From the NCBI RefSeq assembly GCF_023556315.2, contig NZ_CP116221.1:1933001-1997000 (forward strand): 64,000 nucleotides of DNA. The letters are read 5' to 3'. Positions 1-64,000 of the stretch are shown here, piece by piece. The translations under genes were made by a program, and so were the position numbers. The notes below the pieces were generated by a model. It searched no databases and was not told the origin of the DNA. It saw nothing but the letters and a program-made list of their open reading frames with translations. The stretch's first letter is position 1; each line of letters begins with the position of its first letter. This stretch comes from Psychroserpens ponticola. GTDB lineage: Bacteria > Bacteroidota > Bacteroidia > Flavobacteriales > Flavobacteriaceae.

Positions 1-1
1 T

Positions 2-301
2 AGGAAAATGGTTTTTCCAACTCAAATAGACACATTAACATTGAAAGATTCTTCAACCGAATTATCATTACAGTTTGCAGACCTAGTTGCTAGCACAATA
101 ACTTTTATGTACAGTAACGAAAATGAAAAACATAAATCATTTGTCGAAAATATTAAAAAAAGCAAATTACTTAAATTATCAAATTGTCATGTTATTTGGC
201 CTTATCCGAATTTCAGTCCTAAAGATCTAGGAATGGAAAATTCAACAGGAAACAATCCATTAGATTTTATAGCAGATTATCAGATAAAAAACAACTTGTA
301 A
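2..301 (+). CDS. C-terminal part of a DUF3800-like protein (cut by window edge)
   Basis: The frame is open to the left edge, so only the last 100 or so residues are present. The segment with LKDSSTELSLQFADLVAS resembles the C-terminal D-S...LQxADLxA block of DUF3800 proteins, an RNase H-fold family often found near defence genes. The stop codon overlaps the R'' box of the first attC. The family call rests on this single block. No catalytic N-terminus is visible, so the function stays open. Confidence 0.45.
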   Translation, partial: RKMVFPTQIDTLTLKDSSTELSLQFADLVASTITFMYSNENEKHKSFVENIKKSKLLKLSNCHVIWPYPNFSPKDLGMENSTGNNPLDFIADYQIKNNL

Positions 302-429
302 CAACGTGTATAACCAATTGCTTGGTTTGTGTGTACTCGGAAATTCCTATCGGAATTTCCTATTGGTTCGGTTTCTTTTGTTAACTTAGTTCTTGCCAAC
401 GCAACAAGCCATACACAAACACGTTGTAC
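296..429 (+). repeat. attC 1, subtype I
   Basis: R'' TTGTAAC, R' GTTGTAC. Apical stem GGAAATTCC/GGAATTTCC. Subtype I arms (CCAATTGC ... CGCAACAAGCC). R'' overlaps the preceding stop codon. Confidence 0.93.
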
Positions 430-447
430 CTAATTTAAAACCAACAA

Positions 448-1077
448 ATGATAAGCATTGATGAAATCAGAAATAACTATAAAGAATATTCTGATTTCGA
501 GATTGAAAAAATTGCTATTAATGAATCTAAGAGCTTAAGAAAAGAAGTACTTAAAGTTCTTACAGAAGAAATTGAAAAAAGAAAATTAGACGAATCCTTA
601 ATTACTTGGGTAAAAGTAGAAAATGATACTTTATCAAAATCCGAACAAGAATCTCTAATAAGAAAAATTGAAAAACTTCCATGCCCAAACTGTGGAGAAA
701 GAAACAATACAATTGGTGGATTTGAATTTAAAAGAGTTTTATCAATCTTAATTTTTTACTCTAGCTTCATCGAAAATAGAATAATGTGTTTTGATTGTGG
801 CAAAAGAAAAAAGAGGAACTCAATACTTATTATTTTACTTTCTGGATGGTGGTCAATTAAAGGACTTCTCTTTACTCCTTTTACTTTAATAAATGAGATT
901 CTAAGTATATCATCTCTTGATGAGAAAAGTTCAGAAATATTAAATAGTTTTTTAGAAAAGAATACTGGTTTAATTAGACTACATGGAGATAAATCTGAAA
1001 ATTTAATTGGTTTAATAGATTTACACAATAATGATTACGAAATAATAGAAACTGAAATTATTGAAGATGAACAATAA
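448..1077 (+). CDS. Zinc-ribbon protein with a hydrophobic segment, unknown function
   Basis: A 209-residue protein. Residues 1-70 are helical and charged. A CPNCGE pair near residue 79 and a CFDCGK pair near 115 form a likely zinc ribbon. They flank and precede hydrophobic stretches (about 90-105 and 124-145), so the protein may be membrane associated. The ATG lies 24 bases after the cassette boundary and the stop 8 bases before R''. It is the only gene of its cassette, whose ends are complementary (GTTGTACCTA and TAGGTACAAC). I do not recognise a named family. Confidence 0.75.
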   Translation: MISIDEIRNNYKEYSDFEIEKIAINESKSLRKEVLKVLTEEIEKRKLDESLITWVKVENDTLSKSEQESLIRKIEKLPCPNCGERNNTIGGFEFKRVLSILIFYSSFIENRIMCFDCGKRKKRNSILIILLSGWWSIKGLLFTPFTLINEILSISSLDEKSSEILNSFLEKNTGLIRLHGDKSENLIGLIDLHNNDYEIIETEIIEDEQ

Positions 1078-1085
1078 AAAACTAG

Positions 1086-1218
1086 GTACAACAACGTGTA
1101 TAACCAATTGCTTGGTTTGTGTGTACTCGGAAAATCCTGCGGATTTTCCTAATGGCTAGTTTCTTTTTGTTAACTTAGTTCTTGCCAACGCAACAAGCCA
1201 TACACAAACACGTTAGGC
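1086..1218 (+). repeat. attC 2, subtype I
   Basis: R'' GTACAAC, R' GTTAGGC. Apical stem GGAAAATCC/GGATTTTCC with TGC loop. Confidence 0.94.
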
Positions 1219-1234
1219 ACAATTAAAACGAACA

Positions 1235-1747
1235 TTGATAAAGACAAGTTACAAATCGCATCCAATTAAAGGGTTTACTCACTCAATCGGAACTAAACAG
1301 GTTTCGGAAATGTTGAGCGGAATTGAAATTTATGACGATTTATCAATTTCATTTGACAAAGAAAAAGGTCATCGAATGGGAGTTTCTGTTCCTGGTTGGA
1401 ATGGAAGAACTATGAAAGGACAATCAAGAGAACTTTTAGGGTTTTGGAGAGTGATTTCTGGAACTTACTCAAAACCTTTAGACAAATGGACTATAAATTT
1501 AAAAGCGGTTGAAATAGAAAACAATAAGCGGATTAAAAAATTCCTCATAGAAATCGGAATCCCACTCTTGCGGAATTGGTTTGAATCTGAAAAACCGGAG
1601 ACTTGGTATAATGGACATCGGAATTTCCTAATTGGATTAAATGAAAATCTGACTGAATATTGTACTTGGGAAACGCACAATGATAGAACAGTTAATAAGA
1701 AAACTGAATTAATTAGCACCTTAAAAAAATTGAATGAAAGTTCTTGA
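1235..1747 (+). CDS. Unknown cassette protein, first gene of a two-gene cassette
   Basis: A 170-residue soluble protein starting at TTG. No in-frame ATG exists nearer the cassette boundary and the frame is well conserved in composition from this point. The sequence is rich in W and G (VSVPGWNGRTMKG, ETWYNGHRNFL) with no signal peptide or membrane segment. Its last 14 bases overlap the start of the next gene, which suggests translational coupling. I recognise no family. The pair could be a toxin/immunity or antitoxin unit, but nothing in the sequence proves that. Confidence 0.65.
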   Translation: MIKTSYKSHPIKGFTHSIGTKQVSEMLSGIEIYDDLSISFDKEKGHRMGVSVPGWNGRTMKGQSRELLGFWRVISGTYSKPLDKWTINLKAVEIENNKRIKKFLIEIGIPLLRNWFESEKPETWYNGHRNFLIGLNENLTEYCTWETHNDRTVNKKTELISTLKKLNESS

Positions 1748-1988
1748 CCAACATAACATTAGTGCGTTGAGTAAAATTATATACCAGACCAATATTATAC
1801 CATCTGGTAAAAGCGATTCTTTTAGAAAATTAAGCAAAAAACTAATTCTTGACTTGCAGAATGGTTACGAATTGGAAAAAATAAAAAGAGTAATAACAAG
1901 CGAATTAATTACTACATATGGACTTTCTGTGAATGAAAATGATGTAGAGAAAATAACGGAATTAATTTACTCGTGGTATGATAAATAA
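1734..1988 (+). CDS. Small helical protein, second gene of a two-gene cassette
   Basis: An 84-residue protein whose ATG lies inside the end of the preceding gene in another frame. It is charged and mostly helical (LSKKLILDLQNGYELEKIKRVITSELITTYG), without signal peptide or membrane segment. It ends 4 bases before R''. The overlap suggests it is translated together with the upstream gene and may bind its product. No family recognised. Confidence 0.6.
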   Translation: MKVLDQHNISALSKIIYQTNIIPSGKSDSFRKLSKKLILDLQNGYELEKIKRVITSELITTYGLSVNENDVEKITELIYSWYDK

Positions 1989-1992
1989 CTGT

Positions 1993-2127
1993 GCCTAACA
2001 ACGTGTATAATTAATTGCTTTGGTAAGTGCTTATTTGGAAAATTCCTTCGGAATTTTCTCGCGTTCGTTTTTGTTTACTAAATTAGTTGCTTAAACACGC
2101 AACTAACCATACACAAACACGTTGTAT
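1993..2127 (+). repeat. attC 3, subtype II
   Basis: R'' GCCTAAC, R' GTTGTAT. Apical stem GAAAATTCC/GGAATTTTC with TTC loop. Arms ATTAATTGCTTTGG ... CACGCAACTAACC. Confidence 0.93.
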
Positions 2128-2549
2128 TTAATAATGCCAGCCTTTCTGATCTTCCCAGGTTTATTGCCATCATCAAAACTTGTAGATTAAGGTCAGTACT
2201 CTAAAAGCAGTACGGAATTGACTTTCGATAGATTTTTTTCCTTGTCAAGCTTTCGATTGAAATCGTATGAGAGTTTTACTCTCAAATACGAATGAATTCG
2301 CATAAAGCTTGCCTTAAGGTATAGAATATTTTCGACAAAGTCAAGTAATTACCCAAATACTTATCATTTAAAGTGCTGAATACTTTAATACGCAACAACT
2401 TTTAATGATCGCTTTTAAAATGACGATACCATATCCCGCGATATAGTACATAATTTGAAAACCATAAACCGGATTCAGAATCTGTTATGTAGCGTCTGTC
2501 ATTCCTACGTAATTATGGAGATTCCCTATGGTCATTTCCAAATTACTAA
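2122..2549 (+). other. Gene-less cassette NC-A, copy 1
   Basis: No convincing reading frame on either strand. By eye the body and its attC are identical to the units at 23407 and 41992. The centre (about 2216-2345) folds into one long imperfect hairpin. Its outer arms are TTGACTT...AAGTCAA, its middle arms CAAGCTTT...AAAGCTTG and its tip CGTATGAGAG/CTCTCAAATACG. A smaller GTACT/AGTAC hairpin precedes it near 2186-2205. Likely roles are a structured RNA or a structured single-stranded DNA element. No promoter of the TAnnTTTG type was found. Confidence 0.75.
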
Positions 2550-2684
2550 AAACAACAGCGTGTATAATTAATTACTTGTTCCTCTTATATTTGGAATATT
2601 TATTACCATAAATAAAATGGTTAGTTTCTTTTTGCTAATTTAGTAATAACAAAACGTAACTAATCATACACGTCTACGTTGCAA
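2550..2684 (+). repeat. attC 4, subtype V
   Basis: R'' AAACAAC, R' GTTGCAA. This subtype follows only the three NC-A copies. Distinctive boxes CAGCGTGTA and TACACGTCTACGTT. The centre TTGGAATATTTATTACC lacks the usual GG-rich stem. Confidence 0.9.
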
Positions 2685-2950
2685 CCAATTGCTCCAAATC
2701 CTAACTCCTATTTAAATTAAGTCAATAAATTTTAATTTTAGATCTATTGCTCACTCAAACTCTTGAAGGAGAAGCTTACTCAAACTCTATACAAAAAAAG
2801 AAAAGGTTTCTTACTCTAACGGATTTTGAGCTTGTTTGCGGAACGTTCTACTCAAACGGCTAATTCTGCTTACTCAAACTCGCTAAATGTGATTACTCCT
2901 GCTTCAACGCTCTAAGTAAAACGTGCTTACTCTACTCTGTCGCAAAAGTG
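2679..2950 (+). other. Gene-less cassette NC-B, copy 1
   Basis: No conserved reading frame. The only small frame (from ATGCAACC in copy 2, 43984) is stopped after a dozen codons here. The body consists of spaced copies of YTTACTCaaACTC: GCTCACTCAAACTC, GCTTACTCAAACTC, TTCTTACTCTAACG, GTTCTACTCAAACG and others. It ends with a block also found in NC-C (GATTACTCCTGCT...CTCTAA...TTACTC...TGTCGC). Copies at 31794 and 43984. Confidence 0.7.
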
Positions 2951-3083
2951 ATGCAACAACGTGTATAATTAATTACTGCGGAATTTCCCAAATGGAAATT
3001 CACAATAATTAATTAACTTAGCTGCTAATCGGAAAATGACTTACGCCCTTTTCCGTAACTAATCATACACAAACACGTTGTAT
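2951..3083 (+). repeat. attC 5, subtype IV
   Basis: R'' ATGCAAC, R' GTTGTAT. Two internal hairpins instead of one: GAATTTCC/GGAAATTC inside TAATTAATT arms, and CGGAAAA/TTTTCCG further on. Confidence 0.92.
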
Positions 3084-3102
3084 GCAATTTAAACCGAACT
3101 GA

Positions 3103-3603
3103 ATGCGAATTATAATGAACTTACTTCTTTTTTTAATTCTTACGTCATGTGAAAAAGAATGTAAGCTAAAACCAATAGACGAAAGTGTATTCGACTTAAA
3201 TAAAATAAACAACAAATATTATCTTACTTCTGACAAAAGTGAAATTGACAGTATAACACTAATAGAAAAGATTGATTTTTATGAAAAGACTTCTTTTAAA
3301 GGTCCAATGAATTACAGAGAATGTCAACATGTCAAATCTTATATTGTGGATTTTCAAGACAAAGAAATTCAAATTCATTTAACCAAGAGAGAAAATGGTG
3401 ATTATGAATTGAATCTTTTCAGCCAATGTATTTCGTCAATCGATGGTTTTAAAGTAAATCCGTCTGAATTGACAAATAATAAATTTGTTTTCGAAAGAAC
3501 AAGTTGTGGACTAGGTAAATCAAATATTGAACAAATTATACTGAATGGTTACAAAATTGAATCTATAAAAACAGTTGATAAGAAAACTTGGAAATTGGAA
3601 TAA
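3103..3603 (+). CDS. Small SPII lipoprotein, unknown function
   Basis: A 166-residue protein with a short lipoprotein signal (MRIIMNLLLFLILTSC; lipobox LTSC, cysteine 16). The start with arginine is preferred over the second ATG four codons on because it gives a positive n-region. The mature part has several cysteines (CEKECKLK, YRECQH, SQCISS, TSCGLG) and no recognised domain. It is the only gene of the cassette, and the cassette ends match (GTTGTATGCA and TGCATACAAC). Confidence 0.75.
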   Translation: MRIIMNLLLFLILTSCEKECKLKPIDESVFDLNKINNKYYLTSDKSEIDSITLIEKIDFYEKTSFKGPMNYRECQHVKSYIVDFQDKEIQIHLTKRENGDYELNLFSQCISSIDGFKVNPSELTNNKFVFERTSCGLGKSNIEQIILNGYKIESIKTVDKKTWKLE

Positions 3604-3613
3604 CAAAAACTGC

Positions 3614-3745
3614 ATACAACAACGTGTATAACCAATTGCTTGGTTCTAGCCTACTTGGAAATTCCTACGGAATTTCCTCTGGTTCGTTTTCTTTTGTTAA
3701 CTTAGTTCTCGCCAACGCAACAAGCCATACACGAACACGTTGCCA
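3614..3745 (+). repeat. attC 6, subtype I
   Basis: R'' ATACAAC, R' GTTGCCA. Apical stem GGAAATTCC/GGAATTTCC. Confidence 0.93.
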
Positions 3746-3887
3746 GTAATATTGCCCCATCCTGAATAAAGACTATATAATTTTAAACATTATGTATAAA
3801 TATGACAAAGTAATTAGGCGTTAAAAATTGTGATGACATTATCAAACCCGTACGATGCATTATAAATAACTCTTAAGTAATTAAATT

Positions 3888-4310
3888 ATGAAAACACTAT
3901 TTAAAAGTATCTTACTGCTTTCTATCTTTCTTTTATCTTCTTGTAATAAGGATTCAAATGATGATGATGATTATGATGATGTTAGAAATAATGCCGAACT
4001 TATTATGGGTGTATGGCAAATTGAAACAAGATTAATAAATAACAACCCTCAAAATCTAGATAATTGTGAAATATTGGAAACAATATCATTTTCTGAAGAC
4101 CTTATTTATGATAAGGTAACATTTTCTGGAAATTCTTGTGAAATAGAAACACAGACAACAGGTACTATAACTTATAATAATGAAGAAACTAACTTTACAG
4201 TAATTGGTCAGAATTTTGGCTTTAGAGCTTTTATACTAAATATCGATGAAAATAACTTAACCTTAGCCTACGATGAATCTGAGTTAGAAGAACGTTTTAC
4301 AAAATTGTAA
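3888..4310 (+). CDS. Lipocalin-like SPII lipoprotein
   Basis: A 140-residue protein. Residues 1-18 form a lipoprotein signal with lipobox LSSC. A D-rich linker (SNDDDDYDD) follows, then a short beta domain beginning IMGVWQIETRLIN. This matches the GxWxL pattern of the small lipocalin-like domains common in Bacteroidetes lipoproteins. The 140-base leader between the cassette boundary and the ATG is longer than in most cassettes and may hold a promoter, though I see no TAnnTTTG box. A broken gene follows in the same cassette. Confidence 0.7.
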   Translation: MKTLFKSILLLSIFLLSSCNKDSNDDDDYDDVRNNAELIMGVWQIETRLINNNPQNLDNCEILETISFSEDLIYDKVTFSGNSCEIETQTTGTITYNNEETNFTVIGQNFGFRAFILNIDENNLTLAYDESELEERFTKL

Positions 4311-4434
4311 TTTTATTTTACATTTTCTTCTAATTGAAAACTAAACTCTAATGGGTTTTTATAAAATTCATTGAAATACAAGGTTTTTTCAGAGATTTTA
4401 TTCTAAGAATTAATTATTATTCAAAACAAAAATG

Positions 4435-4617
4435 ACTCAAAGCAAATACAACTTACAAACGAAAAAAAGTTGATTATAAACTTAAAGACAATTACTCTTT
4501 TGCAGATATTGAGTTGGATTCAATACAAAGTGGAACTTATAAATAAACGGAATTCTACGTTTTTATCATAGAGAAGGTAAATTTGACATTCCATTTGATA
4601 AAATATTTGAAGTGTAA
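4435..4617 (+). pseudogene. Frameshifted remnant of a second gene in the same cassette
   Basis: One frame reads KVDYKLKDNYSFADIELDSI and continues to GTYK before a stop near 4543. The frame shifted by one base continues sensibly as NGILRFYHREGKFDIPFDK to a stop at 4615-4617, just before R''. Joining both gives a continuous protein tail, so a single-base change broke the gene. The N-terminus is not identifiable, so the left limit is approximate. Family unknown. Confidence 0.5.
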
Positions 4618-4627
4618 TAAAAACTAC

Positions 4628-4761
4628 TGGCAACACCGTGTATAACCAATTGCTTGGTCTGTGTGTACCCGGAAAATCCTGCGGATTTTCCTACTGGTTC
4701 GTTTTCTTTTTGCTAACTTAGTTCTCGCCAACGCAACTAGCCATACACAAAACCGTTGTAC
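4628..4761 (+). repeat. attC 7, subtype I
   Basis: R'' TGGCAAC followed by ACCGTGTATA, R' GTTGTAC. Apical stem GGAAAATCC/GGATTTTCC. Confidence 0.93.
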
Positions 4762-4773
4762 AACATTTGAGAA

Positions 4774-5400
4774 ATGACTTCCGAAATAGAAAAAAGCAAT
4801 AGAAAAATACTGTACTTTCTAAAAAAGAAATTCCCAATGGAAGTCGCAAAAGGAATTCGATTTGATTTAAGTAAATACTCAATTATTCCAAAAGGAAAAT
4901 TTTTAAAAAACATCTACACTTGGAAATTAACGGAATTTGATTTTGATGCATATTTATTATCTATTCGCAACTCCTATAAAACTGAAATAATGGGAACTGC
5001 TGGAGAATCTATGGTTGAAATTGATACTGAAAGTAAACATAATGGATTGATTTTAAAAACGGAATCAAATCTTCCTGAACTCATAATTAGACCTGCTTAT
5101 CTAAATGAAAAAATTGCGAATCTATTCCTGAAATTTGACAAAAAACTTAATGATAGAAAAGAATTTAACAAAAAATACATTCTAGAATCTTCATTGAGTC
5201 AAACGGAATTAGAAGAAATAATAACTAGAAATATAACAGATGAATTAGTTAAAGTCAATGAATTTAGTTTGGAATTTAAGGACAATTCAATCTTTTTAAA
5301 ATTTGAAAAAGAATTTAACGAGCAAGACTCTGTTAACCTTATAAATCTAGGAAAAATAATAGAAACGGAATTAAAAAACGTTGTACAACAACGTGTATAA
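4774..5400 (+). CDS. Unknown cytoplasmic protein ending inside attC
   Basis: A 208-residue soluble protein, rich in K and E, no signal or membrane segment. Its last residues QQRV and its TAA stop are encoded by the first bases of the next attC (CAACAACGTGTATAA), so the cassette body itself has no stop. The ATG is 18 bases after the boundary, following the recurrent leader ATTTGAGAAA. No family recognised. Confidence 0.7.
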   Translation: MTSEIEKSNRKILYFLKKKFPMEVAKGIRFDLSKYSIIPKGKFLKNIYTWKLTEFDFDAYLLSIRNSYKTEIMGTAGESMVEIDTESKHNGLILKTESNLPELIIRPAYLNEKIANLFLKFDKKLNDRKEFNKKYILESSLSQTELEEIITRNITDELVKVNEFSLEFKDNSIFLKFEKEFNEQDSVNLINLGKIIETELKNVVQQRV

Positions 5401-5516
5401 CCAATTGCTTGGTTTGTGTGTACTCGGAAAATCCTATCGGATTTTCCTAATGGTTCGGTTTATTTTGCTAACTTAGTTCTCGCCAACGCAACTAGCCATA
5501 CACAAAACCGTTGTGC
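5383..5516 (+). repeat. attC 8, subtype I
   Basis: R'' GTACAAC, R' GTTGTGC. Apical stem GGAAAATCC/GGATTTTCC with TATC loop. Supplies the stop codon of the preceding gene. Confidence 0.93.
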
Positions 5517-5539
5517 TTCATTATGAGAACCGATAATCA

Positions 5540-6322
5540 ATGATAAAATTCTTTAGAAAAATACGATACGATCTTATGGAAAAAAATAAAACTGGAAAGT
5601 ATTTTAAATATGCTATTGGTGAAATTGTACTTGTGGTAATTGGAATTTTGATTGCTCTTCAAATCAATAATTGGAATGAAAACCGAAAAGCTTCAAACGA
5701 AGAAATTAAGATTTTGAATGCTCTGGATGCGGACTTTAAAGTTTCTAAAGAAAGAATAGGAAAAACTCTTGGATCTCAATCCAAGGTAATGAGCCATAGT
5801 CAAGCTCTAGCAGGAATTTATGAAAGACATAATAAAAAAGAGTATCAATATTTTGATACAAATTTAGATTCTTTAAGTCATCTTATTGCTTATAGCACTT
5901 CCTGGTATAGAGCTGAACCAGTTACAGGAGCCTACAATTCTTTGATTAGTGCTGGTAAAATTGACTTAATACAAAATGAAAATTTAAGAAATTTATTAGC
6001 CCAGTTTATTGCAGACTTTGAATCTGGTTTTGAGGACCAAGAATCTTCAATGAAATTATTAGAAAATCTTAATAATGAAACTAGTCATTTCATATTTAAA
6101 ATAGCCAGCAATAAAATGAGACATTATTTAGGTTATAATTCGAGAAAAATTAATAGTCTGACCATCTCCGAGACTTTCTTTACAAATGATTCTTATTTTG
6201 GAAATCTATTTTTGAAATCTATTGATGAGTTTAACAGATTAGAAAGACAAAAACAGATGTTGGAACAAGTAAATTCTATTTTAAATATTATTAAACAAGA
6301 ATTAGAAAATAAATTGAGTTGA
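5540..6322 (+). CDS. DUF6090 family membrane protein (paralogue 1 of 4)
   Basis: A 260-residue protein with the N-terminus typical of this Bacteroidetes family: basic start MIKFFRKIRYDLMEKNKTGKYFKYA, one membrane segment (about residues 28-44, IGEIVLVVIGILIALQI) and the exit motif NNWNENR. The rest is a mainly helical soluble domain. Function is not known for the family. Paralogues lie at 15349, 16254 and 35123. All four share the cassette start GTTGTGCTTCATTAT and the end AACGAAAGCACAAC or a close variant, so they descend from one cassette, but their C-terminal domains have diverged strongly. Confidence 0.85.
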   Translation: MIKFFRKIRYDLMEKNKTGKYFKYAIGEIVLVVIGILIALQINNWNENRKASNEEIKILNALDADFKVSKERIGKTLGSQSKVMSHSQALAGIYERHNKKEYQYFDTNLDSLSHLIAYSTSWYRAEPVTGAYNSLISAGKIDLIQNENLRNLLAQFIADFESGFEDQESSMKLLENLNNETSHFIFKIASNKMRHYLGYNSRKINSLTISETFFTNDSYFGNLFLKSIDEFNRLERQKQMLEQVNSILNIIKQELENKLS

Positions 6323-6333
6323 AAATAACGAAA

Positions 6334-6465
6334 GCACAACAACGTGTATAATTAATTGCTCGTTTTGTGTGTACTCGGAAAATCCTGCGGATTTTCCTCT
6401 GGTTCGTTTTCTTTTACTAACTTAGTTGTAGCCAACGCAACTAACCATACACGAACACGTTGGTA
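6334..6465 (+). repeat. attC 9, subtype I/II hybrid
   Basis: R'' GCACAAC, R' GTTGGTA. Left arm ATTAATTGC of subtype II, right arm AACTTAGTTGTAGCCAACGC of subtype I. Apical stem GGAAAATCC/GGATTTTCC. Confidence 0.92.
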
Positions 6466-6810
6466 ACAATAGCTCCAAAATTGTAACTCTTATTCAAATT
6501 CACTTACTAAAATTGCAACTTCAGAACTATTGCCACTCTTGCTCTTAAAGTTGAAAGCTTACTCAAACTCTAAAACTCATTGTAGCGAAAAAAAGCCTGG
6601 TTTTCTTTTCGCGATTTTTTTTTGAGGTTAAGACACATTCACTAAAAAACTGTCTTGATGAAAAATTTATTTTTTTAAAAACGTTTTTAAGCTAGTTTGC
6701 GGAACTTTTCACTCATTCTCTTAAGGTTTTCTTACTCTTCTCGCTAAATGTGATTACTCCTGCTCCAACACTCTAATCTGAATGTGATTACTCTAATGTG
6801 TCGCTACAGT
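6460..6810 (+). other. Gene-less cassette NC-C, copy 1 (short form)
   Basis: No credible frame on either strand. Layout: AACAATAGCTCC start, AACTATTGCC, then ACTC-containing repeats, a terminator (6585-6623), a T/A-rich spacer, AGTTTGCGGAA, then AATGTGATTACTC twice around CTGCTCCAACACTCTAATCTG, ending TGTCGCTACAGT. The short form has AAACGTTTTTAA in place of the ATG-palindrome segment of the long form. Copy at 37531. Confidence 0.72.
6585..6623 (+). terminator. Hairpin plus T-tract in NC-C copy 1
   Basis: Stem GCGAAAA/TTTTCGC around a loop with AGCCTGG, followed after GA by nine T residues. Reads as an intrinsic terminator on the + strand. Confidence 0.65.
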
Positions 6811-6942
6811 TGCCAACAACGTGTATAATTAATTACTGCGGAATTTCCAAACGGAAATTCACAATAATTAATTAACTTAGCTGCTAATCGGAAAATGACT
6901 AACGCCCTTTTCCGTAACTAATCATACACAAAACCGTTGCCA
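6811..6942 (+). repeat. attC 10, subtype IV
   Basis: R'' TGCCAAC, R' GTTGCCA. Hairpins GAATTTCC/GGAAATTC and CGGAAAA/TTTTCCG. Confidence 0.92.
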
Positions 6943-6947
6943 CACAT

Positions 6948-7544
6948 TTGAGGAAAATCATCTACATATTGTCAATCTTTCTGATTTTGAGTTGTAAAAA
7001 CAAAACAACTGAAATAAGAAATTACCCAACTGACAGAGAATTACAAAAAGAAACTTTTGAACTAGTTGGACTTGACACAACCACTTTAAATTTTAGAGAA
7101 ATAACCAATATAGTTAGAAGTTACAGCGAGAATAATAAAAAATTAATTGTGGAATTTGATGATGGAAAATTAAAAAAAAGAATTACACCTTACTTTTACG
7201 ATGGAGGACTAATAAAATATAGAAATGTAATCCCAATAACATCTGACTCGATATTAAAAGACGGAGGATATTCAATATCAGAATTGAAACGGATTTTAAA
7301 AAAACATTATCTGAATAAAGATGAAAACTTTAGATATGCTCAGTCACCTAAAAAAGCACTTGTAGAAATCACGATAGATACGAGTAAAAACGGAAAAGAA
7401 CTGAAAGAAATATTAATTAAATTGACACGCACATTTGACGAAATAAAAGAGGAAACTCATGACACATTAGAATTAAGAGTTTTCTTTGATTATTTTCGAC
7501 AAATTCCGCCACCACCAAAACCATCGAAAATGGAAAAAGAATAA
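6948..7544 (+). CDS. SPII lipoprotein, unknown function (copy 1 of a duplicated cassette)
   Basis: A 198-residue protein with lipoprotein signal RKIIYILSIFLILSC (lipobox LILSC, cysteine 16). No ATG is available, so it starts at TTG five bases after R'. The mature part is helical and charged, ending in a proline-rich tail QIPPPPKPSKMEKE. The protein at 58418 is identical. The two cassettes sit 51 kb apart with different neighbours, so one is a recent copy or re-insertion. No domain recognised. Confidence 0.75.
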   Translation: MRKIIYILSIFLILSCKNKTTEIRNYPTDRELQKETFELVGLDTTTLNFREITNIVRSYSENNKKLIVEFDDGKLKKRITPYFYDGGLIKYRNVIPITSDSILKDGGYSISELKRILKKHYLNKDENFRYAQSPKKALVEITIDTSKNGKELKEILIKLTRTFDEIKEETHDTLELRVFFDYFRQIPPPPKPSKMEKE

Positions 7545-7552
7545 AAAACGTG

Positions 7553-7685
7553 AGGCAACAACGTGTATAACCAATTGCTTGGTTATAGCCTACCTGGAAA
7601 TTCCTAACCGAATTTCCTCTGGTTCGGTTTCTTTTGTTAACTTAGTTCTTGCCAACGCAACAAGCCATACACAAACACGTTGGTA
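7553..7685 (+). repeat. attC 11, subtype I
   Basis: R'' AGGCAAC, R' GTTGGTA. Apical stem GGAAATTCC/GAATTTCC, with one change (ACCG for ACGG) relative to attC 72 after the identical gene. Confidence 0.93.
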
Positions 7686-8092
7686 ACAATAGCTCCGAAA
7701 TTGTAACTCCAAGTGATACAGAGTTACTATAATTACAACTTCGGAACTATTGCCACTCTTACTCTTAAAGTTGAAAACTTACTCAAAATCTAAAACTCAT
7801 TGTGGCGAAAAAAAGCCTGGTTTTCTTTTCGCGATTTTTTTTTTTTGAGGTTAAGGCACATTCACTAAAAAACTATTCTGAGAAAATTTTTATTTGAGTT
7901 TGAGAAAGCTTGCGGAAATAATCACTCAAACGTAAAAAGATGATCACTCAAATTCTTTATTTTTCGAGAGGAGCTTTAATCAAATTTGGTACAATTTTCT
8001 TTTATTAGAAAAATTTATCATACATGTATGAAAATTCACTCCTGCTCCAACACTCTAATCTGAATGTGATTACTCAGATGTGTCGCTACAGT
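7680..8092 (+). other. Gene-less cassette NC-C, copy 2 (long form)
   Basis: Same opening and ending as copy 1. The middle differs: AATCACTCAAACG, GATCACTCAAATTC, GAGGAGCTTTAAT, then a perfect 14-base palindrome TCATACATGTATGA (8018-8031) before the conserved end block. No credible gene. Long-form relatives at 20728, 43448 and 48820. Confidence 0.72.
7805..7846 (+). terminator. Hairpin plus T-tract in NC-C copy 2
   Basis: Stem GCGAAAA/TTTTCGC followed by a run of twelve T. Confidence 0.65.
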
Positions 8093-8226
8093 TGCCAACA
8101 ACGTGTATAACCAATTGCTCTGTTTCTGCATACTCGGAAATTCCTATCGGAATTTCCTATTGGTTCGGTTTCTTTTGTTAACTTAGTTCTCGCCAACGCA
8201 ACAAGCCATACACAAAACCGTTAGCC
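8093..8226 (+). repeat. attC 12, subtype I
   Basis: R'' TGCCAAC, R' GTTAGCC. Apical stem GGAAATTCC/GGAATTTCC with TATC loop. Same NC-C body as copy 1 but a different attC subtype. Confidence 0.93.
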
Positions 8227-8247
8227 ACAAGCTGAAAACCAAACTTT

Positions 8248-8802
8248 ATGAAAAATATTTTGCTGATAATTTCATTTGTATTCATTATTCAAGGTTGCAA
8301 AACGAAAAACGAAAAGAATAAAACGGAGCTGAATCAAACTGTAAATGAAATTACTTTTGGAGTCAAAGTAGATGCCAAAGAGGGATTTGAAAATGACATA
8401 ATGCCTTGGATTTCTGTTAAAAACCCTGAATCAGAAATTGAAAGTCTAATCGGAAAAGATGAAATCGTAATAGAGAGAAAATTTGCACTTTTAAGAATTG
8501 ATTATCCATTAAGCAATCCAGTTGAAATAATGATAATGTCTGATTCTTCAAAAGGATTTACTCGAAAACAATTAATTGAAGAAATCAGTAAAGCATATAA
8601 TCAAATTTATAAAGAAGAAGAGGAAACGAGCATAATAAAAACAATACCTATCAACGAAAGAGAAGGTATGATTAATCGGAATAAAACTGATGGAAAATAT
8701 GGAATTTGGGGACACGATATTGACGACCTTGACTTATCTGGAATTATGGTTAGGGAAATAGATAGTGGACATCTGAAATTGGAACTAAATATTGAATCAT
8801 AA
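8248..8802 (+). CDS. SPII lipoprotein, unknown function
   Basis: A 184-residue protein with signal MKNILLIISFVFIIQGC (cysteine 17). The mature part is a small alpha/beta domain with ENDIMPWISVKNPESEIESLIGKDEIVIE near residues 48-76 and YGIWGHDIDDLDLSGIMV near 151-168. No family recognised. The ATG lies 27 bases after the cassette boundary. It is followed by a subtype IV attC, which otherwise mostly follows gene-less cassettes. Confidence 0.72.
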   Translation: MKNILLIISFVFIIQGCKTKNEKNKTELNQTVNEITFGVKVDAKEGFENDIMPWISVKNPESEIESLIGKDEIVIERKFALLRIDYPLSNPVEIMIMSDSSKGFTRKQLIEEISKAYNQIYKEEEETSIIKTIPINEREGMINRNKTDGKYGIWGHDIDDLDLSGIMVREIDSGHLKLELNIES

Positions 8803-8812
8803 AAAAGCCAGT

Positions 8813-8945
8813 GGCTAACAACGTGTATAATTAATTACTGCGGAATTTCCCAAACGGAAATTCACAATAATTAATTAACTTAGCTGCTAATCGGAAAATG
8901 ACTTACGCCCTTTTCCGTAACTAATCATACACAAAACCGTTGGCA
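8813..8945 (+). repeat. attC 13, subtype IV
   Basis: R'' GGCTAAC, R' GTTGGCA. Double-hairpin type. Confidence 0.92.
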
Positions 8946-8958
8946 ATAATTAAACAGA

Positions 8959-9696
8959 ATGGCAATAAGTACAAATTCAATAATTCATTACACTGATTCT
9001 TTCAAAGTATTAACATCAATCTTAAAAGAAGGGTTTCGAATTAAATACTGTGTTGAAAAATTAAAACTTGGTTCTGGTTCATCGAATGCAGCACATCCAA
9101 TGATTTCATTTTGTGATATTCCCTTATCTGATTCAGAACAACATTTTGATGCCTATGGAAAGTATGGAATTGGATTATCTAAAAATTGGGCAATTAAAAA
9201 CGGAGTAAATCCTGTTTTATATATAGATCACAATTCTCTTTTTGCTAAAAGTTTATTTGAACTAATTAAAGAAAGACGAAAAAAAGACACGAACTTAACA
9301 AGAAAACAAGATTTAGAAATTTTACAAATAAAAAGTTACGCAAAAAACTATTCTGGATTACTAAAAAGAAAAGATGTGAATAATCCTAATTATAAGTTTT
9401 ATGATGAACGAGAATGGAGACTTGTACCTACTAAAAAAGAAATGAATAATGCTTCATTTTCATTAGATTTAAGTTTTTTCAATAAAAATAAAGAAGAAGC
9501 TAATGAAAACATCTCTGATTGTAGATTTGGATTTAATTCAAAAGATATATCATATATTATTGTAGAAAAAACATTGGAAATCCCAAAAATGATTAATTTT
9601 TTAAGAGAAGATTTTTCTGATAGATGCACAGCAAAAGAGCTCGATATTTTATTTAGTAAAATTTGCTCAACTGAACAAATTTTAGACGATTATTAA
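8959..9696 (+). CDS. AbiGi-like abortive infection protein
   Basis: A 245-residue soluble protein resembling the AbiGi family (one half of the lactococcal AbiG abortive-infection system). Visible family features are YTDSFKVLTSILKEGFRI at the N-terminus, MISFCDIPLSDSEQHFDAYGKYGIGLSK around residues 48-75, and YDEREWRLVP near 150. The last resembles the ExR-W core of the family and of ADP-ribosyltransferase-like folds. No partner AbiGii gene is in the cassette. A role in phage defence is inferred from family and context only. Confidence 0.65.
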   Translation: MAISTNSIIHYTDSFKVLTSILKEGFRIKYCVEKLKLGSGSSNAAHPMISFCDIPLSDSEQHFDAYGKYGIGLSKNWAIKNGVNPVLYIDHNSLFAKSLFELIKERRKKDTNLTRKQDLEILQIKSYAKNYSGLLKRKDVNNPNYKFYDEREWRLVPTKKEMNNASFSLDLSFFNKNKEEANENISDCRFGFNSKDISYIIVEKTLEIPKMINFLREDFSDRCTAKELDILFSKICSTEQILDDY

Positions 9697-9704
9697 AAAA
9701 CTAT

Positions 9705-9838
9705 TGCCAACAACGTGTATAACCAATTGCTTGGTTTGTGTGTACTCGGAAATTCCTATCGGAATTTCCTATTGGTTCGGTTTCTTTTGTTAACTTAGTT
9801 CTTGCCAACGCAACTAGCCATACACAAAACCGTTAACA
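9705..9838 (+). repeat. attC 14, subtype I
   Basis: R'' TGCCAAC, R' GTTAACA. Apical stem GGAAATTCC/GGAATTTCC. Confidence 0.93.
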
Positions 9839-10301
9839 ACAATAGTGCAAAAATTCAACAGCACTACTCTATTTGAACTATTGTTTTAAATACAAAAATC
9901 TCTAATTTCTCATTTAAGATTTTCGTTTATCATTTTTTGGAGAACTAAACGCTTTTTGGTTTGTTTTTGTTTATTAAGTTATAGCTAGAAAACTCTCAAG
10001 ATAATTTCTTACTTCAATGGTAAACAGTTTATTTTTAAGATAATATGTTCGTTCATTTAAAATTGTTTTTTCGTAAATCAGCCAAATTATCGCTAGCGTT
10101 CTGTATCGTTCTAAAATCCAAAAAAGGTGTTCGTTATTATTCTTGTGGAGCAACCTAAATGCTATTATGGACGTTTCTCTTTTGCCAAATCAACGGTTTC
10201 TTGGGAGTATCAGCTAATGTTAGTTATAGCATTCTCTTTCGGTTGCTGTGAAGTATATAGCTAGTTCTGTGATTTACCAATGACTTGTGCTGCACTACAG
10301 T
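9833..10301 (+). other. Gene-less cassette NC-D, copy 1
   Basis: No credible frame. Recurrent landmarks in all copies: start AACAACAATAGTGCAAAAATTC, hairpin AAAATCTC..AAGATTTT, CATTTTTTGGAGAACTAAACGC, AACTCTCAAGA, GCGTTCTGTATCGTTC, CAAAAAAGGTGTTCG, CAACCTAAATGCTATTATGGAC, ATCAACGGTTTCTTGGGAG, CAATGACTTGTGCTGCACTACAG. The long stretches conserved between copies, including many C/G positions in AT-rich DNA, argue for a sequence-dependent role. Confidence 0.75.
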
Positions 10302-10433
10302 TGCTAACAACGTGTATAATTAATTACTGCGGAATTTCCAATCGGAAATTCACAATAATTAATTAACTTAGCTGCTAATCGGAAAATGACTTACGTCCTT
10401 TTCCGTAACTAATCATACACAAAATCGTTAACA
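10302..10433 (+). repeat. attC 15, subtype IV
   Basis: R'' TGCTAAC, R' GTTAACA preceded by AAAATC instead of AAACAC or AAAACC. Double hairpin. Confidence 0.92.
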
Positions 10434-10897
10434 ACAATAGTGCAAAAATTCAACAGTACTACTCTATTTGAACTATTGTTATTAATACAAAAATCTCAAA
10501 TTTCTCATTTAAGATTTTCGTTTATCATTTTTTGGAGAACTAAACGCTTTTATAGTCTGTTTTTGTTTATTAACTTATAGCTAGGAAACTCTCAAGATAA
10601 TTTCTTACTTCAATGGTAAACAATTTATTTTTAAGATAATATCTTCGTTCATTTAAAATTGTTTTTTCGTAAGTCAGCCAAATTATCGCTTGCGTTCTGT
10701 ATCGTTCTAAAATCCAAAAAAGGTGTTCGTTAGTATTCCTGTGGTGCAACCTAAATGCTATTATGGACTTTTCTCTTTTGCCAAATCAACGGTTTCTTGG
10801 GAGTATCAGCTAATGTTAGTTATAGCATTCTCTTTCGGTTGCTATGAGGTATATAGCTAGTTCAGTGATTCACCAATGACTTGTGCTGCACTACAGT
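10428..10897 (+). other. Gene-less cassette NC-D, copy 2
   Basis: Immediately follows copy 1 as a tandem neighbour and differs from it at scattered positions (for example TATAGTCTG for TTGGTTTG, GTGGTGCAACC for GTGGAGCAACC). No gene seen. Confidence 0.75.
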
Positions 10898-11029
10898 TGC
10901 TAACAACGTGTATAATTAATTACTGCGGAATTTCCAATCGGAAATTCACAATAATTAATTATATTAGCTAATAATCGGAAAATGACTTACGTCCTTTTCC
11001 GTAACTAATCATACACAAGACCGTTGGCA
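10898..11029 (+). repeat. attC 16, subtype IV
   Basis: R'' TGCTAAC, R' GTTGGCA. Arms AATTAATTATATTAGC. Double hairpin. Confidence 0.92.
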
Positions 11030-11084
11030 ACAAGCAGTAAAATCCGTCAATTAAAGAAAAATGACAACTGAATTGATAATTTTG

Positions 11085-11092
11085 TATCTTTG
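11085..11092 (+). promoter_or_regulatory. Candidate -7 box of the 11109 toxin-antitoxin operon
   Basis: TATCTTTG fits the Bacteroidetes -7 consensus TAnnTTTG and lies 17 bases before the ATG. A clear TTTG at the -33 position is not seen. Confidence 0.5.
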
Positions 11093-11108
11093 ATAAAAAG
11101 TAAATAAA

Positions 11109-11351
11109 ATGGATTTAGAAACCCGAAAAATATCATTCATTCAAGAGTTTTTAAGACTACAAAACGAAGAAATAGTTAGTGGACTTGAAAAATTATTGCG
11201 AAAAAGAAAAACCGAACTTGTTGAGAAAAACCTAAAACCAATGAGTATGGAGCAATACAACTCTGAAATTGACCAAGCTATGGAAGATTCCAAAAATGGA
11301 AGAATGATTAAAGCTACAGATCTAAAAGCCAAAATCCAAAAATGGGATTAG
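11109..11351 (+). CDS. Antitoxin of a RelE/ParE-type module
   Basis: An 80-residue, charged, helical protein (FLRLQNEEIVSGLEKLLRKRK) with the C-terminal pattern MSMEQYNSEIDQAMEDSKNGRMIKATDLKAKI, typical of short antitoxins paired with ParE/RelE toxins in Bacteroidetes. It should bind and neutralise the toxin encoded immediately downstream, whose start overlaps its end by 10 bases. It is preceded by its own -7 box. Addiction modules in cassette arrays are thought to discourage loss of neighbouring cassettes. Confidence 0.75.
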   Translation: MDLETRKISFIQEFLRLQNEEIVSGLEKLLRKRKTELVEKNLKPMSMEQYNSEIDQAMEDSKNGRMIKATDLKAKIQKWD

Positions 11352-11659
11352 AAGTTTATTGGTTACAATTAGCGGAGGACAAACTCGATGATATTTATAG
11401 TTATTATAAATTTAAAGCAGGAAAACGCATAGCTCAAAAATTAATCAATGGAATTATAGATAGTACAATTGATTTGGAAAACCAACCTGAAATTGGTCAA
11501 GTCGAATTAAATCTATCAAATAGAAAACACGAATTTCGGTATTTAGTTTTTAAAAATTATAAAATCGTTTATTGGATAAATTTTGATTTTAAAAGAGTTG
11601 AAATTGCAAACGTTTTTGATAGTCGTCAAAGTCCTGACAAAATTCAAGAGACAAAATAA
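11342..11659 (+). CDS. RelE/ParE superfamily toxin
   Basis: A 105-residue protein with the fold signature of ParE/RelE: VYWLQLAEDKLDDIYSYYK at residues 5-23, ENQPEIGQVE near 46-55, HEFRYLVFKNYKIVYWIN near 65-82, then VEIANVFDSRQSP. By family it either cleaves mRNA at the ribosome or poisons gyrase. The sequence alone does not decide which. It overlaps its antitoxin and ends 11 bases before R''. Confidence 0.82.
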   Translation: MGLEVYWLQLAEDKLDDIYSYYKFKAGKRIAQKLINGIIDSTIDLENQPEIGQVELNLSNRKHEFRYLVFKNYKIVYWINFDFKRVEIANVFDSRQSPDKIQETK

Positions 11660-11670
11660 ATAATGCCAAT

Positions 11671-11802
11671 TGCCAACACCGTGTATAATTAATTTCTTGA
11701 TTTTAGCCAATTTGCGAAAGTCCTCGCGGACTTTCTATCTGTATTTATTTGCTAACTTTAGTGCTTAAAACACGCAACTAATCATACACAACAACGTTAG
11801 GC
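11671..11802 (+). repeat. attC 17, subtype III
   Basis: R'' TGCCAAC followed by ACCGTGTATA, R' GTTAGGC. Apical stem GAAAGTCC/GGACTTTC with TCGC loop. Confidence 0.92.
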
Positions 11803-11860
11803 GCAATGTAACAAAACAGATACCGCTTCGTCTTCAATAAACAAATCAATATTTAACATA

Positions 11861-13543
11861 ATGAAATCCAAAAGTATAATTTCAATTTTAATACTGTATA
11901 TAATTAGTTCTAATTTTTCATACGGGCAATCTGATCGTTTAAAAAAGCCCAAACTGATTATTGGGATTGTAGTAGATCAAATGAGATCTGAACAATTGTA
12001 TAGGTATGCAGCAAAATATAGCGATGATGGTTTTAAAAGAATTTTACGCGATGGATTCAATTTTAAAAACACCCAATATAATTATACACCTACGGTTACA
12101 GCTGCTGGACATTCTTCAATATATACGGGCACCACACCATCTAAACATGGTGTTATAGCGAATAGTTGGTTCAATCGCTATAAAAATAGATATGTTAAAA
12201 GTGTGGAAGATACCACTGTTGTATTGATTGGTAGTCAAAATAAAAATAATGTTGGGTCTTCCCCAAAACAGCTATTAACCACTACAATTTCTGACCAGCT
12301 TCGTTTGAGTACAAATTTTAGATCGAAAGTAATAAGTGTTTCATTAAAAGACAGAGGAGCAGTATTACCTGGAGGTCATCTCGCTAACGCAGCATATTGG
12401 CATGATATTGAAACTAGTCCTGGATATTTTGTTTCTAGTTCTTACTATATGAATAAATTACCTAAATGGGTTAGTAGGTTTAATGAATTAGAAAAATCGA
12501 GTAAATATTTAGACACGGTCTGGAATACATTTTACCCAATAGAAAACTATACTGAAAGTTATGGAGATAACAACAAATATGAGCTTATTCTTGGAGAAGA
12601 CAGCCCTACTTTTCCTTATGATTTTAGAAAACTTCGTGTAAAATACAAGAAAAGAAATATCGAATATTTGATGTTAGGCTTTTCACCAGCAGGAAACACA
12701 TTACTTACTGAATTTGCATTAGATGCCATTAAAAATGAAAAATTAGGCATCGATAAAGACACCGATATGCTAACTATTAGCTATTCTGTAACTGATAAAG
12801 CTGGACATGTTTTTGGACCTAATTCAGTAGAAGTTGAAGATATATATATACGATTAGATCGTGAAATAAGTAAGCTTCTAAAGTATTTAGATAAGAATAT
12901 TGGCAAAGGAGAGTACACGCTATTTCTTACTTCCGATCACGGAGCAATTCCTATTGCATCATATCTTAATGATATCAACATCCCAACTGGAGTAGTACGA
13001 ATGGCTAAATATAAAGAACAATTAGAAAAATATTTAAACACCAAATATGGAAAAGGTTCGTGGATTCAAAATTTTGATGATGAACAATTATATTTAAATA
13101 GAGATATTATTTTAGAAAAGGGAATTCAACTAAAAAGCATACAGCAAGATGCAGTCGATTTTTTGGTAAATCTCAAAGGAATTAGTAGTGCTTTAACAGC
13201 ATACCACATGCAAACTACTCAATATAATTCTGGAATGAAAAAACGCGCTCAAAATGGTTACAATCAAAAAAGATCTGGAGATGTCATCTTAACTTTTAAT
13301 GCTGGTTTTGTTCAAGATGATGATTCTGAAATTGACGTATCTTTAGTAAAAGGAACCATTCATGGTTCTGGATATGGTTATGATACTCATGTACCTTTAT
13401 TATGGTTTGGAAACGGGATCTCACATGGAGAATCTGTAAGACAAGTTTCACCTACAGATATCTCGTCTACCCTAACAATGATGCTGAATCTTCAATTACC
13501 AAGTGGAAATTCGGGAACCCCATTAAGAGAATTATTTAAATAA
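11861..13543 (+). CDS. PafA-type alkaline phosphatase
   Basis: A 560-residue secreted enzyme with an N-terminal signal peptide ending near FSYGQ (residues 1-23). Metal-site motif GIVVDQM has D39. The nucleophile loop YNYTPTVTAAGHSSIYTG has a threonine at about residue 80 where this family carries its nucleophile. KDRGAVLPGG has the K-x-R pair that marks monoesterases of the PafA group. Late metal ligands are in DKAGHVFG and TSDHGAIP. Length fits PafA (about 545). It would release phosphate from organic monoesters in the periplasm. It is one of the largest single genes in the array. Confidence 0.85.
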   Translation: MKSKSIISILILYIISSNFSYGQSDRLKKPKLIIGIVVDQMRSEQLYRYAAKYSDDGFKRILRDGFNFKNTQYNYTPTVTAAGHSSIYTGTTPSKHGVIANSWFNRYKNRYVKSVEDTTVVLIGSQNKNNVGSSPKQLLTTTISDQLRLSTNFRSKVISVSLKDRGAVLPGGHLANAAYWHDIETSPGYFVSSSYYMNKLPKWVSRFNELEKSSKYLDTVWNTFYPIENYTESYGDNNKYELILGEDSPTFPYDFRKLRVKYKKRNIEYLMLGFSPAGNTLLTEFALDAIKNEKLGIDKDTDMLTISYSVTDKAGHVFGPNSVEVEDIYIRLDREISKLLKYLDKNIGKGEYTLFLTSDHGAIPIASYLNDINIPTGVVRMAKYKEQLEKYLNTKYGKGSWIQNFDDEQLYLNRDIILEKGIQLKSIQQDAVDFLVNLKGISSALTAYHMQTTQYNSGMKKRAQNGYNQKRSGDVILTFNAGFVQDDDSEIDVSLVKGTIHGSGYGYDTHVPLLWFGNGISHGESVRQVSPTDISSTLTMMLNLQLPSGNSGTPLRELFK

Positions 13544-13555
13544 TTAAAACACAGC

Positions 13556-13689
13556 GCCTAACAACGTGTATAACCAATTGCTTGGTTTGTGTGTACTCGG
13601 AAAATCCTATCGGATTTCCCTAATGGTTCGGTTTATTTTGCTAACTTAGTTCCTGCCAACGCAACCAGCCATACACAAAACCGTTGTGT
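13556..13689 (+). repeat. attC 18, subtype I
   Basis: R'' GCCTAAC, R' GTTGTGT. Apical stem GGAAAATCC/GGATTTCC with one mismatch. Confidence 0.93.
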
Positions 13690-13695
13690 TTAATT

Positions 13696-14298
13696 ATGAC
13701 GAACGACTTTACATTTGAATTAATAGCTATTGGAGTTTTAATACTTACATACTATACTCTGTACTATTTATCCAAACTCATAATCAAATACGAACTGCAA
13801 AAGAAAAAAACGAAAAGAATATCTAATGCTAAAACTTATAAAACGGTTACAAGGCAAGGAGAAAATTTTGAATATGAATTTCCGTTAAACCCGAATTTAG
13901 ACGAATTTTGGATAAGATTATTTGCGAAAGTATTTGACTATGGATTTTATTTAGGAATATTTTATCTTATTGACAGAATTTTAATCGAAAAAAGTATATA
14001 TCCATACTTGTTGGCATTTTTAGCTTTATTTATTATTAATCCGATATTTGAATCGTTGACTGGTAGAACTTTTGGGAAATATGTGTTCGGAATGAGAGTT
14101 ATTGATGACTTTGGAGAAAACCCATCATTCTTGACTTCATTCATTAAAAATTTACTTCAACTTTTTAGTATAGCTTTTTATGTATTATCAAGTGCGACAA
14201 TATTGGAAGATGAAATGTTTTTTCATAATAAAAGAACATTTACATATACGATTTGGAGTAAAGACAAAGAAAAAATATTAACTGAATTAAATAACTAA
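13696..14298 (+). CDS. RDD family membrane protein (copy 1 of a duplicated cassette)
   Basis: A 200-residue protein. The RDD hallmark appears as RLFAKVFDYGFYLGIFYLI near residues 76-94 and GRTFGKYVFGMRVIDDFGENPSF near 125-147. Four hydrophobic segments lie near 8-27, 82-97, 105-120 and 153-170. The ATG is within AATTATG, 12 bases after the boundary. An upstream TTG in frame lies inside attC and is unlikely. The gene at 25903 is identical. RDD proteins are membrane proteins of mostly unknown role. Confidence 0.85.
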   Translation: MTNDFTFELIAIGVLILTYYTLYYLSKLIIKYELQKKKTKRISNAKTYKTVTRQGENFEYEFPLNPNLDEFWIRLFAKVFDYGFYLGIFYLIDRILIEKSIYPYLLAFLALFIINPIFESLTGRTFGKYVFGMRVIDDFGENPSFLTSFIKNLLQLFSIAFYVLSSATILEDEMFFHNKRTFTYTIWSKDKEKILTELNN

Positions 14299-14432
14299 AC
14301 ACAACAACGTGTATATCCAATTGCTCAGTCTGTGTGTACTCGGAAATTCCTAACGGAATTTCCTATTGGTTCGTTTTCTTTTGTTAACTTAGTTCTTTCC
14401 AACGCAACAAGCCATACACAAAACCGTTGTAA
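14299..14432 (+). repeat. attC 19, subtype I
   Basis: R'' ACACAAC, R' GTTGTAA. Apical stem GGAAATTCC/GGAATTTCC with TAAC loop. Differs at about a dozen positions from attC 34 after the identical RDD gene. Confidence 0.93.
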
Positions 14433-14435
14433 GTA

Positions 14436-15143
14436 ATGCGAGAAAAACTCATTTACATATTAATTTTCGGAGTGCTATTGTACTCTTGTGACTTCACTTC
14501 TGCTGATGAATACTATAATCAAGCTTTCGAATACGAAGAGAAAGGTGATTTAAAAAAAGCGATTGAATTACTCGATAAATCTATCGAAAAACAATCTGAT
14601 TTCAGACCTGCACTTTTAAATCGTGGATATTACAAAACTGAACTAGGAAACCTTGATGGCGGAATTATGGACTATAAAAAAATATTAGAATTTGATTCTG
14701 ATAACACTCTTGCCCTCTATAACATCGGAACTAACTATCAAGAATTAGAAAAACCAAAAAAAGCCATTGAATATTTTACAAAAGCACTGAATACAAGTGG
14801 AGCTTTGACAAGTTTTGCAAATTCAAATGGAGGTACGTTAGGTTTAAGAACAAATCTTGACTTTGATAAATTAGATAACGATAATGATTTTGAAATACAT
14901 AAATGTAAAATTCAATTTTCTCGTGGTGTAAATTACTTTTTTACTAAAAAATATGATCTAGCAATAATTGACTTTGAAAATTCCATTAAAGCAAATTATA
15001 ATAAAGCCGAAAGCCATTTCTTTCTTGGCGGAATATATTTGGAAAAAGCTGAACTTAATAAGGCTTGTGAAAACTTTACCTTATCAGCTGATTTAGGAGA
15101 TTTAGATGCTAAAGAAAAAATAAAGGTACATTGCAATGAATAA
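14436..15143 (+). CDS. TPR-repeat SPII lipoprotein
   Basis: A 235-residue protein: lipoprotein signal MREKLIYILIFGVLLYSC (cysteine 18), then tetratricopeptide repeats: YYNQAFEYEEKGDLKKAIELLDKSIEKQ, PALLNRGYYKTELGNLDGGIMDYKKILE, ALYNIGTNYQELEKPKKAIEYFTKAL and two more near the C-terminus. It should act as a periplasmic protein-binding scaffold. The ATG is only 9 bases after the recombination point, so its translation signal is set largely by whichever attC precedes it. Confidence 0.82.
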   Translation: MREKLIYILIFGVLLYSCDFTSADEYYNQAFEYEEKGDLKKAIELLDKSIEKQSDFRPALLNRGYYKTELGNLDGGIMDYKKILEFDSDNTLALYNIGTNYQELEKPKKAIEYFTKALNTSGALTSFANSNGGTLGLRTNLDFDKLDNDNDFEIHKCKIQFSRGVNYFFTKKYDLAIIDFENSIKANYNKAESHFFLGGIYLEKAELNKACENFTLSADLGDLDAKEKIKVHCNE

Positions 15144-15152
15144 AAGCACTAC

Positions 15153-15286
15153 TTACAACAACGTGTATAACCAATTGCTTGGTTTGTGTGTACTCGGAAA
15201 TTCCTAACGGAATTTCCTATTGGTTCGTTTTCTTTTGTTAACTTAGTTCTTGCCAACGCAACCAGCCATACACAAAACCGTTGTGC
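15153..15286 (+). repeat. attC 20, subtype I
   Basis: R'' TTACAAC, R' GTTGTGC. Apical stem GGAAATTCC/GGAATTTCC with TAAC loop. Confidence 0.93.
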
Positions 15287-15348
15287 TTCATTATTCTCAC
15301 TCGAACGGAATGAAATAATTATCCTAACTTTCGAGAAATAACTAACCA

Positions 15349-16092
15349 ATGATAAAATTCTTTAGAAAAATACGTTACGACCTTATGGGAAAAAACAAAA
15401 CTACAAAGTATTTGAAATATGCAATCGGTGAGATTGTCCTAGTGGTAATTGGAATACTAATTGCATTAGGAATTAATAACTGGAGTAATGAACATACAGC
15501 AAAAAAAGAACTAAAAGAAATTTATAAACAAATACAAAATGACTTAATAATTGACACAACACAAATTGGGCGAATAGTTCGAATCTATGAAGAAAAAGAA
15601 GAAAGAATTCAGGATATTTTAGAAAAAAGAATAAAACCATCTTTTTACGATACTATAAGCCCTCTTAATTATAAAGACTGTAAAATATGCGTCATAGATG
15701 TTGCAACATTTAGTTCCTTTGAAATTAATTCAAAAGGTTATAATCTATTCAATAATAATGGTGTTATTAAAACAATAACAAAAGATTCACTACCAGATAG
15801 GATTGATGAATTTTATACAAGTGCCATGCCAAGGATTCAGACTCAAGTTCAAGTTGTTAAAAATATTTCTTTAGAAAACATAAAAGACTTTCAGCAATAT
15901 TCTTGGTTTGTAGATTGGACTGAAAAAAGATATAATGAAGATATGCTATTGTATATATTTGAAAGCGAAACTTATCGTAATCAATTAGCAAGTTATAAGC
16001 TTTTTTACAAAAAAAATTATATCCGAATTTTAATTTCTTACAAAGAATACGCTGGTTACATTTTAGGTCTAATTGAATTAGAACAAAAATAA
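15349..16092 (+). CDS. DUF6090 family membrane protein (paralogue 2 of 4)
   Basis: A 247-residue protein with N-terminus MIKFFRKIRYDLMGKNKTTKYLKYA, membrane segment near residues 28-43 (GEIVLVVIGILIALGI) and NNWSNE exit motif. The soluble part contains a CKICVID pair of cysteines absent from paralogue 1. The leader is 40 bases longer than in the other three copies. It is adjacent to paralogue 3, making a tandem pair. Confidence 0.85.
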   Translation: MIKFFRKIRYDLMGKNKTTKYLKYAIGEIVLVVIGILIALGINNWSNEHTAKKELKEIYKQIQNDLIIDTTQIGRIVRIYEEKEERIQDILEKRIKPSFYDTISPLNYKDCKICVIDVATFSSFEINSKGYNLFNNNGVIKTITKDSLPDRIDEFYTSAMPRIQTQVQVVKNISLENIKDFQQYSWFVDWTEKRYNEDMLLYIFESETYRNQLASYKLFYKKNYIRILISYKEYAGYILGLIELEQK

Positions 16093-16097
16093 CGAAA

Positions 16098-16229
16098 GCA
16101 CAACAACGTGTATAACCAATTGCTTAGTTTGTGTGTACTCGGAAAATCCTGCGGATTTTACTCTGGTTCGTTTTCTTTTACTAACTTAGTTCTCGCCAAC
16201 GCAACTAGCCATACACGAACACGTTGTGC
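16098..16229 (+). repeat. attC 21, subtype I
   Basis: R'' GCACAAC, R' GTTGTGC. Apical stem GGAAAATCC/GGATTTT. Confidence 0.93.
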
Positions 16230-16253
16230 TTCATTATCAGAAACCGCTAACCA

Positions 16254-16994
16254 ATGATAAAATTCTTTAGAAAAATTAGACAAAACTTGCTTATGGAAAA
16301 TAAAACTGGAAAGTATTTTAAATATGCGATTGGAGAAATTATACTTGTGGTAATTGGAATTTTGATTGCATTAAGCATTAATAACTGGAATGAAGATAGA
16401 AAAGCTAAAACCTATGAAGAACAAGTTTACACACAAATTTATAAAGATATAAAGGCAGATAGCTTAAACCTCTCTCTTGTCATTAAATATTACAAACAAA
16501 AGGATACTTTAATGAATCGAATTCTTTACGATAGTGTGCCTTCAATCGAATACGAAACCATAAATGATGAAAATCAATATACATTTCCCTACGGTATCCG
16601 TCTTATTACAAATCATGATAATATATCGAACACCAAAAAAGGGTATCAACTTTTTAAAACATTTAATACTATGGATATAGATTCTGATTCACTTTCTTTT
16701 TCTATAGAAGACTATTATTCACAAGCGATCATTAACGAAAAATATGAATTGGTTAAAAACGCTACCGATAGGAACATTACAGAATTTCAACAAAAAGATT
16801 GGTTTCTCGATTTTGCAGTAAATCATAAATTAAATCTTGACTATTTAGATTATATTAATAATAGTAGAGACTTTAAAATTCGAGTTTTTGATTATCAACT
16901 TTTTGCTATAAAAAACCACAATCGAGATTTGATACAACAACAAGAACTTGCTGAGATAATTAAAGAAAAGATTAAAGATAGGCTAGAAAAATAA
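16254..16994 (+). CDS. DUF6090 family membrane protein (paralogue 3 of 4)
   Basis: A 246-residue protein: MIKFFRKIRQNLLMENKTGKYFKYAIGEIILVVIGILIALSINNWNE. The KIRQNLL variant of the N-terminus is shared with paralogue 4 (35123) rather than with 1 and 2. The soluble domain, residues 50-246, is helical, with DIKADSLNLSLVIKYYKQKDTLMNRIL near 65-90. Located next to paralogue 2. Confidence 0.85.
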   Translation: MIKFFRKIRQNLLMENKTGKYFKYAIGEIILVVIGILIALSINNWNEDRKAKTYEEQVYTQIYKDIKADSLNLSLVIKYYKQKDTLMNRILYDSVPSIEYETINDENQYTFPYGIRLITNHDNISNTKKGYQLFKTFNTMDIDSDSLSFSIEDYYSQAIINEKYELVKNATDRNITEFQQKDWFLDFAVNHKLNLDYLDYINNSRDFKIRVFDYQLFAIKNHNRDLIQQQELAEIIKEKIKDRLEK

Positions 16995-16999
16995 CGAAA

Positions 17000-17130
17000 G
17001 CACAACAACGTGTATAATTCATTGCTAGTTCTCGCCTACTTGGAAATTCCTTCGGAATTTCCTCTGGTTCGTTTTTGTTTACTAACTTAGTCCTAGCCAA
17101 CGCAACTAACCATACACAAGCACGTTAGCA
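17000..17130 (+). repeat. attC 22, subtype I/III hybrid
   Basis: R'' GCACAAC, R' GTTAGCA. Left arm ATTCATTGCTAG, right arm AGCCAACGCAACTAACC. Apical stem GGAAATTCC/GGAATTTCC. Confidence 0.91.
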
Positions 17131-17141
17131 GTAATTAAAAA

Positions 17142-17942
17142 ATGAACATCCTCAAGGCATTCTTACTTACCGCTTTATTAATGGTTATTGAATTAGCTTT
17201 ATCTTATCCTGTATGGTATTTTGCAGATACTACTAATTTTGAAACAAATTCAATTCTGCATTTAATTGGGATTTCTGGTATTGTTCCTTATTCAATCTCA
17301 TTTATCATAGTATTATTTTTTATTTCTAAAATGAAACTCAAATGGGATAATGGAATTAAAAAAGTAAAATCATTGAATTTAGAAATTGTAATTTATCTTC
17401 TAATAATGAACATTGGCTTATATTTTTTTGATAGACCATGTTTTGATTTCACAAGAATCTTGGATACAATAAATAATGTTCCAATTGAACCATATACAAA
17501 TTATCAAGGTTCAAATATTTCTTTATTCTATAGGACTATAGCTGTTCTATTTATTGCTCCAATATTTGAAGAATTATTTTTTAGAAAATACTTGTTTGTA
17601 GAATTGTCAAAGAAGTACTCAAGTAAAATTTCAATCATAATTTCAAGTATTTGTTTTTCATTAATTCACCTTCCAAGTTATAGGAATTTAATCCCAACAT
17701 TCCTTTTTGGCGTTATATGCTGTCTAATTTATTCTAAAACACGAAATATTCTTTACACTATTCTAATACATTTTCTATCAAATCTAACATGGCTGCTTAC
17801 AATTAAATTTGGTGCTAATATCTACAATTGGGTTTTATCATTGGAATACAACTATTTATATTGGGTTTTAGTTTTATCAGGAATTTTAATAGTATATTTT
17901 TCACTTCGAAAAATAACTACAGCTAACAACGTGTATAATTAA
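17142..17942 (+). CDS. CPBP family intramembrane glutamic protease
   Basis: A 266-residue protein with about seven membrane segments. The conserved motifs of the CPBP/Abi family are present: EELFFR with the catalytic double glutamate near residue 147, FSLIHL near 172 and a late HFLSN motif. These enzymes cut peptides or prenylated proteins within the membrane and often act in bacteriocin immunity or maturation. The gene has no stop in its body: it ends TANNVYN with the TAA supplied by attC. Confidence 0.82.
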   Translation: MNILKAFLLTALLMVIELALSYPVWYFADTTNFETNSILHLIGISGIVPYSISFIIVLFFISKMKLKWDNGIKKVKSLNLEIVIYLLIMNIGLYFFDRPCFDFTRILDTINNVPIEPYTNYQGSNISLFYRTIAVLFIAPIFEELFFRKYLFVELSKKYSSKISIIISSICFSLIHLPSYRNLIPTFLFGVICCLIYSKTRNILYTILIHFLSNLTWLLTIKFGANIYNWVLSLEYNYLYWVLVLSGILIVYFSLRKITTANNVYN

Positions 17943-18052
17943 TTGCTAGTTATAGCCTACTTACGAATATTCCTGCGGAATATTCTATTCGTTTTTTATT
18001 TGCTAAATTAGTTGCTGAAACACGCAACCAACCATACACGAACACGTTGGCA
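17921..18052 (+). repeat. attC 23, subtype II
   Basis: R'' AGCTAAC, R' GTTGGCA. Apical stem GAATATTCC/GGAATATTC with TGC loop. Supplies the preceding stop codon. Confidence 0.92.
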
Positions 18053-18065
18053 GTAACCTAAAATA

Positions 18066-18452
18066 ATGTTAACACCTCAAAATATTATTTCAATATTCGA
18101 AGAACATGGACTCCCAGAGTATGGGCTAACATTAGATTTTTTACCAACTCAATCTTTAATTAGAAAGATGTCTGAGAGATTTAAAATTGAATTTGCTATT
18201 ATGTTTACAATAAATAATGGTAATTACTATTGCATATACAAAGGCACAAGTAATAGCGTAGAATTACCAATTGACGCTAAAGAAATACTTCTTTCTCATA
18301 CACATCCAAATGGCACAATAAAACCAAGCATTCACGATATTAATTGGTTGAAAACTGCTCAATCTGTAGGTTCACCTCAGATTCAATCGGTAATATTACC
18401 CATTGGAAAAAAAAGAGTAACTTTCAATATTAATAGCCCCTTTTTAAAATAA
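18066..18452 (+). CDS. JAMM (JAB1/MPN) metalloprotease-like protein
   Basis: A 128-residue protein with an exact JAMM zinc motif HxHPx6SxxD: H78, H80, P81, S88, D91 within LLSHTHPNGTIKPSIHDIN. A glutamate (E42) in the strand KIEFAIMF could be the general acid/base. JAMM proteins cut isopeptide or peptide bonds. In bacteria they occur with ubiquitin-like systems, sulphur carriers and toxin processing. The ATG is 19 bases after the boundary. A second gene follows after 4 bases, so the two form an operon within one cassette. Confidence 0.72.
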   Translation: MLTPQNIISIFEEHGLPEYGLTLDFLPTQSLIRKMSERFKIEFAIMFTINNGNYYCIYKGTSNSVELPIDAKEILLSHTHPNGTIKPSIHDINWLKTAQSVGSPQIQSVILPIGKKRVTFNINSPFLK

Positions 18453-18456
18453 TATT

Positions 18457-18972
18457 ATGGAAATTCATAATGAAATATTGACCAATATTAATACTAGGTA
18501 TGTATTATTAAAGAAAGAAAATGACTATCTAATAATAGATAAATTAAGAAAAACTATGGTTATAATTGACGACCCGATTATTAATCTGAAAAAGCTTATT
18601 GAAGTTATGATTTCTAAGAAAGTGCAGGTTTATGAAGATGCTAAAGAGCTCCCAAAACCAATAGAAGAACCTCAAAAATTTAATATAAAATCAGTAGCCT
18701 TTAAGGTATTTATTAAAAAAATTTACAATCATAAAGAAGAAGAAACTGGTTCTATACTTACAGCTTTAACTAATGAACCTGTAAATGCTGAAAGAAAAAA
18801 TATTATTGAAAAAAGGATCATGAGTTATGCGTTTCAAGTATTATATCCTGGAGAAGGCTTAAATATGTATAGTTCAGTTTATAAAGACACAGCCTCTATT
18901 ACTGCTATAAAGAAAATTAACAGTTTACCTTCTAGCGAAATTGGAAATATTAAAGAAATATATGACTGGTAA
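18457..18972 (+). CDS. Unknown partner of the JAMM protein
   Basis: A 171-residue soluble protein with a beta-rich first half (NTRYVLLKKENDYLIIDKLRKTMVIIDDPIINLKKLIEVMI), an acidic linker with prolines (KELPKPIEEPQKF) and a helical second half. It starts 4 bases after the JAMM gene. A ubiquitin-like or substrate role is possible but I see no C-terminal GG; it ends in KEIYDW. No family recognised. Confidence 0.65.
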   Translation: MEIHNEILTNINTRYVLLKKENDYLIIDKLRKTMVIIDDPIINLKKLIEVMISKKVQVYEDAKELPKPIEEPQKFNIKSVAFKVFIKKIYNHKEEETGSILTALTNEPVNAERKNIIEKRIMSYAFQVLYPGEGLNMYSSVYKDTASITAIKKINSLPSSEIGNIKEIYDW

Positions 18973-18980
18973 ATAGCAAC

Positions 18981-19112
18981 TGCCAACAACGTGTATAACC
19001 AATTGCTTGGTTTGTGTGTACTCGGAAAATCCGGCGGATTTCCCTAATGGTTAGTTCCTTTTGTTAACTTAGTTCTTGCCAACGCAACAAGCCATACACG
19101 AACACGTTGCCA
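18981..19112 (+). repeat. attC 24, subtype I
   Basis: R'' TGCCAAC, R' GTTGCCA. Apical stem GGAAAATCC/GGATTTCC with GGC loop. Confidence 0.93.
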
Positions 19113-19156
19113 TTCATTGTGAGCAACGAACTTTTATTGAATAATTTGTCCAAATA

Positions 19157-20518
19157 TTATTCTTTAATCACTCTATAAACTGCCGATGAATTATTGTTTT
19201 CAACGGTAACTAAATACATTCCAGAATTTAGTTCAACCAAATCGATTTCTTCTCTAAATGAATTCGGTTTCAAACTCATTATCTCCTGACCCAAAAGATT
19301 ATGTACTTTAACTTGAGTAATAGTCTTATTAGATTTTAAATTCAAAATATTACTTGTTGGATTAGGATATAAGCTAAATTCTATGAGTGAAATGTCTTGC
19401 GTAGATAACAATTCGTCTTGAATAACAATATCGAATAAACCTGTTGCCATTCTACCTGTGTCTTCACTCCATACTTGTAGCTTATAGTAAGTAAATGTTG
19501 AGACTGGAATATTCACTAATGAACCTGTACTACAAGCATTGTTTACTTGGGTCAATGAACTGCAAGTTCCACTCCATAACTGTAAATTATAACCTTCACT
19601 TACGTTAATATCAATAAATTCATTAGCACCAGTATTAAAACTAAACCAAACGTCTGCTCTATTACTAACATTATTACAAGATGGTATTTGGTTTGATGAT
19701 GTTGCCAACTCATTATATGCAACGATTTGTTCTCCTAAAGTTAATAAAAACGAACTACTGCAATCATCATTTCTTGGTTCAATTCCACAATTATAGCCTA
19801 TTTCCAAAATATTTGAACAACCTTCTGCATTGTTTTCAATCTGATAACTACACTCTGAAATACAATTCGCTAAAGAGTAACAAACTGATTCTATATTACA
19901 ATTTGATAAATTAGGGTTATCTGTAATTATAATGTCTACATAAGTATCGTTACCCAAACTAACATTTGACAATGCGGAAATATCGGACAACGAATTATTA
20001 CTCTGTAATAAAATTCCAAATAAAGACGATATGACTTCAAGTCCTTCTAAACTTTGTATATTAGGATTCCCTAATAGTTGTATGGTTCCTGCAAATGAAG
20101 GAGATATACCTATTAAATTTTGTAAAGAATTATTGTAATGTAATCGAATTCCATAATTTGATACATAGGAACTCAAACCATTTATATTAATTAGATTATC
20201 GTTATTTGATATTATAAATTCATCTACACCTTCTCCTGTGAAATTATTCAAACCTGTTAAGTCAACAAGTAATGGATTGTCTTGTATATATAAATGATAA
20301 ACCGTTTCTATACCAAGTAAAGGTGTTAAATCCGTTATATCATTCCCACTGATTGTTAATGTACCGTCTATATCTGTACAAGAAGGGTAATTTGTGGGAA
20401 AAGCATCAACTTCTGCTTGTGATGTTAAAGTAATTGTACCTGGACATTGACTAAAACCAAGAACAGGCATAATTACTATTACTAAATTTAATAAAAAAGA
20501 ACGTAATTTTGTTTTCAT
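19157..20518 (-). CDS. Secreted leucine-rich-repeat protein with type IX sorting domain
   Basis: A 453-residue protein. The start at 20518 (MKTKLRSFLLNLVIVIMPVLGFSQC) gives a clean signal peptide. The 35 upstream codons in the open frame do not. Irregular leucine-rich repeats fill residues 20-210 (TLTISGNDITDLTPLLGIETVYHL, NPLLVDLTGLNNF, SLEGLEVISSLFG), then a beta region. A C-terminal sorting domain has FSLYPNPTSNILNLKS, VKVHNLLGQEI and LNSGMYLVTVEN, typical of surface proteins exported by the type IX system. It faces against the array and has its own promoter. Confidence 0.85.
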   Translation of the reverse strand: MKTKLRSFLLNLVIVIMPVLGFSQCPGTITLTSQAEVDAFPTNYPSCTDIDGTLTISGNDITDLTPLLGIETVYHLYIQDNPLLVDLTGLNNFTGEGVDEFIISNNDNLININGLSSYVSNYGIRLHYNNSLQNLIGISPSFAGTIQLLGNPNIQSLEGLEVISSLFGILLQSNNSLSDISALSNVSLGNDTYVDIIITDNPNLSNCNIESVCYSLANCISECSYQIENNAEGCSNILEIGYNCGIEPRNDDCSSSFLLTLGEQIVAYNELATSSNQIPSCNNVSNRADVWFSFNTGANEFIDINVSEGYNLQLWSGTCSSLTQVNNACSTGSLVNIPVSTFTYYKLQVWSEDTGRMATGLFDIVIQDELLSTQDISLIEFSLYPNPTSNILNLKSNKTITQVKVHNLLGQEIMSLKPNSFREEIDLVELNSGMYLVTVENNNSSAVYRVIKE

Positions 20519-20538
20519 AATATACAATTTAATAAAAA

Positions 20539-20546
20539 CAAATATA
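20539..20546 (-). promoter_or_regulatory. -7 promoter box of the minus-strand LRR/T9SS gene
   Basis: On the minus strand TATATTTG fits TAnnTTTG exactly, with TTTA 19 bases upstream at the -33 position. The ATG follows after about 20 bases. Confidence 0.55.
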
Positions 20547-20600
20547 TGCATTTTAAATTTACATCTAAATGAAAATTCGAACTGAATAAAAACAACGAAA

Positions 20601-20733
20601 TGGCAACAACGTGTATAATTCATTGCTAGTTCTAGCCTACTTGGAAATTCCTTCGGAATTTCCTCTGGTTCGTTTTAGTTTACTAATTTAGTTGCTGAAA
20701 CACGCAACGAAATCATACACAAACACGTTGGTA
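20601..20733 (+). repeat. attC 25, subtype III
   Basis: R'' TGGCAAC, R' GTTGGTA. Right arm CACGCAACGAAATC. Apical stem GGAAATTCC/GGAATTTCC. Confidence 0.92.
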
Positions 20734-21147
20734 ACAATAGCTCCGAAGTTATAATTATAGTAACTCCAAGTGATACAGAGTTACTATAATTACAACTTCG
20801 GAGCTATTGCCACTCATACTCTTAAAGTTGAAAGCTTACTCAAAATCTAAAACTCATTGTGGCGAAAAAAAGTCTGGTTTTCTTTTCGCGATTTTTTTTT
20901 TGAGGTTAAGACACATTCACTAAAAAACTATTCTGAGAAAATTTTTATTTGAGTTTGAGAAAGTTTGTGCAATCATTCACTCAAATCTAAAAAGATGATC
21001 ACTCAAATTCTTTATTTTTAAAGAGGAGCTTTAATCTAAAATTGTACAATTTTCTTTTATTAGAAAAATCTATCATACATCTATGAAAACTTACTCCTGC
21101 TCCAACACTCTAATCTGAATGTGATTACTCTAATGTGTCGCTACAGT
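20728..21147 (+). other. Gene-less cassette NC-C, copy 3 (long form)
   Basis: Has an extra GTTATAATTATAGTAACTCC near the start that pairs with GGAGTTAC-like sequence downstream. The palindrome is broken here (ACATCTATG for ACATGTATG). No gene seen. Confidence 0.7.
20862..20901 (+). terminator. Hairpin plus T-tract in NC-C copy 3
   Basis: Stem GCGAAAA/TTTTCGC, then ten T. Confidence 0.62.
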
Positions 21148-21281
21148 TGCCAACAACGTGTATAACCAATTGCTCAGTCTGTGTATACTTGGAAATCCCT
21201 AACGGAATTTCCTACTGGTTCGTTTCTTTTTGCTAACTTAGTTCTTACCAACGCAACTAGCCATACACAAACACGTTGTGT
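21148..21281 (+). repeat. attC 26, subtype I
   Basis: R'' TGCCAAC, R' GTTGTGT. Apical stem GGAAATCCC/GGAATTTCC with one mismatch. Confidence 0.92.
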
Positions 21282-21299
21282 GTAATTTGAGAAAACCGA

Positions 21300-21803
21300 A
21301 TGCAAAGAACAGAAATCATAAATAAGAAAGAGTTTTTTGAACTGATTGAGTTTATTCTATCGGATTCTAAAGCTGAACTTTATGAATCATACTCTGAAAT
21401 GGAAAAAGATTTGGTTCGGATAAAAAATTACTCTGAATTTAAAGACTATTTCTCTCACTCGATTGCTGAAAATAAAAAACAATTAGGATTTGGAATTTAC
21501 CATCCTGAAAGTAAAGGCAGATTCTCAATAACGGAATTAAAACTTGACCCAAAATATTGTAACGGAAAAACTTACCGAAACCGAATTGATGGTTGGGGAA
21601 TTATTTACATTCAATTGAATTTAATAAATGCTGAAAACGAAATTGAATGTCGAATTTCTGTGAATTCAAAAAAAAGAGCTGAAAATTGGAAAAGCACTAA
21701 TCCTGAATTTGGAAATCCTGAATTGTGGGAATGGAAAGTAATCGAAAGTAACGCAAGGAAAATAATAAAACGATTAAAAAACTACACACAACAACGTGTA
21801 TAA
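21300..21803 (+). CDS. Unknown cytoplasmic protein ending inside attC
   Basis: A 167-residue soluble protein with helical N-terminal half and a beta region GFGIYHPESKGRFSITELKL and DGWGIIYIQLNL near residues 65-110. It ends NYTQQRV with the stop supplied by attC. The layout resembles small immunity proteins, but I recognise no family. Leader AATTTGAGAAAACC. Confidence 0.68.
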   Translation: MQRTEIINKKEFFELIEFILSDSKAELYESYSEMEKDLVRIKNYSEFKDYFSHSIAENKKQLGFGIYHPESKGRFSITELKLDPKYCNGKTYRNRIDGWGIIYIQLNLINAENEIECRISVNSKKRAENWKSTNPEFGNPELWEWKVIESNARKIIKRLKNYTQQRV

Positions 21804-21921
21804 TTAATTGCTGTGGTCGTTGCGTACTCGGAAAATTCCTGCGGAATTTTCTACTGGTTCGTTTTCTATTTACTAACTTAGTTCTCGCCAACGCAACCAA
21901 CCATACACGAACACGTTGTGT
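21786..21921 (+). repeat. attC 27, subtype I/II hybrid
   Basis: R'' ACACAAC, R' GTTGTGT. Apical stem GAAAATTCC/GGAATTTTC with TGC loop. Right arm GCCAACGCAACCAACC. Confidence 0.91.
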
Positions 21922-21982
21922 GTAATTTGAGAAATAGTGCACATTAAGCAAAACAGTTACCATAGAAAAAGTAAATGAATGA

Positions 21983-22492
21983 ATGAATAAAGAAATTAAA
22001 TTTAAAAAGAATCGAATTTTATTAGGAATACTTTTCTTTAGTTTAATGCTTTTTGCCTCAATTTGGTTTTTAGCTAATCCTGAATTATTTTTAAGAAATG
22101 TGTTTATGAAAGAGAAACATATTCAAACAATAGGAATAATTGGAGTTATATATTTTTCAGCACTCTTATTTTCATTTTTTAAAATTCTTCGAAAAAAATA
22201 TGCTATTCAAATTACAGATGATTTTTTAATTGATAATTCTAAATATGAATCATTAGGAAAAGTAAAATGGAGAGATATTACCAAAATACAAAGACTAAAG
22301 AAAAGAAGTATTGAGGTATTCGTGAAAAGAGATATACACAAAACGAGAAAAAGAAACTTACTCTCAAAATTTCTTGCGATTATGAATAACAGGAATTATA
22401 AAGAAAGTATTATCATATCTAGTGCTTTAACAGACATAAGTATTGAAGATCTCTTTGAGGGAATAACAAGTACTTATAAAACGAATAAATAA
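21983..22492 (+). CDS. STM3941-like membrane protein with PH-like domain
   Basis: A 169-residue protein with two N-terminal membrane segments (about residues 11-29 and 47-66), then YAIQITDDFLIDNSKYESLGKVKWRDITKIQ. This matches the pattern of STM3941-type proteins, in which a short PH-like domain follows two helices. Three ATGs stand in overlapping frames at 21975, 21979 and 21983. Only the last opens the gene. Role unknown. Confidence 0.68.
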   Translation: MNKEIKFKKNRILLGILFFSLMLFASIWFLANPELFLRNVFMKEKHIQTIGIIGVIYFSALLFSFFKILRKKYAIQITDDFLIDNSKYESLGKVKWRDITKIQRLKKRSIEVFVKRDIHKTRKRNLLSKFLAIMNNRNYKESIIISSALTDISIEDLFEGITSTYKTNK

Positions 22493-22499
22493 AAACTAC

Positions 22500-22634
22500 A
22501 CACAACAACGTGTATAATTAATTGCTTTGGTCGTTGCTTATTTGGAAAATTCCTTCGGAATTTTCTCTGGCACGTTTTTGTTTACTAAATTAGTTGCTTA
22601 AACACGCAACTAACCATACACAAAACCGTTAGCC
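22500..22634 (+). repeat. attC 28, subtype II
   Basis: R'' ACACAAC, R' GTTAGCC. Apical stem GAAAATTCC/GGAATTTTC. Confidence 0.92.
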
Positions 22635-22642
22635 ACAACTAC

Positions 22643-23275
22643 ATGAAAAAGAAATCCAATAACAATAATCAGAAAAATCTCAGCCTCTTCAAGAGCGTAC
22701 TAATTGCAGTCGTTAGTGGACTAAGTGTTGTACTTTTTCAACAACTATTTTTTAAGAGCAACTTAAATTATGAATTAAGAAATGAAATTTTAAAAGAAAA
22801 CTATGAATACTATGTCGCAATGCAACATTTTTCAGATAAATACTCGATTGTCAGATGGAATTATCTTACAGCTCCTAAAGAAGGATATATAGATTTATTA
22901 GCTGGTGATAAAATTAATCATAATGGAATAGAAAAGATTATAAAAGCTGACGGAAAAACATATTTCCCATCAAACGCAACCCTTTTTTCATCGTCTAAAA
23001 CAGTAGAATTAGCAATTGATTCTTTAAAACAGAAAAAATGGCAAGAAAATAAAAAATTCATAATTGAAAATAAGAATAAAATTGATCAGGATATTTATAA
23101 TGATTTTCTTAAAATAATTAAGATTGTAGATAAAAACCCTTGGCCAAAAAAAAATCTATCGATGTTAGAGATAAAAGACAATATATGGTCCGATAAACAG
23201 TTTGTAGAGGCTTGGTTTTCAATAAATTTAGATTTATGGGAAAAAACATATGAATATATTGGTATAAGACAATAA
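22643..23275 (+). CDS. Single-pass membrane protein, unknown function
   Basis: A 210-residue protein: basic, asparagine-rich N-terminus (MKKKSNNNNQKNLSLFK), one membrane segment at about residues 18-36 (VLIAVVSGLSVVLFQQLFF), and a helical domain beyond it with several aromatic clusters (YEYYVAMQHFSDKYSIVRWNY). No family recognised. The topology resembles the DUF6090 proteins but the motif NNWNE is absent. Confidence 0.7.
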   Translation: MKKKSNNNNQKNLSLFKSVLIAVVSGLSVVLFQQLFFKSNLNYELRNEILKENYEYYVAMQHFSDKYSIVRWNYLTAPKEGYIDLLAGDKINHNGIEKIIKADGKTYFPSNATLFSSSKTVELAIDSLKQKKWQENKKFIIENKNKIDQDIYNDFLKIIKIVDKNPWPKKNLSMLEIKDNIWSDKQFVEAWFSINLDLWEKTYEYIGIRQ

Positions 23276-23281
23276 AGCAGT

Positions 23282-23412
23282 GGCTAACAACGTGTATAAC
23301 CAATTGCTGGTTATAGCCTACTTGGAAATTCCTACGGAATTTCCTCTGGTTCGGTTTCTTTTACTAACTTAGTTCCTGCCAACGCAACAAGCCATACACG
23401 AACACGTTGTAT
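23282..23412 (+). repeat. attC 29, subtype I
   Basis: R'' GGCTAAC, R' GTTGTAT. Apical stem GGAAATTCC/GGAATTTCC. Confidence 0.93.
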
Positions 23413-23834
23413 TTAATAATGCCAGCCTTTCTGATCTTCCCAGGTTTATTGCCATCATCAAAACTTGTAGATTAAGGTCAGTACTCTAAAAGCAGTACGG
23501 AATTGACTTTCGATAGATTTTTTTCCTTGTCAAGCTTTCGATTGAAATCGTATGAGAGTTTTACTCTCAAATACGAATGAATTCGCATAAAGCTTGCCTT
23601 AAGGTATAGAATATTTTCGACAAAGTCAAGTAATTACCCAAATACTTATCATTTAAAGTGCTGAATACTTTAATACGCAACAACTTTTAATGATCGCTTT
23701 TAAAATGACGATACCATATCCCGCGATATAGTACATAATTTGAAAACCATAAACCGGATTCAGAATCTGTTATGTAGCGTCTGTCATTCCTACGTAATTA
23801 TGGAGATTCCCTATGGTCATTTCCAAATTACTAA
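23407..23834 (+). other. Gene-less cassette NC-A, copy 2
   Basis: No difference from the copy at 2122 was found by eye across the body, including the long hairpin (about 23501-23630). Confidence 0.78.
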
Positions 23835-23969
23835 AAACAACAGCGTGTATAATTAATTACTTGTTCCTCTTATATTTGGAATATTTATTACCATAAATAA
23901 AATGGTTAGTTTCTTTTTGCTAATTTAGTAATAACAAAACGTAACTAATCATACACGTCTACGTTAACA
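23835..23969 (+). repeat. attC 30, subtype V
   Basis: R'' AAACAAC, R' GTTAACA. Same as attC 4 up to the R' box. Confidence 0.9.
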
Positions 23970-24432
23970 ACAATAGTGCAAAAATTCGACAGCACTACTC
24001 TATTTGAACTATTATTGTAAATACAAAAATCTCTAATTTCTCATTTAAGATTTTCGTTTATCATTTTTTGGAGAACTAAACGCTTTTATGGTCTGTTTTT
24101 GTTTATTAACTTATAGCTAGAAAACTCTCAAGATAATTTCTTACTTCATTGGTAAACAGTTTCTTTTTAAGATAATATGTTCGTTCATTTAAAATTGTTT
24201 TTTCATAAGTCAGCCAAATTATCGCTAGCGTTCTGTATCGTTCTAAAATCCAAAAAAGGTGTTCGTTATTATTCTTGTGGTGCAACCTAAATGCTATTAT
24301 GGACTTTTCTCTTTTGCCAAATCAACGGTTTCTTGGGAGTATCAGCTAATGTTAGTTATAGCATTCTCTTCGGTTGCTATGAGGTATATAGCTAGTTCTG
24401 TGATTTACCAATGACTTGTGCTGCACTACAGT
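23964..24432 (+). other. Gene-less cassette NC-D, copy 3
   Basis: Directly follows NC-A copy 2. Starts AACAACAATAGTGCAAAAATTCG. One base shorter at CTCTTCGGTTGC than its relatives. No gene seen. Confidence 0.74.
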
Positions 24433-24564
24433 TGCTAACAACGTGTATAATTAATTACTGCGGAATTTCCAATCGGAAATTCACAATAATTAATTATATT
24501 AGCTACAAATCGGAAAATGACTTACGTCCTTTTCCGTAACTAATCATACACAAAACCGTTGTGC
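24433..24564 (+). repeat. attC 31, subtype IV
   Basis: R'' TGCTAAC, R' GTTGTGC. Double hairpin. Confidence 0.92.
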
Positions 24565-24643
24565 GTAAGCTGTCAGACCAACGAAAATCGAACTAAAATT
24601 TAAACTTTTTAGTTACTTACGAACGAAAAACAATCTGAATTAA

Positions 24644-25153
24644 ATGACATTTAAAGGAATAAATAACCAAACAGTTGAATTTAGGATAACGAATTATCAG
24701 TTTCCTGAAATAACTGATTGTGAATATGATTCAAATTGGTTGTTAGTTTATTTAAAAGTAAAAAGTGATTGCGGAAATTGGGAAACGGTTGACCCTTCTC
24801 TTTTGGTAAGAGATTTAAAAGACATTATTGAATGGTTTGAGCAACTTTCGAATGATATAGAAACAGATACGGATTCACTTGTATTTATGGAACCAAATTT
24901 GGAATTTGAACTGACTAAAAAATATGCGCATAAAAAACGAATAAGAATAACGTTTGATTTAGAATCTCGCCATCCAAATGCCAAAGATGACGAAGAATTT
25001 TTTGTGGATTGTGAATTTAACAATGAGGAATTAAAACAAATTGCGTCTGAATTGAAAAAAGAAGCGGAATTATATCCAGAACGAGCTTTAATGAATAGAA
25101 AAAAATCTTACATAGATATGTTTAAAAATTTAGGTAAATCTTTATTCAATTGA
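24644..25153 (+). CDS. WapI-like immunity protein
   Basis: A 169-residue soluble protein. The first 70 residues follow the pattern seen in WapI-type immunity proteins: VEFRITNYQFPEITDCEYDSNWLLVYLKVKSDCGNWETVDPSLLVRDLKDIIEWFEQL. The second half is acidic with a helical end. Such proteins neutralise a cognate polymorphic toxin. No toxin is in this cassette, so it would be an orphan immunity gene. The leader is 80 bases. Confidence 0.55.
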   Translation: MTFKGINNQTVEFRITNYQFPEITDCEYDSNWLLVYLKVKSDCGNWETVDPSLLVRDLKDIIEWFEQLSNDIETDTDSLVFMEPNLEFELTKKYAHKKRIRITFDLESRHPNAKDDEEFFVDCEFNNEELKQIASELKKEAELYPERALMNRKKSYIDMFKNLGKSLFN

Positions 25154-25169
25154 ATACGAAAAAGCCTAC

Positions 25170-25300
25170 GCACAACACCGTGTATAATTCATTGCTAGTT
25201 ATAGCCTACTTACGAAAGTCCTCGCGGACTTTCTATCTGTGATTTATTTGCTAACTTTAGTGCTTTAACACGCCACTAATCATACACAAAACCGTTAACA
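25170..25300 (+). repeat. attC 32, subtype III
   Basis: R'' GCACAAC with ACCGTGTATA, R' GTTAACA. Apical stem GAAAGTCC/GGACTTTC. Confidence 0.92.
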
Positions 25301-25764
25301 ACAATAGTGCAAAAATTCAACAGTACTACTCTATTTGAACTATTGTTATTAATACAAAAATCTCAAATTTCTCATTTGAGATTTTCGCTTTATCATTTTT
25401 TGGAGAACTAAACGCTTTTTGGTTTGTTTTTGCTTATTAAGTTATAGCTAGAAAACTCTCAAGAAAATTGATCACTTAAATGGCAAACAATTTATTTTTA
25501 GAATAATATGTTTTATCATTTAAAATTGTTTTTTCGTAAGTCAGCCGAATTATCGATAGCGTTCTGTATCATTCTAAAATCCAAAAAAGGTGTTCGTTAG
25601 TATTCCTGTGGTGCAACCTAAATGCTATTATGGACTTTTCTCTTTTGCCAAATCAACGGTTTCTTGGGAGTATCAGCTAATGTTAGTTATAGCATTCTCT
25701 TTCGGTTGCTGTTAGGTATATAGCTAGTTCTGTGATTCACCAATGACTTGTGCTGCACTACAGT
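25295..25764 (+). other. Gene-less cassette NC-D, copy 4
   Basis: Contains the best form of the internal hairpin, AAAATCTCAAAT/ATTTGAGATTTT with loop TTCTC (25357-25385). With copy 6 it shares the variant AAAATTGATCACTTAAATGGC or a close form, marking a sub-lineage. No gene seen. Confidence 0.74.
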
Positions 25765-25896
25765 TGCTAACAACGTGTATAATTAATTACTGCGGAATTT
25801 CCAATCGGAAATTCACAATAATTAATTATATTAGCTGCTAATCGGAAAATGACTTACGTCCTTTTCCGTAACTAATCATACACAAACACGTTGTGT
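25765..25896 (+). repeat. attC 33, subtype IV
   Basis: R'' TGCTAAC, R' GTTGTGT. Double hairpin. Confidence 0.92.
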
Positions 25897-25902
25897 TTAA
25901 TT

Positions 25903-26505
25903 ATGACGAACGACTTTACATTTGAATTAATAGCTATTGGAGTTTTAATACTTACATACTATACTCTGTACTATTTATCCAAACTCATAATCAAATACGA
26001 ACTGCAAAAGAAAAAAACGAAAAGAATATCTAATGCTAAAACTTATAAAACGGTTACAAGGCAAGGAGAAAATTTTGAATATGAATTTCCGTTAAACCCG
26101 AATTTAGACGAATTTTGGATAAGATTATTTGCGAAAGTATTTGACTATGGATTTTATTTAGGAATATTTTATCTTATTGACAGAATTTTAATCGAAAAAA
26201 GTATATATCCATACTTGTTGGCATTTTTAGCTTTATTTATTATTAATCCGATATTTGAATCGTTGACTGGTAGAACTTTTGGGAAATATGTGTTCGGAAT
26301 GAGAGTTATTGATGACTTTGGAGAAAACCCATCATTCTTGACTTCATTCATTAAAAATTTACTTCAACTTTTTAGTATAGCTTTTTATGTATTATCAAGT
26401 GCGACAATATTGGAAGATGAAATGTTTTTTCATAATAAAAGAACATTTACATATACGATTTGGAGTAAAGACAAAGAAAAAATATTAACTGAATTAAATA
26501 ACTAA
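25903..26505 (+). CDS. RDD family membrane protein (copy 2 of a duplicated cassette)
   Basis: Identical in protein, and by eye in DNA from the cassette boundary to the stop, to the gene at 13696. It follows a gene-less NC-D cassette here and a phosphatase cassette there. The attC after it is not the same as the one after copy 1. Confidence 0.85.
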   Translation: MTNDFTFELIAIGVLILTYYTLYYLSKLIIKYELQKKKTKRISNAKTYKTVTRQGENFEYEFPLNPNLDEFWIRLFAKVFDYGFYLGIFYLIDRILIEKSIYPYLLAFLALFIINPIFESLTGRTFGKYVFGMRVIDDFGENPSFLTSFIKNLLQLFSIAFYVLSSATILEDEMFFHNKRTFTYTIWSKDKEKILTELNN

Positions 26506-26639
26506 ACACAACAACGTGTATAACCAATTGCTTAGTTTGTGTGTACTCGGAAATTCCTATCGGAATTTCCTATTGGTTCGGTTTATTTTGCTAACTTAGT
26601 TCCTGTCAACGCAACTAGCCATACACAAACACGTTGTGC
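26506..26639 (+). repeat. attC 34, subtype I
   Basis: R'' ACACAAC, R' GTTGTGC. Apical stem GGAAATTCC/GGAATTTCC with TATC loop. Confidence 0.93.
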
Positions 26640-26697
26640 AACATATAAGAAAATCTACAAACAAAGTGAATAATCATTAAAATTATTTACTATTTGC

Positions 26698-27483
26698 TTA
26701 TTTAATATTTAACTTCTTTATGTTTAAATAACCTAAAACACTTGTTATTAAAAAGCACATAATACTGAATATAGTAACAGAGGAAATACCAAAAATTAAA
26801 GGCATTTTTTCACCCAAAGAAACTGATAAAACACTAAATGAGTATGGAAAATAAATGGATTGTTGTGGAGCTTGTGAAACGATGATACCTATAATAGCTA
26901 AAAACATTCCAAAGCCTAAAGGAATAACAAAGTTCTTAAATCTGAAACTTAACCAAAATTGAATTCCAATAATACCAAAAGAAGCTACAAAAGATGTAAT
27001 TAAAATTTTAATATATCTCAAATGTTCGGGCGAAAAATTTAAAAACCCTAAATCTGGATAAACAAAACCTAATAAAGCACCTGATAAGAGAATTGCTATA
27101 TAGTAGTATAAATAAGTAACCATTATAGCTAGAATAACAATACTTAGTTTTCCAAAATATATACTCGACTTGGGTACAGGCAATGCAAATAGATGTTTTA
27201 TTCCTAAAGATTTATGTTCTATTTGCATAATCAAACTCGTTATTAAAACAATAAACATTGGTATAAAAAAGGGAGTAGAATTTTCAATTTGAGTAACCAT
27301 AAATTTTTCCCAAGGATTTATTTCTGCTGCCGGAACTAAAGTTTCATGTTCAAAAATGTAAGCTACAATAAATAATATAGGAAAAAGGACTGCACTAATA
27401 ATTGTAAGCCAAAAAGCAAATGTTCGTTTTAACTTAATAAGTTCATTTTTTAAGCTTGCAGTATAATATAAGATTGCTGACAT
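26698..27483 (-). CDS. ABC-2 type permease (lantibiotic-immunity-like)
   Basis: A 261-residue membrane protein with six hydrophobic segments: about residues 24-42, 73-90, 110-140, 160-180, 190-208 and 235-255. The region EINPWEKFMVTQIENSTPFFIPMFIVLITSLIMQIEHKSLGIKHLFALPVPKSSIYFGK is typical of permeases of bacteriocin-immunity or bacitracin-type exporters. It lies 4 bases downstream of its ATPase gene and is transcribed against the array. Confidence 0.8.
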   Translation of the reverse strand: MSAILYYTASLKNELIKLKRTFAFWLTIISAVLFPILFIVAYIFEHETLVPAAEINPWEKFMVTQIENSTPFFIPMFIVLITSLIMQIEHKSLGIKHLFALPVPKSSIYFGKLSIVILAIMVTYLYYYIAILLSGALLGFVYPDLGFLNFSPEHLRYIKILITSFVASFGIIGIQFWLSFRFKNFVIPLGFGMFLAIIGIIVSQAPQQSIYFPYSFSVLSVSLGEKMPLIFGISSVTIFSIMCFLITSVLGYLNIKKLNIK

Positions 27484-27487
27484 ACTA

Positions 27488-28405
27488 TTAATTTTCGGTT
27501 AATGATAAAAAGAGTTCTTCTAAATTGTTCTTAATGGATACCTGATAAATATTAATTCTATCAGTTCTTAAAACATCTATCACATCTGTTATTTCATTTT
27601 TACTTTTTACTTCAATTTGTATAAAACCATCAAGCAACGAAATGTTTTCTATTTTCAAATTCTTAAGTACAGACATCCCTTCAATAGGCTTATCCACTTC
27701 TATTTCAAATTTGATATTTGTTTCTTTAGATTCTTTTAAACTTGCCACAGTATCTTGATATAACATTTTACCATTCCTAATAATACCAACGTGTGTACAG
27801 GTTTTCTCAATTTCACTTAACAAGTGACTTGAAATAAAAATTGTTGTCCCAAACTTTTTGTTTAAGTCTTTAATAAGGGTACGCATTTCTATAATCCCTT
27901 TTGGGTCTAATCCATTTGTTGGCTCGTCTAAAATGATTAGTTCAGGATTGCTTAATAAAGAAATTGCTAATCCTAAACGCTGTTTCATTCCTAGTGAATA
28001 TTCTTTAACTCTTTTGTTTTTAGCGTTAGTTAGGTTTACAATCTCTAATACTTCAAAAATTCTACTTGACGATATTTTCTGTCTGTAGTTGGCAGATATT
28101 TTCAAATTATCAATCGCATTTAAATGCTCATATAAAGATGGATTTTCTATTAAACCACCTACTTTATTCAAAACTTTAAGTCTTGATTGTCCATTAAAGA
28201 GTTCCCCAAAAAGAGCAACAGTTCCAGAGTTTTTCTTTAAAAGACCAAGAATTAGACGAATGGTAGTACTTTTCCCTGAGCCATTTGGACCTAAAAAACC
28301 ATAAATACTTCCCTTGGGAACTCTAAGTTCTAAATCTTCAATATCTTTCTTGTTTTTGGAATATGAAAAATTGAGGTTTTTAGTTTCTACAACAAGTTGA
28401 TTCAT
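27488..28405 (-). CDS. ABC transporter ATP-binding protein
   Basis: A 305-residue ATPase: Walker A GPNGSGKST (residues 39-47), signature YSLGMKQRLG (136-145), Walker B LIILDEPTNGLDP (156-168), H-loop ISSHLLSEIE near 192-201. The C-terminal 90 residues resemble the extra domain of BcrA-type ATPases. Together with the permease it should form an exporter for a peptide antibiotic or lipid. It is first in a minus-strand operon inside one cassette. The 110-base region upstream should hold its promoter, but only an imperfect box is visible. Confidence 0.88.
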   Translation of the reverse strand: MNQLVVETKNLNFSYSKNKKDIEDLELRVPKGSIYGFLGPNGSGKSTTIRLILGLLKKNSGTVALFGELFNGQSRLKVLNKVGGLIENPSLYEHLNAIDNLKISANYRQKISSSRIFEVLEIVNLTNAKNKRVKEYSLGMKQRLGLAISLLSNPELIILDEPTNGLDPKGIIEMRTLIKDLNKKFGTTIFISSHLLSEIEKTCTHVGIIRNGKMLYQDTVASLKESKETNIKFEIEVDKPIEGMSVLKNLKIENISLLDGFIQIEVKSKNEITDVIDVLRTDRINIYQVSIKNNLEELFLSLTEN

Positions 28406-28516
28406 TTTTAAAGTTTAATAGGTTGGTATATTATAATAACGATTAAAGAGGAAAAATGTAACAAACTATAAGATAAAGCAAGAATGATTTTATACATTAC
28501 GTGGGTATAATACGTT

Positions 28517-28651
28517 GCACAACAACGTGTATAATTAATTGCTTTGGTAAGTGCTTATTTGGAAAATTCCTGCGGAATTTTCTCTGGCAAGTATTTGTTT
28601 ACTAAATTAGTTGCTTAATCACGCAACTAACCATACACAAAACCGTTACCA
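28517..28651 (+). repeat. attC 35, subtype II
   Basis: R'' GCACAAC, R' GTTACCA. Apical stem GAAAATTCC/GGAATTTTC. Confidence 0.92.
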
Positions 28652-28658
28652 CACATTT

Positions 28659-29582
28659 ATGCGAAAAACATTAACCTATTTTATGATTTTATTTATGCTT
28701 TTCAGTTGCAATAATAAAAATTCTTACAGTTTTTACGATAAAAAATTGAATGAGAATATTGAGGATGTTAAAGCATTTAAATTTGATGAAACCGAAAAAA
28801 TAGTTTCTTTACTAGAACCATATATTTATGTTTTTGATTCAAAGAAAAAAATAAAAATAGGAGATTCTAAATTTGGAGGAACGCCAGATTTGCCACAATC
28901 ATTAAATTGGCCTAAATTCAATAATAATCCAATGGTGTTTTTTGGTCAGATTAATCTAGAACATATAAGTTTTTTGCATAAAAATGAATATTTACCAAAA
29001 GAAGGAATATTATATTTTTTCTCATATTTCAAGAATCCTGAGAATGAATATGGAGCTGAATATTTATTTCAAATCCCAAAAACCGAATACAAGGTTTTAT
29101 ATTACGCTGGTTCCATTAGTGATTTACGGAAAACTAAATTTCCAAAAGAACTAATTAAAAAATATCAATTTAAACAAACTGCTATTGAATATGAATTAGA
29201 CTTTAGACTTCCGTGTTCTAATTTTGGCTGGAAGTATCAACAAGCATCCTTTACTGATAATGATAAAAGTACAATGACTGAATTTATTGAAAGATTCGAC
29301 GATTATTGTATGAGTGAAGTGATACTTGGAATTCCAGCACCAATTCAAGACGATTTAGAATACGACTGGTCATATGCATACCTAGAATCGCTTGATTATC
29401 ATAATGAGGAAATTAAAGAACAAGTTAACATTCTTAGACCGCAGTTTATTAACCTTTTTAGTTTTAGTATGTATGATAGGTTTGATACAATAGGAATTTC
29501 AGAATGTTATTTCGGAATAAAAAAAGAAGATTTGAAAAACAAAGATTTCGATAAAACAATTTTTGTTATGCAAGGAACATAA
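28659..29582 (+). CDS. DUF1963 (YwqG-like) SPII lipoprotein
   Basis: A 307-residue protein. The start at 28659 gives a lipoprotein signal MRKTLTYFMILFMLFSC (cysteine 17). An upstream TTG in frame lies inside attC. The mature region carries the DUF1963 pattern: KFGGTPDLPQSLNWPKFNNNPMVFFGQINLEHI near residues 73-105, LPKEGILYFFSYF near 115 and a late ECYFGIKKEDLKNKDFDKTIFVMQG. These proteins are of unknown role. A secreted lipidated form is unusual for the family. Confidence 0.78.
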   Translation: MRKTLTYFMILFMLFSCNNKNSYSFYDKKLNENIEDVKAFKFDETEKIVSLLEPYIYVFDSKKKIKIGDSKFGGTPDLPQSLNWPKFNNNPMVFFGQINLEHISFLHKNEYLPKEGILYFFSYFKNPENEYGAEYLFQIPKTEYKVLYYAGSISDLRKTKFPKELIKKYQFKQTAIEYELDFRLPCSNFGWKYQQASFTDNDKSTMTEFIERFDDYCMSEVILGIPAPIQDDLEYDWSYAYLESLDYHNEEIKEQVNILRPQFINLFSFSMYDRFDTIGISECYFGIKKEDLKNKDFDKTIFVMQGT

Positions 29583-29589
29583 AAACGTG

Positions 29590-29721
29590 TGGTAACAACG
29601 TGTATATTTAATTGCTAGGTATAGCCTACTTACGAATATTCCTGCGGAATATTCTATTCGTTTTTTATTTGCTAAATTAGTTGCTTAAACACGCAACTAA
29701 GCATACACAAACACGTTGGGT
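29590..29721 (+). repeat. attC 36, subtype II
   Basis: R'' TGGTAAC, R' GTTGGGT. Apical stem GAATATTCC/GGAATATTC. Confidence 0.92.
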
Positions 29722-29744
29722 GTAATTTGAGAAAATTGAGTAAA

Positions 29745-29776
29745 TTTGGATATTTTACCAATTTTTGGTACATTTG
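29745..29776 (+). promoter_or_regulatory. Promoter and palindromic operator of parDE-like operon 1
   Basis: TTTG (29745-29748), 20-base spacer, TACATTTG (29769-29776) match the Bacteroidetes promoter. The palindrome TACCAA-TTT-TTGGTA (29756-29770) fills the spacer and touches the -7 box, so a bound antitoxin would block transcription. The same layout recurs at 44406-44436. Confidence 0.72.
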
Positions 29777-29791
29777 AGAAAAGATTGAAAA

Positions 29792-30043
29792 ATGAGTAAA
29801 AACACATCCATATCACTCGGAAATTATTTCGACCAATTTGTACAAACCCAAATTTCTGCTGGACGATATAAAAACGTTAGTGAAATAATCAGAGCTGGAC
29901 TTCGTCTTTTAGAAAATGAGGAAAGCAAAGTGATTGCATTAAAAAATGCTATTCAAGAAGGGTTGAATAGTCCTATAGTAGAAAACTTTGATTTCGAAGA
30001 AAATCTTCAAAAATTAAAATCTGAAAAAAGAAAGAATGGTTAA
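29792..30043 (+). CDS. ParD-like antitoxin
   Basis: An 83-residue ribbon-helix-helix antitoxin of the ParD/CopG type: NTSISLGNYFDQFVQTQISAGRYKNVSEIIRAGLRLLENEESKVIALKNAIQEG. The N-terminal half binds DNA as a dimer and the C-terminal half wraps the toxin. It should repress its own promoter through the TACCAA palindrome. It overlaps the toxin gene by 8 bases. About three quarters identical to the antitoxin at 44454. Confidence 0.9.
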   Translation: MSKNTSISLGNYFDQFVQTQISAGRYKNVSEIIRAGLRLLENEESKVIALKNAIQEGLNSPIVENFDFEENLQKLKSEKRKNG

Positions 30044-30335
30044 AATTTCTTTCAGACAAAAAGCCAACGAAGATCTTAATAGCATTTGGAATTATACTTA
30101 CGAAAATTGGTCTGAAACTCAAGCGGACAAATATTATGCAACAATTAAATTTGCATGTAAAGGAATAGCAGAAAATCCTGATATCGGAAAAGAATATGAT
30201 GGAATAAACAGAAACTTACTTGGACTCAAGTCTGGAAAACATATAATATTTTATCATTTGATTTCGGAAAATGAAATTGAAGTAATAAGAATATTACATG
30301 AGAGAATGGATTTAAAAAACAGATTGACTGAATAA
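30036..30335 (+). CDS. ParE-like toxin
   Basis: A 99-residue ParE/RelE family toxin: ISFRQKANEDLNSIWNYTYENWSETQADKYYATI, ENPDIGKEYDGI, LLGLKSGKHIIFYHLI and the C-terminal IRILHERMDLKNRL, a ParE hallmark. By family it inhibits DNA gyrase. Related to the toxin at 44698. Confidence 0.9.
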   Translation: MVKISFRQKANEDLNSIWNYTYENWSETQADKYYATIKFACKGIAENPDIGKEYDGINRNLLGLKSGKHIIFYHLISENEIEVIRILHERMDLKNRLTE

Positions 30336-30344
30336 ATAAACTAC

Positions 30345-30478
30345 ACCCAACAACGTGTATAACCAATTGCTTGGTTATCGCATACTCGGAAATTCCTATC
30401 GGAATTTCCTATTGGTTCGTTTTCTTTTGTTAACTTAGTTCCTGCCAACGCAACAAGCCATACACAAACACGTTAGGC
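30345..30478 (+). repeat. attC 37, subtype I
   Basis: R'' ACCCAAC, R' GTTAGGC. Apical stem GGAAATTCC/GGAATTTCC. Confidence 0.93.
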
Positions 30479-30498
30479 ACAAGAAAAAAATACTGCTA

Positions 30499-31659
30499 AT
30501 GAGATTAAATCTGCTGATATTATTAATGGTCATAAATTTAAGCTGTGTTAAAGGTCAATCTCAAAAAAAAATTGACAAAAAAGCAAATAAAGAACATATC
30601 TTACCATTAAAAATCAAAATTAGAGGGCAACTTAAACAAATTGAAGATTCAGGATTAATAATTCCTTCAATTGAATTTAACATAAATAGAAATTACGTAA
30701 AAGTTAAAGTTGGAGCAAATGAATTTTACAACACCAAATATGAGAATACTTCATTCTCTGAAATATTTAAATTGTTTGTCGTAGATGATTTTAAGAGTAA
30801 TGAATACTTTTATAATCCCTATTTTAAATATATGGGTTATTTAGAAACATCAAAGGAAATAGCAGACAAAGAATACAAACGAAAATTTTCAAATTTTAAG
30901 AGAAAAGATATTAAAATCAATTACTTGGAATTGGATTCTACCGAAATTAGAAAATTTACTGTTCTTTCAAATTACATAAATGAAATAGCTATAGAGATTT
31001 TACAAGAATCAATTCAAAAAGATTCTATGATCGTTGCTAATTCAATATCTGAAGCCTTAAAAAAACCTAAAAAAATTTATGAGTTAAGTTATAGAAATTC
31101 TTCGACCACAATTCTCTCTCCCGAAATTGGAAAACTAACTAATTTAAGAGTTTTGGATATTTCTGGTTCTCAAATAAAAATTATTCCTCTAGAAATAGAA
31201 AATTGTATTCATTTAAAATCAATTATAGCTAATGCAAGTCAATTATCAAAAGTTCCCAATTCAATAGGAAATTTGAAAAAATTAAGAAACATCAATTTCA
31301 GTTATTGCAAATTAAAAGAGTTACCAGAAGAATTTGGAAAACTAGAATCACTTTGGAATTTAAGTCTTGGTTCAAATCAACTAGATGATTTGCCAGAAAG
31401 TTTTACCAACTTAAAAAACTTACAAATGCTTAATATCTCTAATAATAATTTCTATGAATTTCCTAGAGAAGTTTTAAGTATAGAAAGTGTTGGGAATTTA
31501 TGGATGCATGGAAATCGCTTCAAACAAATTCCTAGTGAAATTGTCAATTTAAAAGGCTTGCATCATTTTTTAGTTGATGTAACTGAAATAGATAATATTG
31601 AAGAGATAAAATCACTTATACCTAAGGTAAGAATAATTGATGAAACAAATAGAAGATAA
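30499..31659 (+). CDS. Leucine-rich-repeat SPII lipoprotein
   Basis: A 386-residue protein with signal MRLNLLILLMVINLSC (cysteine 16). Residues 30-190 are an unrecognised helical domain. Residues 195-360 form about seven 23-residue leucine-rich repeats of the LxxLxLxxNxLxxLPxx type (LTNLRVLDISGSQIKIIP, LKKLRNINFSYCKLKELPEEFGK, LESLWNLSLGSNQLDDLPESF, LKNLQMLNISNNNFYEFP). A likely periplasmic or surface protein-binding protein. Confidence 0.83.
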   Translation: MRLNLLILLMVINLSCVKGQSQKKIDKKANKEHILPLKIKIRGQLKQIEDSGLIIPSIEFNINRNYVKVKVGANEFYNTKYENTSFSEIFKLFVVDDFKSNEYFYNPYFKYMGYLETSKEIADKEYKRKFSNFKRKDIKINYLELDSTEIRKFTVLSNYINEIAIEILQESIQKDSMIVANSISEALKKPKKIYELSYRNSSTTILSPEIGKLTNLRVLDISGSQIKIIPLEIENCIHLKSIIANASQLSKVPNSIGNLKKLRNINFSYCKLKELPEEFGKLESLWNLSLGSNQLDDLPESFTNLKNLQMLNISNNNFYEFPREVLSIESVGNLWMHGNRFKQIPSEIVNLKGLHHFLVDVTEIDNIEEIKSLIPKVRIIDETNRR

Positions 31660-31666
31660 TTCCAGT

Positions 31667-31799
31667 GCCTAACAACGTGTATAACCAATTGCTTGGTCAT
31701 AGCCTACTTGGAAATTCCTAACGGAATTTCCTCTGGTTCGTTTTCTTTTGTTAACTTAGTTCTCGCCAACGCAACAAGCCATACACAAACACGTTGTAA
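31667..31799 (+). repeat. attC 38, subtype I
   Basis: R'' GCCTAAC, R' GTTGTAA. Apical stem GGAAATTCC/GGAATTTCC with TAAC loop. Confidence 0.93.
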
Positions 31800-32071
31800 C
31801 CAATAGCTCCAAATCCTAACTCCTTCTCATATTAAGTTACTATAATTTAAACTTTATTACTTCTTATTCTCACTCAGTCCCTTAAAGTTGAAGCTTACTC
31901 AAACTCTTAAATTTAAAAAAGGAAAAGGTTGCTCACTCTAACGGATTTTGAGCTGGTTTGCGGAATGTTCTACTCAAATGGCGAGAACTGCTTACTCAAA
32001 CTCGCTAAATGTGATTACTCTTGCTTCAACACTCTAAGTAAACGTGCTTACTCTAATCTGTCGCTAAAGTG
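31794..32071 (+). other. Gene-less cassette NC-B, copy 3 (divergent)
   Basis: Shares with NC-B copies CCAATAGCTCCAAATCCTAACTCC, GAAGCTTACTCAAACTC, GGATTTTGAGC..GTTTGCGGAA and the ACTC repeats, but begins GTTGTAAC instead of GTTGCAAC. The end box is changed in parallel to TCACAAC. No gene seen. Confidence 0.68.
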
Positions 32072-32204
32072 TCACAACAACGTGTATAATTAATTACTGC
32101 GGAATTTCCCAAACGGAAATTCACAATAATTAATTAACTTAGCTGCTAATCGGAAAATGACTTACGCCCTTTTCCGTAACTAATCATACACAAAACCGTT
32201 AGGT
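32072..32204 (+). repeat. attC 39, subtype IV
   Basis: R'' TCACAAC, R' GTTAGGT. Double hairpin. Confidence 0.92.
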
Positions 32205-32210
32205 ACAATT

Positions 32211-32798
32211 ATGACAAACAGCATCTTTCATATTAATGAGTTTAAAATAAATGGAATTTCTGTACCTGAATTTGACCTAAACAAAGGAAAACTAATACGA
32301 ATATATGTTCCTTTTATTGGTGAAAATAATTCTGTTTTAGGTCATAACTTAACTAAAGAGCTGATTAAACAATTTCAAAGTCAAAAATCGAATTTCCCTT
32401 TCGCAGAAAATTATCAGAAAAAAATTATCTCGGAAATTATAAGTCCTTTAACCGTTGACAAATATCTAAAAAACGAAATGTGGATTGATAAGCATGTCGG
32501 AAAAAGAATCGTGGATGAAATCGGAATTAATCTTTCAGATAAAGTTGAACATTTAAGTTTAACCAATAAAAAAGCGTTGATAATAAAATGCTTATTTGAA
32601 AAGAATGATTTTATTATTTTAGATTATTATGGTGTTGATTCGAACGGAATAGGGATTTTAGAAAAACTTGTGAATTCAGAAATTGAAAAAGGAAAATCTG
32701 GAATTGCATTAGACCGATTAGAATTCGTTACGGAAAAAGAGCCTTTTGAAAACATAACACCAATTAAATTAACTGTACCTAACAACGTGTATAATTAA
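32211..32798 (+). CDS. Unknown protein, paralogue of 40588; ends inside attC
   Basis: A 195-residue soluble protein clearly homologous to the one at 40588 (shared IPEFD/VPEFD..GKLIR, SLTVEnY/PLTVDKY, NKALxIKCxFEKxDxxIxDYYGV, EKGKSGIALDRLEF). The stretch around residues 120-150 vaguely resembles the signature-to-Walker B part of ABC ATPases (LILD-like IILDYYGVDS), but no Walker A is present. It ends VPNNVYN with the stop supplied by attC. Confidence 0.68.
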   Translation: MTNSIFHINEFKINGISVPEFDLNKGKLIRIYVPFIGENNSVLGHNLTKELIKQFQSQKSNFPFAENYQKKIISEIISPLTVDKYLKNEMWIDKHVGKRIVDEIGINLSDKVEHLSLTNKKALIIKCLFEKNDFIILDYYGVDSNGIGILEKLVNSEIEKGKSGIALDRLEFVTEKEPFENITPIKLTVPNNVYN

Positions 32799-32909
32799 TT
32801 GCTAGTTCTCGCCTACTTACGAATATTCCTGCGGAATATTCTATTCGTTATTTATTTGCTAAATTAGTTGCTGAAACACGCAACGTAATCATACACAAAC
32901 ACGTTGGCA
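32777..32909 (+). repeat. attC 40, subtype II/III
   Basis: R'' ACCTAAC, R' GTTGGCA. Apical stem GAATATTCC/GGAATATTC. Right arm CACGCAACGTAATC. Confidence 0.92.
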
Positions 32910-32915
32910 ATAATT

Positions 32916-33497
32916 ATGAGAAACCTACTTCTGATATTAATAATTTTAATTTCGTCTTGTGCTTCATATGATTCTAACTATTCTTATGAAGTTAAGCCCA
33001 TAAAATTCAATCCAGAAATTGGTAAATGGATTATTAATAAACCTTTTTTAGGAAAAAATATAGATTTCTCTTTCGAGAATGAAGTTTTAATAAATTACAA
33101 AAAGTATCTTAATAAAAAAATAGGAAAAGAATTCGCTTTAATATCAGAGTTTAATAATCTTTTCTTGCCTAAAAAAGACAGAACTGAAGAAGGACTTGCT
33201 GTAATATATGAACAAACCAAATTTGATTTTCTAATAGACACTTCAATTGACATTCTAAAGGATGAACTCCCTATTATTGATATTAACACAGAACTTAAAA
33301 GACAAAAAGAAATTAGACTTATTATAACTATTTACGATTTAAAAAGTAAAGATATTATTCTAAAAAAAGAACACTTTTATAATGAGAGTTTTGATGGTAA
33401 TAATGATATAGCTTTTTCTAGTAAAATAAACAAACTAATAAGTTTTTCAATTAAGAAATCCATAAAAGGGTTAAAAAACAAGCACAATTGGAATTAA
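32916..33497 (+). CDS. SPII lipoprotein, unknown function
   Basis: A 193-residue protein. ATG within AATTATG gives the signal MRNLLLILIILISSC (cysteine 15). The mature part has a strand-rich middle (FDFLIDTSIDILKDELPIIDI, EIRLIITIYDLKSKDIILKKEHFYNESFDG) reminiscent of small outer-membrane-associated lipoproteins. No family recognised. Sole gene of its cassette. Confidence 0.72.
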   Translation: MRNLLLILIILISSCASYDSNYSYEVKPIKFNPEIGKWIINKPFLGKNIDFSFENEVLINYKKYLNKKIGKEFALISEFNNLFLPKKDRTEEGLAVIYEQTKFDFLIDTSIDILKDELPIIDINTELKRQKEIRLIITIYDLKSKDIILKKEHFYNESFDGNNDIAFSSKINKLISFSIKKSIKGLKNKHNWN

Positions 33498-33504
33498 AAA
33501 CTAT

Positions 33505-33638
33505 TGCCAACAACGTGTATAACCAATTGCTCAGTCTGTGTGTACTCGGAAATTCCTAACGGAATTTCCTACTGGTTAGTTTTCTTTTGTTAACTTAGTT
33601 CTTGCCAACGCAACAAGCCATACACAAAACCGTTGGGT
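33505..33638 (+). repeat. attC 41, subtype I
   Basis: R'' TGCCAAC, R' GTTGGGT. Apical stem GGAAATTCC/GGAATTTCC. Confidence 0.93.
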
Positions 33639-33652
33639 GTAATCCTCAAACG

Positions 33653-34123
33653 ATGAAGATCAAAAATGAAGATTTTATAAAAACCATACAGAATCAATTT
33701 AAGGAAATTGATTTTAATATAATTCCAACTTTGAATGAGTTAGAATTAGAGTTTGAATCTCCATTTTGCAAATCTTTTAAATTTCAGATCTGTGTTGAGT
33801 CTTTATGGACACTATCTCAAGTGTATGCGATTCCAAATTTACATCCAAATTCCTATTTCTGGTATAACGATATAATGTTTAATCCTTCTTCTGAAGATGT
33901 TAATGAAAATTGGATTGAAGAATCACAGACTGAAATCTTAAACACTTTAGATATTCTTTTGAAACATCCGATTCGGATAGAACAGGTAAATGGAATATTC
34001 ACAAGCTCTTTTAAATGTGAGTATAAAATAGAGAATTGGATTGAACTTAGTAAAAACAGTTTGTTGACTTTATCTAAAAAAACAATTCCTCCTATTGATG
34101 GGAAAAAATATACATATTATTAA
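33653..34123 (+). CDS. Unknown cytoplasmic protein
   Basis: A 156-residue soluble protein, ATG at 33653. A longer open frame reaches back into attC but is not a plausible coding start. Acidic, with a beta-rich middle (FKFQICVESLWTLSQVYAIPN, SYFWYNDIMF) and helices after it. Size and composition resemble immunity proteins. No family recognised. Confidence 0.66.
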   Translation: MKIKNEDFIKTIQNQFKEIDFNIIPTLNELELEFESPFCKSFKFQICVESLWTLSQVYAIPNLHPNSYFWYNDIMFNPSSEDVNENWIEESQTEILNTLDILLKHPIRIEQVNGIFTSSFKCEYKIENWIELSKNSLLTLSKKTIPPIDGKKYTYY

Positions 34124-34133
34124 AAAGCACAAC

Positions 34134-34266
34134 ACCCAACAACGTGTATAACCAATTGCTAGTTTGTGTGTGCTCGGAAATTCCTAGCGGAATTTCCTAT
34201 TGGTTCGGTTTCTTTTGCTAACTTAGTTCTCGCCAACGCAACCAGCCATACACAAAACCGTTGTGG
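34134..34266 (+). repeat. attC 42, subtype I
   Basis: R'' ACCCAAC, R' GTTGTGG. Apical stem GGAAATTCC/GGAATTTCC with TAGC loop. Confidence 0.93.
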
Positions 34267-34283
34267 TGCATTTAAGAAACGAA

Positions 34284-34607
34284 ATGAATAACATAAAAAG
34301 CGTTTGGATTGGAACAGAAGAAAAAGAACCAATTCTTAGAGAAAAAACGGAATTAAATGATAATTCAGATGTAATAGTAACATTTGAAAATGGAGATAAG
34401 TATGTAGCTACATTTTTTACTTATGAAAATATTGAATCGTTGAGACAAAAGAATCAGAAAACTGGTGAATGTTTAAATGGAAAATATTTTTGTGCAACTG
34501 ACTTGATACTGATTGATAAACTGAATAGAAAAGAAGTTCTAAACGTTATAAATCATATGATTAAAGAAGACGAGTTTTACACTTATTTTGACAAAGTAAA
34601 TGGATAA
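34284..34607 (+). CDS. Small unknown protein, first of an overlapping pair
   Basis: A 107-residue protein, start at the second ATG-like position (34284, MNNIKSVWIG), because the upstream in-frame start lies in the cassette end sequence. Beta-rich start (DVIVTFENGDKYVATFFTY) and helical end. Its last 8 bases overlap the next gene, giving a coupled pair in one cassette. No family recognised. Confidence 0.66.
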   Translation: MNNIKSVWIGTEEKEPILREKTELNDNSDVIVTFENGDKYVATFFTYENIESLRQKNQKTGECLNGKYFCATDLILIDKLNRKEVLNVINHMIKEDEFYTYFDKVNG

Positions 34608-34983
34608 AATAGCACTCAATACAGAATCTTATTTAATAAGTGGAAAAGAAAATAAACGCTTCTACCCTTTCTTAGAACTAGAATTTAATGAAAATGTTAT
34701 CTATGAAAATGATACACCAAAATATTATTTGATTTTTTCGGATAACCTAAAATCAGCTCACGGAATTGGAGATTGGATTATGGCAGATTTAAAAAAAAAT
34801 GGACATAATTTAAGAGAATTAATTATCGAGTTAGGAAATGGCTTGAATTTAAAATGGGATATTTTCTCATCTAAAACTGGTATGGAAGTTGAAAACAGTT
34901 ATCAAACCGAACAAATTGAATTAGAAATACTTACTGACAAAACAATTGAAAGAATAAAAACGACACCACAACAACGTGTATAA
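34600..34983 (+). CDS. Unknown protein, second of an overlapping pair; ends inside attC
   Basis: A 127-residue acidic protein (MDKIALNTESYLISGKENKRFYPFLELEFNE) that ends TTPQQRV with the attC-supplied stop. The overlap with 34284 suggests a complex or toxin-partner unit. That is inference only. Confidence 0.64.
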   Translation: MDKIALNTESYLISGKENKRFYPFLELEFNENVIYENDTPKYYLIFSDNLKSAHGIGDWIMADLKKNGHNLRELIIELGNGLNLKWDIFSSKTGMEVENSYQTEQIELEILTDKTIERIKTTPQQRV

Positions 34984-35098
34984 CCAATTGCTTGGTTTGT
35001 GTGTACTCGGAAATTCCTAACGGAATTTCCTCTGGTTCGTTTTCTTTTGTTAACTTAGTTCCTGCCAACGCAACAAGCCATACACGAACACGTTGTGC
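34966..35098 (+). repeat. attC 43, subtype I
   Basis: R'' CCACAAC, R' GTTGTGC. Apical stem GGAAATTCC/GGAATTTCC. Confidence 0.93.
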
Positions 35099-35122
35099 TT
35101 CATTATCAGAAACTGCTAACAA

Positions 35123-35845
35123 ATGATAAAATTCTTTAGAAAAATTAGACAAAATTTACTTTCAAAGGGAAAAACTGGAAAGTATTTTAAATATGCTCTT
35201 GGAGAGATTGTACTTGTCGTAATTGGAATTTTAATTGCGCTATCAATTAGTAATTGGAATGAGAATCGTAAACTTAATAATACAATTAAAGGTATTTATT
35301 CAATTATACAAAGTGATTTATTATCTGATATTAAAACCATTGATAAAGTACTTGTTGGTAGTAAATCTCAAGATAGTTTATTCAAACGAGTCATTAATAA
35401 GGAAATGACCTATGATGATTATTTAAAATGTAACCGTTGTATTAGAACTCTTGGTGGCTTCCCAGACATAAAACTAAAAACGAAAGGATTAAATTTATTA
35501 GAACAAAATAGCACAGTTCTTAATTCCTATCAAGATAGTCTTTCAATAGAGATTAATAATTTTTATTCTTCCTTTAACATTGAAATTGAAGTAGCTTTAC
35601 AAGAAGTAATTCTAGATTTCAAAGAAAACCGCAGCTATTTTAAAAACAATATGACTTGGTTTGAAGATTATGAAAAAGGTGTATTTAATGAAGACTTTGT
35701 AAAATATGCACTTTCATCTATTGATTATAGAAATAGAATAATTTCATTTTATGGACTGTATTACAATGGCTACTTAGGTCATTTAAGACAATATAAAGAA
35801 GAGGCTCTTCTACTTGTTGAGAATATCGATAAAGAAATTAAATAA
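35123..35845 (+). CDS. DUF6090 family membrane protein (paralogue 4 of 4)
   Basis: A 240-residue protein: MIKFFRKIRQNLLSKGKTGKYFKYALGEIVLVVIGILIALSISNWNENRK, one membrane segment near residues 28-44. The exit motif is SNWNEN, differing by one residue from the others. A CNRC pair in the soluble domain is near residue 101, similar in place to CKIC of paralogue 2. Confidence 0.85.
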   Translation: MIKFFRKIRQNLLSKGKTGKYFKYALGEIVLVVIGILIALSISNWNENRKLNNTIKGIYSIIQSDLLSDIKTIDKVLVGSKSQDSLFKRVINKEMTYDDYLKCNRCIRTLGGFPDIKLKTKGLNLLEQNSTVLNSYQDSLSIEINNFYSSFNIEIEVALQEVILDFKENRSYFKNNMTWFEDYEKGVFNEDFVKYALSSIDYRNRIISFYGLYYNGYLGHLRQYKEEALLLVENIDKEIK

Positions 35846-35850
35846 CGAAA

Positions 35851-35984
35851 GCACAACAACGTGTATAACCAATTGCTCAGTTTGTGCATACTCGGAAATT
35901 CCTAGCGGAATTTCCTATTGGTTCGGTTTCTTTTGCTAACTTAGTTCTCGCCAACGCAACCAGCCATACACAAAACCGTTGTAA
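35851..35984 (+). repeat. attC 44, subtype I
   Basis: R'' GCACAAC, R' GTTGTAA. Apical stem GGAAATTCC/GGAATTTCC with TAGC loop. Confidence 0.93.
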
Positions 35985-36003
35985 CCAATTTGAGAAAAAC
36001 CAA

Positions 36004-36261
36004 GTGAACCAACTTTTTAATATAATAATAAAACAAATAATTGTTGGCTACATTGGAGCTTATCTATTGTTGATTTACTTCAAATTAATAGGAAAGAAAA
36101 TAACATATGAACAAATTCTTAATGAAGTTGATTCAAAAAGCGGAATTAAAAAATATTATTACAAGGCCTTTTATTTAGGAGTTGGATTTTTAATTATAAC
36201 TGTAATTATTATTTCAACAATGGCTGGATTAAATCCAAAGATTTATAACAACAACAAATAG
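36004..36261 (+). CDS. Small two-pass membrane protein
   Basis: An 85-residue protein beginning at GTG (VNQLFNIIIKQIIVGYIGAYLLLIYFKLIG). No ATG is available and the frame runs back into attC. Two membrane segments lie near residues 8-28 and 58-75. A second gene follows in the same cassette, preceded by a repeat of this cassette's own first 20 bases. Confidence 0.6.
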   Translation: MNQLFNIIIKQIIVGYIGAYLLLIYFKLIGKKITYEQILNEVDSKSGIKKYYYKAFYLGVGFLIITVIIISTMAGLNPKIYNNNK

Positions 36262-36280
36262 TTGTAACCAATTTGAGAAA
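36261..36280 (+). repeat. Vestigial cassette start between two fused genes
   Basis: The 20 bases GTTGTAACCAATTTGAGAAA are identical to 35978-35997, the R' box and leader of this same cassette. No attC lies between the two genes. The R'' side is reduced to TATAACAACAAC. This looks like an attC lost by deletion, leaving its R' box. Confidence 0.65.
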
Positions 36281-36293
36281 TCGTACTTGAATA

Positions 36294-36794
36294 ATGAAAA
36301 AAGGATTAAATATTTTACACTTTTGTCTTTATCTAATTGAGAAAAAAATTCATTTTCTCTTTAACAAAATAAATCCTGCTTTGTTGTTATATAAAATTCC
36401 TGCTGTCAAAAGAAGAATGAAAACGAAGTATGGAATAGAAAACACAAAGGAATATTTAGATGACTTTTGGACTAATCAAAAAAATGGTTTTAGTTTACAT
36501 TTAATTGGTGGCTGGCTTGTAGGTCTAATTTTTATAATACTTATCAGTTTAACTATCATTGCGCTAAAAGTCTCTGGATTTGAATTTAATTTACCTAAAT
36601 ACGTTTTCATTGCATTTGGTATAATTTCTTATGTAATTTGCTATTTCGCTACATTTAAAAATGACACGTATTTAAAATATTTTAAGGAATTTAACACTTG
36701 GACGATAACAAAAAAAAGGATTAACGTTATAATAAGTATCGGATTTATATTACTTGTTATTGCTTTATTTTTTTCAAGTTTATTGTATTTTTAA
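36294..36794 (+). CDS. Membrane protein, unknown function
   Basis: A 166-residue protein with basic N-terminal half (VKRRMKTKYGIENTKEYLDDFW) and three membrane segments near residues 65-90, 96-115 and 140-162. It follows a vestigial cassette start, so it was probably the cargo of a separate cassette before fusion. No family recognised. Confidence 0.7.
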   Translation: MKKGLNILHFCLYLIEKKIHFLFNKINPALLLYKIPAVKRRMKTKYGIENTKEYLDDFWTNQKNGFSLHLIGGWLVGLIFIILISLTIIALKVSGFEFNLPKYVFIAFGIISYVICYFATFKNDTYLKYFKEFNTWTITKKRINVIISIGFILLVIALFFSSLLYF

Positions 36795-36808
36795 AAATAA
36801 AAAACTGG

Positions 36809-36940
36809 TTACAACAACGTGTATAATTCATTGCTGGTTTTAGCCTACTTACGAAAGTCCTCGCGGACTTTCTATCTGTGATTTATTTGCTAACTTTAGT
36901 GCTTAAACACGCAACGAAATCATACACAAAACCGTTAACA
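36809..36940 (+). repeat. attC 45, subtype III
   Basis: R'' TTACAAC, R' GTTAACA. Apical stem GAAAGTCC/GGACTTTC with TCGC loop. Confidence 0.92.
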
Positions 36941-37404
36941 ACAATAGTGCAAAAATTCAACAGCACTACTCTATTTGAACTATTATTATTAACACAAAAA
37001 TCTCAAATTTCTCATTTAAGATTTTCGTTTATCATTTTTTGGAGAACTAAACGCTTTTATGGTCTGTTTTTGTTTATTAAATTATAGCTAGGAAACTCTC
37101 AAGATAATTTCTTACTTCAATGGTAAACAATTTATTTTTAAGATAATATCTTCGATCATTTAAAATTGTTTTTTTGTAAGTCAGTCGAATTATCGCTTGC
37201 GTTCTGTATCGTTCTAAAATCCAAAAAAGGTGTTCGTTATTATTCCTGTGGTGCAACCTAAATGTTATTATGGACTTTTCTCTTTTGCCAAATCAACGGT
37301 TTCTTGGGAGTATCAGCTAATGTTAGTTATAGCATTCTCTTTCGGTTGCTATGAGGTATATAGCTAGTTCTGTGATTTACCAATGACTTGTGCTACACTA
37401 CAGT
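36935..37404 (+). other. Gene-less cassette NC-D, copy 5
   Basis: Differs from the others at scattered sites (CTTCGATCATT for CTTCGTTCATT, AATGTTATTATGG, GCTACACTACAG). No gene seen. Confidence 0.74.
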
Positions 37405-37536
37405 TGCTAACAACGTGTATAATTAATTACTGCGGAATTTCCAATCGGAAATTCACAATAATTAATTATATTAGCTAATAATCGGAAAATGACTTACGCC
37501 CTTTTCCGTAACTAATCATACACAAAACCGTTGGTA
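37405..37536 (+). repeat. attC 46, subtype IV
   Basis: R'' TGCTAAC, R' GTTGGTA. Double hairpin. Confidence 0.92.
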
Positions 37537-37880
37537 ACAATAGCTCCGAAATTGTAACTCCAAGTGATACATAGTTACTATAATTACAACTTCGGAACTA
37601 TTGCCACTCTTACTCTTAAAATTGAAAGCTTACTCAAACTCTAAAACTCATTGTGGCGAAAAAAAGCCTAGTTTTATTTTCGCGATTTTTTTTTGAGGTT
37701 AAGACACATTCACTAAAAAACTATCTTGATGAAAAATTTATTTTTTTTAAACGTTTTTAAACTAGTTTGCGGAAATTTTCACTCATTACCTTAAGGTTTT
37801 CTCACTCTTCTCGCTAAATGTGATTACTCCTGCTCCAACACTCTAATCTGAATGTGATTACTCAAATGTGTCGCTACAGT
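37531..37880 (+). other. Gene-less cassette NC-C, copy 4 (short form)
   Basis: Closest to the short form at 6460: shares CTTGATGAAAAATTTA, AAACGTTTTTAA and CTTAAGGTTTTCTCACTCTTCTCGC. Followed by a subtype I attC, whereas its twin is followed by subtype IV. No gene seen. Confidence 0.72.
37656..37694 (+). terminator. Hairpin plus T-tract in NC-C copy 4
   Basis: Left arm GCGAAAA and right arm TTTTCGC around AGCCTAGTTTTA, then nine T. Confidence 0.6.
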
Positions 37881-38014
37881 TGCCAACAACGTGTATAACC
37901 AATTGCTTAGTTTGTGTTTACTCGGAAAATCCTGCGGATTTTCCTAATGGTTCGGTTTATTTTGTTAACTTAGTTCTTGCCAACGCAACTAGCCATAACA
38001 CGAACATGTTAGCA
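37881..38014 (+). repeat. attC 47, subtype I, altered L'/R'
   Basis: R'' TGCCAAC, R' GTTAGCA. The right end reads CATAACACGAACATGTT, with an inserted A in the L' box and T for C before GTT. Confidence 0.88.
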
Positions 38015-38031
38015 GCAATAAAAAAACACTA

Positions 38032-39402
38032 TTGGACAAAAAACAAAATGAAGAGGTAAATTTTGGAAGATTTAGATATTTTCTAGAGACACAGAAGAAT
38101 ATTTTTAACCTAACTGTTATAGATGAAATTAATATTGATAATAATATTTCAACAGGCAACAATAAATCAATAACATTTATTAATTGTGTATTTAATTTTG
38201 AATTTAAAATTCAAGGATATCAAACTAATGAAAATTACTCTTTCATCAATTGTATTTTTAATCAACGTTTTTTAGTTCAAAAAATAGACTTAAAAAATTT
38301 AACTTTTTCTAGTTGTACGTTTCATCAATATTTTTCTTCTAAACAACTAAGAACCATAAATTTCATATTTGAATCTTGCCAATTCAACCATTCGAAACAA
38401 TTAGTTATTGATCAGTTTAAAACAAAAAATTTTAAATTTGAAAAAAACGAATTTAATCGCGACATTCAATTAATACCTAAACAAGCAGATCTAATATCTC
38501 TAATTGGAGGAGAGTCCAAAAGCACTTTAACTCTTTCAAATAGAGGTAATAAAAACACAATTAATAAATTATTTTTAGAATTTAATTCTAATCACAACAC
38601 TGACTTTTTATTAAGAAACTTAACAACCGACTACATTCAAATTCATGGAGAGTTAAAAGATTCAACCTTATCAATAAACAATATAAAATTACGTGTTGGA
38701 ATTATAAAATATTTTTTTAATAATGGAAATGTATTAATCAATGCTTTATCGCCATTAACAGAAAAATCTTTACTTGCTTTAAAGGGAGTTAATTTAGGAA
38801 ATGCAATGATAAGTTCTATTAACTTTTCAGAATTTTCAAAAATTAAAATATCAAGCTGTAATCTAGTTGACATTGTGCCAATAAATATCAAATGGTGCAA
38901 ATCGAATTTACTTAAAACTGAAAATACTTTAAAAGATAGAATAGAAACTTATCGACAATTGAAAATTGTTGCTCAAAAGAATTTAGATACACCAACCAAG
39001 TTAATGTATTATAAATATGAAATGAAAGCACACTTAAAGTCAATTAGAAAAGAAAAGGGAATGTTTTCAGATAAGTTTATATTATTTACTAATCTAATAT
39101 CAAATAATCACGGGTTAAATTGGTTTGTTGCTTTTTGCTGGCTTATCTTTTTTTCCATTATTTGGTATACTTTAGTTAAATATAGTTTAAACCAAACCCA
39201 ATTTAATCCTAAATTAATAATTAATGAAATTGGTCGATTTATTAGTTTTATGAATCCTGCTCATCGCTTTAACATAGTCTTTGATGTAAAAAAAGAGATG
39301 TACTCAAGTAATGCAGTATTTTTTGATAGTATATCTAGAATTTTTAGCTCATATTTGATATATCAATTAATAAGTGCTTTTAGAAAATATTCGAAAAAAT
39401 AA
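38032..39402 (+). CDS. Pentapeptide-like repeat protein with C-terminal membrane segments
   Basis: A 456-residue protein starting at TTG (no ATG upstream in frame). Residues 40-290 are built of F/C/N-rich strands at regular spacing (ITFINCVFNFEFKIQGY, YSFINCIFNQRFLVQKI, LTFSSCTFHQYFSSKQL, FIFESCQFNHSKQLVI), suggesting a beta-helix of the pentapeptide type. Residues 300-340 are basic and helical. Two hydrophobic segments follow near 366-385 and 433-450. Function unknown. The architecture resembles membrane-tethered pentapeptide proteins seen in accessory regions. Confidence 0.7.
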   Translation: MDKKQNEEVNFGRFRYFLETQKNIFNLTVIDEINIDNNISTGNNKSITFINCVFNFEFKIQGYQTNENYSFINCIFNQRFLVQKIDLKNLTFSSCTFHQYFSSKQLRTINFIFESCQFNHSKQLVIDQFKTKNFKFEKNEFNRDIQLIPKQADLISLIGGESKSTLTLSNRGNKNTINKLFLEFNSNHNTDFLLRNLTTDYIQIHGELKDSTLSINNIKLRVGIIKYFFNNGNVLINALSPLTEKSLLALKGVNLGNAMISSINFSEFSKIKISSCNLVDIVPINIKWCKSNLLKTENTLKDRIETYRQLKIVAQKNLDTPTKLMYYKYEMKAHLKSIRKEKGMFSDKFILFTNLISNNHGLNWFVAFCWLIFFSIIWYTLVKYSLNQTQFNPKLIINEIGRFISFMNPAHRFNIVFDVKKEMYSSNAVFFDSISRIFSSYLIYQLISAFRKYSKK

Positions 39403-39409
39403 TAACTGC

Positions 39410-39543
39410 TGCTAACACCGTATATAATTTATTGCTGGCTTCTTGCCTACTTACGAAAGTCCTCGTGGACTTTCTTGGTCGGTAATTATTTACTAAATTA
39501 GTTGCTTGAAACACGCAACAAACCATATACAACAACGTTGTAA
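39410..39543 (+). repeat. attC 48, subtype III, altered L boxes
   Basis: R'' TGCTAAC, R' GTTGTAA. The L boxes have changed together: GTATATAA on the left and CATATAC on the right. Apical stem GAAAGTCC/GGACTTTC. Confidence 0.9.
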
Positions 39544-39566
39544 GCCATTTGAACAGACCAACAAAA

Positions 39567-40442
39567 ATGAGTAAAAAGCGAGAATTTTGGTACTTCCTAT
39601 TAAATGGAACTTTAGACGATAATACAGGAGTTTATTCAAACTTTTATACTTACGGAACACATTGTGGAAATTGTTTGGCTAAATCAATTGAAATAGCGGA
39701 AAACGAAGGGATAATTAACCCTGAATTAATCGAAACTTGCCGATTAGATAATTTAGAAGAATTTGAGTTACCTGAAAACGCTATCGAAATGAATTCAGAT
39801 GTTTTTATGCTTTCTAATTTAAATTCTTACGAATTAAAAAAAGAAGAAACGGAATTTACGCCACCAACTGGAATTGCATTCGGAACTGACGAAAACGAAT
39901 ACGAAACGGATTTGATAAAAGAATGTTTTGTTGCTTATGGTAAAAATGAAAACGAAATATTTGAATTTGAACTTGTTGCAGACAATTGTCGATTAATAAA
40001 AACATTTTTTAAGGCAATTGATTTTTTGCCTAAAACAGACGGTTTTTGGATTTATTTACGTGACCATTGGGAAAATGAACAAACTGAATTGTTCGCAGGA
40101 AAAGATTTAATTTCTAAAGAAAATATAATTGAGTTCTTAAAATCAAATAACGAATCAACATTAAAAAACGGATTTATTGACATTGTGGTTCATTCAAAAA
40201 AAGGAGAAACAAATCTTACTTTGGACGAACATAAAAAAATTCGATTACACACAAAAGACGAATCTGTATTTAATGAATTCATCGGAGAAATAATTAAAAT
40301 CGGATTTGAACAAACCAGAGATTATTACAACATTGAATTTGGTTATCATCATTGGCATTATCGAACTAACAAAAGTCTTAACAGAAATAAATTTAAAGAA
40401 ATGTTAAGCAGAAAGAATTTTGAAAAAATAGAACTGAATTAA
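39567..40442 (+). CDS. Unknown cytoplasmic protein
   Basis: A 291-residue acidic protein starting MSKKREFWYFLLNGTLDDNTGVYSNFYTYGTHCGNCLAKSIEIA. The N-terminal 100 residues look like a compact alpha/beta domain with HCGNC and TCRLDNLEEFELP. The C-terminal half ends with HHWHYRTNKSLNRNKFKEML. No family recognised. The first domain recalls short adaptor or immunity domains. An upstream TTG six codons earlier is less likely than the ATG. Confidence 0.68.
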   Translation: MSKKREFWYFLLNGTLDDNTGVYSNFYTYGTHCGNCLAKSIEIAENEGIINPELIETCRLDNLEEFELPENAIEMNSDVFMLSNLNSYELKKEETEFTPPTGIAFGTDENEYETDLIKECFVAYGKNENEIFEFELVADNCRLIKTFFKAIDFLPKTDGFWIYLRDHWENEQTELFAGKDLISKENIIEFLKSNNESTLKNGFIDIVVHSKKGETNLTLDEHKKIRLHTKDESVFNEFIGEIIKIGFEQTRDYYNIEFGYHHWHYRTNKSLNRNKFKEMLSRKNFEKIELN

Positions 40443-40449
40443 AAACGGC

Positions 40450-40581
40450 TTACAACACCGTGTATAATTCATTGCTAGTACTCGCCTACTTACGAAAATC
40501 CTCGCGGATTTTCTATTCGGTTTGTATTTGCTAAATTAGTTGCTGAAACACGCAACGAAATCATACACAAACACGTTGCCA
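40450..40581 (+). repeat. attC 49, subtype III
   Basis: R'' TTACAAC, R' GTTGCCA. Apical stem GAAAATCC/GGATTTTC with TCGC loop. Confidence 0.92.
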
Positions 40582-40587
40582 ACAATT

Positions 40588-41175
40588 ATGACGAACATTA
40601 TTTTTCATAGTCCAAAATTTGAATTTAAGGGAATTTTAATCCCTGAATTTGATATGGAATCTGGAAAACTCATAAGATTGTGCTTGCCGAATTTTGATTC
40701 AAAAGGAAATAGTTTAGTTCAGAATTTCCGAAATGAAATAATGAATCACTTTGAGAAAAAAATCCCTAAACTAAAGCTAACAAAAGATTATTCAGAAAGT
40801 GGAATTCGAAAATTTATGAAATCACTTACTGTTGAGAATTATATAACGGAAAAACTAAATGTTGACGGAACAAAAGCGGAAATTTTAGCAAAAAATTTAG
40901 AATTGGATTCTACAGAAAAATTGAATAATCTGACAATCGGAAAAAATAAAGCATTAACTATTAAGTGTGATTTTGAAAAATATGATATTCTTATATTTGA
41001 TTATTACGGAGTAAGTGCGAACGAAATTGATTATTTGGAACGAATTGTTAATGCGGAAATAATAAAAGGAAAAAGTGGAATAGCAATTGACAGACTTGAA
41101 TTTAATCAGAACGAAGAAACAAATAAAAAAATTGAAAGAATAAAAATAACTGTGGGCAACAACGTGTATAATTAA
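40588..41175 (+). CDS. Unknown protein, paralogue of 32211; ends inside attC
   Basis: A 195-residue protein, ATG inside AATTATG 12 bases after the boundary. Homologous along its whole length to 32211, with the best conserved block TIGKNKALTIKCDFEKYDILIFDYYGV and KGKSGIAIDRLEF. It also ends NNVYN in attC, as its paralogue does, so the missing stop is an inherited trait of this cassette lineage. Confidence 0.68.
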   Translation: MTNIIFHSPKFEFKGILIPEFDMESGKLIRLCLPNFDSKGNSLVQNFRNEIMNHFEKKIPKLKLTKDYSESGIRKFMKSLTVENYITEKLNVDGTKAEILAKNLELDSTEKLNNLTIGKNKALTIKCDFEKYDILIFDYYGVSANEIDYLERIVNAEIIKGKSGIAIDRLEFNQNEETNKKIERIKITVGNNVYN

Positions 41176-41286
41176 TTACTGCCGAATTTCCCAAACGGAA
41201 ATTCACAATAATTAATTAACTTAGCTGCTAATCGGAAAATGACTTACGCCCTTTTCCGTAACTAATCATACACAAAACCGTTGGCA
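41154..41286 (+). repeat. attC 50, subtype IV
   Basis: R'' GGGCAAC, R' GTTGGCA. TACTGCCG in place of TACTGCGG. Double hairpin. Confidence 0.91.
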
Positions 41287-41297
41287 ATAAGCTGAAA

Positions 41298-41855
41298 ATG
41301 AAACACGCTTTAAACATATTACTTCTGATTTCAACTTTGATTTCGTGTAAAAATCAATCGGAATTGAAATTGGAAATTGCTCAAATTGAGAAAACCGAAT
41401 TGATTAAAATAACACAGACTTACTCGATATCTGAATTGTGGAATATTTTAGTTTTCGAAACTGGTGGTTGCTTAGGTGGAGAACAATATATAAATGAAAA
41501 GGAATTTAAAAGAAACGAAAAAACACTCGTTTTCAGCGAAACGCAATGGAAAGAATTCTCGAATAACGATAAAGGTAAACTAACTGAATTTCTCATTACC
41601 AAACTTTCTGACACAACAAGAACTAAAGTCCATATCTGTCCATTTTTTGAAGCAACAAATGGAGAAATGGCTGTATATTCTCTTCAGCACATTCATAAAA
41701 AGAATTGGTTTGATTTTTCGGCATTTAAAGATTATAAAAATAAAGAATATAAAAGCGCAATTGAACAACCTCAAATGTGGTTGCAGAATATATTGAAAAA
41801 CGAAACCAAGAGAAAAAAATTGGCGGAATTTTTTAAAAACGAGATGAAAAAGTAA
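41298..41855 (+). CDS. SPII lipoprotein, unknown function
   Basis: A 185-residue protein with signal MKHALNILLLISTLISC (cysteine 17). The mature part has VFETGGCLGGEQYINEKEF near residue 52 and a basic helical tail ILKNETKRKKLAEFFKNEMKK. Leader AAGCTGAAA. No family recognised. Confidence 0.72.
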   Translation: MKHALNILLLISTLISCKNQSELKLEIAQIEKTELIKITQTYSISELWNILVFETGGCLGGEQYINEKEFKRNEKTLVFSETQWKEFSNNDKGKLTEFLITKLSDTTRTKVHICPFFEATNGEMAVYSLQHIHKKNWFDFSAFKDYKNKEYKSAIEQPQMWLQNILKNETKRKKLAEFFKNEMKK

Positions 41856-41863
41856 AAGCCAAT

Positions 41864-41997
41864 TGCCAACAACGTGTATAACCAATTGCTTTGTTTGTGC
41901 ATACTCGGAAATTCCTAACGGAATTTCCTATTGGTTCGTTTTCTTTTGTTAACTTAGTTCTTGCCAACGCAACCAGCCATACACAAAACCGTTGTAT
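41864..41997 (+). repeat. attC 51, subtype I
   Basis: R'' TGCCAAC, R' GTTGTAT. Apical stem GGAAATTCC/GGAATTTCC. Confidence 0.93.
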
Positions 41998-42419
41998 TTA
42001 ATAATGCCAGCCTTTCTGATCTTCCCAGGTTTATTGCCATCATCAAAACTTGTAGATTAAGGTCAGTACTCTAAAAGCAGTACGGAATTGACTTTCGATA
42101 GATTTTTTTCCTTGTCAAGCTTTCGATTGAAATCGTATGAGAGTTTTACTCTCAAATACGAATGAATTCGCATAAAGCTTGCCTTAAGGTATAGAATATT
42201 TTCGACAAAGTCAAGTAATTACCCAAATACTTATCATTTAAAGTGCTGAATACTTTAATACGCAACAACTTTTAATGATCGCTTTTAAAATGACGATACC
42301 ATATCCCGCGATATAGTACATAATTTGAAAACCATAAACCGGATTCAGAATCTGTTATGTAGCGTCTGTCATTCCTACGTAATTATGGAGATTCCCTATG
42401 GTCATTTCCAAATTACTAA
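41992..42419 (+). other. Gene-less cassette NC-A, copy 3
   Basis: Matches the copies at 2122 and 23407 with no difference found by eye. The three copies have six different neighbours, so they were placed by separate insertions. Confidence 0.78.
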
Positions 42420-42554
42420 AAACAACAGCGTGTATAATTAATTACTTGTTCCTCTTATATTTGGAATATTTATTACCATAAATAAAATGGTTAGTTTCTT
42501 TTTGCTAATTTAGTAATAACAAAACGTAACTAATCATACACGTCTACGTTGGCA
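42420..42554 (+). repeat. attC 52, subtype V
   Basis: R'' AAACAAC, R' GTTGGCA. Confidence 0.9.
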
Positions 42555-42565
42555 ATAATTTTGAA

Positions 42566-43315
42566 ATGAAGAAAAGTATAAAATTTTTATTATTAATTCT
42601 TCTTATTTTGAGTTGTTCTACTAATTCAGAGAAAGAACAATTCATAGGGAATTGGAGTACTGGTGGATTTTGGAATCCAATAGAATTTCAATTTTTCAAA
42701 GACTCATTAATTGTTGATGAAATGGGTTTGAATTACCTAAATAATTGGGAATTCGATTCCAGAAAACTTTATGTAACCAAATTAATTGGTAATGGTCCAG
42801 AAATTGAGGAGGAAATAATTTTCGATTATAAATTATCTAGAAATAAAGACTCTCTATATCTAAAAAGAGAAAGTGATTCCACTTATAATGTGCCATTAAT
42901 GAAAATTAAAAATGGTTTTGACTATTTAAAAAAAAGTGTTAATCTTTCAATTGATTTACCAATAAGTAATACAAAATTAACTCAAAATAACTTTAACGAA
43001 TGTGGACTTAATATCTATGTAGGTTATAATAATGAAAAACTCATTGCTAGAACTGATAGATACATTGGAGTAACACTTCATAACATTACTAGAGAAGCAG
43101 CAAGGTATTACTCTTGTTATGAAACAAATCAGTTTAACGTTTTTGTTAATTTAATTGCCGATAAGTCTGTACCAAAATCTGATATAGATTCATTAAAATC
43201 TATTATTAGAGAAACGGAAATAAATAAAATATTAAGGATATACAAAAACGATAAAACTGCATATGAAAAAACTGGATGGAAAGATAAACTAGAATGGTTT
43301 GGAATTTACGAGTAA
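42566..43315 (+). CDS. SPII lipoprotein, unknown function
   Basis: A 249-residue protein with signal MKKSIKFLLLILLILSC (cysteine 17). Residues 25-110 begin FIGNWSTGGFWNPIEFQFFKDSLIVDE, which has the GxW pattern of small lipocalin-like domains. The second half, from about 125, contains FVNLIADKSVPKSDIDSLKSIIRET, recalling the secretin/TonB-like biopolymer fold used in DUF-type lipoproteins. Both assignments are weak. Confidence 0.7.
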   Translation: MKKSIKFLLLILLILSCSTNSEKEQFIGNWSTGGFWNPIEFQFFKDSLIVDEMGLNYLNNWEFDSRKLYVTKLIGNGPEIEEEIIFDYKLSRNKDSLYLKRESDSTYNVPLMKIKNGFDYLKKSVNLSIDLPISNTKLTQNNFNECGLNIYVGYNNEKLIARTDRYIGVTLHNITREAARYYSCYETNQFNVFVNLIADKSVPKSDIDSLKSIIRETEINKILRIYKNDKTAYEKTGWKDKLEWFGIYE

Positions 43316-43321
43316 AACTAT

Positions 43322-43453
43322 AGCCAACAACGTGTATAACCAATTGCTAGTTTGTGTGTACTCGGAAAATCCTGCGGATTTTCCTACTGGTTCGGTTTCT
43401 TTTACTAACTTAGTTCTTGCCAACGCAACTAGCCATACACAAACACGTTGGTA
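43322..43453 (+). repeat. attC 53, subtype I
   Basis: R'' AGCCAAC, R' GTTGGTA. Apical stem GGAAAATCC/GGATTTTCC. Confidence 0.93.
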
Positions 43454-43855
43454 ACAATAGCTCCGAAATTGTAACTCCAAGTGATACAGTCTTACTATAA
43501 TTACAACTTCGGAACTATTGCCACTCTTACTCTTAAAGTTGAAAGCTTACTCAAAATCTAAAAATCATTGTGGCGAAAAAAAGCCTGGTTTTCTTTTCGC
43601 GATTTTTTTTGAGGTTAAAACACATTCACTAAAAAACTATTCTGAGAAAATTTTTATTTGAGTTTGAGAAAGCTTACGGAAATAATCACTCAAACGTAAA
43701 AAGATGATCACTCAAATTCTTTATTTTAAAGAGGAGCTTTAATCTAATTTTGTACAATTTTCTTTTATTAGAAAAATCTATCATACATGTATGAAAATTC
43801 ACTCCTGCTCCAACACTCTAATCTGAATGTGATTACTCAGATGTGTCGCTACAGT
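43448..43855 (+). other. Gene-less cassette NC-C, copy 5 (long form)
   Basis: Close to copies 2 and 6, with the intact palindrome TCATACATGTATGA near 43782. Followed by NC-B copy 2. No gene seen. Confidence 0.72.
43573..43610 (+). terminator. Hairpin plus T-tract in NC-C copy 5
   Basis: Stem GCGAAAA/TTTTCGC, then eight T. Confidence 0.62.
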
Positions 43856-43989
43856 TGCCAACAACGTGTATAACCAATTGCTCTGTTTCTGCATACTCGG
43901 AAATTCCTATCGGAATTTCCTATTGGTTCGGTTTCTTTTGTTAACTTAGTTCTCGCCAACGCAACAAGCCATACACAAAACCGTTGCAA
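43856..43989 (+). repeat. attC 54, subtype I
   Basis: R'' TGCCAAC, R' GTTGCAA. Apical stem GGAAATTCC/GGAATTTCC. Near identical to attC 12 after another NC-C long form. Confidence 0.93.
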
Positions 43990-44256
43990 CCAATTGCTCC
44001 AAATCCTAACTCCTTTTTAAATTCAGTCTATAAGTTTATAATTTTAGATCTATTGCTCACTCAAACTCTTGAAGGAGAAGCTTACTCAAACTCTATACAA
44101 AAAAAGAAAAGGTTTCTTACTCTAACGGATTTTGAGCTTGTTTGCGGAACGTTCTACTCAAACGGCTAATTCTGCTTACTCAAACTCGCTAAATGTGATT
44201 ACTCCTGCTTCAACGCTCTAAGTAAAACGTGCTTACTCTACTCTGTCGCAAAAGTG
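43984..44256 (+). other. Gene-less cassette NC-B, copy 2
   Basis: Nearly identical to the copy at 2679 apart from the region TTTTTAAATTCAGTCTATAAG. A 61-codon frame is open here but broken in copy 1, so it is not a gene. Confidence 0.72.
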
Positions 44257-44389
44257 ATGCAACAACGTGTATAATTAATTACTGCGGAATTTCCCTAACG
44301 GAAATTCACAATAATTAATTAACTTAGCTGCTAATCGGAAAATGACTTACGCCCTTTTCCGTAACTAATCATACACAAAACCGTTCTAC
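44257..44389 (+). repeat. attC 55, subtype IV
   Basis: R'' ATGCAAC, R' GTTCTAC. Double hairpin. Confidence 0.91.
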
Positions 44390-44405
44390 GCAATTTGAGA
44401 AAAAT

Positions 44406-44436
44406 TTTGCAATCATACCAATTTTTGGTATATTTG
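44406..44436 (+). promoter_or_regulatory. Promoter and palindromic operator of parDE-like operon 2
   Basis: TTTG (44406-44409), 19-base spacer, TATATTTG (44429-44436). The palindrome TACCAA-TTT-TTGGTA (44416-44430) overlaps the -7 box by two bases exactly as in operon 1. Confidence 0.74.
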
Positions 44437-44453
44437 ATATAAATAGTATCAAA

Positions 44454-44705
44454 ATGAACAAAAACACATCAATATCACTCGGAAATTATTTTGACCAATT
44501 TGTGCAAAGTAGTATTAGTGAAGGAAGATTTAAAAACGTTAGCGAAGTAATACGAGCAGGATTAAGACTTTTGGAAGAAGAAGAAAGTAAAGTAATTGCA
44601 TTGAAAAAAGCAATTCAAGAAGGAATAGACAGCGGAATAGCGCACGATTTTGACCCGAAAAAACATCTTGAATCTCTAAAAGCCAAAAAGCACTCGAATG
44701 GCTGA
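44454..44705 (+). CDS. ParD-like antitoxin
   Basis: An 83-residue ribbon-helix-helix antitoxin (NKNTSISLGNYFDQFVQSSISEGRFKNVSEVIRAGLRLLEEEESKVIALKKAIQEG). It overlaps the toxin gene by 8 bases. The cassette has the rare box GTTCTAC, matched by GTAGAAC at its end. A close relative of 29792, but in a cassette with different ends. Confidence 0.9.
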   Translation: MNKNTSISLGNYFDQFVQSSISEGRFKNVSEVIRAGLRLLEEEESKVIALKKAIQEGIDSGIAHDFDPKKHLESLKAKKHSNG

Positions 44706-44997
44706 ATATAAACTAACGAATAAAGCTGTTGCGGATTTATCAAAAATTTGGGAATATACATTTGAGGTTTGGTCGGAAAAACAAGCCGATAAATATTACG
44801 ATGGACTAATCTCAAATTGTGAGGAAATTGCTGAAAACCCAGATTTAGGAAAGAATTATGCAGGAATTTCAAAGCAACTTTTAGGAATAAAATCAAATCG
44901 ACATATAATATTCTATAGAACTTTAAACGAAAATTATGTTGAGATTACGAGAATATTACACGAAAGAATGGATTTAAAAAAAAGAATAGCTGAATAA
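44698..44997 (+). CDS. ParE-like toxin
   Basis: A 99-residue ParE family toxin: YKLTNKAVADLSKIWEYTFEVWSEKQADKYYDGL, ENPDLGKNYAGI, LLGIKSNRHIIFYRTL and ITRILHERMDLKKRI at the C-terminus. Family role is gyrase inhibition. It lies 15 kb from its relative at 30036. Confidence 0.9.
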   Translation: MAEYKLTNKAVADLSKIWEYTFEVWSEKQADKYYDGLISNCEEIAENPDLGKNYAGISKQLLGIKSNRHIIFYRTLNENYVEITRILHERMDLKKRIAE

Positions 44998-45004
44998 AAA
45001 CTGC

Positions 45005-45137
45005 GTAGAACACCGTGTATAATTCATTGCTGGTTATAGCCTACTTACGAAAGTCCTCGCGGACTTTCTATCTGTGTTTTATTTGCTAACTTTAGTGCTT
45101 AAACCACGCAACGAAATCATACACAAACACGTTGGCA
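45005..45137 (+). repeat. attC 56, subtype III
   Basis: R'' GTAGAAC with ACCGTGTATA, R' GTTGGCA. Apical stem GAAAGTCC/GGACTTTC. Confidence 0.92.
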
Positions 45138-45156
45138 ATAATTATTGACTCAAATT

Positions 45157-45603
45157 ATGAAAAGATTGTTTTTTTTATTTTTAATTCTATCAATTAGTTG
45201 TTCAAAAAGTGATGACAGTAAGGAAGACATACCTGAATGCCAGGAAAAAATGTTTCTTGAATCTTTTATTGCCGAACCCAATGACTGTTTTATCTTTCTT
45301 GATGATCCTGTTATGACTTTTACATTTGTTAGAATTAACCCTTTCACTAAAACTGATTTCAATAATATACCTCACGCTGAAATATTCGTAAGCATATTTA
45401 TAGATGACTTTACTTGGGAATTTCTTCATACAATTTATGAAGATTCTGAAATGAACGGCAATTCATTTTCAGGATTAGTTAATGGTGGAATTAACGATAA
45501 TATTTATACAATTTACTTTGATGAAATTGAGTTTACTGAAACAGAAACACAATTTATTTTTCATCGAGCAACAATAAGATTGGAGAAATATGTTGAAGAT
45601 TGA
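45157..45603 (+). CDS. SPII lipoprotein, unknown function
   Basis: A 148-residue protein. ATG at 45157 gives the signal MKRLFFLFLILSISC (cysteine 15). A TTG four codons upstream is possible but not needed. The acidic mature domain (SKSDDSKEDIPECQEKMFLESFIAEPNDCF) is beta-rich towards the end. No family recognised. Confidence 0.72.
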   Translation: MKRLFFLFLILSISCSKSDDSKEDIPECQEKMFLESFIAEPNDCFIFLDDPVMTFTFVRINPFTKTDFNNIPHAEIFVSIFIDDFTWEFLHTIYEDSEMNGNSFSGLVNGGINDNIYTIYFDEIEFTETETQFIFHRATIRLEKYVED

Positions 45604-45615
45604 TTAAGAAACTAT

Positions 45616-45748
45616 TGCCAACAACGTGTATAACCAATTGCTAGGTTATAGCCTACATGGAAATTCCTAACGGAATTTCCTCTGGTTCGTTTTCTTTTGT
45701 TAACTTAGTTCTTGCCAACGCAACAAGCCATACACAAACACGTTGTGC
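45616..45748 (+). repeat. attC 57, subtype I
   Basis: R'' TGCCAAC, R' GTTGTGC. Apical stem GGAAATTCC/GGAATTTCC. Confidence 0.93.
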
Positions 45749-45778
45749 AACATTAAAGACTAAACCAGAAAATATTCA

Positions 45779-46267
45779 ATGGAAGAAAAATCGATGATTA
45801 AAAAAACGACTGAAACTATTTCTGATAGTACTGATCAAGTTCTAAACCAACTAAAAAATGGTCTTTCCAAAATTGGAGATTTAGGATCAAATGCTAAGAA
45901 TAAATTTATCAATTATGTCAAAGATGTTTTTGATGTATTACCATTGATTGAAAAAGCAGGTTTCAGAACAAATAGAGTCATTGTTGGAATTTCCATTCCT
46001 CCATCAATAGAAATTCATGTCAGTAGGTTTAAAGTATTTGAAGAAAAGGAAATTGAAAAATTATTCGAAGAATATAATGACAAAAAAATGTTCAAATTGA
46101 TATTAAAATCACTAATAATGTCAAATGATTTTCAAAGCAAGTTATCTTCTGAAAGTTTAGTTTTTAGTGAAACTTGTATTGAAATATCAATTCCTCCAAA
46201 AGTGAGTATTAAATACTTAAACAAAGAAATTGCAAACCTAAACAAAATAGAAACTGAGTTTGATTAA
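45779..46267 (+). CDS. Unknown cytoplasmic protein, first gene of a pair
   Basis: A 162-residue protein: helical, S/T/K-rich N-terminus (TTETISDSTDQVLNQLKNGLSKIGDLGSNAKNKFINYVKDVFDVLP), then two similar short strands, VIVGISIPPSIEIHV and CIEISIPPKVSIKYL, separated by a helical stretch. The duplicated ISIPPxxxI element suggests an internal repeat. No family recognised. The next gene starts 41 bases on. Confidence 0.66.
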   Translation: MEEKSMIKKTTETISDSTDQVLNQLKNGLSKIGDLGSNAKNKFINYVKDVFDVLPLIEKAGFRTNRVIVGISIPPSIEIHVSRFKVFEEKEIEKLFEEYNDKKMFKLILKSLIMSNDFQSKLSSESLVFSETCIEISIPPKVSIKYLNKEIANLNKIETEFD

Positions 46268-46308
46268 TAGCTTTTTATTTCATTTTACGAAACATAATTC
46301 GGGAATTT

Positions 46309-46836
46309 ATGTTTAACAAAACTTACAGAATAGTCATAGTTTGCATTAGTCTTATAGCCTCTTTTTTTTATTTAATGAAAGAAGATTATATAAGTATGTC
46401 AATGATGCTTCTAGCCGCTGGACTTATAATCTATGGACATTACAGATATGGAACAGTTTATATAGCATTTCAAGAGCTCAAAAAAGAAAATTACGATAAA
46501 GCTGAAAAACTAATTTCAAAAATCAAAAACCCTGATTTACTGAGTAAAGGACAAAAGAGTTACTATCATTTTACTCAAGGAGCGATTGCCTCTAATAATG
46601 ATGAATGGGAAAAGAGCTATTCTGAATGGTCAAAAGCAATAGAAATAGGTTTAAGGACTGAAAATGATACATCTATAGCTTTGTTGAACTTGGCTAATGT
46701 TGAACTAGAGAGAAAGAACTTTGATAAGGCAAATGATTTTATTGCTAAAGTTAGAGAGCTAAATCTTAAGCCATTGGTTAAATCAGAAACAGATAGAATT
46801 CAAAATGAAATTAACGTTGCACAACAACGTGTATAA
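46309..46836 (+). CDS. TPR-like membrane protein; ends inside attC
   Basis: A 175-residue protein with two N-terminal membrane segments (about residues 7-23 and 30-46) and a helical-repeat domain: ELKKENYDKAEKLISKIKNPDLL, YYHFTQGAIASNNDEWEKSYSEWSKAIEIG, ALLNLANVELERKNFDKANDFIAKVREL, all TPR-like. It ends NVAQQRV with the attC-supplied stop. It shares a cassette with 45779. Confidence 0.74.
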   Translation: MFNKTYRIVIVCISLIASFFYLMKEDYISMSMMLLAAGLIIYGHYRYGTVYIAFQELKKENYDKAEKLISKIKNPDLLSKGQKSYYHFTQGAIASNNDEWEKSYSEWSKAIEIGLRTENDTSIALLNLANVELERKNFDKANDFIAKVRELNLKPLVKSETDRIQNEINVAQQRV

Positions 46837-46950
46837 CCAATTGCTGGTTATAGCCTACTTGGAAATTCCTATCGGAATTTCCTCTGGTTCGGTTTCTTTT
46901 GTTAACTTAGTTCTCGCCAACGCAACAAGCCATACACGAACACGTTGTGC
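46819..46950 (+). repeat. attC 58, subtype I
   Basis: R'' GCACAAC, R' GTTGTGC. Apical stem GGAAATTCC/GGAATTTCC with TATC loop. Confidence 0.93.
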
Positions 46951-46955
46951 ATAAT

Positions 46956-47579
46956 ATGAGAAAAACACTTTTACTAATATTAACAATAGTACTTTTACAA
47001 GTGTTTAATTCTTGCGAAAAGTCATATTCTAACTCGGAATTAAAAGCTAACTTCACAACTGAACAAATAGCTGATTTAAAAGAAATTAGAGAATTTTTCA
47101 AAAAGGAAATATGTAATTCTAACTTCAAGACTTGCTTTGAAAAAACTAATCACGATTCATTACAAGTAAAAGGTGTTGGAATTTGGACAAAAATAGATTT
47201 TAACGAACAGAAAAAACTTTACAAGAGTATTTCTGAATCGACTTTCAATGAAATTTGGATGTTTTGTGAAACAACATATTTTCCGAGTAAAATAAAAGCT
47301 AAAAGTCTTTGTGCAGTTGCAACAGGGAAATACCAAAAATATCTGGCTGATATAGGAAAAACAAATCCGAATATTGCCAAATATGCTGAAAAAATTGAAG
47401 CTTCTGGAAATTTTAGCGGTTTGAACTTGCAATATCATGAGATACTTAATAACAAAAGTTCATTTGATTTAAATGATCCGAATATTCAATTAATCTTAGC
47501 AATACATTATTTAGCATTGAAAGACCAGGTAACAAGAAATGCTGATTTAGTTGAACGAACTGAATCAAAATTTCTATAA
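46956..47579 (+). CDS. SPII lipoprotein, unknown function
   Basis: A 207-residue protein with signal MRKTLLLILTIVLLQVFNSC (cysteine 20). The ATG is 12 bases after the cut point. The helical mature domain has four further cysteines in the first half (EICNSNFKTCFEK, FCETTYF, SLCAVATGKY), perhaps two disulphides. No family recognised. Confidence 0.73.
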   Translation: MRKTLLLILTIVLLQVFNSCEKSYSNSELKANFTTEQIADLKEIREFFKKEICNSNFKTCFEKTNHDSLQVKGVGIWTKIDFNEQKKLYKSISESTFNEIWMFCETTYFPSKIKAKSLCAVATGKYQKYLADIGKTNPNIAKYAEKIEASGNFSGLNLQYHEILNNKSSFDLNDPNIQLILAIHYLALKDQVTRNADLVERTESKFL

Positions 47580-47587
47580 AATACTAT

Positions 47588-47721
47588 GCACAACAACGTG
47601 TATAACCAATTGCTTGGTCTGTGTGTACTCGGAAAATCCTATCGGATTTTCCTACTGGTTCGTTTCTTTTTGTTAACTTAGTTCTCGCCAACGCAACAAG
47701 CCATACACAAACACGTTGGCA
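47588..47721 (+). repeat. attC 59, subtype I
   Basis: R'' GCACAAC, R' GTTGGCA. Apical stem GGAAAATCC/GGATTTTCC with TATC loop. Confidence 0.93.
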
Positions 47722-47737
47722 ATAATTTAAGAACCCT

Positions 47738-48082
47738 ATGAACTACAAAACTTCAATTATATTAATCTTAATAATTGGATTTTACTCTTGCGGAGTTAAA
47801 AAGAAAGAAGTTTTTGGAACTTATAAAACCCAAAAAAGAAATGTTAGACAGATGTCTCTAGATTTAAGGTCTGACTATACTTATAGCTTATTACTCGAAG
47901 CTAGTATGACTTATGACTCAATTTATGGTAAATATCTAATTAAAGATAATGAGATTGTTTTATTTTCTAAAAGAAAAGAAGATATTTTGCACAAGGTTTT
48001 TTTAGATTCTGTTAAAGTGAATATACTAAATCGAAAAAAAGTTCAGATATTAAACCAAACACTAAAAAAAGATAAAAAATGA
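47738..48082 (+). CDS. Small SPII lipoprotein, first gene of a pair
   Basis: A 114-residue protein with signal MNYKTSIILILIIGFYSC (cysteine 18) and a short beta domain (VFGTYKTQKRNVRQMSLDLRSDYTYSLLLEASMTYDSIYGKYLIKDNEIVLFSKRK), like the small lipoprotein beta domains of Bacteroidetes. Its TGA overlaps the ATG of the next gene (ATGA), a strong sign of coupled translation. Confidence 0.73.
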   Translation: MNYKTSIILILIIGFYSCGVKKKEVFGTYKTQKRNVRQMSLDLRSDYTYSLLLEASMTYDSIYGKYLIKDNEIVLFSKRKEDILHKVFLDSVKVNILNRKKVQILNQTLKKDKK

Positions 48083-48684
48083 AAAAAATAATAATCATTT
48101 TATTTCTTTTAATTACATATAACATTACCGCTCAAAATAATATCGACATTTCAGAAAACGAAATTATTGATAACAAAAGCTCAACTGAACTAGTTGATTT
48201 TTTAGGCATTAAATACCGAGAGATTAAATTCACTGGAAAAGATTTAATAGGAAAATCATTGTCAATCAAGCGTTATGAGTATAATGGAAAATCGATTATA
48301 AAATCTGACATAGTATTTCCTAATGCAAATGTAATTGACAAAGATTATGGAAAACTTAATGATTCAATTTTCAGTTTTAGAGTTTTTATCCAACTCAATG
48401 ATAAAAGGACTTTAGTAAAAACTAAAACCACATTTTTGAAAACAAGTATTATACAAAACATTCCTATTTATTCGAATTCAGATATTGTTTTTATGGATGA
48501 GGAAAAGAAACAAATGACAGAATTATTAGAGCATGAGGATAAATATTATTGCATTATAGAATACAATACGGATTTACCTGAATTTATTGAAATATATTAT
48601 CGTAAAGGCAATTTGAAATCGGAATTGACAAATGACGAAGATAACGACAGACAATTATTGATTTATGAAATTTCGATTGATTAA
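48079..48684 (+). CDS. Secreted protein, second gene of a pair
   Basis: A 201-residue protein with a signal peptide MKKIIIILFLLITYNITAQ and no lipobox cysteine, so it is probably periplasmic. The mature part is mixed alpha/beta (SIKRYEYNGKSIIKSDIVFPNAN, IQNIPIYSNSDIVFMDEEKKQMTELLEHEDKYYCIIEY). No family recognised. A partner of the lipoprotein gene it overlaps is likely. Confidence 0.7.
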   Translation: MKKIIIILFLLITYNITAQNNIDISENEIIDNKSSTELVDFLGIKYREIKFTGKDLIGKSLSIKRYEYNGKSIIKSDIVFPNANVIDKDYGKLNDSIFSFRVFIQLNDKRTLVKTKTTFLKTSIIQNIPIYSNSDIVFMDEEKKQMTELLEHEDKYYCIIEYNTDLPEFIEIYYRKGNLKSELTNDEDNDRQLLIYEISID

Positions 48685-48692
48685 AAAACTAT

Positions 48693-48825
48693 TGCCAACA
48701 CCGTGTATAATTCATTGCTAGTTCTTGCCTACTTGGAAATTCCTTCGGAATTTCCTCTGGTTCGTTTTAGTTTACTAATTTAGTTGCTGAAACACGCAAC
48801 GAAATCATACACAAACACGTTGGTA
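48693..48825 (+). repeat. attC 60, subtype III
   Basis: R'' TGCCAAC with ACCGTGTATA, R' GTTGGTA. Apical stem GGAAATTCC/GGAATTTCC. Confidence 0.92.
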
Positions 48826-49230
48826 ACAATAGCTCCGAAATTGTAACTCCAAGTGATACAGAGTTACTATAATTACATCTTTGGAACTATTGCCACTCTT
48901 ACTCTTAAAGTTGAAAGCTTACTCAAACTCTAAAACTCATTGTAGCGAAAAAAAGCCTGGTTTTCTTTTCGCGATTTTTTTTTTTGAGGTTAAGGCACAT
49001 TCACTAAAAAACTATTCTGAGAAAATTTTTATTTGAGTTTGAGAAAGCTTGCGGAAATAATCACTCAAACGTAAAAAGATGATCACTCAAATTCTTTATT
49101 TTAAAGAGGAGCTTTAATCTAATTTTGTACAATTTTCTTTTATTAGAAAAATCTATCATACATGTATGAAAATTCACTCCTGCTCCAACACTCTAATCTG
49201 AATGTGATTACTCAGATGTGTCGCTACAGT
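48820..49230 (+). other. Gene-less cassette NC-C, copy 6 (long form)
   Basis: Like copies 2 and 5, with the intact palindrome near 49156, but followed by a subtype IV attC instead of subtype I. No gene seen. Confidence 0.72.
48945..48985 (+). terminator. Hairpin plus T-tract in NC-C copy 6
   Basis: Stem GCGAAAA/TTTTCGC, then eleven T. Confidence 0.62.
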
Positions 49231-49362
49231 TGCCAACAACGTGTATAATTAATTACTGCGGAATTTCCAATCGGAAATTCACAATAATTAATTAACTTAG
49301 CTGCTAATCGGAAAATGACTTACGTCCTTTTCCGTAACTAATCATACACAAAACCGTTGGCA
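49231..49362 (+). repeat. attC 61, subtype IV
   Basis: R'' TGCCAAC, R' GTTGGCA. Double hairpin. Confidence 0.92.
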
Positions 49363-49369
49363 CCAATTT

Positions 49370-50515
49370 AAAATCAACCGTTCAATATTATTAATATTTC
49401 TGATTTTCAGCTTTTGGGATTCTTTTTCGCAAAATAAAATCGAATCAGTCATTTATTCTAACGAAGAATATTTTCTGTATCCTGAAAGTCAGGATGAAAA
49501 ATATATGAATTGGAGCAACATATCGTGGTATTTAATTAGAGATAAATATAAGCTTGAGAGAAAAGATGAATCCAATGGAAAATGGATTCAATTTTACAAA
49601 AAAAATGATTCAATTCCTGCAAAGATTTTCGAATTAAAAAACGGTAAATTAAATGGTCAGTATCGCCAATATTACGAAAATGGTCAGTTAGAATTAATCG
49701 AAAATTATTTAGATGAAAAAATAACTGGTTTAGGAGTCAATTATTACAAAAGCGGAAAACTAAGAGATAGTGTTAAATTTAGACTAGATACTGCTAGAAA
49801 CGGTTATGTCTTTTCTAATAAAACCTTTATGAAATCATATTATGAGAATGGTAAACCAAAAAAAATAGAAAATTACGATTCTTTAGGTGTTAAAAATGGA
49901 GTGTGGAGTGATTTTTACGATAACGGACAAATAAAAATTGAACAGTATTTTACGAATAAAAACACCTATCTTGATAATGCTGCGAATAAAAACTCATACG
50001 GAAAAAGAACTAAAATATTAAGTCATTATTATCCTAATGGTCAATTGCGTTTTACTTTAAACTATTCAAATGATAAAATTGAGAACGGTTTATTTATTGA
50101 GTATTATCCAAGTGGCAATAAAAAAATTAGTGGTAATTTAAGAAATGAATTACGAAGCGGCATTTGGACTGAATTTTATGAGAGTGGAATAATCAAATCT
50201 TCAGGAAAATTTTCATCTGGAAGTTATACTGTATGTGGAGTTGTACCTTTTACAGCATATTATGAGTTCAAAATTGGAGAATGGAGCTATTATTATTCAA
50301 ATAATAAAATCAAAGCAAATGGAGTTTATGAATATGGCTCAAAAAATATTGAAAATACTTGCGAAGGTGGAGCAAATCTAAAATGCGGAAATCTGACGAA
50401 CGAATGGAAATTTTATAATTCAAATGGAGAATCAGTCACCTTAGAATATGCTATCGAAAATGAATTAATTTTAAAAGAAGAAGTTTTCAGAAAGCGAGTA
50501 TATGAAATTGAATAA
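49370..50515 (+). CDS. MORN-variant repeat protein (YwqK-like), start codon uncertain
   Basis: The ATG-initiated part runs from 49505 (336 residues). It holds about ten MORN_2-type repeats: NGQYRQYYENGQLELIENY, MKSYYENGKPKKIENYD, SDFYDNGQIKIEQYF, LSHYYPNGQLRFTLNYS, IEYYPSGNKKISGNL and others, as in YwqK-type antitoxin-like proteins. The same frame runs upstream without a stop to AAAATCAACCG at 49370 and encodes a good signal peptide (KINRSILLIFLIFSFWDSFSQ), but no ATG, GTG or TTG precedes it. Either the start codon was lost or an unusual one is used. If the ATG at 49505 is used the protein is cytoplasmic. Confidence 0.68.
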   Translation, partial: KINRSILLIFLIFSFWDSFSQNKIESVIYSNEEYFLYPESQDEKYMNWSNISWYLIRDKYKLERKDESNGKWIQFYKKNDSIPAKIFELKNGKLNGQYRQYYENGQLELIENYLDEKITGLGVNYYKSGKLRDSVKFRLDTARNGYVFSNKTFMKSYYENGKPKKIENYDSLGVKNGVWSDFYDNGQIKIEQYFTNKNTYLDNAANKNSYGKRTKILSHYYPNGQLRFTLNYSNDKIENGLFIEYYPSGNKKISGNLRNELRSGIWTEFYESGIIKSSGKFSSGSYTVCGVVPFTAYYEFKIGEWSYYYSNNKIKANGVYEYGSKNIENTCEGGANLKCGNLTNEWKFYNSNGESVTLEYAIENELILKEEVFRKRVYEIE

Positions 50516-50523
50516 AAAACTGG

Positions 50524-50655
50524 TGCCAACACCGTGTATAATTCATTGCTAGTTATAGCCTACTTACGAAAGTCCTCGCGGACTTTCTATCTGTGATTTA
50601 TTTGCTAACTTTAGTGCTTAAACACGCAACGAAATCATACACAAACACGTTGTGC
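50524..50655 (+). repeat. attC 62, subtype III
   Basis: R'' TGCCAAC with ACCGTGTATA, R' GTTGTGC. Apical stem GAAAGTCC/GGACTTTC. Confidence 0.92.
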
Positions 50656-51133
50656 GTAAGCTGAACAGACCAAGAAAAATCCGAAATACATCGAAAATTT
50701 TTTGATTTTTAAGAACAAAAACTGAAAATTGAAACCGAAAATGAAATTGAAAAAATTACGTGGAATTTATCACTCGAACGGAATTACAAAACGTGCGGAA
50801 AAAAGCGGAATTTAGGATTTGCCCAAAACCTGTTCTTTGCATCGAAAATTCAGCGAGCCGAAAAGTTTCGGCTGAATAACAGAAACGACAAACATTACGG
50901 CTGAACTGCACGCTGAAAGGAATTGCCAAAAGTTCAGTCCTTGCATCGAAAATTCAGCGAGCCGAAAAGGTTCGGGCTGAAAAACTGGATGTCAAAACGT
51001 TCGGAATACAAAACAGAACGGATTTTTTTGAGATTTTAGAACAAAAATTAATAAATTGACTGAAATAAAAGTGTGTCGGATTTTTTAGCTGATTGAACAA
51101 AAAAGAAATCATCTGAAACGAAAAAAAGCCTAC
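50650..51133 (+). other. Gene-less cassette NC-F with duplicated hairpin
   Basis: No convincing gene. A 24-codon frame near 50741 (MKLKKLRGIYHSNGITKRAE) and a minus-strand frame lack support. A roughly 35-base element occurs twice, about 105 bases apart (near 50836 and 50942): TTGCATCGAAAATTCAGCG followed by the hairpin AGCCGAAA-AG-TTTCGGCT, or its variant AGCCGAA..TTCGGGCT. The direct repeat with a conserved stem suggests a structured RNA or a decayed gene. Confidence 0.55.
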
Positions 51134-51265
51134 GCACAACAACGTGTATAATTAATGGCTAGTTAGAGCTTGCTTACGAAAATCCTCGCGGATTTTCTAT
51201 TCGGTTTTTATTTGCTAAATTAGGTGCGTGGAACACGCCACTAATCATACACAAAACCGTTGCCA
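51134..51265 (+). repeat. attC 63, subtype III
   Basis: R'' GCACAAC, R' GTTGCCA. Apical stem GAAAATCC/GGATTTTC. Arms TTAATGGCTAG ... CACGCCACTAATC with matching G/C changes. Confidence 0.91.
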
Positions 51266-51288
51266 ACAAGCTAAAAAAATTGAACTAA

Positions 51289-51320
51289 TTACCAAATTGG
51301 TAACTTTTTTATTATATTTG
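51289..51320 (+). promoter_or_regulatory. Operator palindrome and -7 box of the higBA-like operon
   Basis: The palindrome TTACCAAATTGGTAA (51289-51303) lies just upstream of TATATTTG (51313-51320). The half-site TACCAA is the same as in both ParD operators, though the spacer here is one base. No TTTG is visible at -33. Confidence 0.65.
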
Positions 51321-51337
51321 CGTCAAACAATTATAAT

Positions 51338-51631
51338 GTGAGAGTAATTGCAAAACGAACTTTACGAGATTTTTGGGAAAAACACGCTGATTGTGAAGAA
51401 CAATTAAAATCGTGGTATAGAGAAACTGAAAAATCCGAATGGAACAATATTAACGAATTAAAAAGTGAATATCCGAGTGCTAGTATTTTAAAAGACAATC
51501 GAATTGTTTACAATATTAAAGGTAATAATTATCGTTTAATTGTAAAATTTAATTTTGAATACGGAATATGCTGGATAAGGTTTATCGGAACTCACGCTGA
51601 ATATGATAAAATTGACGCAAATAATATCTAA
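51338..51631 (+). CDS. HigB-like toxin
   Basis: A 97-residue HigB family toxin: MRVIAKRTLRDFWEKHADCEEQLKSWYRETEKSEWNNINELKSEYPSASILKDNRIVYNIKGNNYRLIVKFNFEYGICWIRFIGTHAEYDKID. The last part (IRFIGTHAEYDKI) is characteristic. By family it is a ribosome-dependent mRNA interferase. It starts at GTG, since the ATG two bases earlier is followed at once by a stop. The toxin precedes its antitoxin, as usual for hig modules. Confidence 0.9.
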   Translation: MRVIAKRTLRDFWEKHADCEEQLKSWYRETEKSEWNNINELKSEYPSASILKDNRIVYNIKGNNYRLIVKFNFEYGICWIRFIGTHAEYDKIDANNI

Positions 51632-51633
51632 TT

Positions 51634-51990
51634 ATGAAAATATTACCAATTAGAAACGAAAAAGACTATCAAAACGCACTCAACAGACTTGAGGAAATTT
51701 TTGATGCAAAAAAAGGAACGGAAGATGGAGACGAATTGGAAATCCTGTCAATTTTGATTGATAGATATGAAAATGAACAATTCCCAATCGGAATGCCTGA
51801 CCCAATAGAAGCAATTAAATTCCGAATGGAACAAATGGGAATGAAACAAAAGGATTTAGCAGAAGTTGTTGGATTTAAAAGCAGAGTTAGCGAAATTTTG
51901 AATAAAAAAAGAAAACTGACTCTAGATATGATTAGAAAACTCAACACTACTCTACATATTCCTACTGAAGTTTTAATTCAAGATTATTAA
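51634..51990 (+). CDS. HigA-like XRE antitoxin
   Basis: A 118-residue protein, 2 bases after the toxin. The helix-turn-helix KQKDLAEVVGFKSRVSEILNKKRKLTLDMIRKLNTTLHIP is in the C-terminal half (about residues 72-113), and the acidic N-terminal half should wrap the toxin. It should bind the TTACCAAATTGGTAA palindrome upstream of the operon. Family features match HigA of the longer type. Confidence 0.9.
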   Translation: MKILPIRNEKDYQNALNRLEEIFDAKKGTEDGDELEILSILIDRYENEQFPIGMPDPIEAIKFRMEQMGMKQKDLAEVVGFKSRVSEILNKKRKLTLDMIRKLNTTLHIPTEVLIQDY

Positions 51991-52005
51991 TTGAAAAAAG
52001 CCAGT

Positions 52006-52139
52006 TGGCAACAACGTGTATAACCAATTGCTTGGTTTATGTGTACTCGGAAATTCCTATCGGAATTTCCTATTGGTTCGGTTTCTTTTGTTAACTTAGT
52101 TCCTACCAACGCAACAAGCCATACACAAACACGTTGTGC
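52006..52139 (+). repeat. attC 64, subtype I
   Basis: R'' TGGCAAC, R' GTTGTGC. Apical stem GGAAATTCC/GGAATTTCC. Confidence 0.93.
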
Positions 52140-52196
52140 ACAATTAAAGCCAAACAGCAAACAATAATTAATTAAAACTAATAACATAGATAAAAT

Positions 52197-52868
52197 ATGC
52201 TTTGTACTCATTGTTCAGCAAAAGTAAATTTCGATTGGGAATCAGTTGTATTTAATACACCTGATAAAAATATTATGCATGAAATTCATGTTACTCATTG
52301 TCCGAATTGTGAAAAATTAGTAGTCAAACTTTCTGAACAAAAATATTCTGGAATTAAACAAATCAATTGGAAACTTGAGTCGGAAACTGAAACTATGATT
52401 TATCCGAGTAAATCTAAATTTCAAAACATAAAAGATATTCCCAAACAATATTTAGAAGATTATGAAGAATCTCTAATGATATTGTCTTTAAGTCCAAAAG
52501 CTTCAGCTGCTCTCAATCGAAGATTATTACAAAGTATTTTGAGAGAAGAATTTAAAATTCAGAAAAGAACATTAGCTCAAGAAATTGCTGAATTTATAGA
52601 CCTTCCAGGCATTCCTTCCCATATTACTGATTCTGTGGATGCTCTTAGAAATATTGGCAACTTTGCAGCACATCCAACGAAAGATATAAATACAGGAGAA
52701 ATAGTCCCTGTTGAAAATGGAGAAGCAGAATGGTTAATTGAAGTTATTGAAGCATTATTTGATTTTGTTTTTATACAACCTAAGAAAATTGAAAGGAGAA
52801 GAAAGGAACTGAATATAAAATTGGAAAAAGTTGGTAAACCTCAAATGAAAGCTAAGAACAAAAATTAA
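52197..52868 (+). CDS. DUF4145 protein with N-terminal zinc ribbon
   Basis: A 223-residue protein: CTHC (residues 3-6) and CPNC (about 36-39) form a zinc ribbon. The helical domain has the DUF4145 signature: SPKASAALNRRLLQSILREE near 96-115, HITDSVDALRNIGNFAAHPTKDINTGEIVPVENGEAEWLIEVIEALFDF near 141-190. DUF4145 is common beside restriction or other defence nucleases and is thought to be an accessory or RNA-binding domain. Here it stands alone. The leader is 60 bases. Confidence 0.85.
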   Translation: MLCTHCSAKVNFDWESVVFNTPDKNIMHEIHVTHCPNCEKLVVKLSEQKYSGIKQINWKLESETETMIYPSKSKFQNIKDIPKQYLEDYEESLMILSLSPKASAALNRRLLQSILREEFKIQKRTLAQEIAEFIDLPGIPSHITDSVDALRNIGNFAAHPTKDINTGEIVPVENGEAEWLIEVIEALFDFVFIQPKKIERRRKELNIKLEKVGKPQMKAKNKN

Positions 52869-52872
52869 CAGT

Positions 52873-53005
52873 GCACAACAACGTGTATAACCAATTGCTT
52901 GGTTTGTGTATACTCGGAAAATCCTACGGATTTTCCTAATGGTTCGGTTTATTTTGCTAACTTAGTCCTAGCCAACGCAACCAGCCATACACAAAACCGT
53001 TGTAA
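52873..53005 (+). repeat. attC 65, subtype I
   Basis: R'' GCACAAC, R' GTTGTAA. Apical stem GGAAAATCC/GGATTTTCC. Confidence 0.93.
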
Positions 53006-53021
53006 AACATTTGCGAAACCA

Positions 53022-53543
53022 ATGAACTTCAATCAATATTTAGGAAAATACGTTTGCGGATATCTCTCTGAAATGGAATATCCTGAACTTGCTATTGCAG
53101 GACTTTTAGATGGTTATGACTCAAAATACCTTGGAATTTTAGCAGCAATGAAAAGAACTGACGAAATATCTGAATTGAGAAAATATCTAAAATGGACAAT
53201 AGAAGAGTTGAATATTGAAATTCCAACCAAAAGAGACGCAGGACTACTCTATTCAAGCGGAATAATTGACGAAATACTGAACGATAAAAAAGATATTATA
53301 AAAGGAGTTTCTGAAATTAAAAGTAATGCATTTTCTTGCTATGACTTTTATTCGGAATCTGATAAATTTTGTTACGATAGCGTAGGATTTGAAAATATTT
53401 ACGGACTTTTTGTTGAATATTACGATTCGTTAGATAAATTAAACGTCGATAAGAAACATTTAGAAAATACTAAAAATGAAATGTTAGCGGAATTGAAAAA
53501 ATGGAAACCAAAATTAAAAAACGTTTTACAACAACGTGTATAA
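53022..53543 (+). CDS. Unknown cytoplasmic protein; ends inside attC
   Basis: A 173-residue helical protein, start MNFNQYLGKYVCGYLSEMEYPELAIAGLLDGYDSKYLGILAAMKRTD. The open frame upstream is attC sequence. It ends NVLQQRV with the attC-supplied stop. The helical layout and size are like small immunity proteins. No family recognised. Confidence 0.67.
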   Translation: MNFNQYLGKYVCGYLSEMEYPELAIAGLLDGYDSKYLGILAAMKRTDEISELRKYLKWTIEELNIEIPTKRDAGLLYSSGIIDEILNDKKDIIKGVSEIKSNAFSCYDFYSESDKFCYDSVGFENIYGLFVEYYDSLDKLNVDKKHLENTKNEMLAELKKWKPKLKNVLQQRV

Positions 53544-53658
53544 CCAATTGCTTGGTTCTAGCCTACTTGGAAATTCCTAACGGAATTTCCTCTGGTTCGT
53601 TTTCTTTTGTTAACTTAGTTCTCGCCAACGCAACTAGCCATACACAAAACCGTTGGCT
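53526..53658 (+). repeat. attC 66, subtype I
   Basis: R'' TTACAAC, R' GTTGGCT. Apical stem GGAAATTCC/GGAATTTCC. Confidence 0.93.
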
Positions 53659-53670
53659 ACAAGCTGAAAA

Positions 53671-54411
53671 ATGAACTACGCAAGGAACAAAATAGAACTT
53701 GAAGAAAATGGGTTTTCCGTTTTAACTGACTTGTATTCGGAGAATGAAATAAACCGAATTTTAGCTTGTATTGAAAATGCTGAACAAGATGGAAATTCAT
53801 TTATGAAAACAAAGGATTTATTTGCGATTAGACAATTAATCAAAAATGTTCCTGAATTGAGTGATTTGTTGTTTAACAAAAAACTAACTGAATTAATTTC
53901 TGACCTTTCCGAATCCGAATATTTCCTGACCAAAGCCATTTATTTTGACAAACCAAGTGAATCGAATTGGTTTGTTGCTTATCACCAAGATTTGAGCATT
54001 TCAGTTGACAAAAAAGCTGATTTGGAAAATTATGTGAATTGGACATTTAAAAAAGGACAAAACGGAGTTCAACCACCAATTAAAATTTTGCAAGACACGA
54101 TTACAATCCGAGTTCATTTAGACAAAACGGACAAAAATAATGGAGCTTTAAAAGTCATTCCAAAATCTCACTTGAACGGAATTGTTCGAGTGGACTCAAA
54201 AGATTGGAATATTGAAAACGAATTTATCTGTGAAGTGGAAAAAGGTGGAGCAATGTTAATGAAACCTCTGACTTTACACGCATCGAACAGAACAACAAAC
54301 GGAAAGAAAAGACGAGTAATACATTTAGAATTTAATAAACATAAATTAACTGAACCGTTGGCTTGGTTGGAACATTATGGAATAAAAGCCAGTTGCCAAC
54401 AACGTGTATAA
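53671..54411 (+). CDS. Phytanoyl-CoA dioxygenase (PhyH) family enzyme; ends inside attC
   Basis: A 246-residue Fe(II)/2-oxoglutarate dioxygenase. The double-stranded beta-helix motifs are visible: iron ligands H105 and D107 in AYHQDLS, ITIRVHLDKTDKNNGALKVIPKSHLNG, the distal ligand H203 in MKPLTLHASNRTTNGKKRRVIHLEF, with an arginine near 215 to bind 2-oxoglutarate. It should hydroxylate a small molecule; substrate unknown. It ends ASCQQRV using the attC stop. One of few clear metabolic enzymes in the array. Confidence 0.85.
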   Translation: MNYARNKIELEENGFSVLTDLYSENEINRILACIENAEQDGNSFMKTKDLFAIRQLIKNVPELSDLLFNKKLTELISDLSESEYFLTKAIYFDKPSESNWFVAYHQDLSISVDKKADLENYVNWTFKKGQNGVQPPIKILQDTITIRVHLDKTDKNNGALKVIPKSHLNGIVRVDSKDWNIENEFICEVEKGGAMLMKPLTLHASNRTTNGKKRRVIHLEFNKHKLTEPLAWLEHYGIKASCQQRV

Positions 54412-54526
54412 TTCATTGCTAGTTCTAGCCTACTTGGAAATTCCTTCGGAATTTCCTCTGGTTCGTTTTAGTTTACTAATTTAGTAGCTTAAACACGCAA
54501 CGAAATCATACACAAAACCGTTGGCA
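54394..54526 (+). repeat. attC 67, subtype III
   Basis: R'' TGCCAAC, R' GTTGGCA. Apical stem GGAAATTCC/GGAATTTCC. Right arm CACGCAACGAAATC. Confidence 0.92.
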
Positions 54527-54568
54527 TTCAATTGACACCGAACTAAATTTAAACAATAAAACTAAAAT

Positions 54569-54907
54569 ATGGCAATTTCAATTGACTCAATAGAAACATT
54601 ACAAAAATACTTAAATGGAGTTTTAGATAGAGCTGACCATCACGCAGGAAATGTTGAAGGTGTTTCTCTTGCTTTATTAGGAGCAATAGTCTGGAAATCT
54701 GACCGAGAAATCGAAGTTAGAGAATATAATGGTAGTCCAGCAAATATGATTTGGTTTTGGGTTAAAGACAACAGATATGCAATGTCTTATAATCATTCAA
54801 CAGAACAAATTGAACTTAAAGAAAGAACACATAAAGGAGGAGTTTTACATACTTTCGATAATTCAACAACATACCAAGAAATTATTTCAGCTTTTAATAA
54901 TTTATAA
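54569..54907 (+). CDS. Small partner protein of a Shedu-like nuclease
   Basis: A 112-residue soluble protein: DSIETLQKYLNGVLDRADHHAGNVEGVSLALLGAIVWKSDREIEVREYNGSPANMIWFWVKDNRYAMSYNHSTEQIELKER. The domain looks compact alpha/beta with no catalytic motif I can name. It lies 3 bases before the nuclease gene in one operon and cassette. It may regulate or bind the nuclease. That role is inferred from position only. Confidence 0.7.
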   Translation: MAISIDSIETLQKYLNGVLDRADHHAGNVEGVSLALLGAIVWKSDREIEVREYNGSPANMIWFWVKDNRYAMSYNHSTEQIELKERTHKGGVLHTFDNSTTYQEIISAFNNL

Positions 54908-54910
54908 ATT

Positions 54911-55552
54911 ATGAGTACTTGGGATTTACAAAATGTTGAGAAAGACTTAATAAAGGCTTTTAACGAAGATTCAGAAACTCAACTTCTTAAAATATTAAAA
55001 AATAATTCATTTTTATTTTATGAGTTATATTCAAGAAAATACGGAATTTCACCAAATTTTTCTGAAATATCTTTTGGCGGAAAATTCAGATGCGACTTTG
55101 CTTGGCTAAATGACAATTCAAGTGGTCCAGAATGGGTTTTAGTTGAAGTTGAGAAACCCAAAATGAAATTATTTACAAAAAAGAACGAACCGACTTCTGA
55201 ACTTAATCATTCAATTGAACAAGTAAAATCTTGGGACAGATATTTCAAAGAAAATCCGCTTGAAAAAAAACGAATTTTTGGTGCTGTATCAAAATTCAGA
55301 TATATTCTGGTTGGTGGAACAAAAGAAGATTGGCAAACCGAAAGTGCTGTAAAATGGAGAGCTTATCACAATGACACAAGCACAATTGAAGTTAGAAGTT
55401 CAGATGTTTTTCTACGACCATTAAAAGTTGCTAAAGAAAAATTTGGAGAATTATGGAGCTTTGAAGAAAATCCTAAATCTCTAAAACATTCTGAATTAGA
55501 AAAATTTTGGACTGAATATGGATATATGGATTTTTGGAGAAAAGCACTCTGA
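54911..55552 (+). CDS. Shedu-like (DUF4263) nuclease
   Basis: A 213-residue protein with a PD-(D/E)xK-type core as in DUF4263/SduA: D62 in RCDFAW, then EWVLVEVEKPKMKLF (E79, E81, K82), then LNHSIEQVKSWDRYF with the conserved Q and W. It then continues into FRYILVGG. Shedu proteins are nucleases that protect against phages. This version is short, with no large N-terminal domain beyond about 60 residues, and may depend on the small protein encoded before it. Confidence 0.75.
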   Translation: MSTWDLQNVEKDLIKAFNEDSETQLLKILKNNSFLFYELYSRKYGISPNFSEISFGGKFRCDFAWLNDNSSGPEWVLVEVEKPKMKLFTKKNEPTSELNHSIEQVKSWDRYFKENPLEKKRIFGAVSKFRYILVGGTKEDWQTESAVKWRAYHNDTSTIEVRSSDVFLRPLKVAKEKFGELWSFEENPKSLKHSELEKFWTEYGYMDFWRKAL

Positions 55553-55567
55553 AATAAAAAAACGAAA

Positions 55568-55698
55568 TGCCAACACCGTGTATAATTAATGGCTAGTCCT
55601 CGCTTACTTACGAAAATCCTCGCGGATTTTCTATTCAGTTTTTATTTGCTAAATTAGGTGTTTAAACACGCCACTAATCATACACAAAACCGTTGGCA
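55568..55698 (+). repeat. attC 68, subtype III
   Basis: R'' TGCCAAC with ACCGTGTATA, R' GTTGGCA. Apical stem GAAAATCC/GGATTTTC. Arms TTAATGGCTAG ... CACGCCACTAATC. Confidence 0.91.
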
Positions 55699-55713
55699 GT
55701 AATTTATCCAAAA

Positions 55714-56433
55714 ATGAAACGAATTACTTTTATCATACTTTTTTGTTTAATTACAATGAACCTTCAAGGTCAATGTGACTCAATCTCGAAAGAGGTTTTA
55801 AATATCATAAAGACAGAGAAATATGAAAGATTTGAAAATCTGATTATGCCTATAGAACAACAGAGGAAAATAATGCATTGGCCAAAATCTGAAGAAGCAG
55901 ACAAAATGCTTTTGACAATAAAAGATTCATTAAAAAAAGAACTAACTCTAAGTGTAAAACAATTACGACTTGAACTACTAGGCAAAGGATTCGATTTGAA
56001 TAAAACGGAATTCAATAATTGTCAATTAGTTGAAAACAAACTGAATGTTTTTATTACCAACAATGAAAACAAATCAAGTTTTACGGTGGAAACTCTAAAA
56101 ACTGACAAAAGATATTTAATGCTTCCTATTAACCAGTTAGCACCTAAGCTTCCAGATTTTCAACCAACAAAAGAAGAATTAGAAAATTCAACCATAATCA
56201 TATCTGGAGAAAAATTCAAACCTTTCAAACCTTCACAAAAGGAAAAGGAAAAAGGTTTAGAAATTTTAAAAAAGTGTGTAGACACCAAAAAAACGGCAAG
56301 TAAGAACATATTATTTGCTAACGGAATGAAAGACAAAAACGGCATAACAATATTGACTTTTATGACAGTTAGTAAATCAGATATGAATAGGTATAAAGTT
56401 ATCCTTGAAAAAGAAACTTGCGAAAAAGAATAA
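55714..56433 (+). CDS. Secreted protein, unknown function
   Basis: A 239-residue protein. ATG at 55714 gives a signal peptide MKRITFIILFCLITMNLQGQ. Cleavage probably follows GQ, so it is periplasmic. Mature part: helical with KNIIFANGMKDKNGITILTFMTVSKSDMNRYKVILEK at the end. A TTG seven codons upstream lies at the cassette start and is not needed. No family recognised. Confidence 0.7.
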   Translation: MKRITFIILFCLITMNLQGQCDSISKEVLNIIKTEKYERFENLIMPIEQQRKIMHWPKSEEADKMLLTIKDSLKKELTLSVKQLRLELLGKGFDLNKTEFNNCQLVENKLNVFITNNENKSSFTVETLKTDKRYLMLPINQLAPKLPDFQPTKEELENSTIIISGEKFKPFKPSQKEKEKGLEILKKCVDTKKTASKNILFANGMKDKNGITILTFMTVSKSDMNRYKVILEKETCEKE

Positions 56434-56441
56434 AAAACTAC

Positions 56442-56575
56442 AGCCAACAACGCGTATAACCAATTGCTTGGTCTGTGTGTACTCGGAAATTCCTATCGGA
56501 ATTTCCTACTGGTTCGTTTTCTTTTGTTAACTTAGTTCTCGCCAACGCAACTAGCCATACACAAAACCGTTATAA
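56442..56575 (+). repeat. attC 69, subtype I
   Basis: R'' AGCCAAC followed by AACGCGTATA (C for T in the L box), R' GTTATAA. Apical stem GGAAATTCC/GGAATTTCC. Confidence 0.91.
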
Positions 56576-57021
56576 ACAAGTACTCCTAAATCGTAACTCC
56601 TAAGAAAATTGGATTACTAAAATTTAATCATTCGAACTTCTGCTTACTCAAACTCTTAAATGGAAAGCTTACTCGAACTCTGAAGTTAAAAAGTTTAAAA
56701 TTCTCTGCTTTTAATGACAACTAATTGTAGCGAAAAAAAGCCTGGTTTTTTTTCGCGATTTTTTTTTGAATTTTAAAGAAGTATTGACCAAAAAACTATT
56801 CTAGGCTAAATTTGTTTTTTTTTGTAAATGGTTTTGAAAGTTTGCGGAATTATTCACTCAAATGGGAAAGTTGATCACTCAAACTCTATATTTTCGAAAG
56901 GTAAAGAAAACTAATCTTGGATGTTTTTTTATCTATTAGGAAATTTATAGCTAAACTTAAAAGCCTACTCATGCTCCAACGCTCTTGTCTTGTCGTGATT
57001 ACTCGAATCTGTCCTACCAGT
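56570..57021 (+). other. Gene-less cassette NC-E, divergent relative of NC-C
   Basis: Shares with NC-C the order TCGTAACTCC, ACTC repeats, terminator hairpin, GTTTGCGGAATTATTCACTCAAA, GATCACTCAAACTC and the end block CTCATGCTCCAACGCTC..GTGATTACTC.AATCTGTC, but differs at most other positions. The cassette ends are GTTATAA and TTATAAC, changed in step. No gene seen. Confidence 0.65.
56730..56767 (+). terminator. Hairpin plus T-tract in NC-E
   Basis: GCGAAAAAAAG-CCTGG-TTTTTTTTCGC stem, then nine T. Here the stem is longer than in the NC-C copies. Confidence 0.65.
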
Positions 57022-57153
57022 TTATAACAACGTGTATAATCAATGCTCCAATTGTGTTTCATTTTTAAATTTATATCTTTAACAATATGATTCGCTACGA
57101 CGGAAAATCCTGCGGATTCTCAGTCGCACAAATCATACACAAACACGTTGGCT
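57022..57153 (+). repeat. attC 70, divergent
   Basis: R'' TTATAAC, R' GTTGGCT. The L boxes GTGTATAAT and ATCATACAC are intact. The interior is unlike all others: TTTATATCTTTAACAATATG, then GACGGAAAATCC-TGC-GGATTCTC. Confidence 0.82.
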
Positions 57154-57158
57154 GTAAT

Positions 57159-58271
57159 ATGACCTCACATCAAACTATGAGATATTTAATATGTTTTTTT
57201 CTCTTTTTATTGTTTAGTAATTGTCAAAAAAAAAAAACTAAACAAGATTTTAAACCTCATTTTGTGAAAGCAGAAATAATATCGTCAAGAATTGACAGTT
57301 TAAATTCTCAAGATGAAGTTCAAGCATTTGTCAACAAACTAAATTATCCATTTTTTGAACGGAAAATATCCGAAGATTCTGTTAGAATTTATAGGAAATT
57401 TGAAGAGTTTGAACTTAAAAAAATAAATGAATTTAATCGAGATTGTAGATTTGATGTTGATAGTTTAACTAAAAAAGTTGCCGATTCATTAAAAATTAAT
57501 AAGAGTTTTTATAAATCAGATTTTGACAACAATGGATTCACAGACTTATTAATAATTGGAGACAGACACAATTGCATGGCAATGGCTGATTGTGATGGAT
57601 ATATATCTTGTGATTTTAGTGTGTATTCCTTAATGAATTATGGCAATGATTCAATAAATTCAATTGATCTAAATTTTATAACAATGTCGGAATCATTAGT
57701 TCCAAAAATCTTAAACGACGAAAATGGTTCTCGAATAGAATTACATAGACCAATTAGTTACAAAATTGTTCATGGAGAAAAAGTAACTATAAAGAAAATT
57801 ACATCAGTAGTTCATAAATTTGAAAGTTTTATTGAGTATAATGATAATATCAAAAGTTATGACATCGAAAATGTAGAATTTACTGCTCATGGTTGTGGTG
57901 CAGGCTGTCCTGAATTCAATTTATCCATTAATAAAAATAGACGCGGAAAACTTGATGCTACTAATTATAATTGGATAGATAAAAACTACTCATATAATTT
58001 GGAACCAAGTGATATAAACGGAAAATACGAATCTATAATTTCAGAAAAACACGTTTCAGAAATATTTGATATTATTAATTATTTAGATTTCACAAAATTA
58101 GATGAAGAATATTCTTCTGGAGCAATGCATTCGAGCTACTGTACACTTAGAGTCACGTATGATAACGGAAAAACAAAAATTATAAAAGACGACGGAATGA
58201 TTGGATCTTTTGGATTAAAAAGAGTTTATGAAATGTTATATGAATTAAGGTTTAATCAGGAATGGAAATAA
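57159..58271 (+). CDS. DUF6438-like SPII lipoprotein
   Basis: A 370-residue protein. ATG at 57159 or 57177; the second gives the tighter signal MRYLICFFLFLLFSNC. Residues 100-170 include a calcium-site-like DFDNNGFTDLLIIGD. The C-terminal 120 residues resemble DUF6438: HGCGAGCPEFNLSINKNRRGKLD, GKYESIISEKHVSEIFDIINYLDFTKLDEEYSSGAMHSSYCTLRVTYDNGKTKIIKDDGMIGSFGLKRVYEML. Likely an envelope protein of unknown role. Confidence 0.75.
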   Translation: MTSHQTMRYLICFFLFLLFSNCQKKKTKQDFKPHFVKAEIISSRIDSLNSQDEVQAFVNKLNYPFFERKISEDSVRIYRKFEEFELKKINEFNRDCRFDVDSLTKKVADSLKINKSFYKSDFDNNGFTDLLIIGDRHNCMAMADCDGYISCDFSVYSLMNYGNDSINSIDLNFITMSESLVPKILNDENGSRIELHRPISYKIVHGEKVTIKKITSVVHKFESFIEYNDNIKSYDIENVEFTAHGCGAGCPEFNLSINKNRRGKLDATNYNWIDKNYSYNLEPSDINGKYESIISEKHVSEIFDIINYLDFTKLDEEYSSGAMHSSYCTLRVTYDNGKTKIIKDDGMIGSFGLKRVYEMLYELRFNQEWK

Positions 58272-58279
58272 AATACTAC

Positions 58280-58412
58280 AGCCAACAACGTGTATAACCA
58301 ATTGCTGGTCTGTGTGTACTCGGAAATTCCTATCGGAATTTCCTATTGGTTCGGTTTCTTTTGCTAACTTAGTTCTCGCCAACGCAACTAGCCATACACA
58401 AAACCGTTGCCA
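58280..58412 (+). repeat. attC 71, subtype I
   Basis: R'' AGCCAAC, R' GTTGCCA. Apical stem GGAAATTCC/GGAATTTCC. Confidence 0.93.
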
Positions 58413-58417
58413 CACAT

Positions 58418-59014
58418 TTGAGGAAAATCATCTACATATTGTCAATCTTTCTGATTTTGAGTTGTAAAAACAAAACAACTGAAATAAGAAATTACCCAAC
58501 TGACAGAGAATTACAAAAAGAAACTTTTGAACTAGTTGGACTTGACACAACCACTTTAAATTTTAGAGAAATAACCAATATAGTTAGAAGTTACAGCGAG
58601 AATAATAAAAAATTAATTGTGGAATTTGATGATGGAAAATTAAAAAAAAGAATTACACCTTACTTTTACGATGGAGGACTAATAAAATATAGAAATGTAA
58701 TCCCAATAACATCTGACTCGATATTAAAAGACGGAGGATATTCAATATCAGAATTGAAACGGATTTTAAAAAAACATTATCTGAATAAAGATGAAAACTT
58801 TAGATATGCTCAGTCACCTAAAAAAGCACTTGTAGAAATCACGATAGATACGAGTAAAAACGGAAAAGAACTGAAAGAAATATTAATTAAATTGACACGC
58901 ACATTTGACGAAATAAAAGAGGAAACTCATGACACATTAGAATTAAGAGTTTTCTTTGATTATTTTCGACAAATTCCGCCACCACCAAAACCATCGAAAA
59001 TGGAAAAAGAATAA
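58418..59014 (+). CDS. SPII lipoprotein, unknown function (copy 2 of a duplicated cassette)
   Basis: Protein identical to the gene at 6948, including TTG start, lipobox and PPPPKP tail. Even its attC differs from that of copy 1 at only about two positions, so this pair is a more recent duplication than the RDD pair, or has kept its attC by chance. Confidence 0.75.
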   Translation: MRKIIYILSIFLILSCKNKTTEIRNYPTDRELQKETFELVGLDTTTLNFREITNIVRSYSENNKKLIVEFDDGKLKKRITPYFYDGGLIKYRNVIPITSDSILKDGGYSISELKRILKKHYLNKDENFRYAQSPKKALVEITIDTSKNGKELKEILIKLTRTFDEIKEETHDTLELRVFFDYFRQIPPPPKPSKMEKE

Positions 59015-59022
59015 AAAACGTG

Positions 59023-59155
59023 AGGCAACAACGTGTATAACCAATTGCTTGGTTATAGCCTACTTGGAAATTCCTAACGGAATTTCCTCTGGTTCGGTTT
59101 CTTTTGTTAACTTAGTTCTTGCCAACGCAACAAGCCATACACAAACACGTTGTAG
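59023..59155 (+). repeat. attC 72, subtype I
   Basis: R'' AGGCAAC, R' GTTGTAG. Apical stem GGAAATTCC/GGAATTTCC. Confidence 0.93.
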
Positions 59156-59167
59156 CACATTAGAGAA

Positions 59168-59743
59168 ATGAACGTTTTAGAAGAAAATATAGCGGAATTT
59201 AAAACTGACTTTCCAAAAAGTTGGTCTTTTCTTTGGTCACCAGAAGATGCCGAAAAAATTTCTGAAGAACATAAAGACCAAATCTATTTTCTGAATAAAA
59301 AAGGAACTGAAATTGTAAAGGAATATTTGAATTCTTCTAAAATGTTGGGTTACTCAACTGGTACTGATTGGAGTCCATTTACTAAAGATTATTTCAAAAC
59401 CGAAAATAAATTTCAAGTCTACGAAAACTGTGATTCTGAAATTAAAAAATGGCTTTACAATCTTGGAATCCCATTTGACAAATATGTGTTTGTAGATTCT
59501 GATAATTCTGGACAAGCAATAATGCTAACTTGGAAAATGGTAATTAAATATTGGGAAGGAATGTTTTGGGATACTGACCTGACAATATTTGACGGAAGTC
59601 TGAATTGGGCATTATATTACTATCATGAAAGTCAGCTCTTTTTTGGAAAGGATAATATATTTGACCAAGAAGCAGAATATGATAAAAATCTTGAACAGAA
59701 TAAATTACTAAACGAAATAAAAAATAGAATAAATAACATATGA
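59168..59743 (+). CDS. Immunity-like protein, first gene of a pair
   Basis: A 191-residue acidic soluble protein. The C-terminal stretch WDTDLTIFDGSLNWALYYYHESQLFFGKDNIFD has the pattern often seen at the end of small immunity or SMI-related proteins. The middle has FDKYVFVDSDNSGQAIMLTWKMVIKYWEGMFW. The next gene overlaps by 4 bases (ATGA). Family not certain. Confidence 0.65.
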   Translation: MNVLEENIAEFKTDFPKSWSFLWSPEDAEKISEEHKDQIYFLNKKGTEIVKEYLNSSKMLGYSTGTDWSPFTKDYFKTENKFQVYENCDSEIKKWLYNLGIPFDKYVFVDSDNSGQAIMLTWKMVIKYWEGMFWDTDLTIFDGSLNWALYYYHESQLFFGKDNIFDQEAEYDKNLEQNKLLNEIKNRINNI

Positions 59744-60174
59744 GCAAGTGGTTATTGAGAAAAGCATCAGGTTCAAGGGCAAAATATAAGTCAAATGGCG
59801 ATTTTTCAGATAATCGAAATTCTAGCGAAAACGTTGATTTTGATAATCTTCCTCTAAAGGAATCTATGCGTAATAAAAATTATCATAAAACATATTTAGA
59901 CACAACTTTAGTAAAACGATGGTTAAATTCTAAGTTAGGTCAAGATTTTGATTCTATATATTCTGAGTTTTTAACAAGAATTCAGCCAAAATATTTGGAT
60001 GAATATCGTGATTGTATATTCTGGTATGTAGCAAAGAGCGAAGATGTAGAAATTAAAGAAAATGGTGACGTTTGGGGCAAATGGTATGGACAATTTGTTA
60101 AACTTCCATATTCAAGACAAATGACTTTTTATGTAAATCCAACTACTAATAAACTCATTAGAATATCGAAATAA
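59740..60174 (+). CDS. Unknown protein, second gene of a pair
   Basis: A 144-residue basic protein: an S/N-rich N-terminus (SKWLLRKASGSRAKYKSNGDFSDNRNSSENVDFDN), then a folded part with KYLDEYRDCIFWYVAKSEDVEIKENGDVWGKWYGQFVKLPYSRQMTFYVNP. Coupled to the immunity-like gene by a 4-base overlap. The basic, aromatic C-terminal half could be a small toxin domain, but no family is recognised. Confidence 0.63.
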   Translation: MSKWLLRKASGSRAKYKSNGDFSDNRNSSENVDFDNLPLKESMRNKNYHKTYLDTTLVKRWLNSKLGQDFDSIYSEFLTRIQPKYLDEYRDCIFWYVAKSEDVEIKENGDVWGKWYGQFVKLPYSRQMTFYVNPTTNKLIRISK

Positions 60175-60179
60175 ACGTG

Positions 60180-60313
60180 CCACAACAACGTGTATAACCA
60201 ATTGCTTGGTTTGTGTGTACTAGGAAAATCCTTTCGGATTTTCCTACTGGTTCGGTTTATTTTACTAACTTAGTTCTCGCCAACGCAACTAGCCATACAC
60301 AAACACGTTGTAC
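60180..60313 (+). repeat. attC 73, subtype I
   Basis: R'' CCACAAC, R' GTTGTAC. Apical stem GGAAAATCC/GGATTTTCC with TTTC loop. Confidence 0.93.
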
Positions 60314-60345
60314 CTAATTTTAGAGCCAAGTTATAATAGAAAAGT

Positions 60346-61320
60346 TTGTACAATCTATTTGACATAAATGAACCTGAAAAAATCTGCGAATATCGTGGTG
60401 AAACTTATCGTGTAAGAGAAAACGGTTCTATTTTCAGATTACAAAGAAGAAACAAAAGAAAAAGACCATTAGATGAAAAATGGACTTTCGGTACACCTGA
60501 TAAACAGTATGGTTATTGGAATTTTGCATCGGAAAAAGTTCATAGAATTGTAGCGACTGCTTATCATGGGAAACAACCTTCAGAAAAACACGTCGTTGAC
60601 CATATTGACACTAACAGGAAAAATAATAGACCTGACAACTTAAGATGGATAACGAGATTAGAAAACATTTTGCTCAATCCCATAACTCTATCAAGAATAA
60701 TTTTAAAATACGGAAGTATTGACAATTTCCTGGTAAATCCATCCAAACCAATTGACGGAAAACTTGAACAAAATTTTGACTGGATGAGAACGGTTACCAA
60801 GGAAGAATCGGACTATACTAGAAAGAATTTAGAAAATTGGGCTAAAGAGGGTAAAATACCAAAAGGAGGTCAATTAGGAGAATGGATATTCACAAATCTT
60901 AATAAACAAACTGAAATTTATGTTGAGGAAAATCCACTAACTGATTCTCTAACATATAATGCAATTCAAAAAAATTGGAAAACCCAAAGCGAGTTTCCAA
61001 ATTGTCCAGCTAAAACAAATGATAGTTCAATCGAGAGTTACAAGAAAAGTCTGACTAAAGGAACTACCTTTTCCATAAATCAATATGGCAAATCTTCGGT
61101 TGAACACTCTGAATTATCAGAAAACAAAAGCGAATTAGTTGTATTAACGACTAGTGATAGTATGAAACCATTTGCGCTAGCAAAAGTTTATATTCAAAAT
61201 GAAAAGTTTATTCACGAAAGTTTAGGCACATTTTTTACCTTAATTGGAGCACAAAAATATTTCAACCTAGCATTAGGACTTGAATGGCATGGAGAAGATT
61301 CGATAGATGACTATTGTTGA
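60346..61320 (+). CDS. HNH endonuclease
   Basis: A 324-residue protein starting at TTG (YNLFDINEPEK follows; no ATG is near). HNH core: H66 in KVHRIVATAYHG, VVDHIDTNRKNNRPDNLRWITRLENILLNP at residues 83-111 with D85, H86 and N98. The rest, from 115 to 324, is unlike homing endonucleases and ends in a small domain (FALAKVYIQNEKFIHESLGTFFTLIGAQKYFNLALGLEW). It faces the YaaC-like gene with 48 bases between the stops. A defence role for the pair is inferred from this arrangement. Confidence 0.8.
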   Translation: MYNLFDINEPEKICEYRGETYRVRENGSIFRLQRRNKRKRPLDEKWTFGTPDKQYGYWNFASEKVHRIVATAYHGKQPSEKHVVDHIDTNRKNNRPDNLRWITRLENILLNPITLSRIILKYGSIDNFLVNPSKPIDGKLEQNFDWMRTVTKEESDYTRKNLENWAKEGKIPKGGQLGEWIFTNLNKQTEIYVEENPLTDSLTYNAIQKNWKTQSEFPNCPAKTNDSSIESYKKSLTKGTTFSINQYGKSSVEHSELSENKSELVVLTTSDSMKPFALAKVYIQNEKFIHESLGTFFTLIGAQKYFNLALGLEWHGEDSIDDYC

Positions 61321-61368
61321 CACAAAAAACAAGATTCAGCAACGTTAATAATTTCTGAATACCTAATA

Positions 61369-62391
61369 TTATCTTTCTATTTTGCTCATTTCTAAAATTA
61401 ATTCTATAACTAATTCTGGAAAAGATTCTTCAACATACCCTTGAAGTCTGTTAATGACTGGCCAATAATTATCGCCAACACCACCATTTATCAATTGAGT
61501 CCAATGTGTTGGATAGTATCTAACTAACATTCCCAAAAAGTAAGATGCCAAAAAGGTCATTCCGAGTTGTGAATAACGTACATTATTGTCAAACGGTTTG
61601 CTAACATAAAGACCTGGAATAGAACCAAATGTTTTTTGAACATAAGAATGGATAAATTGTGGTTTATGAGAATTAAAGTTATCAATATCAGATGTTATAG
61701 TTGTCCAACCTGAAACCTCTGACATTTTATATCCATTATCTGAAAACCATTTTTTGAATGGTTCCAATTCCTTCTGACGAACTTTACACTTAAAACCAAC
61801 ATCTTCTGATAATTTAAATTCATTAACTGTCGAATAAAGTGCTTTATCTTTTAATTGCTTAAAATCTTGAGCTAAATCCGGTAATCTTGAAAGAATTTGT
61901 CCAAATGTAATTGTTTGGTCTTGGGGAGGAATTGGATATGTTGTTATCCAGTCAACACCTGAAGAACTAATATGGAAAGACATAATATTTTCGGTAGTAT
62001 TAATAAAATCTGTAAACAGGCCTGCAGTAGTTTTAACTTTTAAATCACCTATTTTTTTAAGGGTCAGATTTAAATCCCCAGATAATTCATTCGACCAACT
62101 TTCCGTTGTTAAACCATGACCAGCTGTTAGACCTTCTTCCCCACCTCTTTGCTTCATAAATAAAGTTAAAGCACGACTTAAACTTGATACACCGTAAAAA
62201 ACTAATAATGGTCTTACTGAAAAACTTGCATTATTCGCATTTCGGAAATATTCTCGAGCTTGTTTCGCTGAGGAATTAATCTCTTTAGCTCGTCTTGTGT
62301 TTAAAGTATTATCAAAAATTTTCTTATATATATTTTTAACATACTCTTGACTTTCTAAAGAAAGAAGACTTTGCCATACTTCTTTGTTCAT
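61369..62391 (-). CDS. YaaC-like protein
   Basis: A 340-residue soluble protein with the YaaC family look: SSAKQAREYFRNANNASFSVRPLLVFYGVSSLSRALTLFM at residues 40-79, then RQGGEEGLTAGHGL-like loop, IDWITTYP-like strand, and the C-terminal helical part FLASYFLGMLVRYYPTHWTQLINGGVGDNYWPVINRLQGYVEESFPELVIELIL. Function unknown; relatives occur in defence islands. Convergent with the HNH gene in the same 2.1 kb cassette. Has its own promoter. Confidence 0.75.
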   Translation of the reverse strand: MNKEVWQSLLSLESQEYVKNIYKKIFDNTLNTRRAKEINSSAKQAREYFRNANNASFSVRPLLVFYGVSSLSRALTLFMKQRGGEEGLTAGHGLTTESWSNELSGDLNLTLKKIGDLKVKTTAGLFTDFINTTENIMSFHISSSGVDWITTYPIPPQDQTITFGQILSRLPDLAQDFKQLKDKALYSTVNEFKLSEDVGFKCKVRQKELEPFKKWFSDNGYKMSEVSGWTTITSDIDNFNSHKPQFIHSYVQKTFGSIPGLYVSKPFDNNVRYSQLGMTFLASYFLGMLVRYYPTHWTQLINGGVGDNYWPVINRLQGYVEESFPELVIELILEMSKIER

Positions 62392-62405
62392 GTTATTAGT
62401 TTTGG

Positions 62406-62436
62406 TAAAGGTAGTTTGTTGGCGATTAAGAACAAA
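62406..62436 (-). promoter_or_regulatory. Promoter of the minus-strand YaaC-like gene
   Basis: On the minus strand: TTTTG (core at 62433-62436), 19-base spacer, TACCTTTA (62406-62413), one base off TAnnTTTG. The ATG follows about 15 bases later. Confidence 0.6.
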
Positions 62437-62441
62437 ACTAG

Positions 62442-62576
62442 GTACAACAACGTGTATAATTCATTGCTTTGGCAAGTGCTTATTTGGAAAATTCCTTCGG
62501 AATTTTCTCGCGTTCGTTTTTGTTTACTAAATTAGTTGCTTAAACACGCAACTAACCATACACAAGACCGTTGGCA
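62442..62576 (+). repeat. attC 74, subtype II
   Basis: R'' GTACAAC, R' GTTGGCA. Apical stem GAAAATTCC/GGAATTTTC. Confidence 0.92.
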
Positions 62577-62596
62577 AACATTGAATGCAACACTAA

Positions 62597-63400
62597 ATGA
62601 GAAATCGTAAATCAGAGAATATTAGCAATATCAAAAAGACTTATATTGAAGTCTATAATTTTTTGAAAAAGCATCATATCCTGCTTTTGGTATTTCCAAC
62701 ACTTATTGGTGGAATTTGGCAATTAATTGAATTAGCAAATATTGACATAAGTTTTATCCGGTTTTTTTCTATAACTCAGTTAGTTTCTGACGGATTATTG
62801 GTTTTATCTTCTGCTTTTATTTTTATATTTATTTCTGCATTTTTATATTGGTTTATATCACTAATTTTGGATTCTAATTATAGACCTGAAAAGGATTTAG
62901 CACCTGTAAGAATATTCTTTTTTACAGGAATAATTTCAGCTATTTTCAGTATTGTATATATATTTCTAATTAAAAAGAACTTCTCAAATATTGAATTTAA
63001 CGCTTTCGATTTGACAGCTTGTGCGTTAGCTATAATTTCAATTTCAGTTTTTTATTTTTACAACAAACACAGTTTGAATTATCATAAATATGTAACTGAA
63101 TATGTTCGGAAATATATAGTATTTGCATACATTTCACATTTTTCATTAATACTTTCATTTGGAATTTTAGGAATTGGAACTATGGCTAAATTTCTTAATT
63201 ATGTTAATAATTCTACACTACCAACTAATTTAAAAAACATTCAGAATTTAGAAAAAAGTGTTAAAAAAGAATATTCAATCAATGATTTTGAAATTAAATA
63301 CTTCAACGACAAATTCATTTTTATTGAGTCAAATAAAAACAATGGGAATGAAATAATTATTTTGAAATTTGATAATTTTTTTAAAGAAATGCCAAATTGA
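62597..63400 (+). CDS. Polytopic membrane protein, unknown function
   Basis: A 267-residue protein with about five membrane segments (residues 29-46, 66-90, 107-126, 135-152, 171-198) and a soluble C-terminal domain of about 65 residues (NLKNIQNLEKSVKKEYSINDFEIKYFNDKFIFIESNKNNGNEIIILKFDNFF). The tail looks like a small alpha/beta sensor or effector domain. No family recognised. Confidence 0.72.
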   Translation: MRNRKSENISNIKKTYIEVYNFLKKHHILLLVFPTLIGGIWQLIELANIDISFIRFFSITQLVSDGLLVLSSAFIFIFISAFLYWFISLILDSNYRPEKDLAPVRIFFFTGIISAIFSIVYIFLIKKNFSNIEFNAFDLTACALAIISISVFYFYNKHSLNYHKYVTEYVRKYIVFAYISHFSLILSFGILGIGTMAKFLNYVNNSTLPTNLKNIQNLEKSVKKEYSINDFEIKYFNDKFIFIESNKNNGNEIIILKFDNFFKEMPN

Positions 63401-63412
63401 AAAACAACGATT

Positions 63413-63547
63413 TGCCAACACCGTGTATAATTCATTGCTTTGGCAAGTGCTTATTTGGAAAATTCCTTCGGAATTTTCTCGCGTTCGTTTTTGTTTACTA
63501 AATTAGTTGCTTTAACACGCAACTAACCATACACAAACACGTTAACA
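63413..63547 (+). repeat. attC 75, subtype II
   Basis: R'' TGCCAAC with ACCGTGTATA, R' GTTAACA. Apical stem GAAAATTCC/GGAATTTTC. Confidence 0.92.
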
Positions 63548-64000
63548 ACAATAGTGCAAAAATTCAACAGCACCACTCTATTTGAACTATTGTTTTAAAT
63601 ACAAAAATCTCAAAATTTCTCATTTAAGATTTTCGTTTATCATTTTTTGGAGAACTAAACGCTTTTTGGTTTGGTTTTGTTTATTAAGTTATTGCAAAGA
63701 AACTCTCAAGAAAATTGATTACTTAAATGGCAAACAATTTATTTTTAGAATAATATGTTTTATCATTTAAAATTGTTTTTTCGCTTGTCAGCCGAATTAT
63801 CACTAGCGTTCTGTATCGTTCTTAAATCCAAAAAAGGTGTTCGTTAGTATTCCTGTGGTACAACCTAAATGCTATTATGGACTTTTCTCTTTTGCCAAAT
63901 CAACGGTTTCTTGGGAGTATCAGCTAATGTTAGTTATAGCATTCTCTTTCGGTTGCTGTGAAGTATATCGCTAGTTCTGTGATTTACCAATGACTTGTGC
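63542..64000 (+). other. Gene-less cassette NC-D, copy 6 (cut by window edge)
   Basis: Runs to CAATGACTTGTGC at the edge, missing the last few bases and its attC. Shares variants with copy 4 (AAAATTGAT.ACTTAAATGGC, ATGTTTTATCATTT). No gene seen. Confidence 0.72.

What the first reader, a model, noticed from the sequence alone, without database searches (positions are those of the whole stretch)
424..63419. Cassette ends are complementary for 14-17 bases with a fixed A opposite C at position 11
In nearly every cassette the start and end pair far beyond the 7-base R box. Examples: start GTTGTATGCA-A-TTT and end AAA-C-TGCATACAAC; start GTTGTGCGTA-A-GCT and end AGC-C-TACGCACAAC; start GTTACCACAC-A-TTT and end AAA-C-GTGTGGTAAC. 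The box sequence varies from cassette to cassette but both ends change together. Position 11 is always A facing C, and pairing resumes after it. In the array each attC is flanked by two different cassettes, so this extra stem can form only in the excised circle. It would make the circle's attC longer and might favour insertion over excision, or it may be a scar of how cassettes are made.
Basis: partly seen in the sequence, partly recalled or inferred. Interest (0 to 1): 0.9.

Follow-up and report, generated by a model that had tools for sequence, protein, structure and literature searches.

The report
Wobble-marked hairpin stem of gene cassettes
Each mobile gene cassette in this huge bacterial gene array carries its own pair of matching ends that can fold into a hairpin, and one pair in that hairpin is nearly always the same wobble, which may tell the enzyme that moves cassettes which DNA strand and which arm to cut.

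Summary
In the 74 window cassettes the two ends pair cassette by cassette: 649 of 740 variable positions match, against at most 365 in 10,000 shuffles. Pairing covers positions 1-10, skips 11 and stops at 14. Position 11 is A in 74 of 74 starts; C faces it directly in 63 and after a one-base bulge in 8.

The array has 278 attC-like elements over 262 kb and starts 36 bp after the stop codon of a tyrosine recombinase gene. It looks like an integron, but the recombinase lacks the IntI-specific insert and groups apart from IntI. The rule finds a cassette start within 120 bp of the stop in 34 of 52 integrases.

On the bottom strand, the one that folds in known integrons, 'A opposite C' is a G.T wobble, one of several there: 459 G.T cells against 12 A.C.

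Pairing beyond the R box is published for classical integrons (9-11 nt; PMC2727003, passage) and I measured it in a Vibrio array. The fixed wobble, the sharp 14-bp stem and this integrase/attI layout look new. The circle-versus-array difference is real; an insertion bias is untested.

The parts
423..63419 (+). 74 complete gene cassettes (each GTT...AAC) separated by attC-like elements; part of a 262-kb array that continues on both sides
303..422 (+). attC-like element preceding cassette 1 (between AAC 300-302 and GTT 423-425), imperfect hairpin
423..436 (+). start arm of cassette 1, GTTGTACCTA-A-TTT
1079..1092 (+). end arm of cassette 1, complementary to 423-436 except A.C at position 11
5510..6340 (+). 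cassette 8: variant with a one-base bulge in the end arm next to the A.C pair (start CA, end TCG read as reverse complement)
2678..2957 (+). short cassette (280 nt) that breaks the C-at-11 rule; same type at 43983-44263, and a further exception at 31793-32078
44383..45011 (+). cassette 55; its ParD-like antitoxin ORF matches Pfam ParD. A homologous cassette plus attC in another genome (86% identical) differs at 3 of the 4 outer stem positions, on both ends
9832..10308 (+). member of the most amplified cassette family (31 copies in the array); no ORF over 59 aa

Best explanation
The matching ends are the two arms (R' and R'') of the outer stem of a cassette's folded attC site, in an integron-type system of Bacteroidota that uses its own tyrosine recombinase. 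Each cassette carries one arm at each end, so the arms meet next to the attC only when the cassette is a free circle; selection for folding then keeps them complementary while their sequence drifts from cassette to cassette. The stem is 14 bp, about the size of one tyrosine-recombinase half-site (recalled). The constant parts are GTT/AAC beside the cut and pair 11. Pair 11 is A.C on the top strand and therefore T.G on the bottom strand, T on the arm that is cut in known integrons (R') and G on the other. I propose that this wobble, with the fixed wobbles of the inner stem, marks the bottom strand and the R' arm for the integrase in a stem that otherwise has no fixed sequence. Shown: the pairing, the near-invariant bases, the array structure, cassette starts beside the integrase, and the G.T excess on the bottom strand. 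Inferred: that the bottom strand recombines here, that the integrase reads the wobble, and that circles insert.
For: Covariation of own ends far above shuffles, and none across array attC sites. The element travels with the cassette on its left: of 36 duplicate pairs with bodies at least 99.5% identical, the right element is at least 95% identical in 34, the left in 1. The pairing rule places a first cassette 26-42 bp after the integrase stop in 17 loci of this family, own included, all with TATAA just before the site (14 of 17 ATATAAC) (which lists hits only); with a stricter rule, within 120 bp in 34 of 52 integrases, against 14 of 1500 random intervals. Bottom-strand consensus fold of 120 diverse circle junctions: G.T 459 cells, A.C 12; near-fixed wobbles at three columns (119, 112 and 115 of 120); stem pair 11 is T.G in 107 of 120 and T.C in 10, probably the bulge type. 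Circle bottom strand folds better than top in 196 of 203. Start A at 11 in 274 of 275 unique cassettes of other genomes. In homologous cassettes stem changes fall on both ends at 128 positions against 12 one-sided (75 pairs, not independent).
Against: No recombination assay. The top strand also has a consensus fold of its own (alifold -8.8 against -11.6 for the bottom; 2709 Watson-Crick, 56 A.C, 14 G.T cells), so the bottom strand is favoured, not alone. The wobble at 11 gives little strand discrimination by itself (isolated stem -11.5 bottom, -10.8 top). One fixed G.T, next to the R box (col 17/157), has a counterpart in the Vibrio VCR, so not every wobble is peculiar to this class; without the five wobble-rich columns the G.T:A.C excess is about 37:11 (my count). 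Invariant A and C could equally be direct base contacts in double-stranded DNA. 33 of 275 intervals in relatives pair badly; 21 of the 25 shown are over 1,000 nt and may hide a missed element, which I did not check. 18 of 52 integrases gave no rule hit.
Confidence: 0.77

Rival explanations
1. Insertion ratchet: array attC sites cannot build the R stem, so cassettes insert well as circles but leave the array rarely.
For: At least 6 of 7 R-stem matches in 204 of 277 circles against 4 of 276 array sites; circle folds 4.8 kcal/mol better on average; the array is very long.
Against: The same kind of difference exists in a classical Vibrio array (median circle run 11, array run 5), so it does not by itself set this system apart. 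No rates are known here. The inner L stem could still form in the array (inference).
Confidence: 0.35
2. Hairpin-templated correction (quasi-palindrome repair, recalled) copies one arm onto the other, so both ends change in one event; selection acts mainly on pair 11.
For: Changes in homologues are mostly on both ends (128 positions against 12). Cassette 55 and its 86%-identical relative differ at 3 of 4 outer positions on both ends, while the adjoining 20 nt of the end flank differ at 2.
Against: Correction would also erase the A.C pair and the bulge unless they are selected. Stems are identical in 10 of 25 pairs at 35-45% protein identity, so changes are rare. In the same cassette-55 pair the start flank differs at 13 of 20 in the ungapped comparison, partly through a 2-nt shift. 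Few independent events.
Confidence: 0.3
3. A and C at position 11 are read by the integrase as bases in double-stranded attI/array DNA, and the wobble has no role of its own.
For: A is near-invariant in starts, which also form the right half of the occupied attI.
Against: C is near-invariant in ends, which are not part of the double-stranded cut site; several other columns of the hairpin also hold fixed G.T on the bottom strand.
Confidence: 0.2
4. Scar of cassette birth, for example snap-back copying, with no later function.
For: Both arms match closely in most cassettes.
Against: A scar decays at the rate of its flanks; here 11 of 43 pairs under 50% protein identity keep identical stems while flanks and attC elements are near random, and A.C persists in 201 of 207 (direct 176, bulge 25).
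Confidence: 0.05
5. Cassettes are transposons with terminal inverted repeats, unrelated to the attC-like elements.
For: The ends are inverted repeats. I did not search the cassettes for transposases.
Against: The element moves with the left cassette; the first cassette sits at a fixed place beside the integrase.
Confidence: 0.03

Closest known systems
Classical integrons, chromosomal superintegrons (Vibrio VCR arrays)
   Same: Head-to-tail gene+attC cassettes, G^TT boundary, cassette-specific R'/R'' pairing beyond 7 nt (to about 12 in Vibrio sp. HDW18; 9-11 nt in PMC2727003, passage), chimeric attC in the array. That attI lies beside the integrase and the element travels with its cassette in classical integrons is recalled.
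   Different: Vibrio pairing tapers off with no fixed mismatch and no resumption and shows one fixed G.T, beside the R box. Here the stem ends sharply at 14 with a near-invariant wobble at 11, the boxes are not GTTRRRY, and the integrase is not IntI.
IntI integron integrases (TIGR02249; PDB 2a3v)
   Same: Tyrosine recombinase; two-piece match, 198 bits.
   Different: Below the cut-off of 265; lacks about 42 residues between KG.KDR and H.LRH (64, against 105-107 in 24 of 27 IntI; in the other three the motif script matched elsewhere); separate group in the tree.
Reverse-oriented integrons of Spirochaetota (Treponema)
   Same: Reverse orientation is reported for typical Spirochaetota IntI (passage in PMC9668308); the layout of those arrays is recalled.
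   Different: Those are IntI integrases (PMC9668308 passage).
NF040815 XerA-like 'site-specific tyrosine recombinase/integron integrase'
   Same: Best NCBIfam match, 209.8 bits over residues 102-362.
   Different: Under the cut-off of 220; about 100 extra N-terminal residues.

Membership tests
Integron (functional definition: integrase + attI + attC cassettes) | Tandem cassettes, each with its own recombination site at the 3' end | tested here: met
   Duplicates keep the right element (34 of 36) and not the left (1 of 36)
Integron (functional definition: integrase + attI + attC cassettes) | Integrase gene adjacent, attI at the head of the array | tested here: met
   Rule-predicted first cassette 36 bp after the integrase stop; 34 of 52 integrases have one within 120 bp. 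attI itself is inferred from position and motif
Integron (functional definition: integrase + attI + attC cassettes) | attC folds as a single bottom strand with R and L stems and a central spacer | tested here: inconclusive
   Prediction agrees (bottom better in 196 of 203; G.T excess), but the top strand also has a consensus fold and nothing was probed
Integron (functional definition: integrase + attI + attC cassettes) | The integrase catalyses cassette insertion and excision | not testable with these tools
   needs an assay
IntI family | IntI-specific additional domain near patch III (PMC9668308 passage) | tested here: not met
   Insert absent: spacing 64 in 16 of 17 attI-linked integrases (motif not found in one) against 105-107 in 24 of 27 IntI
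IntI family | Score over TIGR02249 cut-off | tested here: not met
   198.3 against 265 bits for the window genome's integrase
IntI family | Phylogenetic placement inside IntI | tested here: not met
   27 IntI rows form one side of a branch, SH-aLRT 100; array integrases apart (quick tree, no bootstrap)
Classical attC | R boxes RYYYAAC / GTTRRRY | tested here: not met
   Position 5 is T in 90 and C in 35 of 207 starts, position 6 is C in 93
Classical attC | Extrahelical G and T in the L'' arm set strand choice | not tested
   I did not map extrahelical bases in these sites

The most novel reading that the evidence does not exclude
A class of integrons widespread in Bacteroidota, with its own recombinase lineage, co-directional integrase and attI just after the integrase stop, in which strand and arm choice are written into the attC hairpin as fixed G.T wobbles, above all pair 11 of a 14-bp stem whose other pairs are free to vary cassette by cassette.
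Probability: 0.5. Interest if true: 0.88.

Novelty: new variant of a known kind. Interest (0 to 1): 0.75.

Why it matters
To my knowledge the integrons studied so far are built on IntI, and how a hairpin with little fixed sequence tells the integrase which strand and arm to cut has been worked out only there. Here a separate recombinase lineage sits beside arrays of the same design, with 278 elements in this genome, and the hairpin carries a near-invariant wobble that can be changed one base at a time. That would make strand choice directly testable in a second system. The rule (GTT N7 A paired with C N7 AAC) is also a simple search key: in the fetched stretches it found cassette starts beside integrases, while the integrase of this genome scores below the IntI model's cut-off.

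Tried and rejected
Transposon-like TIRs and a birth scar were considered and set low (see rivals). Cassettes own227, own243 and G113_131 seemed to show stem changes between near-identical genes, but carry one IS3-like insertion sequence; I removed all pairs involving them from the later count. A search for classical attC by strict motif in 78 of the 80 IntI1-type loci (L188 and L193 left out) gave 12 cassettes, 9 unique, 5 well paired, one of them with A/G at position 11; too few, so the Vibrio array was used as the classical control instead. The 20 gammaproteobacterial stretches were used only for IntI proteins. The pattern counts (2 mismatches allowed) were often close to their own control and are not used as evidence. 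The 'GA' column is the same pairs read on the other strand, so it is no control; the other control columns were not all zero (0-4 hits per stretch). Rfam gave no match in the window. DNA searches in plasmids (window 1-25000, near) and phages (window 2948-3092, distant) gave nothing.

Literature: eight searches. By the titles and starts of abstracts listed, none is about such arrays in Flavobacteriaceae or Bacteroidota, and the 15 rows listed of 44 have no 'wobble'. The library holds only open PMC papers. Of IntegronFinder 2.0 (PMC9024848) I saw passages: only In0 in Bacteroidetes earlier, then one complete integron, in Salinibacter ruber, besides Chlorobi and Ignavibacteriae. Passages of PMC2426708, PMC8618304 and PMC9668308 name Bacteroidetes/Bacteroidota among groups with integrons or intI. 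Of PMC3053210 I saw one passage.
Full report
What was checked. The window is C1:1933001-1997000 of a 4.03-Mb single-contig genome. A motif scan that does not use the pairing found 278 attC-like elements in one orientation between C1:1838279 and about 2100650; 275 are 122-128 nt long and three were set at 187-198. 277 cassettes lie between them, 74 of them complete in the window. A first scan with other settings gave 277 elements and some orphans, so a few elements are missed or mis-set. I infer Bacteroidota, probably Flavobacteriaceae, from the very large family group in which relatives lie and the best named integrase match among plasmids, Chryseobacterium, 40.8%; no tool named it.

The pairing is real. 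In the window 649 of 740 variable positions match between a cassette's own ends, against a shuffle mean of 311 and maximum of 365 in 10,000; beyond the R box 378 of 444 against a maximum of 227. In 207 non-redundant cassettes (of 277; those sharing over a quarter of their 12-mers with a kept one dropped) mutual information is 0.9-1.6 bits at positions 4-9, 0.42 at 10, 0 at 11, and 0.41, 1.16 and 0.54 at 12-14, with shuffles below 0.11; positions 15 (0.154) and 16 (0.102) stay slightly above their shuffles although matching there is at chance. Ends paired across an array attC match no better than shuffled ends.

Position 11. The start is A in 207 of 207. The reverse complement of the end is G in 176, C in 25 (one-base bulge; G follows), T in 5 and A in 1. 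Position 10 mismatches in defined ways: AA facing TG in 43, CA facing TC(G) in 24. In other genomes: 310 intervals from 14 of 18 genomes examined (21 sequence chains; intervals outside 150-2600 nt dropped), 275 unique; start A in 274 of 275; end G in 229, C in 20, A in 20, T in 6; pairing .91 .91 .87 .84 .88 .91 at 4-9 and .82 .83 .72 at 12-14. 33 of the 275 pair badly; of the 25 shown, 21 are over 1,000 nt.

It is an integron-type array. Copies of one cassette keep the element to their right and not the one to their left: 34 of 36 and 1 of 36 at 95% identity, for bodies at least 99.5% identical; at 93-97% body identity 151 of 249 right elements reach 95% against 6 left. This puts the crossover at the right end of the element. 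If the rule is right, the first cassette's start must be the partner of the first R'' arm. That start lies 36 bp after the stop of a 391-aa tyrosine recombinase. One search lists 22 hits: 17 loci, own included, at 26-42 bp with TATAA just upstream in all 17, one (L106) at 70 bp with the same motif but a poor match, and four at 44-89 bp with other upstream sequence. With a stricter form of the rule 34 of 52 distinct integrases (those with at least 1300 bp downstream, of 61) have such a start within 120 bp; 18 do not. The control, random intervals in the same loci that include true starts, gave 14 of 1500. Some hits lie in other Bacteroidota families (loci L240, L241, L247, L249).

The integrase is not IntI. 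It scores 198 against a cut-off of 265 for TIGR02249. The distance from KG.KDR to H.LRH is 64 residues in 16 of 17 attI-linked proteins (no motif in one) and 105-107 in 24 of 27 IntI (for the other three the script matched another motif). In a quick maximum-likelihood tree the 27 IntI stand apart with support 100, and the 17 attI-linked integrases, with three more Bacteroidota rows, form a group with support 99. The gene is encoded in the direction of the array, upstream of it. Passages of PMC9668308 give the extra domain as a defining mark of IntI.

What A opposite C is. In known integrons the bottom strand of attC folds and recombines (PMC2727003, passages). On that strand the pair is T on the R' arm and G on the R'' arm. 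A consensus fold of 120 of 129 diverse circle junctions (of 467) gave 2429 Watson-Crick, 459 G.T, 12 A.C and 88 other cells; G.T is near-fixed at three columns (119, 112, 115 of 120) and frequent at two (51, 25). Orientation: G on the R'/L' arm in the near-fixed ones, T on the R' arm at stem pair 11 (T.G 107, T.C 10, T.T 2, T.A 1 of 120). Leaving out the five wobble-rich columns about 37 G.T and 11 A.C remain (my count). In the R stem alone (pos 4-9, 12-14) the top strand has 27 A.C against 13 G.T, and 114 other mismatches. The top strand has a consensus fold of its own, weaker (-8.8 against -11.6), with 2709 Watson-Crick, 56 A.C and 14 G.T cells; there too A.C outnumbers G.T on the top strand. 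I take this as selection on the bottom strand. A Vibrio VCR set (38 circle junctions) has 39 G.T, 38 of them at one column next to the R box, and 4 A.C; its two strands score alike (-20.7 and -20.5).

Circle against array. Predicted mean energies for 203 junctions: circle bottom -26.3, circle top -22.8, array bottom -21.5, array top -19.4 kcal/mol; bottom beats top in 196 circles and circle beats array on the bottom strand in 196. At least 6 of 7 R-stem matches occur in 204 of 277 circles and 4 of 276 array sites. The Vibrio array shows the same kind of difference, median run 11 against 5.

What was already known. PMC2727003 states that self-pairing can extend beyond the 7-nt boxes to 9-11 consecutive nt for most cassettes (passage). 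In Vibrio sp. HDW18 (42 cassettes, some of them copies) own pairing is .98 .98 1 .90 .86 .67 .60 .48 at positions 5-12 and near chance after that, without a fixed mismatch. So the extension is not new; the fixed wobble and the sharp 14-bp end were not found in that one control array.

How stems evolve. Among 75 homologous cassette pairs from 523 well-paired cassettes (of 587), IS-bearing ones removed, 36 have identical stems at 9 positions, near-identical copies included; in the rest 128 positions changed on both ends and 12 on one. Below 50% protein identity 11 of 43 stems are identical, while flanks and elements are near random. Pairs share members, so these are not independent events. The four outer positions (4-7) took 81 of the two-sided changes, the five inner ones (8, 9, 12-14) 47. 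One clean case: cassette 55 of the window and an 86%-identical cassette elsewhere, three concerted changes within the four outer positions. There are 96 distinct 10-base starts among 207, against 182 expected if positions were independent, so stems form a limited vocabulary.

Mechanism. Each cassette's R stem is a private, self-consistent half-site that is complete only in its own circle. The integrase can rely on GTT/AAC and on pair 11, and on helix shape elsewhere. The wobble makes the two arms and the two strands unequal. That step, the strand used and any insertion bias are inference.

Changes made on re-checking: the folding feature in the membership table was lowered from met to inconclusive and the confidence from 0.78 to 0.77, because the top strand's own consensus fold had been left out.

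Noticed in passing
window 9832-10308 and 30 further copies in the array; window 6459-6817 and 11 further copies: The two most amplified cassette types (31 copies of about 477 nt, 12 copies of about 416 nt) carry no clear ORF: the one member of each that I checked had none over 59 and 36 aa. They may be regulatory or selfish.
   Followed up: partly
C1:2036880-2039467 and 2052359-2054331, and one cassette of G113: The same IS3-like insertion sequence sits about 20 nt inside the start of three otherwise different cassettes, which may point to targeting of cassette starts.
   Followed up: partly
window, element ends just before GTT: The last bases of the element switch between AAACC and AACAC among copies of one cassette, not obviously tied to the next cassette.
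   Followed up: no
window 6818-6935 and 8100-8219: Copies of one cassette (GTTGGTAACA) carry different types of attC element with the same stem, so elements can be exchanged without touching the stem.
   Followed up: partly
L242, L243, L247, L249, L254, L256, L257 and others: Rule-obeying cassettes next to homologous integrases in other genera or families, first cassette 44-119 bp after the stop; in the four such loci printed the sequence before the site differs from the ATATAAC type.
   Followed up: partly
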